Origin: a virus
DNA length: 33,517 bases
Virus record (IMG/VR): IMGVR_UViG_3300037241_000049
Location: 1 to 33,517 of that record
Direction: 5' to 3' (one strand)
Below are positions 1-33,517 of the stretch, one piece after another. Numbering within the stretch: position 1 is the stretch's first letter; each line of letters starts with the position of its first letter. The position numbers and the translations under genes are program-made. Below the pieces are notes generated by a model, which saw only the letters and a program-made list of their open reading frames with translations, was not told where the DNA came from and did not search any database.

Positions 1-251
1 CACAGATCGTCAAGAGAGGGCGAACAGAATGGTGAGGAAGCAGGGTAGGTAAACTACGAGTAACTACGAGTGTTACATATGATTTTCGGCTTCGGTAACC
101 TGCACAGGATCGATAGTAACTTTGAGTTAAATACCCCTTCCTCCTCAGGATTCTTGGGCAGTGCTATTGCATGCGGCGAGCGGTGCGTGCCATCTTTGCT
201 TTGTCCGAGCCGCTCGATAGGCTGAGTTTGGCAACCAGGGGAAAGGAATCT
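1..251. other. Upstream region without a recognised gene
   Basis: No convincing complete gene lies here. Bases 2-52 are open in one forward frame and end in TAA with a basic, polar tail (RQERANRMVRKQGR). They could be the last codons of a gene that starts before the window, but 16 residues cannot prove it. A tandem repeat of AACTACGAG lies at 52-60 and 62-70. A weak 7-bp inverted repeat (CGAGCGG at 177-183, CCGCTCG at 210-216) has a 26-base loop. I see no clear -35/-10 pair. A reverse-strand open frame covers most of the region but has no ribosome binding site and no recognisable protein features. Confidence 0.3.
52..70. repeat. Tandem 10-base direct repeat
   Basis: AACTACGAG occurs at 52-60 and again at 62-70, one helical turn apart, just after a possible upstream stop codon at 50-52. 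Spacing of exactly 10 bases would suit a dimeric or cooperative DNA-binding protein, so an operator ahead of the early gene cluster is possible. With only two copies, chance cannot be excluded. Confidence 0.35.
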
Positions 252-293
252 ATGAGGCGGTACGAGCATAGCACGACAATTCTTAGACTTTGA
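252..293 (+). CDS. Possible 13-codon leader minicistron
   Basis: An ATG at 252 follows a good Shine-Dalgarno stretch (AAGGA, 243-247) and opens a 13-codon frame encoding MRRYEHSTTILRL. Its TGA stop (291-293) overlaps the TTG start codon (290-292) of the DUF1376 gene. That TTG has no ribosome binding site of its own. The arrangement looks like translational coupling: ribosomes finishing the short peptide would re-initiate on the TTG. The alternative is that the ATG is fortuitous and the true start of the next gene is the ATG at 317. The peptide itself has no recognisable function. Confidence 0.4.
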   Translation: MRRYEHSTTILRL

Positions 294-1435
294 GCGCAGG
301 CAAGACCGATATCTGGATGCCGGTGTACATCGGCGACTACCTAGCCGACACCATGCACCTGAGTACGGAACAGCATGGCGCCTATCTGTTACTTCTCTTT
401 CACCTCTGGCGTCGTGGGATACTGCCCGACGACAACGTGGTGCTGGCGCAGATTACAGGACTTAGCATAAGTGCCTGGAGTACCGCCCGGGCAGTGCTCG
501 GCGAGTTCTTCGAGATCCGCGACGGGCTTTGGCACCATGGGCGTGTGGAGCGGGAAAGAAACCGCATCGCAGCAAAGCAAACATCCAATTCCAATAAAGC
601 AAAGTTAGCTGCATATGGCAGGTGGGGCAAGCCAGGACTGCTGCCCACGGCCAGCGACGCAGCTGGTGATGCGTGCAGCATTCGCGCAAGCAATGCATCA
701 GGCACTGCTCCTGCTATGCCTGACGATGCCAAACCAGATCCAGAACCAGAGCTGTTAAGAGCATTCCCTTCTTCCAGTGGAGTTCGTGAGAAGCGAATTA
801 CCGATCCGCGGCATACGCCCTTTCGCGCAATTCTGGCAGAGTACTGGAGCTACAAGAATCATGCATCCCCTGAGATGCCCTGGCAGGGACGTGATGCCAA
901 GGCGCTAGGTGACTTTCTTGCTGCCAGCCCGAATCTAAGCGATACACAGTTCCGGCATATGTTACGCAACCGGGCAAAGTCGGCGGTCGCCCATGGCGAT
1001 CGCGTTTACCTGTGGATTGGGAACCTAACACGCTTCCAAGAAGAGATCACGATCTACAACAAGCCCGCATCGGCAGGGGATGGCAATGCAAGCAGAGCGG
1101 AGATCAATCGTAACAGTGTCGTCAGCGCAGTCGATCGAGCGCTCGCAATGTCTCGAGAGCACGCTGATCGAGCTGGGCAAACTGGCCTTGAGCAGACAGC
1201 TTTCGTTGACGCCGGAATGCCTTCTGCTGATGGCTCAGGACTTGGCCGGTGTGCCCTGGCGATACCTGGAAATGGCAATTACAGGTTGGAGACGGGGGAC
1301 GCTGCAGATGGGCAAACCGGAACAGCTGGACCGTTTCCCTACGGTCCGGCAACTGCGGCTGCAAGCGGATCTCTTGCAGCTGGAGAGGCACAGGGATTCG
1401 GTCGGGAGCGAGAGTGGGAGGTAGGCGCATCGTGA
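290..1435 (+). CDS. DUF1376-domain phage protein, replication-module type
   Basis: The N-terminal 80 residues match the DUF1376 (YdaU-like) pattern: IWMPVYIGDYLADT at about 9-22, LSTEQHGAYLLLLFHLWRRG at 25-44, then a winged-helix-like stretch and a basic linker. Such proteins sit in phage replication modules and are thought to act in initiation or helicase loading; no enzymatic activity is known. Residues 180-270 (FRHMLRNRAK, YLWIGNLTRFQEE) form a second folded region. The TTG start fits the family N-terminus; ATG 317 is the alternative. The last 115 codons overlap another open frame (1080-1424) and read as Gly/Ala-rich, low-complexity protein with poor third-position GC. The functional protein probably ends nearer residue 280, and the remainder may be read-through after loss of a stop. 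Confidence 0.8.
   Translation: MSAGKTDIWMPVYIGDYLADTMHLSTEQHGAYLLLLFHLWRRGILPDDNVVLAQITGLSISAWSTARAVLGEFFEIRDGLWHHGRVERERNRIAAKQTSNSNKAKLAAYGRWGKPGLLPTASDAAGDACSIRASNASGTAPAMPDDAKPDPEPELLRAFPSSSGVREKRITDPRHTPFRAILAEYWSYKNHASPEMPWQGRDAKALGDFLAASPNLSDTQFRHMLRNRAKSAVAHGDRVYLWIGNLTRFQEEITIYNKPASAGDGNASRAEINRNSVVSAVDRALAMSREHADRAGQTGLEQTAFVDAGMPSADGSGLGRCALAIPGNGNYRLETGDAADGQTGTAGPFPYGPATAAASGSLAAGEAQGFGREREWEVGAS
1080..1424 (+). CDS. Small helical protein overlapping the DUF1376 gene; loader-like candidate
   Basis: This 114-residue frame lies in a different phase inside the 3' part of the DUF1376 frame. It starts at ATG 1080 behind AGGGG (1075-1079) and its codons have the GC-rich third positions typical of this genome, unlike the overlapping frame. 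The protein looks helical and ordinary: LLLMAQDLAGVPWRYLEMAI at about 47-66, then FPTVRQLRLQA near 87-97. The (aromatic/Phe)-Pro-x-x-x-x-(I/L)-R-x-x-A pattern is also found in the next gene and resembles phage replication or helicase-loader proteins (G39P type). That is inference. Its TAG stop (1422-1424) is 8 bases before the next start, as expected for an operon member. I think this is the real coding frame for the region. Confidence 0.6.
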   Translation: MAMQAERRSIVTVSSAQSIERSQCLESTLIELGKLALSRQLSLTPECLLLMAQDLAGVPWRYLEMAITGWRRGTLQMGKPEQLDRFPTVRQLRLQADLLQLERHRDSVGSESGR

Positions 1436-2097
1436 CAACGGTGAGCAACACAGACGACAACGCTGAAGAGCGAGGAGCATATGAGCAGATCTTCGCCGAG
1501 GTGAGGAATCTCTCCGATCTGCGGCATGCGATTGCTCGAGCAGTAAGGCAACTGCGCGAGGCAATGGAGAAGGAAGACAACCGCGCCGTAGCCGCGGCCC
1601 ATGTACGCAACCTGACGGAGATCGATCCGAAGGCGTTGGCGCAAGCTTATGCGCTGGCGGAAAGGACTTGCACTTACTGGCCGAGCCCGGGGCAGATACG
1701 GGAACTTGCCGGATGGTCGGAGGAGACCAGGGGCGGGGCCGGGCTGCAATGGGTCTTCCGATACCTGGAAAGACATGGGGTCGAGGGCCGCGTCCGGGGC
1801 GGCGGAGTGAAGTTCGGAGAGGACGAGACGGGACGAAGGGTGCTGCTGGAGACCGAGGCGGTGGTTGCGGCGCCGGACATACCCGCGGAGATAGAACATA
1901 CCCTCAAGTTGCTTGGTAGCGGATCGGCGAAACAGGGGTTCAGCTACGTAAGTCAACATCCTTTCGTCAAGGGGTGGGGCGACTTTGCTGGAGACGCGGG
2001 CTCGAGGACGGCAGAACGCATCGAGGGCCAATGGATCCGCTGTTACCGGCTGGTCGTTCGGAAAACTCAGCAAACACAGGCGGGCGGAGAGCCATGA
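1432..2097 (+). CDS. Hypothetical protein, possible replication/helicase-loader type
   Basis: A 221-residue protein from GTG 1432, whose GTGA overlaps the TGA that ends the DUF1376 frame. An in-frame ATG at 1249 is rejected because it would lie deep in the upstream genes. Residues 20-60 are a charged helix (LRHAIARAVRQLREAMEKED). Residues 64-95 carry IDPKALAQAYALAERTC followed by YWPSPGQIRELAGW, a layout seen in phage replication accessory proteins that bind the helicase. The middle (about 115-150) is strand-rich with a VEGRVRGGGVKFGEDETGRR segment, and a C-terminal part has a WIRCYRLVV strand. I infer a DNA replication role from these patterns and from the DUF1376 neighbour. There is no catalytic motif. 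Confidence 0.6.
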   Translation: MTTVSNTDDNAEERGAYEQIFAEVRNLSDLRHAIARAVRQLREAMEKEDNRAVAAAHVRNLTEIDPKALAQAYALAERTCTYWPSPGQIRELAGWSEETRGGAGLQWVFRYLERHGVEGRVRGGGVKFGEDETGRRVLLETEAVVAAPDIPAEIEHTLKLLGSGSAKQGFSYVSQHPFVKGWGDFAGDAGSRTAERIEGQWIRCYRLVVRKTQQTQAGGEP

Positions 2098-2177
2098 CGG
2101 ATGTTGCCTCCACGGATTCGCCACTTGCTTCGGACAAGAGGCCCTGCTTCCATCATCCCCGGTTACGGAGGACGTAG
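2094..2177 (+). CDS. 27-residue coupled small ORF
   Basis: ATG 2094 overlaps the stop of the preceding gene (ATGA). GGAG (2087-2090) stands just upstream. The TAG stop (2175-2177) shares its last base with the GTG start of the next gene. The peptide is MTDVASTDSPLASDKRPCFH followed by a basic tail (HPRLRRT). It is tightly stitched between two genes, which favours translation, but the reading may serve only to carry ribosomes to the next start. There is no recognisable domain. Confidence 0.4.
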   Translation: MTDVASTDSPLASDKRPCFHHPRLRRT

Positions 2178-2518
2178 TGAGGAACAAAATGCGGACTGTG
2201 CAAGAGCAGATCTACTTCACGGGGACGATCTATCAGTCATCAAGCGACCCTGTGTCAACACCAAAGCAACGCAACTTAGGCGTCGCGCTCGTCTTGGCGG
2301 CGATCGGAGACTACCGCAGCATCGATGAGCAGGCACACAAGGACGCGGAACAGTTCCTTTACCCCAAGACGCCTGAGCGGCAAGAGCACTATGACTGGGC
2401 GGTCGCGCTGGCCGAGGGAGTGAACCCGGCATGGCTACGGGATGCGCTGGACAGATTCAAAGCTAAGTGGGATTGGCAACGTTTTGAACGAAAGGCACTA
2501 CGCGCCCGGAGAGCATAG
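2177..2518 (+). CDS. Hypothetical protein, 113 aa
   Basis: The start is GTG 2177, five bases after GGAGG (2167-2171). ATG 2189 is a weaker alternative, and an open frame extending back to 1985 runs into the previous gene and is not used. The protein has a short strand-like N-terminus, then three helices: QRNLGVALVLAAIGDYRSID (about 36-55), a middle helix with WAVALAEGVNPAWLRDALDR (about 77-96) and a basic C-terminal helix (WDWQRFERKALRARRA). It is soluble and contains no Cys. The family is not recognised. Its place between replication-type genes and small unknowns suggests an early phage accessory protein. Confidence 0.55.
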   Translation: MRNKMRTVQEQIYFTGTIYQSSSDPVSTPKQRNLGVALVLAAIGDYRSIDEQAHKDAEQFLYPKTPERQEHYDWAVALAEGVNPAWLRDALDRFKAKWDWQRFERKALRARRA

Positions 2519-2539
2519 GTCGCAATAGAGGAGAGAGGA

Positions 2540-2806
2540 ATGAAGGCAAGCGATGTGGTGAGGGGATTCGCTCTGCAGGGCAGAGTGTTTTCTATTGGTC
2601 TACGCGAGGTGCCGGCACTGTTGTTCAGCCCACGCGCGAGGCGGGCGGTGCGTGGCCTGGTGATTCTGCGCCGCGCCTACGAATATGTGGTTGTGATGGC
2701 AGCCTTGGAGGGCGTGCAGCCAGTCCCCAGACCGTACTACGAGGCGTATGTGGATGCGCTGACTATCCTGGGCGCAAGAGCTACTTCGGTCGCCAAAGCC
2801 CTTTGA
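2540..2806 (+). CDS. Hypothetical protein, 88 aa
   Basis: ATG 2540 follows a strong purine-rich ribosome binding site (GGAGAGAGGA). The protein is basic, with two helical stretches: RARRAVRGLVILRRAYEYVV near 32-51 and the C-terminal AYVDALTILGARATSVAKAL. Hydrophobic residues alternate with Arg, so it looks like a small helical, possibly nucleic-acid-binding protein rather than a membrane protein. There is no family match I can name. It lies 21 bases after its upstream neighbour in the same operon. Confidence 0.55.
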   Translation: MKASDVVRGFALQGRVFSIGLREVPALLFSPRARRAVRGLVILRRAYEYVVVMAALEGVQPVPRPYYEAYVDALTILGARATSVAKAL

Positions 2807-2831
2807 CGACATTCGATGACAGGGAGAGCGC

Positions 2832-3050
2832 ATGAGCGATGAGCCGAGCCCGAGTGAGTTCCTTATTTCCAAGATGGAAGGTATGGACGATGTCACCCAA
2901 ATACTGATCGTCACCCGGACTGGTGAGGGCGAGATCAGCTACGACAGCTGTGGCCAGATTGCGGCCGATACGCTGGGAATGATTGAGTTCGTCCGCGTTG
3001 CCGCCGCGGAACATCTGCGGCGGGAGCTGTATGGCGAGGATGAGGATTGA
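2832..3050 (+). CDS. Hypothetical acidic protein, 72 aa
   Basis: ATG 2832 lies five bases after GGGAG (2822-2826). The small protein is strongly acidic. Residues 20-40 read as a two-strand hairpin (VTQILIVTRTGEGEISYDSC), followed by one helix (GMIEFVRVAAAEHLRRELYG) and an acidic tail. This looks like a compact alpha/beta accessory protein. No function can be assigned. It is the last gene before a 105-base spacer that precedes the sigma factor gene. Confidence 0.55.
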   Translation: MSDEPSPSEFLISKMEGMDDVTQILIVTRTGEGEISYDSCGQIAADTLGMIEFVRVAAAEHLRRELYGEDED

Positions 3051-3085
3051 TTTAGTCCAGGCGCGCTCGTGTGGATATTGACGCA

Positions 3086-3125
3086 ACCGCAGATCTCTCC
3101 ACTGCGGTCTGGATGACAGTTTTTT
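3086..3125 (+). promoter_or_regulatory. Hairpin with trailing T-tract ahead of the sigma factor gene
   Basis: A 7-bp perfect stem (ACCGCAG 3086-3092, CTGCGGT 3102-3108) with a 9-base loop is followed, after 11 bases, by six Ts (3120-3125). The gap between stem and T-tract is too long for a standard intrinsic terminator, so it may be an attenuator, an mRNA end or incidental. It occupies the spacer separating the early genes from the sigma factor. Confidence 0.3.
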
Positions 3126-3155
3126 ATTCAAGGAACTTCAGGGGCGCCACACTTG

Positions 3156-3740
3156 ATGAGAACTCTTCCAGGACCAAGAATGGATGAGGCTATGCTGATT
3201 GCGGCGGCGCGTTTGGGAGACGAAGATGCGTTCACAGAGCTCTATCACCAGCATCTTACCTATGTAAAGGCAGTAGGACGCGCCGTTCTTCGAAAGAGCG
3301 ATTTGGAGGATATGTGCCAGGATACGTTCTTGCTAGCGTTCACACGGCTGCGCTCGTTTGAAGGAAAGTCTAACTTCCGTACCTGGATCACACGCATCGC
3401 GATGAACCAGTGCCTCGTGACCCTGCGCAAGGCCCGCCAGGCGAGCAACGGCGAGTCGCACCTGATGCAGATCGATGCACAGCTGGCTGGAGACGATGTT
3501 CTGGATCAATGCATCTTCACAGGCGAAGACAAGAACCTCGAAGGAGTGCCGGTACGATTGGACTTGGGCCGACTGCTGCAGGTTCTGAAGCCTGTTCAGC
3601 GCCGGATCCTTGAGATGGCTTACCTCGAAGACGTGCCTGCCCAGGAGATTGCGGAGATGCTGGGTATGACCCCCGCTTCAGTAAAGAGCCAGATACATCA
3701 TGCCAAGCGGCGGGTGCGAAAAATACATAAGAAGAGATGA
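3156..3740 (+). CDS. ECF-type RNA polymerase sigma factor
   Basis: A 194-residue sigma-70 family protein with only regions 2 and 4, the ECF layout. Region 2 covers about 24-95: the helix DLEDMCQDTFLLAFTRL, SFEGKSNFRTWITRIAMN and the basic helix that follows. Region 4 covers about 135-188: LKPVQRRILEMAYLEDVPAQ, EIAEMLGMTPASVKSQIHHA and a basic end. It would direct RNA polymerase to a dedicated promoter set. ATG 3156 has GGGG 11 bases upstream; ATG 3180, six bases after AGGA, gives a more typical ECF N-terminus (MDEAMLIAAARLGDEDAF) and may be the true start. No anti-sigma gene is adjacent. It stands between early and structural genes, which suggests a middle/late gene switch. It resembles chromosomal acidobacterial ECF factors and was possibly captured from a host. 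Confidence 0.9.
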   Translation: MRTLPGPRMDEAMLIAAARLGDEDAFTELYHQHLTYVKAVGRAVLRKSDLEDMCQDTFLLAFTRLRSFEGKSNFRTWITRIAMNQCLVTLRKARQASNGESHLMQIDAQLAGDDVLDQCIFTGEDKNLEGVPVRLDLGRLLQVLKPVQRRILEMAYLEDVPAQEIAEMLGMTPASVKSQIHHAKRRVRKIHKKR

Positions 3741-3962
3741 ACTTTTCTGGTCCATTTCGAATCTATAACTGGTGACACTCTAACCGATCGCCCGGATGAG
3801 AAGATAAGCTCTCGTACGCTTCCTTCTTATTGCGCTCCCAGCGCGTGTGACCTTGGGACTAAGCGACGAGGCCGCTCAGGCTTTCGCTCGTGCGACTTCG
3901 GTTGATTCCGCCTTTTCATTCCCTCAACGTTCACTTTCAACACACACAAATGGAGTGAAGGT
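3741..3962. other. 222-base spacer after the sigma factor gene
   Basis: No gene is seen in this gap, the longest between genes in the window. There is a short imperfect palindrome (TCCCA near 3837 and TGGGA near 3854) but no T-run and no member of the hairpin repeat family found later. As the spacer between a sigma factor and the structural genes, it is the logical place for a late promoter. I cannot identify -35/-10 elements with confidence. Confidence 0.4.
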
Positions 3963-4268
3963 ATGGCCTCCGCAACCATCGACAGCCGGCGCCCGTGCCC
4001 AAAGGTCTGCATTCTCAATGAGGATGACGCCAGATCCCTCACCTACGGCGGCATTGCACACAAGTGCTCGAGCAGGCGCCATCACCATTACTCCAAGAAC
4101 AAGGCCGATGCATTGGTGAAGGCCGGCGAACTGGTGTGGCTGGGCAAACATAAGAAGGTCGCCACGTTCCTGAATGCGCGCTCGTGGATCAAGACCTATC
4201 GCCGTAACCGATACGGCGAAGTGCTCACTTGCGGGATGCAGCTGGTGCGAGGCGGGGGCGGATTCTAG
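3963..4268 (+). CDS. Hypothetical basic protein, 101 aa
   Basis: ATG 3963 lies seven bases after GGAG (3952-3955). The protein is basic and soluble, with Cys residues near positions 12, 16, 35 and 90, a His/Arg patch (CSSRRHHHYSKNKADALVKA, about 35-54) and a strand-rich middle (GELVWLGKHKKVATFLNARS). It could be a small nucleic-acid-binding protein, but the Cys spacing does not form a standard zinc finger. It is the first gene after the sigma-factor spacer and ends six bases before the first signal-peptide-bearing fibre gene. Confidence 0.55.
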   Translation: MASATIDSRRPCPKVCILNEDDARSLTYGGIAHKCSSRRHHHYSKNKADALVKAGELVWLGKHKKVATFLNARSWIKTYRRNRYGEVLTCGMQLVRGGGGF

Positions 4269-4274
4269 GTTGAC

Positions 4275-5768
4275 ATGTTGAAGATAAAAGCCTTGCTGCT
4301 CCTAATCATCGCCACGACTACAGCGTATGGGGGGACTGTCACCGGGACTTTGCAGGGACCCAGCGGCTTGCCGGTGAAGAATGGCACGCTGAACTTTGCG
4401 CTGCAGCAGGCCGGACTGATCGTAGGCACAGGCAGCGTGGTGCCCGCTACGGCATCGTGCTACACCTCGGCGGATGGCTCCGTCGTGGGTCTGCCCAACC
4501 CGCTGACGCTGCCTTCAGTGGCGATTACCTATGGCTCGGGCACGATGGCGGCGGGTATCTACTACGTCGTGTTCACGTTCTACGACAGCGCGAACAATCT
4601 AACGCTGGCCTCTCCAGAGCTGCAGGTTCAGCTCACCAACACGGGCTCGCTGATCTTTTCGCCTCCGGCGACGTTCCCGCCGAATGCCGTGGGCATGACC
4701 GTCTTTGCCGGCACGGTGAGCGGCGCGGAGACGGCGCAAGGAAACTCGACTGGCAGCAGCGGAACATTCGTTCAGAACGAAACGCCGGTCACCACGCTCA
4801 TCCCGATCCCGGCGGTCAATGCGACAGTCTGCTCCATCGCGTTCAACGATACGATCATTCCCTACTCCGGTTACAACGTCTCGCTGATTTCGTCGAGCGG
4901 GAATGCGTATCCAGGCTGGCCGCAGGCCTGGCAGCTCAATGGAGGTCTGAGCGGCACAGTCAATATCTCGAACGGTGCTCCGCTGTGGAATGGCACGACC
5001 ATCTACCCGCAGCCAATCCTTGCACAGCCGCTGAATCATGGCCCGCAAAGCATCTCGGGTTTGCTGAACATGACCGGCTACAACCTGCTGAACATAGGGG
5101 CGCTCGGCGTTGGCACGACCACGCCGGAGTGGCCCGTTGATGTCGAGAATGGGTACATCAACAGCAGCGGTGGGTATCTCTTCAACGGCGGCGCCGGCTC
5201 GACTGGGCAGTGCCTGGTGTCCAATGGCACGTACTTCGGACCCGGCAGTTGCGGGACGCTGCCGGCGATCTTCTACCAGGTGGTCCAGGGCAACGGCACT
5301 CTCTTCGCCCAACAGCCCCAGCTCAACTTTAGCGCCCGCTTCTCGCTCGCGAACGACGTCCCCTCCACCCGCACTGACGTTGACCTCGCCACCACCGCCG
5401 TCACGCCAGGTTCTTACACCAATTCCAGCGTGACGGTGGACGCCTATGGCCGGGTGACCGCAGCGACTTCGGGTCCGACAGTCCCAAACATCCAGCCCCT
5501 CATTATCAATTCAGGGATCTGCACCACAGCGGCTTCGGCGTTCGCCAGCTGCTCCTTCACGGTTAGCTGGCCAACCGCGTTCGCGGACGGCAATTACGCG
5601 CTGACCTGCACCTCGGGACCTGGCCAGGGCACAAATGCGGTGCTGCTGGGCCTCTTCGTGTCTAACCAGACGGCGACCACCTTCCAGATCACGCTGCAGA
5701 ATGCCGACTCCTCGGGCGCCGGGGCAACCACCGTCAACCAGATCAATTGCATCGGGGTCCATCCCTAA
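4275..5768 (+). CDS. Tail-fibre-like protein with Sec signal peptide
   Basis: A 497-residue protein. Residues 1-19 are a textbook signal peptide (KIK, then a run of Leu/Ile, ending TAYG). Residues 20-75 match the 'GTLQGPSGLPVKNGTLNFAL' start domain common in phage fibres. Residues 90-180 form a beta-sandwich like those at the end of the next gene and in the tail gene at the right edge (AAGIYYVVFTFYDSANNLTL). Around 365-400 comes the classic phage fibre motif TPGSYTNSSVTVDAYGRVTA. The last 90 residues form a compact beta domain with three Cys (C at about 415, 424 and the C-terminal NCIGVHP). It is probably a receptor-binding or minor tail protein. The signal peptide is unexpected for a virion protein assembled in the cytoplasm. 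It ends three bases before the next gene. Confidence 0.75.
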   Translation: MLKIKALLLLIIATTTAYGGTVTGTLQGPSGLPVKNGTLNFALQQAGLIVGTGSVVPATASCYTSADGSVVGLPNPLTLPSVAITYGSGTMAAGIYYVVFTFYDSANNLTLASPELQVQLTNTGSLIFSPPATFPPNAVGMTVFAGTVSGAETAQGNSTGSSGTFVQNETPVTTLIPIPAVNATVCSIAFNDTIIPYSGYNVSLISSSGNAYPGWPQAWQLNGGLSGTVNISNGAPLWNGTTIYPQPILAQPLNHGPQSISGLLNMTGYNLLNIGALGVGTTTPEWPVDVENGYINSSGGYLFNGGAGSTGQCLVSNGTYFGPGSCGTLPAIFYQVVQGNGTLFAQQPQLNFSARFSLANDVPSTRTDVDLATTAVTPGSYTNSSVTVDAYGRVTAATSGPTVPNIQPLIINSGICTTAASAFASCSFTVSWPTAFADGNYALTCTSGPGQGTNAVLLGLFVSNQTATTFQITLQNADSSGAGATTVNQINCIGVHP

Positions 5769-5771
5769 ACC

Positions 5772-8700
5772 ATGAAGAATCTTTTGGCGTTGCTCGCCAT
5801 TCTGTTGTGTGCCGCCAACGTCCAGGCACAGAACATCGAAGGCCAAATCATCGCGTCGCAGTATGGCACGTGGAAGGTTCCCGGGTATGCGCCGAATACC
5901 TATTCGTTTGCGCCAAATTCATGCCGGGTGGAGGGCGGCGCCAGCTTCTTCTTCGCCTTCGCCACCGGAACACCGGTCCAGATCGTGGACAGCAACCCAT
6001 CTGCAACCGAAACGGTGACACCCAGCGCGGTGGTCGACACCAACGTTACCTGCGCGATCAGCATCGCTCCTGTCAACGCGCACCAGCTTCCGTTCTATTT
6101 CACATCGGCGACCGGCGGGCTACAGGAAGCAATCAACCAAAACCTGACGACGCCACAAACCAACACCATCATCCTGGACAGCACGTTCTATCAGCTCGTG
6201 GGCGGTGCAACCAATGCCGCAGCGGTCATCGCCGCGGCGAAAGGCAGCGTTGCACTGGGACTGGTGGATGTAACCCAGGTGCCGACGATCTGGTACCGCT
6301 GGAATGGAGCACAGTATGTCGCCGTAAGCTCGGCGACCAGCGGCGGGACTACGCTCGTCAACGACATATTCTCGAATGGGCCCAGCAATGCGTGGCAGGA
6401 TCTCTTCGACTTCGTTGCCACTGGACCGGTGGTCTACAATCCCCAAGCTGCGGTCAACGCCGCCCAGACAAACAACGGCAGTGTAACCATCCAGCCCGGT
6501 GCCGGGCGCACGCCATTCACAAACACAGGCAACGTGCGCGTGGTCGATAACCGGAGCGATGTCCCGGCGACGGCCCGCAGCGCCACGGAGTTTGGGGCTA
6601 CATGCGACCTAAGAAGCGTCTACGGCACCTTAACGTCCGGCTCAGCCGTGGTGACTATCCTGGCTGGCTACAGTGCGCTGTTCAGTTCTGCCGACATAGG
6701 CCGCACGCTGGCCGCCGTTGGAGTGGTCTCGGGCACGCCGACCGCCTTTGAGACGACAATCCAGTCGATTACCGACAGCCAGCACGCTATCGTGACCACG
6801 CCGGCTCCGTTCACGCAAAGCACAGCGCACCAGATGGACCTGGGCCACGACGATACCGCAGCGATCGCCCAAGGGATGACGGAAGAGGCGGGAAATAATG
6901 GCGAGTTGGTCTTTCCTCAGGGCAATTGCCTGACCCATACGCAGACGCTGCTGGGACAGTCGATCCAGGGCCTCGGTTCCTCTTCTTTCGTCACCAACTT
7001 TCCCGGTGAAGATGTCTTCGCCGCTCCAGACCCAAGCCTCACGCAAGGCGTTAGTCAGGGCGGAGCCCACCTCCACGACTTCACGATCAATCTCGATGAC
7101 CGCATCGACGCCACGCAGGCCTGGCAGATCATCAACGACTCGGGCACAACATCGAAAGCGGCGATGTACCGGCCGATTGCGACCAACAGCGGCATCGCCA
7201 ACAATCCCGTCGCACCCGGCTGGTTTGTGGGTGGATTTAACGGCGCGGCCGCGATCACTGCGGCATCGGCCGTCATGTGCGTGCCGGCAACAGAGAGCGC
7301 GCCATCGGTAGGCCAGGAGGTCGTGTTTCCGTACCTTGCGAACGTCTTTACGGCCACCGTCTCATCGACAGCCGGAAGCTGCTCTGGCGGAGCAAGCCCG
7401 CGGACGCTCTCCTCGGCGCTGCCCTCGGGATCGACGAACAGCCAGGCGGAGTGGTTCGCCGGCAGCAGCCCCCAGACCATCAACGCCAATATCAGCGGAT
7501 CCGGCTGCCCAGCCTCGATCAGCCTGACCAATTCCATTTTGCCGGTTCCTTACTACGAGTCGAATGTTGCTCCCTTCGGGCTGATCCAGATCGACGGGGA
7601 GCAGTTCACGTACTTTGGCAAGACCAATGCCACCGGCAGCCTCTCGAGCAACTTGCTGACCATCACCGGCTGCGCGCAGAACGGCACCACACGCGCCGCG
7701 CACACTTCGGGCGCCACCGTAGTCCCCTTGAACCCCTTCAAGCCGGCGTATCCCTGGCCGGTGACGCCGACACTCAACGCGGGCGATACCACCCCTTCCG
7801 GGACGGCCGGCTACTACCCGGCGTGGAACGTGGGCAATACGGCCTTCGCCTTCCCCGTCGCCACCGGGATCAACGCGGGCACCGGGGCCACCGGATCGTG
7901 GACCACTGGCGCGGTGATCGAATCCATGACGATTCAGTCCTGGCCGATCGACATCAACCCGCCGCTGACCGGAGGCAATGCGGTGAACCATACCGCCGGG
8001 TTTTACTTTGTGCAATATCCGTACGCGGCAAGATTCCAACATCTCAACTTGAGCCAGTTGTTCTATGGCGTCACCGAGGGCGTGCCGTCGATCGAGAACG
8101 GCAACTGGTCGACGGCGCAGCCCACGGCAGACGGCGGGAGCTGGGAGAACGTGGCCATCCGGGCAGCAAATCCCTGGAACTTCGTGGCCGGGAACCAGAA
8201 CACGTTCAAAGACTTCAACGTGTACTCGAGCGAAGGATCGGCTTCAGGCACGGCGCTGGGCGCCAATACCTGCTACTACTTCACCGCGCCGCGCAACGAT
8301 CAGACGGGCACCCAGACTGAGCAGGCCTCGCTGGTCGACGCGACCAATCTCTACTGCGAGCCAGAGACGGGCGCGCACGCCGGCTCGATGCCCAATTGGG
8401 AGTGGGATATCGACTTGTCCGTGGTCCACGACATGCACATGGGCGGCGGAGGCGAAGTCTACGTCGGCGGAGCTGGACAGCACTGGATTGGCGGGAACTT
8501 CAACAACAGCGCCAACCTGCCGCTCATCAACTGGGGCCAGGGGAATACCTCCGACCTCTCTTCGACGCTGGGCACCGAACCCAAGAGCAATCGCTACGGC
8601 TCGAGCTCGCTGATCAACTGGAACTACAACAGCAAATTCTCGGGCACCACGGTGCAAGCCTTCGGCAACCCCGGCGGGCCTTATGGCCAGCTCCAGGTGG

Positions 8701-10499
8701 GCAACAGCCGGGAGCCCATCCCGGCGCAGACCAATGAGACCTTCAACACCGGCAACCTGACGGTGCCGTATGTCAGCTCGGGCGGCGGCTTCATCACCCC
8801 AGAGGAGTTCGACGCCAGCACCAGCTTTGACTCCCAGCCGATGAGCGCGGGCTGGACCTTCGACGACACCTCGCCGATCACCCACAGCTATACCGCCTGC
8901 AATGTGGGGACCAACCTGGGCACGACGTATTGCAACAGCTACCGCTTCAATAACAGCTCTATCCCCATCGGCCCGGGCCAGCGCCTGGTGCCCGGCAAGT
9001 ACACGCTTTACATGTCAATCAAGGACGTGACCGCGGCCACCAACACCGAGCGCTTCGTGGTTTATTCCAATTGCGGCGGGGTGACCGAGACGTATTCCGT
9101 GCCCGTGACGAATGCGTGGCCGACGACGCTCGCCGGCGTCTTCAGCACCGCCATCGACTTCACCGCGGCAACTGGATCGGGCTGCTACCTGGGGGTGCAA
9201 TTCAATGGCGCAACCACGGCGGATACAGTCGAGGTCGGATACCTCGATTTCGCACCCGTGGCCGAGAGCTTGAACGCGCAGACCATCAACGCGACCACGA
9301 TCAATCTGCCCAGCGGGACGACCGGCGGCACGGCGACCGGATGCCAGCAGTCGCCGGTAACCGGGATCAATAACGGCTTCACCTGCCCCACCAAGGGCTT
9401 TGGCACGGGGCTCAACGCCAACCAGGGCGCCAGCGATACCACCGCCACCCTGGTCACGACCAGTGGGCTTTCCACCCAGGGCTGCTTCTTCGTCGATGCC
9501 GAGTATGAGTGCTACACAGGCATCTCGGGCAACGTACTCACCGGGATTACGCGCGGAGAATACACCACCACCGCGACCACGCACAGTTCGGGCGCCGCAG
9601 TGGTCTCCGTCGATCTGGTGCTGGGAAGCATCCAGCAGGCGCCGGTTAACGTCATCGCCGCCGGGGCATCGACCCCCACCGTCTTTAGCGTCAATAACGG
9701 CTTCCCTTCGACCCACGACGGCACGTCGGTCATGGATGTAAACGGCGGGTCGAATGAGCTGTGGTTCGACAGCGGCGGCCACATCACACAAGTCAACACG
9801 TCGGGCACCAACGTCTTCTGGGCACCGGTCGCGATCGGCAGCAATGACAACCTGCCCATCACCAACACGCAGCTGGTGGTGCAGGACAATGGCCCCAACG
9901 AGGTTACCTCTCCGCTCGGCCTCGGTGCGGGCCATGCGGGCACGCTGAACGTGGTGCAGACGCCGACCATCGGCGCGCCCTCAGTCGTCAACTTCGCCAC
10001 CGGTGCGGGCTCGAACACCTACAGTTACGTGTGCGCCGGGACCGACTATGACGGCAACCTGATTAACGGGACCACTACCACCATCACTGGCGTTCCCACT
10101 GTCTTCGGCGGACCGAATCCCTTTATCGGCGTGAGTTGTCCCTGGTCGGCTGGAGTCTACAGCTTCCAGGTCTACCGCACCGCGGGCGGCCCAAACCAAG
10201 GGCTGATGAACTCTACTGTTGGGAACCCAGGCGGGTTCACCGACTTCAACGGCAACAGTTCAGGCGGCAGCCCGCCGGGCGCGAACGGATCGAACCCCAA
10301 GATCACGGTGCAAGGCACAGGCGTGCCCACGATTCAGTTGGGCACCACCAATATCGGCACGGGGACGGGCGCGCCGGGCACAACTTGCGGCACGACGCCG
10401 ATCGGCAACGGCTCGCTCTGGTTGCGGACGGATGGGACGGCGAGCACCTCGCTTTACGTCTGCGCAGCGGGGGCATGGACGGCGGTGACGGTCCCATGA
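5772..10499 (+). CDS. Giant tail-spike-like protein with signal peptide and shared N-terminal domain
   Basis: At 1575 residues this is the largest protein here. Residues 1-19 are a signal peptide with cleavage site VQA. Residues 20-186 are the domain shared with the spikes at 14288 and 19268 (starting QNIEGQI, with a Cys pair, TGGLQEAI, NTIILDS and GLVDVT). From about 270 begins a beta-helix-like body: EFGATCDL, a DIGRTL segment, DDTAAIAQGM and GELVFPQGNCLTHTQTLLGQ, as in pectate-lyase-fold tail spikes. Two 'IDGEQFTYFG...HTSGATVV' type modules lie at about 606-652 and 1241-1281. A beta-sandwich (about 1405-1500) and a short cap (NGSLWLRTDGTASTSLYVC) end the protein. The likely role is host surface polysaccharide recognition or depolymerisation; the catalytic residues cannot be picked out by eye. 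Its TGA overlaps the next ATG. Confidence 0.8.
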   Translation: MKNLLALLAILLCAANVQAQNIEGQIIASQYGTWKVPGYAPNTYSFAPNSCRVEGGASFFFAFATGTPVQIVDSNPSATETVTPSAVVDTNVTCAISIAPVNAHQLPFYFTSATGGLQEAINQNLTTPQTNTIILDSTFYQLVGGATNAAAVIAAAKGSVALGLVDVTQVPTIWYRWNGAQYVAVSSATSGGTTLVNDIFSNGPSNAWQDLFDFVATGPVVYNPQAAVNAAQTNNGSVTIQPGAGRTPFTNTGNVRVVDNRSDVPATARSATEFGATCDLRSVYGTLTSGSAVVTILAGYSALFSSADIGRTLAAVGVVSGTPTAFETTIQSITDSQHAIVTTPAPFTQSTAHQMDLGHDDTAAIAQGMTEEAGNNGELVFPQGNCLTHTQTLLGQSIQGLGSSSFVTNFPGEDVFAAPDPSLTQGVSQGGAHLHDFTINLDDRIDATQAWQIINDSGTTSKAAMYRPIATNSGIANNPVAPGWFVGGFNGAAAITAASAVMCVPATESAPSVGQEVVFPYLANVFTATVSSTAGSCSGGASPRTLSSALPSGSTNSQAEWFAGSSPQTINANISGSGCPASISLTNSILPVPYYESNVAPFGLIQIDGEQFTYFGKTNATGSLSSNLLTITGCAQNGTTRAAHTSGATVVPLNPFKPAYPWPVTPTLNAGDTTPSGTAGYYPAWNVGNTAFAFPVATGINAGTGATGSWTTGAVIESMTIQSWPIDINPPLTGGNAVNHTAGFYFVQYPYAARFQHLNLSQLFYGVTEGVPSIENGNWSTAQPTADGGSWENVAIRAANPWNFVAGNQNTFKDFNVYSSEGSASGTALGANTCYYFTAPRNDQTGTQTEQASLVDATNLYCEPETGAHAGSMPNWEWDIDLSVVHDMHMGGGGEVYVGGAGQHWIGGNFNNSANLPLINWGQGNTSDLSSTLGTEPKSNRYGSSSLINWNYNSKFSGTTVQAFGNPGGPYGQLQVGNSREPIPAQTNETFNTGNLTVPYVSSGGGFITPEEFDASTSFDSQPMSAGWTFDDTSPITHSYTACNVGTNLGTTYCNSYRFNNSSIPIGPGQRLVPGKYTLYMSIKDVTAATNTERFVVYSNCGGVTETYSVPVTNAWPTTLAGVFSTAIDFTAATGSGCYLGVQFNGATTADTVEVGYLDFAPVAESLNAQTINATTINLPSGTTGGTATGCQQSPVTGINNGFTCPTKGFGTGLNANQGASDTTATLVTTSGLSTQGCFFVDAEYECYTGISGNVLTGITRGEYTTTATTHSSGAAVVSVDLVLGSIQQAPVNVIAAGASTPTVFSVNNGFPSTHDGTSVMDVNGGSNELWFDSGGHITQVNTSGTNVFWAPVAIGSNDNLPITNTQLVVQDNGPNEVTSPLGLGAGHAGTLNVVQTPTIGAPSVVNFATGAGSNTYSYVCAGTDYDGNLINGTTTTITGVPTVFGGPNPFIGVSCPWSAGVYSFQVYRTAGGPNQGLMNSTVGNPGGFTDFNGNSSGGSPPGANGSNPKITVQGTGVPTIQLGTTNIGTGTGAPGTTCGTTPIGNGSLWLRTDGTASTSLYVCAAGAWTAVTVP

Positions 10500-10504
10500 G
10501 AAAG
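10485..10504 (+). repeat. Gene-junction repeat, copy 1
   Basis: The 20 bases spanning the ATGA stop/start overlap at the end of the giant spike gene match 16 of 20 positions at the next junction (11102-11121). Both read GACG(G/A)TCCCATGAG. The shared junction may record duplication of a signal-peptide-plus-domain unit. Confidence 0.45.
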
Positions 10505-11116
10505 CTCAAAGCCGCGATTCTCGCAGGAGTGCTCCTCATATTCGCGCTGCCGGCATACGCCGTCACCCTGACGAGCGCCTACGTGAGCAACCCGGGGCCG
10601 GTGAATGCCATGAACACCGGCGGCGCACTCCAGGTCTATGCCTATTGCAAATACTCGGATGGCTCGACCACCAACTGCTCAACCACGGATATCCATGGCA
10701 ATGCGGTCACGGCGTGGACAAGCTCGAACACCACAGTGGCCACGGTCAGCAGTTCCGGTTTGGTCAGCGGGGTCAGCATCGGAACCGCCACCATCAATGC
10801 GACGATTACCGGAGGAGTAGCAGGTACCCCGCCGTTCGTGGTCACGGTTAGCGGGCCGAACACCCTGGGGCTCAGTTCACTTACCTTGGCGACCACCGGG
10901 GGTGTCACCTCGATATCCGCCGGGACGACCAACCAGCTCATCGCGACCTGCACGTACTCGGATGGTTCGACCACCAATTGCACCACGACCGATATTCATG
11001 GAAGCGCGGCGAGTTCCTTTACCAGCTCGGCGCCGACGGTCGCTACGGTGAGCTCGAGCGGCCTGGTCACCGGCGTGGGCGCAGGGTCGACGACATTCAG
11101 GGCGACGATCCCATGA
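10496..11116 (+). CDS. Secreted stand-alone Big-2-like (Ig-fold) two-repeat protein
   Basis: A 206-residue protein beginning at ATG 10496 in an ATGA overlap. Residues 1-22 are a signal peptide (cleavage AYA). Two tandem bacterial Ig-like (Big-2) repeats follow, each with a C-x9-C pair in YSDGSTTNC, a (D)IHG(N/S)A turn, TVATVSSSGLV and a G(V/A)...AT end. Repeat 1 covers about 23-120 and repeat 2 about 124-206. Both align with the C-terminal part of the next protein. Such domains mediate adhesion or act as spacers in surface proteins and phage tails. The second repeat stops early (FRATIP) compared with the homologous copy. It looks like a duplicated, free-standing copy of its neighbour's adhesion module. 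Confidence 0.75.
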   Translation: MRKLKAAILAGVLLIFALPAYAVTLTSAYVSNPGPVNAMNTGGALQVYAYCKYSDGSTTNCSTTDIHGNAVTAWTSSNTTVATVSSSGLVSGVSIGTATINATITGGVAGTPPFVVTVSGPNTLGLSSLTLATTGGVTSISAGTTNQLIATCTYSDGSTTNCTTTDIHGSAASSFTSSAPTVATVSSSGLVTGVGAGSTTFRATIP

Positions 11117-11121
11117 GGAAT
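11102..11121 (+). repeat. Gene-junction repeat, copy 2
   Basis: This is the second copy of the 20-base junction sequence (16/20 matches to 10485-10504). It spans the TGA of the Big-2-like gene and the ATG of the next secreted gene. Confidence 0.45.
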
Positions 11122-13266
11122 GTGAACAGGATCATTCTTCTGTCGCTCTTTTGGTTCACGGCAGTGACTTACGGACAGGTAACTGCCACTCCTGTCTTCA
11201 CGCTGCCGACCGGCACATACACCATGCCAACGAGCACGACGATCACGGATTCGACGACGGGAGCATCCATTCTCTGGTGCTTTACGGGGAGCGGCACATG
11301 CACCCCGGCCACAGCTTATTCAGGCTCCATTTATGTTGACCCGGCAGCGGTGGATATCTTGTGCGCGAACGCGACTGCTTCTGGCTTTTCGCAGAGTCCG
11401 ACCATCTGCGCTACTTACACGGCGGCCAGCTCGAACGTGGCTGCCCCTCCGACGTTCTCGCCCGCCGCAGGCTCCTACTCGGGAACGAGGTCAGTCACGC
11501 TATCCACGACTACGGCGGGAGCGAACATCTATTACACGACGGACGGCTCGACGCCGGATTACACTTCCACGCTCTACGCGGGGCCAATTCTGGTCTCTTC
11601 GAGCGCCACGCTCAAGGCGATCGCGGGCTTTGTCTACAGCTCCACGGCGGGGACGGGATCCTCTCTCTACGAGACCAGCACCATCGCGCAGAGCACCGGG
11701 ACCGGCCCGGCAAGCAATTGGAAAAAGCCCGACTGCCAGAGTCCGGGCACATCGTTTTGTACCTCCGACAACCCTGGAGGCTCGGGTGTTCCGGCCTCGG
11801 CGAATAATCCGCAAGGGAGTCCCACCGGACTGGTTGGGTGTCCCGCCGGCCATCCGGGCGCGGCCGCGAACTGCATGACCTTCTCGCAGACGCCGGCGAC
11901 GACGTCGCAGACCAATGTGCTGTGGCCGCGCTCGGGCGGATTTTCCAGCAGCGCCGCCGTGCCCACCTATGTGTTGGCCGATTTCTGGGTACTTTACCCT
12001 ACCAGCAACGGAGCGAATTTTACCTGCGAGAACGACTCGCAGATTTTTGATCCCAGCGAGAATATCAACTGGCAGTGGGGCAACCAGGTTACGGGTTGCG
12101 TGACCAACTCGCCCGTTTGGGATGTGGGAGGAACCTCCAACACGTCCTGGATCGCCGCGGGGATAACGCCTCTGCTCAACGGCAACACCTGGCATCACAT
12201 CCGAAAGCTCGACTGGAGAAACCCGGCGGAGGGCAAAATTTGCAGCTCGGGAGGAACCTCGTACTACTGCGAGCACTACGGGCATTGGATCATTGACGGC
12301 GTTTCCTTCAACATGCAGGCCTCCGGCATGTGCGCGGGGCGGCCTTCCGGAAGTGGGCAGACAGCCTCGCCGCCGACCACCGGATGCACCATCACCACGG
12401 ACACGCTCGAGGCCGGCTTTGGGGCCAACGCAACCGACCAACACCAAGAGGATACCCACGGGGCCACGTCCCAGGTAAGCGGCACTTTCGACGCCGGAAC
12501 CTTCACCGCGTTCTACGACCCTTCCGCCGTGGCAACCGCGGCATACACGATCAGTAACCTTACGGCCAGCGTGCCCCTCACGGTGACGACAGCTACTCCC
12601 ACGCTGGTGAGCGCCTACCTCACTACGCCCGGCAGCGTAAACACCATGACGGTCGGCGGAACGCTGCAATTCTCGGCCTTCTGCCACTACTCGAGCGGCC
12701 CCGATCTGAATTGCACGGTGGCCGACATTTACGGGGACGCGGTGACCGTGTGGTCGAGCTCGAACACAGCCTTGGCGACCGTCGGCGCGGTGGGCTCGGC
12801 AAACCCCGGCCTGGTGAGAGCGGTGGCGGGCGGAGCGCCCACCATCCAGGCGACCATCGGCAGTACCGTCACGCCGGCCTTTGGGCTGACCCTCTCGGGT
12901 CCCGCTGTAACTCTCACGGGGTTGCATCTCGCCACCACCGGCGGAGTTACAGGCCTGTTTGTGGGCAGCACAAACCAGCTCGTCGCCACCTGCATTTATT
13001 CCGACAGCTCGACGACCAATTGCACCTCGACAGATAGTCATGGCAACGTGGCTTCTTCCTATGCCAGCTCAGTGACCGGCTACGCGACGGTGAACGCGAC
13101 CACCGGACTGGTTACGGGCGTTGCCGCCGGCACCACCAACCTGACGGCCCACGCCGGCAGCTTTACCAGCCCTAACCTCGGCCTCACGGTCGTGGGCGTG
13201 CCTTCTGGGGTCTACTCGATCACGATTATCGGTCCAGTGCAATTCTCGGGGACGGTGACGTTCTAA
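11113..13266 (+). CDS. Secreted multidomain adhesin/fibre: chitobiase-like repeats, lectin-like domain, Big-2 repeats
   Basis: A 717-residue protein from ATG 11113 (ATGA overlap; the open frame extends upstream but into the previous gene). The signal peptide is about 1-21. Two CHB_HEX_C-type repeats follow at about 24-102 and 110-190; the second has PTFSPAAGSYSGTRSVTLST and IYYTTDGSTPDY. Residues 200-470 are Trp- and Cys-rich with WHHIRKLDWRNPAEG and YCEHYGHWIIDGVSF, resembling concanavalin-like lectin domains of secreted acidobacterial proteins. Two Big-2-like repeats (about 495-700) are paralogous to the preceding gene. This composition is that of a carbohydrate-binding surface protein and could be a receptor-binding virion component or an exported adhesin. 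No catalytic site is seen. It ends in a TAATG overlap with the next gene. Confidence 0.75.
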   Translation: MRNVNRIILLSLFWFTAVTYGQVTATPVFTLPTGTYTMPTSTTITDSTTGASILWCFTGSGTCTPATAYSGSIYVDPAAVDILCANATASGFSQSPTICATYTAASSNVAAPPTFSPAAGSYSGTRSVTLSTTTAGANIYYTTDGSTPDYTSTLYAGPILVSSSATLKAIAGFVYSSTAGTGSSLYETSTIAQSTGTGPASNWKKPDCQSPGTSFCTSDNPGGSGVPASANNPQGSPTGLVGCPAGHPGAAANCMTFSQTPATTSQTNVLWPRSGGFSSSAAVPTYVLADFWVLYPTSNGANFTCENDSQIFDPSENINWQWGNQVTGCVTNSPVWDVGGTSNTSWIAAGITPLLNGNTWHHIRKLDWRNPAEGKICSSGGTSYYCEHYGHWIIDGVSFNMQASGMCAGRPSGSGQTASPPTTGCTITTDTLEAGFGANATDQHQEDTHGATSQVSGTFDAGTFTAFYDPSAVATAAYTISNLTASVPLTVTTATPTLVSAYLTTPGSVNTMTVGGTLQFSAFCHYSSGPDLNCTVADIYGDAVTVWSSSNTALATVGAVGSANPGLVRAVAGGAPTIQATIGSTVTPAFGLTLSGPAVTLTGLHLATTGGVTGLFVGSTNQLVATCIYSDSSTTNCTSTDSHGNVASSYASSVTGYATVNATTGLVTGVAAGTTNLTAHAGSFTSPNLGLTVVGVPSGVYSITIIGPVQFSGTVTF

Positions 13267-13637
13267 TGGCGACTGCAAAAGACAAGCTGGCGACAACGCG
13301 GACGATCGATGCTCAAATCCTTGAGCAATTGGCGGAGGTGAAGGGCAAGGTGGACGAGAGCCTGGAACAGGGTCGCGAAAACGGCAACGAACTGAAGATG
13401 CTTCGCCGGGAGCTCGGGCTGGATGGGCAACATGGACGCTTACCCATCGTGGAGGCGACGCTGATCCGCCATGAGGTGCGCATGGACAAGAGCGAGGCGC
13501 GCATCGACAAGCTGGAAATCGGCAATAGCGAGGCCAATGGCAAGGCAAAGCTTGTCGCGACCTCACTGGCGCTACTGGGGGGCGGAGCAGGCGGCGCAAT
13601 GATTGCCGTTCTGGCCCATCTGCTTGGAGTGCATTAG
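13266..13637 (+). CDS. Coiled-coil protein with C-terminal membrane segment, XhlA-like lysis candidate
   Basis: A 123-residue protein. Residues 15-85 are a long charged coiled coil (EQLAEVKGKVDESLEQGREN and onward, with heptad-like Ile/Leu/Met). Residues 95-120 are a single hydrophobic helix (LVATSLALLGGGAGGAMIAV). This is the architecture of XhlA-type proteins that assist phage lysis at the cytoplasmic membrane, and the endolysin gene follows with no gap. The start overlaps the previous stop (TAATG). A generic membrane-anchored coiled-coil protein cannot be excluded. Confidence 0.6.
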   Translation: MATAKDKLATTRTIDAQILEQLAEVKGKVDESLEQGRENGNELKMLRRELGLDGQHGRLPIVEATLIRHEVRMDKSEARIDKLEIGNSEANGKAKLVATSLALLGGGAGGAMIAVLAHLLGVH

Positions 13638-14141
13638 ATGGCAAACGTGAATGCGGCAATCGATTACGTGCTGAGCTGGGAAGACGCGACGCTCTCGGGC
13701 GTAATTACGACGGCACCGGACGGCAAGCGGACCAGGTTCGGAATCGACGAGCACTGGCATCCGGAGCTGACCAACTGCCTCTATTTCAGCTCGATGGGCC
13801 AAGCGGCGGCGCTGCAGATTGCCAGGGGGATTTACGATATCAGCTATTGCCAGCCGCTATGTATCGTCGAGATCGCAAATCAGGAAATCGCCAACAAGCT
13901 GCTGTCACTGGGGGTGAATGTCGGAGTGGTGAACGCAGCGAAGATGTTGCAGGACGCAGTGACCGTAGTGGGTGATGGCCGGATCGGGCCGCTGACCCTG
14001 CACGCGCTTGATCTGGCGGATCCGCAGAAAGTGCTGGAGGATCTACGGGGAGAAGCGGAGAACTATTACGACGCATTGACGGCAAAGAATCCAAACCTGG
14101 CCGTGTATCGGGCGGGCTGGCTACGGAGAGCAGCGGCGTGA
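13638..14141 (+). CDS. GH108-type endolysin with peptidoglycan-binding C-terminus
   Basis: A 167-residue soluble protein. Residues 6-40 align with the catalytic start of glycoside hydrolase family 108 (ZliS-like) phage lysozymes. The usual E-G-G is replaced by W-E-D with E15 as the likely catalytic acid, followed by PDGKRTRFGIDEHWHPEL. Residues 45-95 carry the helices of the fold (AALQIARGIYDISYCQPLCI). The C-terminal half matches the PG_binding_3 pattern: GDGRIGPLTL near 112-121, LEDLRGEAENYY and YRAGWLRR. It cleaves peptidoglycan at lysis. There is no signal peptide, so release needs a holin. Candidates are the gene just upstream and the two-TM protein at 17577. Confidence 0.85.
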   Translation: MANVNAAIDYVLSWEDATLSGVITTAPDGKRTRFGIDEHWHPELTNCLYFSSMGQAAALQIARGIYDISYCQPLCIVEIANQEIANKLLSLGVNVGVVNAAKMLQDAVTVVGDGRIGPLTLHALDLADPQKVLEDLRGEAENYYDALTAKNPNLAVYRAGWLRRAAA

Positions 14142-14194
14142 GCGCCAGCAACGACTGGTCTGCGTCACGCAGATTAGCGGTTAAGCTACATAGG

Positions 14195-14243
14195 TCCCAC
14201 CCACATCTCCCGGGAAAGAACGCGGGTAGATATGAAGCACCCG
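14195..14243 (+). repeat. Intergenic hairpin repeat, copy 1 (degenerate)
   Basis: This member of the family starts CCCACCC, has arms ATCTCCCG / CGGGTAGAT (one bulge), a loop region containing AAAGAAC and ends in GCACCCGG. The loop is identical to copy 5. Its position between the endolysin stop and the spike start argues that the next gene begins at ATG 14288 and not at GTG 14138. Confidence 0.6.
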
Positions 14244-14287
14244 GCTCTACTTTTCCATGTCAGGATTTCTGGAGCATCGGTGTACAC

Positions 14288-17200
14288 ATGCGCAGAGTAA
14301 GACGTTGCCGTTTGTGGGCGCTTCTTCTTTTGGCCCTCTCGACGTTGCCATTCTGCGACCGCGTCCAGGCGCAGAATGTTGAAGGTCAAATCGTCGCCGC
14401 GCAGTTTGGCGAATTCCAGGTACCTGCGATGGGTGATGGTTTCAAGTTTCCGCCGGCGACCTGTCAGGTGAGCGGAGGCGGCCGGAACTTTAATGCATTC
14501 GCTATGGGAGCCCCCATCAAGATCGTCGATAGTGATCCGAGCCTGACCGAGATCGCAACTCCAGTCGCAGTGTTTATCGACTCTTGCGCTGTCAGTCTGC
14601 CGACGATATATAGCCATGAGTCGTTCTATCTTACTTCGGGAACCGGCGGTCTGCAGGAGGCACTTACCAACGGGATCGACCGCGGCGGCGGGCCGAATAC
14701 CATCATCCTGAATGCGGAATGGTACACGCTGGTTGCCCCATCGAGCCCGTCCGCGGTTATCGCTTCGGTACACGGCAATACCAATCTTGGCCTGGTGGAC
14801 GTCACCACCACGCCGTACACCTCTTATGCCTGGAATGGCTCGCAGTACGTGCAAAACGCTACCGGTGGAGGCGCCAGCACTCCAGCCACATCGAACGTAT
14901 TGAAAGGTGCAGGAGTAGCGAACTCAGTCGCAGCAGCGACTCCGGGAACCGACTATGTGATCCCCAGCGGGAACGTTGCCACAGCCACAGCGCTTGCCGG
15001 AGCCTCGGCAATCCCCAACGGCAGCACAGCGACCACGCAGGGTTCAGGAGACAACACAGCAAAGATCGCCACCGATCTCTTTGTGCTCAATAATGCCCTT
15101 ACCGCCTCGTCGATCCCTGCAACCAGCGATCTGCTTAAGGGCAGTGGAACAGCCGGCAGTGCATCCGTCGCTACGCCAAATACGGACTATCTCACGCCAA
15201 GCTACTGGGGCGGGCTCACGGGTTGCGGTACAGCAGGCTATGCGTTTTCTCCGCAAGCGGGTGGGTGCATCGCATCCGGAGGCGCCAGCACTCCAGCCAC
15301 CAACTTGGTGCTCAAGGGCAGTGGCAGCGCAAATGGGGTGGTGGCGGCGACGGCGGGCACGGATTACCTCGATCCAGCACTAACAACACTCCAAACGCTC
15401 AGCGGCCCTCTGGCAGTAAAGGCGATCAACGGCATATCCCACTCCGAGCTTTACACCGGAGCAACGGTCGATGTCCGCGTCAACGCTTGCCTTAGCGATG
15501 CCCTGAACGGCACCAATGGAAATACGTCACTACTTTGTGACAGCAGTGGAGAGTCAGGAAATCAAACAATTGCCGCCACTATTGTGATTGGCGACAACAA
15601 CAACGATAAGGTCGGCTTGATCCTTCCGTGTGGTGTGTACTGGACCGGATCGATGACTAACACCACTCCAGTTGTCGAGCAGTACGCAGGAACGACAGTT
15701 ACGAGTAACTGCGCCTCGAATGGCCCCCAAATGCAGTTCACAACGAATAGCTCATCGAATCCGAGCGTCATATACGAGATCGTGAGCGGCACCAGTCTGA
15801 ACTACCCTTACGTTTACGACCACGGCTTTCAAATCACAAACGATGGTGGCGGCGGTCATGCGACTTCTACGGGAGTCGGCTTCCTGCTGACTGGGCAGAT
15901 TGCAGACGCCTCGGTTCTCGATGCAGTGAATGTTTTCGATAATCTCGATGCTTATCCAGCAGAGATCTACGGAGCCTGTTGCCAAACGACGTGGACCCAT
16001 AGCTCAATTAATGCTGGCTTTTATGGCACGCCGCTCTTAATTCAGACTGACAGCGGCAACTTTACGCGAGACTTCACTTTTAGCAACGGAACCATCGTTC
16101 ATCCGGGGGCCGGGAACTCTGCAGTTTTCTGCAACGACACGCGAAACTCGACCGTCTCAAGCTTCGCCTTAGACCACGTCTACACGGAAACAGGGGAGAG
16201 CAGTAATCCAGCAGCAATCTATTTGATCAACGGATGCACCAGGGCGAGCATTTCTCACATTACCCTTCCCCAGTACGGACATGCCGGATTTCCTGCTGTC
16301 TCGATCACCAGTGCTTACAACACCATGGCAGTCGTGGACGATATCTGGTTTACCTACGGGTCCGGACCATGGACATATCCCAACCCGGCCGTCGTAAATG
16401 CTTACACCGGCCAATCAGTCAATTCTGACAGCAATGGCTACTTTGCCCACTACAACACACCAACTGCTACGACGACTCTAGGAGATTCAACCACTTTAGG
16501 TGACCTTGCATATGCTGGAGCTTCAGGCGTGGCAGCTCGCTTGCCAGGCAATGCCGCGGCTACCGACGAAGTGTTGGTGTCGCATGGGAGCGGAGCAATC
16601 TCGACTCCAACGACAAAGACCTGCGCCCATTTCACAACAAGCGGAACTACTTCCACTTGCACCTGGAGCACCGCCCCAGCCATCGGAGAGTTTGTTGCCA
16701 TTGGTGTCTATAACTACACCGGTGGCGCGACTCTCTCGGTAACTGATTCAGCGAGCAATGTCTATACAGCAGTCGCAGCTTCTTATAACCCCCCGGATAT
16801 CGTAGGTCAGACCCAGCTCTTTTACTTCGGCCCTCTTGCATCGTCCATAACCACGACAACGGTTACCAGTTCGAGTAGCAGTAGTGGATTGGTGATACTA
16901 GGGGATACGGCCACAGGCGTTGCCTCGTCTTACCCTGTTGACGGAGCCCCTTGCTATGCTGATACCATCGCTGTAACTTCAAGCCCATGTTCCACCGCGA
17001 TCACCACAACCTCTGCCAATGATTACCTATTTTGTGCCGCCCAAAACGAGACGGGAGCAGACGACTTTACGGCAGGCGCAGGATTTACGGCAGGCGCAGC
17101 AGCAGGAGGCGCTAATTCTCTCGCGCAGTACAAAGTTCAATCTGCAGTGGGGGCCATAACTCCTGCTATTACAAGTAGCTCTGCCAGTCCTATGACAATG

Positions 17201-17557
17201 ACTTGTGCGGCTTTCAAGCCGGCGTTATCAACGAATGCGCCCACGCTCAGCAACTCGCCTGCGCTGAACACGGCCAACATGTTTGCCGGGGGAACGACCT
17301 TTACGGCCAGCGGATGCAACAACAGCACCCTGGTGGGTGGAGCGACGGCAGGTTCCTACGATTCGGGCACCTCGGGCACATGCACGGTAGTGCTTACGAC
17401 CGGAGTCACTGCTCCTCATGGCTATGCCTGCACGGCCAACGATTTGACTACAACTGCGGATACGATTAAGCAAACCGCTAGCAGCCAGACTACAGCAACG
17501 CTTTCTGGAACCACGGCCTCTGGCGATGTCATCAGCTTCGCTTGTACGCCGTACTAA
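14288..17557 (+). CDS. Tail-spike-like protein with signal peptide and shared N-terminal domain
   Basis: A 1089-residue protein. ATG 14288 gives an Arg-rich signal peptide (1-28, cleavage VQA) like its paralogues. GTG 14138 is in frame but would add residues encoded by an intergenic hairpin repeat. Residues 29-194 are the shared spike domain. Residues 198-362 hold three copies of the phage fibre motif 'LKGxGxA...GTDY'. Residues 365-760 are a beta-helix-like body. Residues 776-975 (VTDSASNVYTAVAASYNP, LFYFGPLASSITTTTVTSSS, MTCAAFKP) resemble a domain frequent in secreted acidobacterial proteins. The last 115 residues form a Cys-rich beta cap. The middle is visibly less GC-rich than neighbouring genes (two hand-counted 60-base lines gave 29/60 against 38/60 in the giant spike), suggesting a separately acquired receptor-binding body. 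Confidence 0.8.
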   Translation: MRRVRRCRLWALLLLALSTLPFCDRVQAQNVEGQIVAAQFGEFQVPAMGDGFKFPPATCQVSGGGRNFNAFAMGAPIKIVDSDPSLTEIATPVAVFIDSCAVSLPTIYSHESFYLTSGTGGLQEALTNGIDRGGGPNTIILNAEWYTLVAPSSPSAVIASVHGNTNLGLVDVTTTPYTSYAWNGSQYVQNATGGGASTPATSNVLKGAGVANSVAAATPGTDYVIPSGNVATATALAGASAIPNGSTATTQGSGDNTAKIATDLFVLNNALTASSIPATSDLLKGSGTAGSASVATPNTDYLTPSYWGGLTGCGTAGYAFSPQAGGCIASGGASTPATNLVLKGSGSANGVVAATAGTDYLDPALTTLQTLSGPLAVKAINGISHSELYTGATVDVRVNACLSDALNGTNGNTSLLCDSSGESGNQTIAATIVIGDNNNDKVGLILPCGVYWTGSMTNTTPVVEQYAGTTVTSNCASNGPQMQFTTNSSSNPSVIYEIVSGTSLNYPYVYDHGFQITNDGGGGHATSTGVGFLLTGQIADASVLDAVNVFDNLDAYPAEIYGACCQTTWTHSSINAGFYGTPLLIQTDSGNFTRDFTFSNGTIVHPGAGNSAVFCNDTRNSTVSSFALDHVYTETGESSNPAAIYLINGCTRASISHITLPQYGHAGFPAVSITSAYNTMAVVDDIWFTYGSGPWTYPNPAVVNAYTGQSVNSDSNGYFAHYNTPTATTTLGDSTTLGDLAYAGASGVAARLPGNAAATDEVLVSHGSGAISTPTTKTCAHFTTSGTTSTCTWSTAPAIGEFVAIGVYNYTGGATLSVTDSASNVYTAVAASYNPPDIVGQTQLFYFGPLASSITTTTVTSSSSSSGLVILGDTATGVASSYPVDGAPCYADTIAVTSSPCSTAITTTSANDYLFCAAQNETGADDFTAGAGFTAGAAAGGANSLAQYKVQSAVGAITPAITSSSASPMTMTCAAFKPALSTNAPTLSNSPALNTANMFAGGTTFTASGCNNSTLVGGATAGSYDSGTSGTCTVVLTTGVTAPHGYACTANDLTTTADTIKQTASSQTTATLSGTTASGDVISFACTPY
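14867..14889 (+). repeat. 23-base direct repeat inside spike gene, copy 1
   Basis: A 23-base sequence beginning GGAGGCGCCAGCAC is repeated exactly at 15278-15300, 411 bases downstream in the same reading frame. It encodes GGASTPAT at the start of the fibre-type LKGxG repeats. Confidence 0.8.
15278..15300 (+). repeat. 23-base direct repeat inside spike gene, copy 2
   Basis: Exact second copy of 14867-14889, marking the start of the third LKGxG unit. The two copies could recombine to delete or add fibre repeats in frame (411 is divisible by 3). Confidence 0.8.
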
Positions 17558-17576
17558 AAGAGAAGAGGAGGGTACC

Positions 17577-17804
17577 ATGAACAATCTCAAGGTATGGATT
17601 CACGGCTTGGCAGCGGCTGCTATTTCGGCCTTTGCCTCGGCGGCTAGCGGCGCAATCGCGCTGCCTAGCGTATTTACGTTCGACAGGGCGGGGTTTGTCA
17701 ATATGGTCAAGCTGGCTACTGTGCCGGCATTGCTGGCAGTATTTGCTTATCTGAAAAGTAGCCCGGTGCCGACGTTGACCACCACCATGGTTAAAGGTCA
17801 ATAA
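17577..17804 (+). CDS. Small two-TM membrane protein, holin candidate
   Basis: A 75-residue protein starting at ATG 17577 behind a strong GAGGAGG ribosome binding site; an upstream in-frame ATG (17526) lies inside the spike gene and is rejected. Residues 8-30 (GLAAAAISAFASAASGAIAL) and about 42-60 (MVKLATVPALLAVFAYLKSS) are hydrophobic helices, with a short polar tail. Size and topology suit a phage holin, and the endolysin lies 3.4 kb upstream. Similar short membrane proteins occur in many phage structural clusters without tested function. Confidence 0.6.
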   Translation: MNNLKVWIHGLAAAAISAFASAASGAIALPSVFTFDRAGFVNMVKLATVPALLAVFAYLKSSPVPTLTTTMVKGQ

Positions 17805-17876
17805 CGGTGGTGCTTCCGTACGAAAGCTCCGAAAACTAATCTAAATCTTCCCGCATAGTCTGGGGAAGGTATGGAA

Positions 17877-17920
17877 TTCCCATATCTTGCACAAAAGACG
17901 TGCGCGGTATGGGGCACCCG
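17877..17920 (+). repeat. Intergenic hairpin repeat, copy 2
   Basis: The arms are CCCATA (17879-17884) and TATGGG (17908-17913), with inner arms GCAC (17889-17892) and GTGC (17900-17903). The loop contains AAAAGAC, and the element ends GGGGCACCCG. It sits in a 183-base spacer. An ATG at 17871 just before it opens a frame through the repeat but has no support as a start. Confidence 0.65.
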
Positions 17921-17987
17921 TACAGTGCTTTCTCCAACCTCTGACTTTTGCAAACCGTGTAACACAACACACATAAGGAGAGTTCCC

Positions 17988-18335
17988 ATGGCATTTACCT
18001 GGCAGTCGGCCGGGCACGCATTCGCGTCCCTACTTAAAGATGTAGTCACTGTTTCGAAGAAGGTGGTCACGGTCCTCGGCGGTCTACAGAACGAAGAACA
18101 GGTTATTGAGTCGCTGACTTCGCTGGTGAGTCCACAGGCTGCGGCGGTGGAGCAGATTGCTTTCGGTGCGCTGGGCGAGCTGGTCGCGGCCGTGCAAGCT
18201 ACCGAGACGGCGGCGGGCGCCAACGGCGTCAACGTCGCCTTCGATGCTTCCGTAGTGGCCGAAGTGAAGAAGCTGATTACCGAGTTCCCCGAGGTTGTCG
18301 CCCAGGTCGAGGCGGCGTTCGGCAAAGCCAAGTAA
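17988..18335 (+). CDS. Hypothetical protein, 115 aa
   Basis: ATG 17988 lies eight bases after AAGGAG (17975-17980). The extended frame from 17871 passes through a hairpin repeat and is not used. The protein is helical and slightly acidic: KDVVTVSKKVVTVLGGLQNE (about 17-36), an Ala/Glu-rich middle and VVAEVKKLITEFPEVVAQVE near the end. It contains no Cys and no transmembrane segment. The sequence is simple enough to be a small structural or chaperone-like protein. I do not recognise a family. Confidence 0.6.
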   Translation: MAFTWQSAGHAFASLLKDVVTVSKKVVTVLGGLQNEEQVIESLTSLVSPQAAAVEQIAFGALGELVAAVQATETAAGANGVNVAFDASVVAEVKKLITEFPEVVAQVEAAFGKAK

Positions 18336-18365
18336 GTGGTTCCAAATCCTTAACGGGGTAACCCA

Positions 18366-18704
18366 ATGGCCCTCTGGCTCTCGTGCCTGATCCACGGCGT
18401 GATGCTGCTGCTTATCTCGGGATGCTCAGCGCATCGGCCCGTCGCCGTGCGCGTCCTCCCCGATGCTGAGATCTCAGACGCCAGAGATTTCGTGGTGGCG
18501 GTGGCAGACAAGCTGCCAATGTGGGACGCCGACGCTATCTCGAGGTACGAACAGGTGGAGATTGCCACGGTTAAGGCCGATATCGCGATGGCGCAACAGG
18601 ACGACAAAAAAAGCTCATTCCTCGAGGATGTGACCAAGCTACATGACGACTGGGATGCGCTGGTCGCACTCGACGAGATGCTAAAGAAGGAGTCCCTCAT
18701 ATGA
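18366..18704 (+). CDS. Lipoprotein, possible spanin-type lysis protein
   Basis: A 112-residue protein with a hydrophobic N-terminus and a lipobox LISGC, so Cys20 would be acylated after signal peptidase II cleavage. The mature part has a beta-strand-like start (RPVAVRVLPDAE) and then charged helices (WDADAISRYEQVEIATVKAD). An outer-membrane lipoprotein in a phage lysis/tail region recalls Rz1-type spanins. However, it is not Pro-rich and no inner-membrane partner overlaps it. Superinfection exclusion is another possibility. The gene ends in an ATGA overlap with the next. Confidence 0.6.
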   Translation: MALWLSCLIHGVMLLLISGCSAHRPVAVRVLPDAEISDARDFVVAVADKLPMWDADAISRYEQVEIATVKADIAMAQQDDKKSSFLEDVTKLHDDWDALVALDEMLKKESLI

Positions 18705-18883
18705 GCAGCAAACACTGGATCGAAAGAGCGATCAAGAAGCCCGGAACCTTCAAGGCGCTGGCCCAACGCGCCGGCGAGAGTACGGCAGAATTCGCCAGCG
18801 AGCGCGAGGACGCTGGGGGCAAGACAGGCAAGCGCGCGAGGCTGGCCGAAACACTGATGAAGATGCGGAAAGAGAAAGGCTAA
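18701..18883 (+). CDS. Small conserved-type phage protein (HWIxxAIKxPG)
   Basis: A 60-residue basic protein that starts in an ATGA overlap, with AAGGAG nine bases upstream. The N-terminal HWIERAIKKPGTFKALAQRA and the C-terminal RARLAETLMKM pattern are shared with short uncharacterised proteins common in phage structural clusters of many hosts. Those often have an acidic or basic linker of variable length between the two motifs. The function is unknown; it is probably a small virion-associated or DNA-associated protein. Confidence 0.6.
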   Translation: MSSKHWIERAIKKPGTFKALAQRAGESTAEFASEREDAGGKTGKRARLAETLMKMRKEKG

Positions 18884-18885
18884 CC

Positions 18886-19251
18886 ATGGCCCACACACGA
18901 TTGATTACGCTGAACGGCAGTGCCGGCGCGTTTGTCGCCGTCTCTGCAACCCAAGTGACCCGGCGGGTCGAGATCATCGAAGACGGCAGCGCGAATGGCG
19001 GAACTGGCCAGGGCATCGCGTACCAGTTCAACGATGGCTCAGCCACACCATTCACCACTACATACACGATCGAGCCACAGTCCGAGCCGATTTTGCTCGG
19101 CACACCAGTCCCTCAAGGCGGAGGATATGGGATAGTGATCGGTACGCCGCCGGATAATTCGGGAGGGTATACCATCGCTGCGACACTGCTTATCAACCTA
19201 AGGTCGGCAAGCACGAACACAACGATCGTCCGGGTGACGGAATTCGACTAA
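18886..19251 (+). CDS. Hypothetical beta-rich protein, 121 aa, minor structural candidate
   Basis: The start ATG 18886 lies three bases after the previous stop, with GAAAGG upstream. The protein is almost entirely strand-like, rich in Thr/Gly, with no Cys, no signal peptide and no transmembrane segment: RRVEIIEDGSANGGTGQGIA near 23-42 and GGYTIAATLLINLRSAS near 94-110. Such a composition is typical of small capsid-decoration or tail accessory proteins. It differs from the flanking spike genes in lacking an export signal. No family is recognised. Confidence 0.55.
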   Translation: MAHTRLITLNGSAGAFVAVSATQVTRRVEIIEDGSANGGTGQGIAYQFNDGSATPFTTTYTIEPQSEPILLGTPVPQGGGYGIVIGTPPDNSGGYTIAATLLINLRSASTNTTIVRVTEFD

Positions 19252-19267
19252 GGCAATCACTCACTTT

Positions 19268-21934
19268 ATGAAGAAAGCACTGTTGGTGGTTCTCGCCCTC
19301 GTTCCCTGTTTCCCCCACGTCCAGGCGCAGAACATTGAAGGCCAGATAATCGCCGCGCAGTACGGCGAATTCGAGGTACCTGGCACGGCGATCGGAGGGT
19401 TTGTCTTCCTGCCTGCGACTTGCCGGGTTACCGGCGGTGGGAAGAGCTTCTCCGCCTTCGCGACCGGGGTGCCGATCAAGATTGTTGACGGCAACCCGAG
19501 CCTCACCGAAATTGCCACGCCGAGTTCGGTGTACATCAACGTCTGCTCGGTCAACATGGCGACGGCGAATGTCCACGAGCCGCCTTACTACCTCACCTCC
19601 GGGACAGGGGGGCTGCAAGAGGCGATTACCGCCAACCAGACGAGTACCGGCATCAACTCGATCATCCTCAACTCGGAGTGGTACCGGGAAGTGCTGCCAG
19701 GCAATGCGGCCAATGTCATTGCGTCCGTGCATGGCATCGCATCGCTGGGACTGGTGGATGTGACCACCACACCATACACCTATTACACCTGGACCGGGTC
19801 ACAGTATACGGTGAACAATCCGACGGCCGGCAGCCTTAGTTACAACCAGGGAGGAACCGGCGCGGTGACGCGCAGCAGCACCGCGAAGTGGCAAGACTCT
19901 CTATCAATCAAAGACTTTGGTGCGCTGGGCAACGGCTCGTCCATGGCGGCCGACACGGCGGGTTTGCAGAATGCCGTCGCGGCGGCCAACATCCAAGGCA
20001 AAGCGGTCTACATCCCGGCCGGCAATTACCTGCTCGACAACAGCGACGGCCCGGTTATCTCCGGGGGCAACAACGTAGTCATTTGGGGCGATGGGCCATC
20101 GTCTTCCCTTGCCTGCCAGACCACCGGAGGTCCGGACTGCATCGCGTCAACGGGCGCGACCGGCTTTGGCCTGCAGAATCTTTCTATTGCCTTTGGACCG
20201 ACAGCCACAGAACGATCCAGCGGCTACGCAGTGGACATCGAGACGTGCAACACCTGTACCCTCGACGGGGTGACGCTGAACAACGGCGACCTGAGCGGCC
20301 TCAGGTTGGCGAGCTCGGTGCGTACCTCGATCCACAACCTGCAAGTGTCGAACTTCTTCGCCAACGGCACCTTCCTGATTAACGACCAGGATCTGCGCGT
20401 GGACGGCCTGGCCTGCGCAAACAACGAGGATGCGTGCCTGGAAACCTCATGGTACGACTCGGAGTATACGGCGCACGCGGTTCCCTGCCAGGACATCACG
20501 GCGACCAACATCACCAGTGCTAATGATCTTGAGGCGGTACTCGTCAACTCCTGCAATAACGTCACCGTGACGGGTTTCTCTGCGGTGGGCAGCGCCAAGG
20601 AAGCAGTCTTTGTCGGTCAGGATCCCACCACGACCACCGCACAATGGCCAGACCGGGTGAGCATCTCGAACGGATCCATCTACGGGTCTGGTTACGGCAG
20701 CAACCCGCTCAACTCCGCCGCCGCACAGGCACTCTACATCAACGTAGGCACCAGCCCGGGCGGCTTCATCTCGCACCTCGCCTTTTCTAACATCGTGGCC
20801 ACGCACATCAGCTCGTGGGGCCTGCAGATGGCGGAGCTGCAAAACGACGATGTGCAGGCAAGCAACCTGACCTTTAATGACATTGGTAATGGAAACTCGG
20901 CTGGTTGCGTGCAGACAGAAGGCAACCAAGTCAACCTCGACAATATCGCCTGCTCGAACATCGGCACCTACGCCTTTTATGACACCAATACCAACCGGCT
21001 CACGGGCACGGGCTGGACGGCGAGTGGCTCCAACCAGGTGGGCGCCGGGACCGAGGCAGTCTTTCTTTCACCCACCGCGGTCGGATTTGTAAACGTCGCC
21101 GGCATTTCGCTGAACGACACCAACGGCAGCGTTTTTTCCAGCGCGGTCTACGATGACACGACCACGGGCGATCACATCCTGGTCAACATCAAGAGTTCGG
21201 GCATCGTAGCCCCCACTGGGCCGACCAGCGCGAACCAAGGCACGACGTACACCTACGCCGATCCAACCCACTCCTGGATCTTTCGGAATGGGGGGATGAT
21301 TATGTCCTTCCTGCCGCCCGACGTGTACCTGCTGCCTACCGCCGGCGCGACCGCGGGGTCTTATGTCAACGGATCCACCTTCTGGTGGCAGAGCAAGTGC
21401 TGGACAAGTTCGCAGCAAACCGAGAGCGTTGCGTGGCTCGATCTCTATCCCACATTGAGCACCGAGTCTTTTGCCTTTGCGCACACCGGAGGCTGCGGGT
21501 TTCCTATCACGCTCGATGTGACTGCAGCCGCTTCGATGCTGGGCAACATCTTTACTGGCACCATCATCAGCGGCCAGCACTTCAGTGGCCTAGCCAGCTC
21601 GGCACCGACGGCAGCGGCCGGGGCCGGCGCCGGTACCGGTCCTACAATTTCGCTCAACGCGAACTCTAATGACCTGTCTGGCTATCTCAGCGTCACCACC
21701 GGATCTTCGCCGACGGCAATCGCAATCGTAGCAACGCTCACCTTTGGCACCGCGTACGCAACGCTGCCCAAGTGCTTGCTCGCGGCTGCAAACGCAGCCG
21801 CCTCCGCGCTTAGCGGCGCTGCCAACGTTTACATTCCGCTGACTTCATCTGAGTCGGCCTTCACTGTCAACTCAAACACCACTGCTCTTGCCGCATCGAC
21901 GCTTTACACCTGGGGGTACACATGCACGCAGTAA
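19268..21934 (+). CDS. Tail-spike-like protein with signal peptide, shared N-terminal domain and pectate-lyase-type beta-helix
   Basis: An 888-residue protein. The signal peptide is 1-20 (cleavage VQA). Residues 21-187 are the shared spike domain. Residues 190-260 carry the classic phage spike entry: SLSYNQGGTGAVTRSSTAKW, then SIKDFGALGNGSS, a D-T-A-G-L-Q-N-A-V helix and VYIPAGNYLL. A long right-handed beta-helix follows (repeated short strands with NN, CNNVTV, DNIACSN) to about 620. Residues 780-888 are a cap domain duplicated as the next gene. It most likely binds or degrades host surface polysaccharide; catalytic acids cannot be assigned by eye. The start has only a weak, distant AAGG. The gene overlaps the next one by 13 bases. 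Confidence 0.8.
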   Translation: MKKALLVVLALVPCFPHVQAQNIEGQIIAAQYGEFEVPGTAIGGFVFLPATCRVTGGGKSFSAFATGVPIKIVDGNPSLTEIATPSSVYINVCSVNMATANVHEPPYYLTSGTGGLQEAITANQTSTGINSIILNSEWYREVLPGNAANVIASVHGIASLGLVDVTTTPYTYYTWTGSQYTVNNPTAGSLSYNQGGTGAVTRSSTAKWQDSLSIKDFGALGNGSSMAADTAGLQNAVAAANIQGKAVYIPAGNYLLDNSDGPVISGGNNVVIWGDGPSSSLACQTTGGPDCIASTGATGFGLQNLSIAFGPTATERSSGYAVDIETCNTCTLDGVTLNNGDLSGLRLASSVRTSIHNLQVSNFFANGTFLINDQDLRVDGLACANNEDACLETSWYDSEYTAHAVPCQDITATNITSANDLEAVLVNSCNNVTVTGFSAVGSAKEAVFVGQDPTTTTAQWPDRVSISNGSIYGSGYGSNPLNSAAAQALYINVGTSPGGFISHLAFSNIVATHISSWGLQMAELQNDDVQASNLTFNDIGNGNSAGCVQTEGNQVNLDNIACSNIGTYAFYDTNTNRLTGTGWTASGSNQVGAGTEAVFLSPTAVGFVNVAGISLNDTNGSVFSSAVYDDTTTGDHILVNIKSSGIVAPTGPTSANQGTTYTYADPTHSWIFRNGGMIMSFLPPDVYLLPTAGATAGSYVNGSTFWWQSKCWTSSQQTESVAWLDLYPTLSTESFAFAHTGGCGFPITLDVTAAASMLGNIFTGTIISGQHFSGLASSAPTAAAGAGAGTGPTISLNANSNDLSGYLSVTTGSSPTAIAIVATLTFGTAYATLPKCLLAAANAAASALSGAANVYIPLTSSESAFTVNSNTTALAASTLYTWGYTCTQ

Positions 21935-22395
21935 GGCACTGCTGTCAATACGCGGTTTTGCTCTCTGCGGTGGCCGGCATCGCCGTGGCGCAGCAGACAG
22001 GGAGCAATGGTGCGCCCGGAACCTCCTCGGTCCATGTTGGGGTTCGTGCTGCCGCCATCCCAACCATTGCGGCCGGCGTGGGAGCCGGCACCGCACCAGG
22101 CGCGGTAACCATTGTCGCCGGTTCAACCGATCTGTCTGGGACCATCACCATCGGCACCGGGACGTCACCGACGGCCTTCGGAGTCGTCGCGACCATCACG
22201 TTCAATGTGCCTTACACCGGCACCGTCCCGCATTGCATTCTTTATCCGGTCACCACCAACGCTGCACAGTTAGGGGCTGGGCCGGTCTTTCTGCCGCTGA
22301 GCGCCATCACGCTCACCGGGTTCAACATCAATTCCACCACGCCCGCTTTGGCCGCATCGACAACTTACTCATGGGAATACATCTGCACGCAGTAG
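21922..22395 (+). CDS. Secreted stand-alone copy of the spike C-terminal cap
   Basis: A 157-residue protein starting at ATG 21922 inside the end of the spike gene, five bases after GGGGG. Residues 1-23 are a signal peptide (cleavage AVA). Residues 47-157 align along their whole length with the last 109 residues of the preceding spike: PTIAAGVGAGT versus PTAAAGAGAGT, TDLSGTITI versus NDLSGYLSV, PTAFGVVATITF versus PTAIAIVATLTF, LAASTTYSWEYICTQ versus LAASTLYTWGYTCTQ. It is therefore a free cap module with its own export signal. It may trimerise with, compete with or chaperone the spike, or be a separate adhesin. No enzyme motif is seen. Confidence 0.75.
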   Translation: MHAVRHCCQYAVLLSAVAGIAVAQQTGSNGAPGTSSVHVGVRAAAIPTIAAGVGAGTAPGAVTIVAGSTDLSGTITIGTGTSPTAFGVVATITFNVPYTGTVPHCILYPVTTNAAQLGAGPVFLPLSAITLTGFNINSTTPALAASTTYSWEYICTQ

Positions 22396-22428
22396 TTGCG
22401 GAAAAAAGTGTCAAGATAGCGCCGCGTA

Positions 22429-22465
22429 TCCCACCCTTCGCAAGAAGCGCGAAGGATGGGGCACC
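22429..22465 (+). repeat. Intergenic hairpin repeat, copy 3
   Basis: Arms CCCACCCTTCGC (22430-22441) and GCGAAGGATGGG (22449-22460) pair over 12 bases with one mismatch around an AAGAAGC loop, followed by GGCACC. It lies in the 104-base spacer between the tail-spike block and the head module. No T-run follows, so it is not a standard terminator. Confidence 0.75.
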
Positions 22466-22499
22466 TCTTGGTCTGCGGAGGGGATAGGGTGAACCGACG

Positions 22500-22913
22500 A
22501 TGAGGCTGCCTTGGATATCCCGCTCTTCGCACCAGGAGATGATGGTCCTGGTGACCACGCAAGTGGACGAGTTGACCCATGAGCGGAGGCTCCTGCTCGA
22601 TCGCCTGGCAACGCTTGGGCTGGGTGGACCTCTCTTCAGCTCGCCTTCCTGGCCCGATTCCTCGGAGAAGACGGCGGAAGAGGCAGAGCCAATTGATTCG
22701 GAAGCGGACGAGATGGAGAAGTTGATGAACCTTCGCCGCCGTCCGTCGAAACTGGCCGATGCGCTCACGCGGAAGGCTTATCGGGACTACAACCGGGCGC
22801 AGGCTGGGCCCAGCGTCAAGTGGATACCGAAGGCCGAAGTCCAGGCTTCCAAGCTTGACACCATGACCGCGGCGCTCGACGAAGCGGAAGCGTTAGGAAA
22901 GAAACAGGCGTAA
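22500..22913 (+). CDS. Hypothetical protein upstream of the portal gene, 137 aa
   Basis: ATG 22500 has AGGG about ten bases upstream. The N-terminus reads MRLPWISRSSHQEMMVLVTT; a helix with heptads follows (QVDELTHERRLLLDRLATLG), then an acidic linker and a basic helical region (KLMNLRRRPSKLADALTRKA). The protein has no transmembrane segment. It abuts the portal gene with no gap. In many phages this slot holds a terminase subunit, but nothing here supports a terminase call. A head-assembly accessory role is a guess. Confidence 0.55.
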   Translation: MRLPWISRSSHQEMMVLVTTQVDELTHERRLLLDRLATLGLGGPLFSSPSWPDSSEKTAEEAEPIDSEADEMEKLMNLRRRPSKLADALTRKAYRDYNRAQAGPSVKWIPKAEVQASKLDTMTAALDEAEALGKKQA

Positions 22914-25436
22914 ATGGCCACTTACCCCGGTGTTGCAATGAGCCAGAGTTCGCAGACGCAAGTACCCCAAACCCAGCGAGGGATGGAGCATACGCCGTCA
23001 GACCCCATGCAGGGCACGGCTGATGAGCCGCAGAATAGCGCGCAGCTCAGCGAAGAAGACCAACAGCGGTTGATCGCATTGGTGCGTAGTTATAAAGACC
23101 AGTGGTCGCAGGACCGCATGGTGCTGATGCAACGGTGCCTGGAAAACCTGGAGTTCTTCAAGGGCAACCAATTCATCTCCTTCGGTCCGGGTGAGTCGGA
23201 GTTTTTCAATGCGGTCGACTGGATGAACCAGGGCGAACACTCACAGGACTCAGACGATAAGGACCTGTATCAGTATTGCAACAACTTTTACCAGATGCTG
23301 GCGACCGGTTTTGTGGCGGCGCTGGCTCCGCAGGTGCCAAAATCCAAATGGATGCCGGAGGATGCTGAGCAGCTCTCAGATGTGACGACTGCCAAGGCGG
23401 CACAGACGCTGATCGACATCATCGAGCAGCAGAACCGGGAACAGTCGCTGCTCAAGCAACAGTTACTGTATCTCTACACGACCGGAGCGGTCTTTCGTCA
23501 TACCCGCTACGTGGTGGACGCGGAGCGTGCAGGCACTTCGCGAGAGCCGGTCTTCAATGAGACGGAGACACAGTTAGCGCCCGATCGCTACCACTGCTTC
23601 CATTGCGGCGCGACTTCGCCGGCAGATGCGATGCCTGTGGGTGGGCACCAATGCCAGCAATGCCTGCGGCCGCTGGGAGACGACTCGTTCTTTCCGGCTG
23701 AGTATGGGCCAGTGATTCAGAAAGTGGGCGAGGAGGAAGTACCCAACGGCATGGTGGCGCAAAACCTCTACAGCCCGCTCGAGGTGGACTGCGACCCGGG
23801 GGCGAACAACCTGCGGCAGACGCCGATTCTCAACCTCGAGGTCGAGGTTCACGTGGGAGCACTACGGGCGGCGTATCCCGATATGTACGACCAAATCGCG
23901 GCGAGCGCGACCAGTGAGCTCTCGGCCAACGGAAGCATCGACCGCATTGCCAGGCAGCAGGTGTATTCGCAGGCGGGGGCGTCCTCGAGCATCTTGCAGG
24001 ATCAGCGGCCAACACTGTCGCGAACCTGGATTCAGCCCTGGGCCTTCGATCTGGAGGATGACCGGGAGTTCGGCGAGCGGATGCGGGCGACGTATCCCAA
24101 TGGCCTGCTGTTAGTGAATACCGGCGCCACTTTTCTTTCGGCACGCGAAGCATCGCTGACCAAGGAGTGGACGTGGGCGGGCACACACGAGGGATTCGGC
24201 CTGTTTCCACCCTCGATCGGCGATATTGTTGTGCCCTTTCAAAAGCGCTACAACGATATGGCCAACATCCTGCATGAGTTCATGGACCGCTGCTCCTCGG
24301 GAGTGACGCTGGCCAATGCGGATCTGATCGACACCAAGTCGCTGCAGGGCAAGCCGATGCTGCCCGGGGTCCTGAACCTGGTGAAGCTGAAGCGGACGGG
24401 GGCTCCTGGTGCGGTGCGCATGGCCGATGCGCTCTACCAGTTCCAGTTCCAGATGCATGAAGAGGCTTTCAGCTACCTGGATAAGCTGGCCTACAACGCA
24501 CAGATGTTCGCCGGCATTCCTCCGCAAGTGTATGGCGGCGCGGGCGACCCATCGGTCGAGACCTTCGGCGGGCAGCAACAGCAATTGAATTCTGCGCTGG
24601 GCAAGCTGAACATCTATTGGGAAAACCTGAAGGAGGAGCACGCGAAGGCCGATGAGCTGGCGGTGAATTGCGCCAAAGACAATCTCACCGCCGATATGCG
24701 GCAGGTCATTCTGGAGCGGGGCTCAGAGTTCCGCAATGATTACATCCGGCTCGACGACCTGCAAGGCAGCGTACATGCGTATGCGGATACCGACCAGGGG
24801 CTTCCAGTCACCGCGGCGGAACTCCGGCAGCGATGGATGGATTTGATGCAGGCCGCGGCAAGCAATCCTCTGGCACAGGCGATCTTCGATGATCCAACGA
24901 ACCAGGAGCAGGCGGCCACGGCGCTGGGGGTTCCGAATATGGTGGTTCCGGGCGCGGCGATGCGTTCCAAGGTATTGCAGATCATTGAGCGGCTGTTGGA
25001 GGCCGAGGCGGTGCCCGTGGTCGACCCACGGACGGGACGACCGACCGGACAGGTAAGGCCAACAATTCTTCCGGATAAGGCTATCGACGACTTCACAGTG
25101 CTGAAGCAGGTTGTCCGGCAGTACTGCCAGGAGAATTCAGATATTCCTGACGATAACCCCGCGGGTTGGCAGAACCTACTGGCGTATTTCACGGCGGCGG
25201 TCGCTTTCGAGACACAGCTGATGGCGGAGCAGGCACAACAGAAGGCTGTGGTGGCGCAGGCGGGTTTGTTGAAGCCGGCTCAGCCGCTGGAGATCCCTGT
25301 GCATGAGATCGATGATGTGGTTAACACTGTGGGTGGGCTGATGCATCTTCCGCCTGAGGCTACTTCGGGGAATATTCAGGGCCAGGTGCAGGCGGCGAAC
25401 GCGCTGATTAAGTTGGCGGATGAGCTGCAGGGTTAG
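22914..25436 (+). CDS. Portal protein with zinc-ribbon-like insert
   Basis: At 840 residues this is long for a portal. The N-terminal 45 residues are polar and disordered. Residues 45-200 hold LVRSYKDQWSQDRMVLMQRC and a QNREQSLLKQQLLYLYTTGA helix. Residues 228-250 form a C-x2-C-x15-C-x2-C ribbon (CFHC, CQQC). The core (about 360-600) has WIQPWAFDLED, then PFQKRYNDMANILHEFMDRC, the KLAYNAQMFAGIPPQVYGGA loop and FGGQQQQLNSALGKLNIYWE, typical of portals of podovirus-like phages. The C-terminus is long and helical. The portal forms the dodecameric DNA gate at the capsid vertex. Scaffold and capsid genes follow. The zinc ribbon is unusual and could bind DNA, terminase or another portal subunit. 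The call rests on the pattern and on synteny with the capsid gene. Confidence 0.8.
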   Translation: MATYPGVAMSQSSQTQVPQTQRGMEHTPSDPMQGTADEPQNSAQLSEEDQQRLIALVRSYKDQWSQDRMVLMQRCLENLEFFKGNQFISFGPGESEFFNAVDWMNQGEHSQDSDDKDLYQYCNNFYQMLATGFVAALAPQVPKSKWMPEDAEQLSDVTTAKAAQTLIDIIEQQNREQSLLKQQLLYLYTTGAVFRHTRYVVDAERAGTSREPVFNETETQLAPDRYHCFHCGATSPADAMPVGGHQCQQCLRPLGDDSFFPAEYGPVIQKVGEEEVPNGMVAQNLYSPLEVDCDPGANNLRQTPILNLEVEVHVGALRAAYPDMYDQIAASATSELSANGSIDRIARQQVYSQAGASSSILQDQRPTLSRTWIQPWAFDLEDDREFGERMRATYPNGLLLVNTGATFLSAREASLTKEWTWAGTHEGFGLFPPSIGDIVVPFQKRYNDMANILHEFMDRCSSGVTLANADLIDTKSLQGKPMLPGVLNLVKLKRTGAPGAVRMADALYQFQFQMHEEAFSYLDKLAYNAQMFAGIPPQVYGGAGDPSVETFGGQQQQLNSALGKLNIYWENLKEEHAKADELAVNCAKDNLTADMRQVILERGSEFRNDYIRLDDLQGSVHAYADTDQGLPVTAAELRQRWMDLMQAAASNPLAQAIFDDPTNQEQAATALGVPNMVVPGAAMRSKVLQIIERLLEAEAVPVVDPRTGRPTGQVRPTILPDKAIDDFTVLKQVVRQYCQENSDIPDDNPAGWQNLLAYFTAAVAFETQLMAEQAQQKAVVAQAGLLKPAQPLEIPVHEIDDVVNTVGGLMHLPPEATSGNIQGQVQAANALIKLADELQG

Positions 25437-25493
25437 TGGGTAGAACAGCGGTTACGCCCTCTCGCATAAAGCAACGGAAACCATCCTGATTTT

Positions 25494-25528
25494 TCCCACG
25501 TACCCCGGTGCGAACGTGGGGCACCCGT
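25494..25528 (+). repeat. Intergenic hairpin repeat, copy 4
   Basis: A perfect 7-bp stem (CCCACGT 25495-25501, ACGTGGG 25514-25520) with a 12-base loop, followed by GCACCCG. It lies in the 140-base spacer between portal and scaffold genes. Its 3' half, GCGAACGTGGGGCACCCGTC, is nearly repeated in copy 6. Confidence 0.75.
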
Positions 25529-25576
25529 CTTGCTCCAGCTCTTTGGCTGCAGCCGGATTAGAAAGCAGATCCTACT

Positions 25577-27145
25577 ATGACTGAAGCTACCATCGCGGCT
25601 CCCGCTCCGGCGGCGGCACCTATTTCCCCGGCAAGCACGGGGCAAGCTGCGGCCGCGCCTGCACCTGCAGCGGCTCCCGCGTCTACACCTTCCACTCCTT
25701 CCTATGGGGGATCGGTTCCAACCTCTAAGGTCGATCCAGGCAAGTTTCCCATTCGCGAAGACTATGCGGCGGCGCTGCTCAAAGAAAAGCTGGCTGCGAT
25801 TCCCGCGGTTGAAGAACAGCCTGGTGTGAGTGATGAACTGATTGCCGTCGTGGACTCTGCACCCGAGTTGGTCACGGACGAAGCTCCGGCGCCTGTAGCC
25901 GTCACGGATACGGACGGCGTGACGAAAGATGCACCGGCCGTCACGGAAGAAGAGGATTTTCAGCTCGAGTTGGAGGCCATCGTAACGCCTGAGGTTCTGA
26001 GCCAGATGGTCACCGACAATCCTGAGTTTGGCAAGTTGCTCGAGGCGGACGCGAGGCTGAAAGGTCAGCTTTACAAGACGGCACGCGAGGCAGCGGAGCT
26101 GAAACCCTACCGCGAAATCTTTCCCGACCTCGATTCAGCGAAGGCGGCCCAGGACTATTCGTCCACCTGGATGGACGTGCGCGAGACCTTCCTTGGGTCG
26201 ATCACCCGCGAAGGCACGATGGCCTCGCTCAGCAAGATCGCGGAACTTTCTTACGAGCGCGACGCTGACGGCAACGTGATCATGCAGAATGGCAAGCCGG
26301 TCATCGGCGAAGACTTTTTTGGATTTGTCGACAACGTGGTGGAACTCGATCTCGAACACCGCGCACAGGATGTAACCGCACGCCTCAAGGCGAACCAGTA
26401 TCGCTCTGAGGAGGAACGCACCCGTGACCAACGGGTGAAAGACGCACTGGAGGTCCTCAGGGAAGAATCCGCGGCCACTTCCCCCGCGATAGAGGCCCAG
26501 CCAGAGGCGCTGCGACGCAAGGCAGATGAGCTGGACCGGAGAGAACGCGCATTGAATGAGCGCCAGCACGGCGAGAAGGTGGAGGAGAGAAGGTCATTCG
26601 AAAGCGGATTGCAGACTGAGGCCCAAACGCGAATCCACGACGGCATCAGCAGGATCATTGCCAACGTGGAAAAGCAGGGCGGCGTCGTCAGTCCCTACTT
26701 GAAGAACATTCTCCCCAAAGCCATCGGCGCCAAGCTGATTCGCAAGATTCAGGCCAATCCGGCGCTGGAGGGCCAGATGCACTCACTCCAGCGACTCCCC
26801 ATCGGCGATGCGTCACGCCAACGTAGACTCGCGGCCGTTGACCGGGCCGTGCAGCAGTATCTTCCCGACGTAGCGCGAGAAGAGCTGCGCGAGGCAGGGG
26901 TGCAGATCGCCAATGCCTCAGCAGCCAAACGCGCCAAGGTAGACGCCCAGATCGACAGCACGAAGAAGACCGAGCCCAAGGGATCGACCGGACCGGCCAG
27001 CGGTGGGGGCGCAACGATGACCTCAAGCGCAGCCTTTGACCACGCGCAGACCGAGTGGCAACGAGCCAATCCGGGTAAGCCCTTCGACAAAGTGGCGAGG
27101 GAAGCAATCCTTCCTCGCGTTCTGCAGCTGATGACATCTCGGTGA
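25577..27145 (+). CDS. Putative head scaffolding protein
   Basis: A 522-residue acidic protein between portal and capsid genes, the usual scaffold slot. Residues 1-60 are Ala/Pro-rich and disordered (APAPAAAPISPASTGQ). Residues 130-260 are helical with ELEAIVTPEVLSQMVTDNPE and FGFVDNVVELDLEHRAQDVT. Residues 285-345 are a strong charged coiled coil (LRRKADELDRRERALNERQH). The C-terminus is basic and helical (WQRANPGKPFDKVAREAILP), like the capsid-binding tail of scaffolds. It would guide capsid shell assembly and then be released. There is no protease signature (no Ser-His or Clp-like motif). No clear Shine-Dalgarno precedes ATG 25577. The call is positional plus compositional. Confidence 0.65.
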   Translation: MTEATIAAPAPAAAPISPASTGQAAAAPAPAAAPASTPSTPSYGGSVPTSKVDPGKFPIREDYAAALLKEKLAAIPAVEEQPGVSDELIAVVDSAPELVTDEAPAPVAVTDTDGVTKDAPAVTEEEDFQLELEAIVTPEVLSQMVTDNPEFGKLLEADARLKGQLYKTAREAAELKPYREIFPDLDSAKAAQDYSSTWMDVRETFLGSITREGTMASLSKIAELSYERDADGNVIMQNGKPVIGEDFFGFVDNVVELDLEHRAQDVTARLKANQYRSEEERTRDQRVKDALEVLREESAATSPAIEAQPEALRRKADELDRRERALNERQHGEKVEERRSFESGLQTEAQTRIHDGISRIIANVEKQGGVVSPYLKNILPKAIGAKLIRKIQANPALEGQMHSLQRLPIGDASRQRRLAAVDRAVQQYLPDVAREELREAGVQIANASAAKRAKVDAQIDSTKKTEPKGSTGPASGGGATMTSSAAFDHAQTEWQRANPGKPFDKVAREAILPRVLQLMTSR

Positions 27146-27162
27146 GGGATTAAAGGATTGGC

Positions 27163-27178
27163 GCGGCGCTTACGCCGC
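27163..27178 (+). promoter_or_regulatory. Perfect GC hairpin in the capsid gene leader
   Basis: GCGGCG (27163-27168) and CGCCGC (27173-27178) form a perfect 6-bp all-GC stem with a CTTA loop, ending 18 bases before the capsid start. It has no T-run, so it is not a terminator. It could protect the 5' end of a processed capsid mRNA or affect translation. Confidence 0.4.
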
Positions 27179-27196
27179 AGATAAGGAATCGCTTTC

Positions 27197-28480
27197 ATGT
27201 CCAACATAATCGGCACGGCATCAACGACACAGCAGCTGCAGCTTGAGGCTTTGAACGAAGTGATCAAGCTGCTCATCGAAAAGGAAGCCAAGCTCGACTC
27301 CCGCATCTCAGAGCGCGGCTCCATCACACCGGTCTCGCTGCGCAGCTTTCGCCTGCGCTTCCAGACCGCGTTTCCTGGCAACGTCGCCCTGTTCAACCTG
27401 GACGGCGGCATTCTGCCCGCCGGCAACTTCTCCCAGTGGGATCAGGGCACACTGACTCCGCTGGCGACCGTCATCCCGGTTGAGTATTCGCGGCTGGTCG
27501 ACATCATCGGCGAGGGCGGTCCGAAGGTGGTCTCAGAAAACCCGGTCACCAAGACGCTGGCGGATGTGGCTGTGCAGATGGCGAAGAACCGGGACCAGTT
27601 CCTGCAGCAGGCGGGTGATGGCAAAATCGGCCAGGTGGATCCCACATACACCGGTGGTGGCGCCAACCCGATTATTCTCACTTCACAGCCTTGGGGCGCG
27701 CGCCTGGTGTCGCAGGGTCAGCAGGTACAGGTGATGTCTAACACCTACACCCTGCGCGGCACCTGCTACATCACCAACGTTAACAACAAGCTCGGCTCGG
27801 CCCAGTCCATTACCGTGGACGCGGTTCCTGCGGGCACCACGTCTGGCGACTTCATCATGGTCGCGGGCGTGGCGGCGACGACCCCGGTGTTTCTATACGG
27901 GATTCCGTACTTCCACAACACGTCGACCACGGGAACGTATCTCGGCATCAACCGGACACAGAATTATGTGGTGGCGAACGGTGTGGCTGCCGGCGGCGCT
28001 CCGCTGTCGCTTCCCATGCTGCGCGCGGCGCTCAGCCGCGTGGAGCAGTCGCTGGGCACGGATGCGCTCAAGTCGCAGGTATGGCACGCGCATCCCTCCC
28101 AAATCCAGGCCTACGAGGAGATGGGCTTCGCCAAGCAGGAAATCTTGATGACCAACGGCAAGATGCCCGGCTTTGACGGACTCACCGCAAATGTAGGCCA
28201 GTTCACTATCGCGGGACGCGAGGTGATGCGGAACATCCACGCCGACCAGACACGGATCGACTTCATGGAGTTCGGTTCATGGCTCAAGGTCGTGTGGGGC
28301 AAGGCACCGTTCTGGTTCAAGAACCGCAGCGGTCAGTGGGTGTTTCAGATCTATGATCCGGCGTCGGGTAACCCGACGGCGAACGAAGGATGCTACTACG
28401 TGGACGCTCGGCAATACGCGGTTGATAACCCCCAGGCGATCAGCTCCGTTACCGGCCTGAAGGTTCCTGTCTACAACTAA
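27197..28480 (+). CDS. Major capsid protein (putative)
   Basis: A 427-residue protein with AAGGA nine bases before ATG 27197. An N-terminal helix (LEALNEVIKLLIEKEAKLDS) and the SLRSFRLRFQT strand-turn resemble the N-arm and E-loop of HK97-fold capsids. The middle is strand-rich (TLRGTCYITNVNNKLGSAQS, VFLYGIPYFHNTSTTGTYLG). About 275-340 reads as a peripheral/axial helix region (LPMLRAALSRVEQSLGTDAL, HPSQIQAYEEMGF), and the C-terminal third has FMEFGSWLKVVWGKAPFWFK. It follows a portal and a scaffold-like gene, is highly GC3-biased and is followed by a strong terminator, as expected for the most abundant virion protein. The HK97 fold is inferred, not shown. Confidence 0.75.
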   Translation: MSNIIGTASTTQQLQLEALNEVIKLLIEKEAKLDSRISERGSITPVSLRSFRLRFQTAFPGNVALFNLDGGILPAGNFSQWDQGTLTPLATVIPVEYSRLVDIIGEGGPKVVSENPVTKTLADVAVQMAKNRDQFLQQAGDGKIGQVDPTYTGGGANPIILTSQPWGARLVSQGQQVQVMSNTYTLRGTCYITNVNNKLGSAQSITVDAVPAGTTSGDFIMVAGVAATTPVFLYGIPYFHNTSTTGTYLGINRTQNYVVANGVAAGGAPLSLPMLRAALSRVEQSLGTDALKSQVWHAHPSQIQAYEEMGFAKQEILMTNGKMPGFDGLTANVGQFTIAGREVMRNIHADQTRIDFMEFGSWLKVVWGKAPFWFKNRSGQWVFQIYDPASGNPTANEGCYYVDARQYAVDNPQAISSVTGLKVPVYN

Positions 28481-28503
28481 CCAGTAAGTAGCTGCACTTA
28501 GGG

Positions 28504-28536
28504 AAGGGCTGAGATAACTATCTCAGCCCTTTGTTT
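28504..28536 (+). terminator. Strong intrinsic terminator after the capsid gene
   Basis: GGGCTGAGAT (28506-28515) and ATCTCAGCCC (28520-28529) form a perfect 10-bp stem with an AACT loop. It extends by two A-T pairs to 12 bp and is followed by TTTGTTT (to 28536). Leading As (28504-28505) make it partly bidirectional. It starts 24 bases after the capsid stop and would cap the head-gene transcript or reduce expression of the downstream genes. Confidence 0.9.
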
Positions 28537-28571
28537 CTGGTTTGAAAACCCAGAGGTTGAGGTTTGTGGAA

Positions 28572-28622
28572 TCCCACCCTAGCTCCCAACAAAGAACGTT
28601 GGGATCTAGGATGGGGCACTCG
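28572..28622 (+). repeat. Intergenic hairpin repeat, copy 5 (longest)
   Basis: Arms 28573-28590 and 28598-28615 pair over 18 bases with two mismatches. The left arm starts CCCACCCTAG and the right arm ends CTAGGATGGG. The loop is AAAGAAC, and the tail is GGATGGGGCACTCG. This is the clearest copy of the family and lies just downstream of the capsid terminator. Confidence 0.8.
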
Positions 28623-28672
28623 TCGTTCCTTCGGTGGGACAGAACAGTCAAATTTCTATGGAGAGCTCAGCG

Positions 28673-29449
28673 ATGTCTTATGACGGCCCTTGCCCCGGAG
28701 GCACGGTGAACTTGCCCGACCCTGACTTCAAGGTTGAAGCGGTGTTGGTCTGTGACCGCTATTCCGACTTCCTGCGCTGTACGCTGCCGGCCAACAAACA
28801 TTTGTTCGACCGCATCGTCGTGGTCACTTCCGCGGAAGATCGCGATACGCAGCGCATCTGCGAGTTTCACCACGTCGAGTGCGTGAAGACCGATGCGCTG
28901 AATTCGCGCTGGAACCGGTTCTGCAAGGGGGCCGGCATCAATGAGGGCCTAAGCCGGCTCGACCGGGATGCATGGGTGGTGCATCTTGACGCGGATATCT
29001 GGCTGCCCCCACAGACGCGCTTGCTGCTGCAGAATGCTAACCTCGACCCAAGCATGATCTATGGCATCGACCGCTTCAGTGTGAAGGGCTATGCACAATG
29101 GGACAGTTTTCTGGAGATGCCTTCCCTGCAGCATGAATGCGACGCTTACGTTCATTTGAACGCCTTTCCCCTGGGCACGCGCGTCACCAGCAAGGACGGC
29201 GGGGGATATATTCCCATCGGGTTCTTTCAGATGTGGTGCCCGACGGTCTCCGGCGTTTGCGCATACCCGGTTGCACATACTGACGCGGGACGCGGCGACA
29301 TGGTGTTTGCCAAGACGTGGCCGCGGGCGAAGCGCGGGTTGATCCCTGAGGTTGTGGGATACCACCTGGAGAGCACGGACGCCACAATGTCAGCAAACTG
29401 GTACGGCAGGAAGACGGCACCCTTCACACACAATGGCGGCCCATCATGA
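28673..29449 (+). CDS. Glycosyltransferase-like protein (GT-A type) next to the capsid gene
   Basis: A 258-residue protein. ATG 28673 is preceded by GAGAG at 28661-28665; GTG 28634 and ATG 28658 are in-frame alternatives. It begins with a Rossmann-like beta-alpha-beta start (FKVEAVLVCDRYSDFLRCTL near 21-40, DRIVVVTSAEDRDTQRIC near 47-64). The metal-binding DxD appears as HLDADIWLPP, with D106 and D108. Later come GYIPIGFFQMWCP and VVGYHLEST with a His that could serve the active site. GT-A enzymes transfer a sugar from a nucleotide sugar to an acceptor. In this place it could modify the capsid or tail proteins, or act on the host surface. It may also be a structural relative without activity. 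ATGA overlap with the next gene shows co-translation with head genes. Confidence 0.65.
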   Translation: MSYDGPCPGGTVNLPDPDFKVEAVLVCDRYSDFLRCTLPANKHLFDRIVVVTSAEDRDTQRICEFHHVECVKTDALNSRWNRFCKGAGINEGLSRLDRDAWVVHLDADIWLPPQTRLLLQNANLDPSMIYGIDRFSVKGYAQWDSFLEMPSLQHECDAYVHLNAFPLGTRVTSKDGGGYIPIGFFQMWCPTVSGVCAYPVAHTDAGRGDMVFAKTWPRAKRGLIPEVVGYHLESTDATMSANWYGRKTAPFTHNGGPS

Positions 29450-30153
29450 GCCATATCGTGCCCAGAGAAACGCAAAAATTTCTTACCAGCTACGGTGGAA
29501 AGAACCCTTTCGGTAAGCCGCGATGGAGACTGCTCGTCGGTAGCGACCGGCTGGTAAAGGAGTCGGGCGTTTACCGGGATTGGGCTCCAGGGCTCTCCAC
29601 GGCGGAGAAGGGCGGACTGAACTTTGAGGCCAATCCAGAGGCGCCGGGCTGTACCTTCTCGCGCCATGACAACCGTCCGATCCGCGTGGTCACCGAGATG
29701 CGCGAGGTAAAAAAATATCCCCACGCCCCAGGGTGGGTGCTGGAGAAGTGGTTCCCTGCCTCAAGTTATGGCACGCAGGCGGAGTGGTATTCGTACAAGG
29801 CGGTCGACGGGTTTACTCCGATGCTGGGACCGTATCCCGAATGTGGCGACTACGAGATGATCTTTGGACCCTGGCCCAAGGCGCCTACGACCGACACGCT
29901 GCGGGATTTGATTGCGCAGTATAGCGCGGGCATTAACAACCGCCGTGGAAGCGCGGAGTCCAGGGCCCAAGAGTACTTATTGCGGTTCCAGTATGAAGAA
30001 GAAAAGGCGGAGGCGAAACGGAAGATCGAGTATGACGCCATGATGCGCGATCATATCTCGCCTTTGCACAGCAGTAGCCTCGCCGCCAGCCGTTGGAGGC
30101 AGGACCTGGCCTGCCGCACGGGGAATGCTAACGAGCATATTGGGATTCTCTAG
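29446..30153 (+). CDS. Hypothetical phage structural-region protein, 235 aa
   Basis: It starts in an ATGA overlap with the glycosyltransferase-like gene. Residues 1-130 are rich in aromatic and Gly/Pro residues (SYGGKNPFGKPRWRLLVGSD, YPHAPGWVLEKWFPASSYGT, TPMLGPYPECGDYEMIFGPW), suggesting a compact beta domain. Residues 150-215 are a long charged helix (AQEYLLRFQYEEEKAEAKRK), and the C-terminus is basic. There is no signal peptide or transmembrane segment. No family is recognised. Because it is coupled to the glycosyltransferase-like gene, it may be that enzyme's partner or a minor head protein. Confidence 0.55.
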   Translation: MSHIVPRETQKFLTSYGGKNPFGKPRWRLLVGSDRLVKESGVYRDWAPGLSTAEKGGLNFEANPEAPGCTFSRHDNRPIRVVTEMREVKKYPHAPGWVLEKWFPASSYGTQAEWYSYKAVDGFTPMLGPYPECGDYEMIFGPWPKAPTTDTLRDLIAQYSAGINNRRGSAESRAQEYLLRFQYEEEKAEAKRKIEYDAMMRDHISPLHSSSLAASRWRQDLACRTGNANEHIGIL

Positions 30154-30199
30154 CGCACACGTGAGCATTGGTACGCGTCGCGAACGTGGGCACCCGTCT
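30154..30199 (+). repeat. Intergenic hairpin repeat, copy 6 (degenerate)
   Basis: The 3' half GCGAACGTGGGCACCCGTCT matches copy 4 with one base missing in the G-run. The left arm is eroded (CACGTG near 30158). It fills most of the 85-base spacer between the 235-aa gene and the zinc-ribbon gene. Confidence 0.55.
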
Positions 30200-30238
30200 T
30201 AACCTGTCCCGAAACTTAGCACTCAAGGAGCTTGATCG

Positions 30239-31195
30239 ATGGCAACAGTTGTTATTACTCCGGAAATGCAGCGAGCGAATGCGGAGGCACTGCTGGGCAA
30301 GGATCCCGGCAAGTTCCGCGACCCCGGCCAGCGCTGGACCGTCAAACGGTATGCCGAGATTCAGCGGCTGCTCAAACAGGCGGAAGCCGACAAGCCCGTC
30401 ACCATCCTCAACCTGAACCCCTTTTCATTAAAAATCAATGGCGGTGTCTTTTTTCCGGAGGAGATTGCCCCGTGCCCTCCGGGCAAGCCTTACACCATCC
30501 ACCTGATCCGGGAGACGCGTTGGGGCCATAAAGACCTGGGCTGCGATGCGCAGAACATGATGCAGATGGAACCGGTGCCGGCGATTCCGCTGGTGCTGGC
30601 GGCCGAATATATTCGCGAATACGTGCAGCAGGACGGCGGCTTCGGTGGAGTGCTCTGCTATGTCGGCGATCACGACCCGGCCAGCTTCAAGAAAGGCGCG
30701 ATGATCCGCGTTCCCGAGGTTGCCTACAACGAGCGGGGAGAGTTTTACGTAGAGGTTCGCGAGCGCGACTTCCACGAGACGCTGGCGGCCATCCGGAAGA
30801 AGCGTAATTCGTCCATTCTGAACCGGCTGCAGTCGGCCAATGCCTGGTACGAGAACGACTCGCAGCGCATGAACGTGAACGACACCCATCGCGATATGGC
30901 ACGCCTGGCGCTAGAAGAAGGGCTGATTCCCGAATTGCCGCGCTGGGTCATGCAGGCCAACACGCTCACCGAAAAGCAGCCGGAGCCTTGCCCAAGCTGC
31001 GCAACGACGCCCAAGGCCGGGGCAATTCTTTGCGTGAACTGCGGTCACATCTTCAATGTGATTCAGGCCTACAAGAACACGCGTATCGCTTACGGCGCGG
31101 TGGAGATGGATCGCCTGACCGCGGAGGAGTGGAAGACAGTGAACCAGATCAAGGCGGACCGCGATAAGGCAAAGGGCAAGGCAGGCGCCCCGTGA
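30239..31195 (+). CDS. Hypothetical head-region protein with C-terminal zinc ribbon, 318 aa
   Basis: ATG 30239 lies eight bases after AAGGAG (30225-30230). Residues 45-110 are a beta domain (TILNLNPFSLKINGGVFFPE, CPPGKPYTIHLIRETRWGHK). Residues 170-235 are a charged helical stretch (EVRERDFHETLAAIRKKRNS). Residues 251-268 form a C-x2-C-x10-C-x2-C zinc ribbon (CPSC, CVNC), and the C-terminus is Lys-rich. The protein has no transmembrane segment. I do not recognise the family. A structural or DNA-contacting role near the portal vertex is possible, since the portal also carries a four-Cys ribbon. Its TGA overlaps the next GTG start. Confidence 0.6.
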   Translation: MATVVITPEMQRANAEALLGKDPGKFRDPGQRWTVKRYAEIQRLLKQAEADKPVTILNLNPFSLKINGGVFFPEEIAPCPPGKPYTIHLIRETRWGHKDLGCDAQNMMQMEPVPAIPLVLAAEYIREYVQQDGGFGGVLCYVGDHDPASFKKGAMIRVPEVAYNERGEFYVEVRERDFHETLAAIRKKRNSSILNRLQSANAWYENDSQRMNVNDTHRDMARLALEEGLIPELPRWVMQANTLTEKQPEPCPSCATTPKAGAILCVNCGHIFNVIQAYKNTRIAYGAVEMDRLTAEEWKTVNQIKADRDKAKGKAGAP

Positions 31196-31872
31196 GCTGG
31201 ACGCTGGGCCAGGTAAAGGCGCGGGTACGGAATCTGCTGGATGATCCCCAGGGATCGTATCTGACCGATGACTTCGTCGTGCCCTTGATTAGCGAGGTCT
31301 ATGACGATGCCAACTCACAACTTGCATCGACGCAATCCTCGTGGGACATCGCCGTGGTTGAGGTGCCTGGTATTCCTCCGGGTACCCCAAACCTGGGACC
31401 CTATCAAACGGGCGCCGGCCCCCTGGCCGCACTCACCGACCAGCCGCTGCGCATCGATTGGAAGCCGGCGGGCGATGACCCTTCCTATTACCGGCTGGTG
31501 ACAAATTACGAAGTCCTTCCCGACCTGCAGCCGCGCGAGGGCATCGCCGGATGGGAGTTCCGCAGCGAGGTCATCTGGCTTACGAATTCCTCCATCGCCG
31601 TAGACCTTCGCGTCCGGGGCGAATTTGGGCCGCAACCGCTGACCAGCGATGAGAGCGTGTTGATCTCGCATCCGCGCATCGGCTACGTCGTCGCCTATGG
31701 CACGGCAGCGCTGATTGCCACAGTACGCGGCAACGATGCGTGGACGAGACAGTATGAACAAAAAGCACTGGAGGGCATGGACGAAATCATGGAGCAACTC
31801 GTCCGCGCCGAACAGGGCCAGGTGCGCCGGGCTGGGAGACAGACCCGGCGGCGCGGATCTTACGGGCAATAG
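31192..31872 (+). CDS. Putative head-tail adaptor/connector protein
   Basis: A 226-residue protein from GTG 31192 (GTGA overlap). The N-terminal LGQVKARVRNLLDDPQGSYL followed by TDDFVVPLISEVYDDANSQL resembles the helical start of phage head-tail adaptor proteins, which contact the portal ring. The middle is strand-rich (YYRLVTNYEVLPDLQPREGI, VIWLTNSSIAVDLRVRGEFG). It ends in a helix (WTRQYEQKALEGMDEIMEQL) and a basic tail. The position, after portal, scaffold, capsid and accessory genes and before tail genes, agrees with a connector. The call is by pattern and place and could be wrong in detail. Confidence 0.6.
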   Translation: MSWTLGQVKARVRNLLDDPQGSYLTDDFVVPLISEVYDDANSQLASTQSSWDIAVVEVPGIPPGTPNLGPYQTGAGPLAALTDQPLRIDWKPAGDDPSYYRLVTNYEVLPDLQPREGIAGWEFRSEVIWLTNSSIAVDLRVRGEFGPQPLTSDESVLISHPRIGYVVAYGTAALIATVRGNDAWTRQYEQKALEGMDEIMEQLVRAEQGQVRRAGRQTRRRGSYGQ

Positions 31873-31900
31873 TTATCTCAACTCTTAATAAGGAGAAATC

Positions 31901-32266
31901 ATGGCAGTTTCAGGAGCAATCATCGATTACACAGCTGGGGCGGGGGATCGTAACTTTACCGTCTTCATCCAGCTTACTTTCAGCGGGAGCTTCACCACCG
32001 GTGGCGATCCCCTCAACTTAACGACGCTGACTAACGCGAATGGCCTCGATGTAGAGGGCGTCTTCGAGCTTCCGCTATCTTTGGGCCCGGCGGTTTACCT
32101 GGAAGACATCGGCGGTTATTATGTGCAGCCGAAAGTTTCCGGGTCGACGGTGAATGCGTTTCTTATTAACGTGTATGCCCCCGGGGGGGCGATCGTCTCC
32201 GGTGCTTACAACACAGCGGTGACGAGCGGCAATGTGATTCTTACCATGCAGAAGCGGCGCGTCTAA
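31901..32266 (+). CDS. Small beta-rich structural candidate, 121 aa
   Basis: ATG 31901 follows AAGGAG with ideal spacing. The whole protein is strand-like, with Gly/Thr-rich loops: GDRNFTVFIQLTFSGSFTTG (about 15-34), VEGVFELPLSLGPAVYLEDI and GYYVQPKVSGSTVNAFLINV, ending in NVILTMQKRRV. It has no Cys, signal peptide or membrane segment. The good ribosome binding site and composition suit an abundant small virion protein such as a decoration or tail protein. It is similar in size and style to the protein at 18886, but I see no convincing alignment between the two. Confidence 0.55.
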   Translation: MAVSGAIIDYTAGAGDRNFTVFIQLTFSGSFTTGGDPLNLTTLTNANGLDVEGVFELPLSLGPAVYLEDIGGYYVQPKVSGSTVNAFLINVYAPGGAIVSGAYNTAVTSGNVILTMQKRRV

Positions 32267-32273
32267 AAGCTAA

Positions 32274-33517
32274 ATGAACTTTGACGGCTTCATCCCGCAC
32301 GAGTTCACTCGCTTTGGTGGGCTCGTAGACAATGACGATCCGACCGTGCTGCCTATGGGCGTTGCGGCGGTCTGCAGGAACTGCAGATTTCAACTCACGA
32401 CCGTGGCCACACGCTACGGCCTGCAGACGGTCATGCAGGGACCAAACCAGGTCCCTATTACCGGCCTGGCTTCTTTGATTTATACCCCGGAGAATCCTGG
32501 CGAGACGCTCTTCCAGGTACCAATGGTCTTCGATACTGACGGCTATCTGCTGGTCGAAAGGCCGGCAGGCAGCGGAAAACTGGTGCGGGTGCAGGGGCCG
32601 CTGGTGAGCCAGCCGGCGAACGCACACGCGATCGTGACCGAGGCCTATAACCGGGCCCTGATCGCGTATTCAGACCTGAAGACACCCTCGGCTCCGATCA
32701 ACGTTTATGGGCTGAGCACGGAGGAGCTTGACCCGTATGGGCAGAAACCTCTCGGTGCATCCTGGCTGAAGTCCACGGCGTATGTCGTGGGCGAGTACGT
32801 CCAACCAACTGCGGCGGGTGGCAATGGACACCTCTACCGATGCATCGTGGCGGGGACGACGTCCACCACGGAGCCAGTGTGGCCGCTTTCGGAAAACGCG
32901 ACGGTTACGGATGGCGGCGTAAGCTGGGAAGAGCTGACGCCGGTGCTGGTGAACAGGCTGCCGGCGCCCAACTCGCCGCAGCCCGGCAGGGTTGCAAGCG
33001 GCGGAGCTTTCGCCGCGGGCCGCGATGTCTACCTGGAGATGACCTACGTCAACGCACAGGGAGAGTCGATTGCTTCGGCTCCGGGCATCCTGGTCAACAC
33101 CAATTTGAATGATGCCGCGGAGTTCACGGTACCAGCCTTGTCCAGCCTGGCGGGGTGGATTCGTGGGCTGGCCGCGGCGTATCAGCCGGTATCCGTCAAC
33201 GTATACGAGGCGGACGTCGCCACGGGCGCCGCAGCTCCCTCTTCGGCGAGCTTTGCCAAGGTAGGGAATTTTGCGCTTGGCACCACGGTCACGGTGACGA
33301 CAACGGCAAGCGGGATTGCGCCGCCATCCTCGAATACCGCTCGGGTCACTCCGGGCGGATTGCAGCCCCCATCGACACCTACCGTCGAACGCGCGTCGAG
33401 CTCGGGCAGCTTTCCTGCTGGGCGGGATGTCTACGTGATTGCCACCTTCACCAATGCATCGGGGGAGACGCTGCCCTCGGTTGCCGGAACGCTGATCAAC
33501 ACCATCCTCGACGACGC
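32274..33517 (+). CDS. Large tail protein, 3' end beyond the window (partial)
   Basis: It opens at ATG 32274, eight bases after the previous stop, and stays open for 414 codons to the window edge. Residues 1-60 read NFDGFIPHEFTRFGGLVDND and on. At about 163-222 lies a carbohydrate-binding-like module of phage tails (STAYVVGEYVQPTAAGGNGH, LYRCIVAGTTSTTEPVWP, GGVSWEEL). Then come beta-sandwich repeats, each with (A/P)AGRDVY, an N-A-x-G-E-(S/T) turn and a V-N-T/I-N-T end (about 245-290 and 380-412). The same sandwich type occurs in the fibre gene at 4275. It is probably a minor tail, hub or fibre protein. No signal peptide is present, unlike the spike cluster. Confidence 0.7.
   Translation, partial: MNFDGFIPHEFTRFGGLVDNDDPTVLPMGVAAVCRNCRFQLTTVATRYGLQTVMQGPNQVPITGLASLIYTPENPGETLFQVPMVFDTDGYLLVERPAGSGKLVRVQGPLVSQPANAHAIVTEAYNRALIAYSDLKTPSAPINVYGLSTEELDPYGQKPLGASWLKSTAYVVGEYVQPTAAGGNGHLYRCIVAGTTSTTEPVWPLSENATVTDGGVSWEELTPVLVNRLPAPNSPQPGRVASGGAFAAGRDVYLEMTYVNAQGESIASAPGILVNTNLNDAAEFTVPALSSLAGWIRGLAAAYQPVSVNVYEADVATGAAAPSSASFAKVGNFALGTTVTVTTTASGIAPPSSNTARVTPGGLQPPSTPTVERASSSGSFPAGRDVYVIATFTNASGETLPSVAGTLINTILDD

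Follow-up and report, generated by a model that had tools for sequence, protein, structure and literature searches.

Predicted Sec signal peptides on the spike and fibre proteins of a podovirus-like phage and its relatives

Tail fibres are taught as cytoplasmic proteins that are added to the phage particle before lysis. The locus analysed here raises the question of whether the spike and fibre proteins of a tailed phage are made for export and, if they are, where they act. The window, that is, the whole 33.5-kb viral record under analysis, belongs to a podovirus-like phage, and its genes run from a primosomal protein and a sigma factor through a spike cluster interleaved with lysis genes to portal, scaffold-like, capsid and tail genes. 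Portal, scaffold and tail-tube names were taken from position and relatives; the libraries gave no match. The portal gene (22914..25436, + strand), two genes after gene 21922 (genes are called by their first position), rests on position, length and synteny in relatives, and the major capsid gene (27197..28480, + strand) on relatives and a weak phrog_14242 match (E 0.0042). Synteny with portal, major capsid and tail genes in relatives, some of these names being positional, places the spike cluster in the structural or late module. The gene order of the window is kept in G015, a relative of 69,310 bases that is apparently a complete genome, judging from the 127-base overlap of its ends. In G015 one more signal-bearing spike gene lies outside the cluster, immediately behind the capsid gene.

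A host among the Acidobacteriota had been proposed from the sequence alone, and this assignment was supported by a related copy sitting within a contig of an Acidobacteriaceae MAG. This close relative lies in the 87-kb contig PLZN01000357 (capsid 100%, portal 96% and other structural proteins 92-98% identical to those of the window), where the phage block extends from about 26.9 to 69-72 kb and is bordered on both sides by bacterial genes. Those to its left encode an OMP_b-brl_4 receptor, a PIG-L protein and an amino-acid permease, and those to its right SRAP, a short-chain dehydrogenase and ROK. A search of genomes with the N-terminal spike domain described below gave four loci, distributed over three MAGs that each carry the label Acidobacteria or Acidobacteriaceae. 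Neither the capsid and portal of the window nor an N-domain query from a related contig (L114) had a match in the phages collection.

The spike cluster and its predicted signal peptides

The sequence-only reading had credited seven genes of the cluster with Sec signal peptides and an eighth with a lipobox, and all eight N-termini were found where it had placed them. Signal peptides were called by a rule based on n-region charge, hydrophobic core and -3/-1 site, not by SignalP; calibrated on E. coli K-12, the rule was positive for 15/17 exported, 1/40 soluble cytoplasmic and 3/18 membrane proteins. Among shuffled N-termini (over 60 residues, one start each) 27/2105 were positive, a control that is not like-for-like with the many-starts scan used for homologues, for which the fair control is the set of 96 same-contig homologues given below. 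All seven genes (7/7) were rule-positive at the starts first read, with predicted cleavage (arrows) at AYG↓G in 4275, VQA↓Q in 5772, 14288 and 19268, AYA↓V in 10496 and AVA↓Q in 21922; in 11113 the rule picks VTA↓T, and TYG↓Q is equally plausible by eye.

All genes of the cluster lie on the + strand. The first encodes a predicted exported fibre protein of 497 aa (4275..5768; signal peptide MLKIKALLLLIIATTTAYG↓G), whose mature domain family recurs in other phages, mostly with signal peptides. It is followed by a 1575-aa spike (5772..10499), in which the signal peptide ends in VQA↓QNIEGQ and the shared N-domain precedes a long variable part, by a 206-aa Big-2 Ig-like protein (10496..11116; Pfam PF02368, 3.3e-12), in whose repeats the C-x9-C spacing remarked on earlier is indeed visible, and by a 717-aa protein with CHB_HEX_C_1/Fn3-associated and Big-2 domains (11113..13266; signal peptide MRNVNRIILLSLFWFTAVTYG↓Q), all three predicted to be exported. 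Two lysis-type genes come next, a holin-like XhlA-type small protein (13266..13637; PF10779, E 8e-4, below its cut-off), in which no signal peptide was seen, and an endolysin with GH108-like and PG_binding_3 domains (13638..14141), which has none. A second putative exported spike of 1089 aa (14288..17557; signal peptide end RVQA↓QNVEG) has conserved ends and a middle of ~775 aa that is replaced between relatives. The 75-aa product of 17577..17804, absent from the earlier list, is also rule-positive; it has a second hydrophobic segment, is inferred to be holin-like and is probably a membrane protein.

The lipoprotein gene (18366..18704, 112 aa) lies near the lysis genes, and a spanin-like role is inferred only. 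Its lipobox LISGC is present and satisfies the lipobox criterion with a +1 Cys, but the rule failed on it for want of net positive charge before the core; its relatives in G022 (MALRLSC...VSGC) and G015 (MTKRLAF...LTGC) are rule-positive. Gene 18886..19251 encodes a conserved, non-exported protein of 121 aa (22-sequence alignment), modelled as a jelly-roll/cupin-like beta-sandwich (pLDDT 91.4, best Z 7.6). This fold was uninformative as to a docking adaptor, and that candidate role was dropped.

The last two genes share a C-terminal domain. The predicted exported tailspike of 888 aa (19268..21934; signal peptide MKKALLVVLALVPCFPHVQA↓Q) consists of the N-domain (19328..19867, + strand; near-invariant Cys pair at mature residues 32 and 73), a pectate-lyase-like beta-helix and this C-terminal domain, and matches PF12708 (7.8e-12), phrog_1171 tail spike (1e-5) and a Kuttervirus tailspike. 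Gene 21922..22395 (157 aa) carries a free-standing copy, 48% identical to residues 763-888 of 19268, behind a signal peptide of its own. A beta-helical or depolymerase body such as PF12708 in 19268 was sought in 4275, 5772 and 14288 with Pfam without any match, and NCBIfam gave no match near any cut-off for 9 proteins. Neighbouring genes overlap (5772/10496 and 10496/11113 by 4 bases, 11113/13266 by 1, where the start of 13266 overlaps the stop of 11113, and 19268/21922 by 13), and the spike, lysis and structural genes look like one putative late operon.

Distribution of the signal peptides among relatives and cultured phages

A domain of ~170 aa directly after the cleavage site is common to 5772, 14288 and 19268. 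We built its profile (A3, 17 rows) from the mature part only, which kept signal peptides from influencing what the search retrieved. In the viral collection the profile matched 54 loci (51 contigs by our own count, some already found in earlier scans), down to 26% identity. The N-domain was present in 16/21 records of the first scans, with four copies in G015, the five records without it being fragments of 5-17 kb, and in 32/32 further records, with up to three copies each. Upstream of the matches a charged start, a hydrophobic core and an A-x-A↓Q-like site recur, and the cleavage residues are retained while the cores diverge. Among distinct 5'-complete N-domain homologues 62/67 were rule-positive, and the remaining five were signal- or lipoprotein-like by eye. 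For the domain of 4275 the count was 22/31; two of the nine uncalled rows are partial and seven are hydrophobic by eye, three of which (L098, L124, L138) have no ATG nearby. The predicted signals, whose frequency in homologous clusters the sequence-only reading had proposed to count, extend well beyond the window. In the same search of alternative starts, none of 96 control homologues from the same contigs was rule-positive (portal 0/20, capsid 0/14, tail A 0/12, tail B 0/10, 29446 0/16, 30239 0/5, 18886 0/12, endolysin 0/7). These contigs were found through the N-domain, window proteins or the capsid and are not a random phage sample.

We then compared cluster and other genes in seven genomes of 65-72 kb, of which G015, G036, G037 and G038 have exact terminal overlaps and are apparently complete, and G028, G033 and G027 are of like length. 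Rule-positive genes made up 34/42 of the cluster genes of at least 200 aa, 41/100 of all cluster genes when small ones are included, and 9/321 of the genes elsewhere (41/100 versus 9/321, Fisher P about 7e-21; genes are not independent). The nine positives outside the clusters were taken as counted, without one-by-one inspection. Among the uncalled large cluster genes, the one at 1-3000 in G015 is the truncated end of a gene that does bear a signal, 8324 in G037 and 24886 in G036 have a visible hydrophobic N-terminus, and 3651 in G037 is on the opposite strand; such an N-terminus is apparently absent from 22139 in G028, 10664 in G036, and 9501 and 17841 in G038. Gene calls in the relatives are rough, and the seven genomes were drawn from eleven gene-called sequences, leaving out the window, G001 (fragments), G022 (bacterial flanks) and G045. 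The predicted signals were shown to concentrate on the large spike and fibre genes, with portal, capsid, tail and endolysin genes lacking them.

Cysteine content agrees in direction: 34 signal-bearing spikes contain on average 1.83% Cys versus 1.00% in 141 other proteins of the same size (P about 3e-8). The Cys pair that had been called conserved in the spike domain proved nearly invariant, both residues being kept in 61/62 aligned homologues (alignment A4); 46/62 rows have exactly two Cys, and no other column has Cys in more than 5 rows. Such co-conservation is what a structural disulfide would predict; no bond has been measured.

The trait also occurs in cultured phages unrelated to the window in sequence. 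In Tunturi_1 the rule was positive for gp12, gp13, gp14 (annotated as tail spike), gp16 and gp17 (virion structural protein), i.e. 5/19 CDSs tested, and for none of the portal, capsid, scaffold and tail genes; in Tunturi_2 it was positive for gp12, gp13, gp14 and gp17 (4/8 CDSs tested). By comparison, 0/18 tested genes of Tunturi_3, a podovirus of the same host strain, and 0/15 of Tunturi_4 were positive, as were 0/21 tail/fibre and neighbouring proteins of Kuttervirus SH19, podovirus ctn9Y15, crAss001 and N4. The Tunturi CDSs (45 + 15) and the 21 control proteins were hand-picked from annotation, Tunturi_1, 2 and 4 were covered only to 50 kb, and Tunturi_5 was not included. Since the signal peptides occur in Tunturi_1 and Tunturi_2 but not in the tested genes of Tunturi_3 on one host strain, export looks like a trait of phage lineages, not one imposed by the host. 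The first 50 kb of Tunturi_1 and Tunturi_2 contained no N-domain, even at E values up to 1, and nothing that matched any of 24 window proteins at E 0.01; in Tunturi_3, of which the whole sequence was searched, there was a single weak match to a tail protein. The capsid of Tunturi_1 led to a single related contig (L190, + strand), in whose spike region frames 13409 and 16968 were rule-positive and a third (14647-17112) was hydrophobic but uncalled. One more positive in L190 (2948) is in a frame that overlaps a longer ORF.

Homologues, controls, the Cys pair and the cultured phage pair together support the earlier suggestion of genuine export signals on phage fibre and spike proteins that fold in an oxidising compartment. 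We consider Sec export of the spikes, taken by itself, very probable; translocation and cleavage are predicted, without experimental data.

Where the spikes, if exported, may act

The explanation we favour, in which our confidence is only middling, is that with this cluster a tailed, podovirus-like phage of Acidobacteriaceae encodes its spikes for receptor binding and depolymerisation, and that these are exported by Sec and loaded on virions outside the cytoplasm, the loading being inferred. The spikes would be expressed late and pass the inner membrane unfolded via Sec, signal peptidase I would remove the signal peptide, and the proteins would fold, oxidise and probably trimerise in the periplasm. 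Holin and endolysin would then open the cell and free them, and the conserved N-domain would dock on the tails of virions assembled in the cytoplasm once the membrane has been opened, a step that is most likely but unproven. Completion of the tail apparatus would thereby move out of the cytoplasm into an oxidising space and yield disulfide-stabilised spikes. Docking after lysis is feasible, since finished P22 particles accept tailspikes in vitro; to our knowledge, no tailed phage loads its spikes after lysis in vivo. Several points weigh against our explanation: Sec export separates the spikes from cytoplasmic tail assembly, no proteomics known to us places these proteins on a virion, the non-exported protein 32274 could itself be the receptor-binding protein, and a later start is possible for some positive homologues, as set out below.

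The fold of the N-domain does not settle the matter. With its AlphaFold model (pLDDT 90.8) as query, Foldseek matched no PDB or BFVD entry at E 0.001 or better, the lowest Foldseek E being 0.038 and the highest VIA Z 8.0, and a profile search of PDB sequences returned one row at E 0.54. Family membership could not be read from the top Foldseek rows, in which phage tail and capsule-lyase chains are mixed with unrelated beta-barrels, and no confident structural or sequence match to a P22-type head-binding domain was obtained. Virion docking is therefore not shown by the fold.

A real though lesser possibility is that the exported proteins are never on the virion and are secreted depolymerases, lectins, adhesins or decoys, the receptor-binding protein being 32274 or another gene. 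Proposed roles are to dissolve surface polymers of the host or its neighbours, to help virions escape from debris, or to act as decoys. Sec export alone predicts as much, beta-helix, Big-2 and CHB_HEX_C_1 domains also occur in secreted enzymes and adhesins, and the large non-exported tail protein 32274 (987 aa in G022, 1004 aa in G015) has homologues in 10/10 relatives compared. Module exchange in 14288 points the other way. When 14288 is aligned with its counterpart in G022, detectable similarity is confined to residues 1-227 (80.6%) and to the final 88 residues (54%), whereas 5772 and 19268 are 90% and 95% identical to theirs throughout; the ends are kept and the middle replaced likewise in G004, and in G003 too save for one 35-aa match. 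Judged by these alignments, the swap is typical of receptor-binding proteins whose host range is under selection, and conserved ends around a replaced middle look like a virion anchor with a specificity module, although anchoring to the virion has not been shown. Comparable Tunturi_1 genes were annotated by their depositors as tail spike and virion structural protein, which is annotation and not proteomics. That no other fibre-like gene was recognised also speaks against free secretion, weakly, as most non-exported genes of the relatives are unannotated.

Of the meanings first offered for the cluster, spikes added to virions and secreted depolymerases cannot be separated by sequence, and adhesins displayed by lysogens fit least. 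Prophage-expressed proteins covering the host cell, with changed adhesion or a block to superinfection as the result, would suit the phage block within the Acidobacteriaceae contig and the tyrosine integrase found in 8/20 related records, including the apparently complete G036 and G037. No tyrosine integrase was matched in the other 12/20, including the apparently complete G015 and G038, and no resolvase in any of the 20. Moreover, the genes overlap or alternate with holin-like, endolysin and structural genes in the apparent late operon, ending two genes before the portal, and we therefore think lysogen display unlikely.

Inefficient or regulated export, in which a cytoplasmic part of the spike pool or a form from an internal start is built into tails there, seems more improbable still. 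Cleaved pre-sequences of phage structural proteins are known and give it a precedent, and 24/62 positive N-domain homologues carry a start-type codon, ATG in 8 of them, downstream of the scored core, which leaves uncertain whether these begin past the hydrophobic segment. In the other 38/62, the window spikes included, there is no ATG, GTG or TTG between core and domain, which excludes such a start there, and Sec-type features with an almost invariant Cys pair would not be needed in a cytoplasmic fold. High-GC DNA has many spurious frames and the caller was rule-based, yet an artefact, whether of misplaced starts, of N-termini that are hydrophobic by chance or of host contamination, is hardly credible: alternative starts were searched in the same way in the controls with 0/96 positive, the signals recur in homologues of about 30% identity, and separately cultured phages show the trait.

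Returning to export with loading outside the cytoplasm, we tentatively extend it, with less than even confidence, to two or more lineages of tailed Acidobacteriota phages that are unrelated in sequence. Heads and tail tubes would be made in the cytoplasm, the receptor-binding apparatus would depend on the Sec and disulfide pathways of the host and be made in the oxidising periplasm, and the parts would be joined only when the membrane is breached. If true, tailed dsDNA phages would have an assembly pathway that has not been recognised before, and the advantage of disulfide-hardened spikes in harsh acidic soils may have selected for it. Export of receptor-binding proteins would make it testable where and when a tailed virion becomes infectious, how the spikes escape early contact with envelope polymers, and how phages use Sec and disulfide enzymes; Tunturi_1 and Tunturi_2 with the trait and Tunturi_3 without it, as far as tested, share one host strain. 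Signal-peptide-bearing 'auxiliary' glycan-active genes in soil viromes may likewise be receptor-binding proteins.

Comparison with known systems

Virion proteins made with Sec signal peptides are known from inoviruses, whose coat proteins such as pIII and pVIII enter the inner membrane and are assembled as the particle is extruded. The window phage differs in being tailed, with soluble-looking spikes and an endolysin (phrog_315, 5e-19), which does not fit inovirus-like release without lysis genes. SAR endolysins and spanins are exported phage lysis proteins that use Sec, and lipoprotein 18366 lies near the lysis genes; the spikes differ from these in being fibre-like, 157-1575 aa long and equipped with cleavable-type signals, and the endolysin family itself is signal-free in the controls above.

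Among the matches listed in PMC open papers, a survey that excludes preprints and subscription journals, no title or abstract opening reports that the spikes of tailed phages carry signal peptides. The accessible text of one paper counts 1-2 signal peptides in two Bacteroides phages, the proteins not being named there (PMC5723332), and that of another concerns the signal peptide of a phage endolysin (PMC8951688). A close likeness is to Tunturi_1 and Tunturi_2, podoviruses of ~63 kb that infect Tunturiibacter (Acidobacteriaceae), with T. psychrotolerans X5P2 as host of Tunturi_1 (PMC11924767). Their spike block bears predicted signal peptides and has raised Cys, but they differ from the window phages in being sequence-unrelated and without a detected N-domain in their first 50 kb. 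In the accessible main text of that paper 'signal peptide' does not occur and proteomics is mentioned only as future work (PMC11924767).

In architecture the window spikes resemble Kuttervirus (Ackermannviridae) and P22-type tailspikes, with a predicted beta-helix body in 19268, several spikes side by side and a putative anchor joined to a swappable module. Kuttervirus-type tailspikes match residues 182-351 of 19268, mostly 182-255, at 32-44% identity, a match that leaves out the N-domain and its Cys pair. PhiSH19 TSP1-3 (Kuttervirus) have no signal peptide, whereas most spikes of the window family have one. The individual proteins are thus tailspike-like, and what is new, as far as our searches reach, is the lineage-wide predicted Sec export of most spikes in tailed phages.

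Starts, signals and a small protein in the spike cluster

The start of 14288 (gtacacATGCGCAGAGTAAGACGTTGC), a 1089-aa spike with a predicted Sec signal peptide, strikingly resembles that of 21922 (gtacacATGCACGCAGTAAGGCACTGC), a 157-aa free-standing copy of the C-terminal domain of 19268, yet the two proteins are unlike, a combination that suggests, at the sequence level, a duplicated start/signal cassette behind both. In one spike of the related record G011 (L070), LILSGC precedes the N-domain, and the signal is possibly of the lipoprotein type in place of SPase I. Inside the cluster of signal-bearing spike genes, 18886-19251 encodes a small protein without an export signal that is conserved across the phage group; a jelly-roll/cupin-like fold is predicted for it, and a docking or decoration protein is a possible product.

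Integrases and a phage block in a bacterial contig

A tyrosine integrase was found in 8 of the 20 related records and a resolvase match in none of them, so that lifestyle may differ within the group. Acidobacteriaceae contig PLZN01000357 carries a phage block (L146-L150) at about 26.9-72 kb, and no tyrosine integrase match was found on this contig. Close to the right edge of the block lies a gene for a DnaB-like helicase, short at 272 aa, that resembles genes of phages G027, G028 and G033.

The locus after the capsid gene

Between the capsid and 29446 genes, the window carries a GT2-like glycosyltransferase gene (28634-29449), instead of which the apparently complete relative G015 has a spike with a predicted export signal at the same position (21370-24279).
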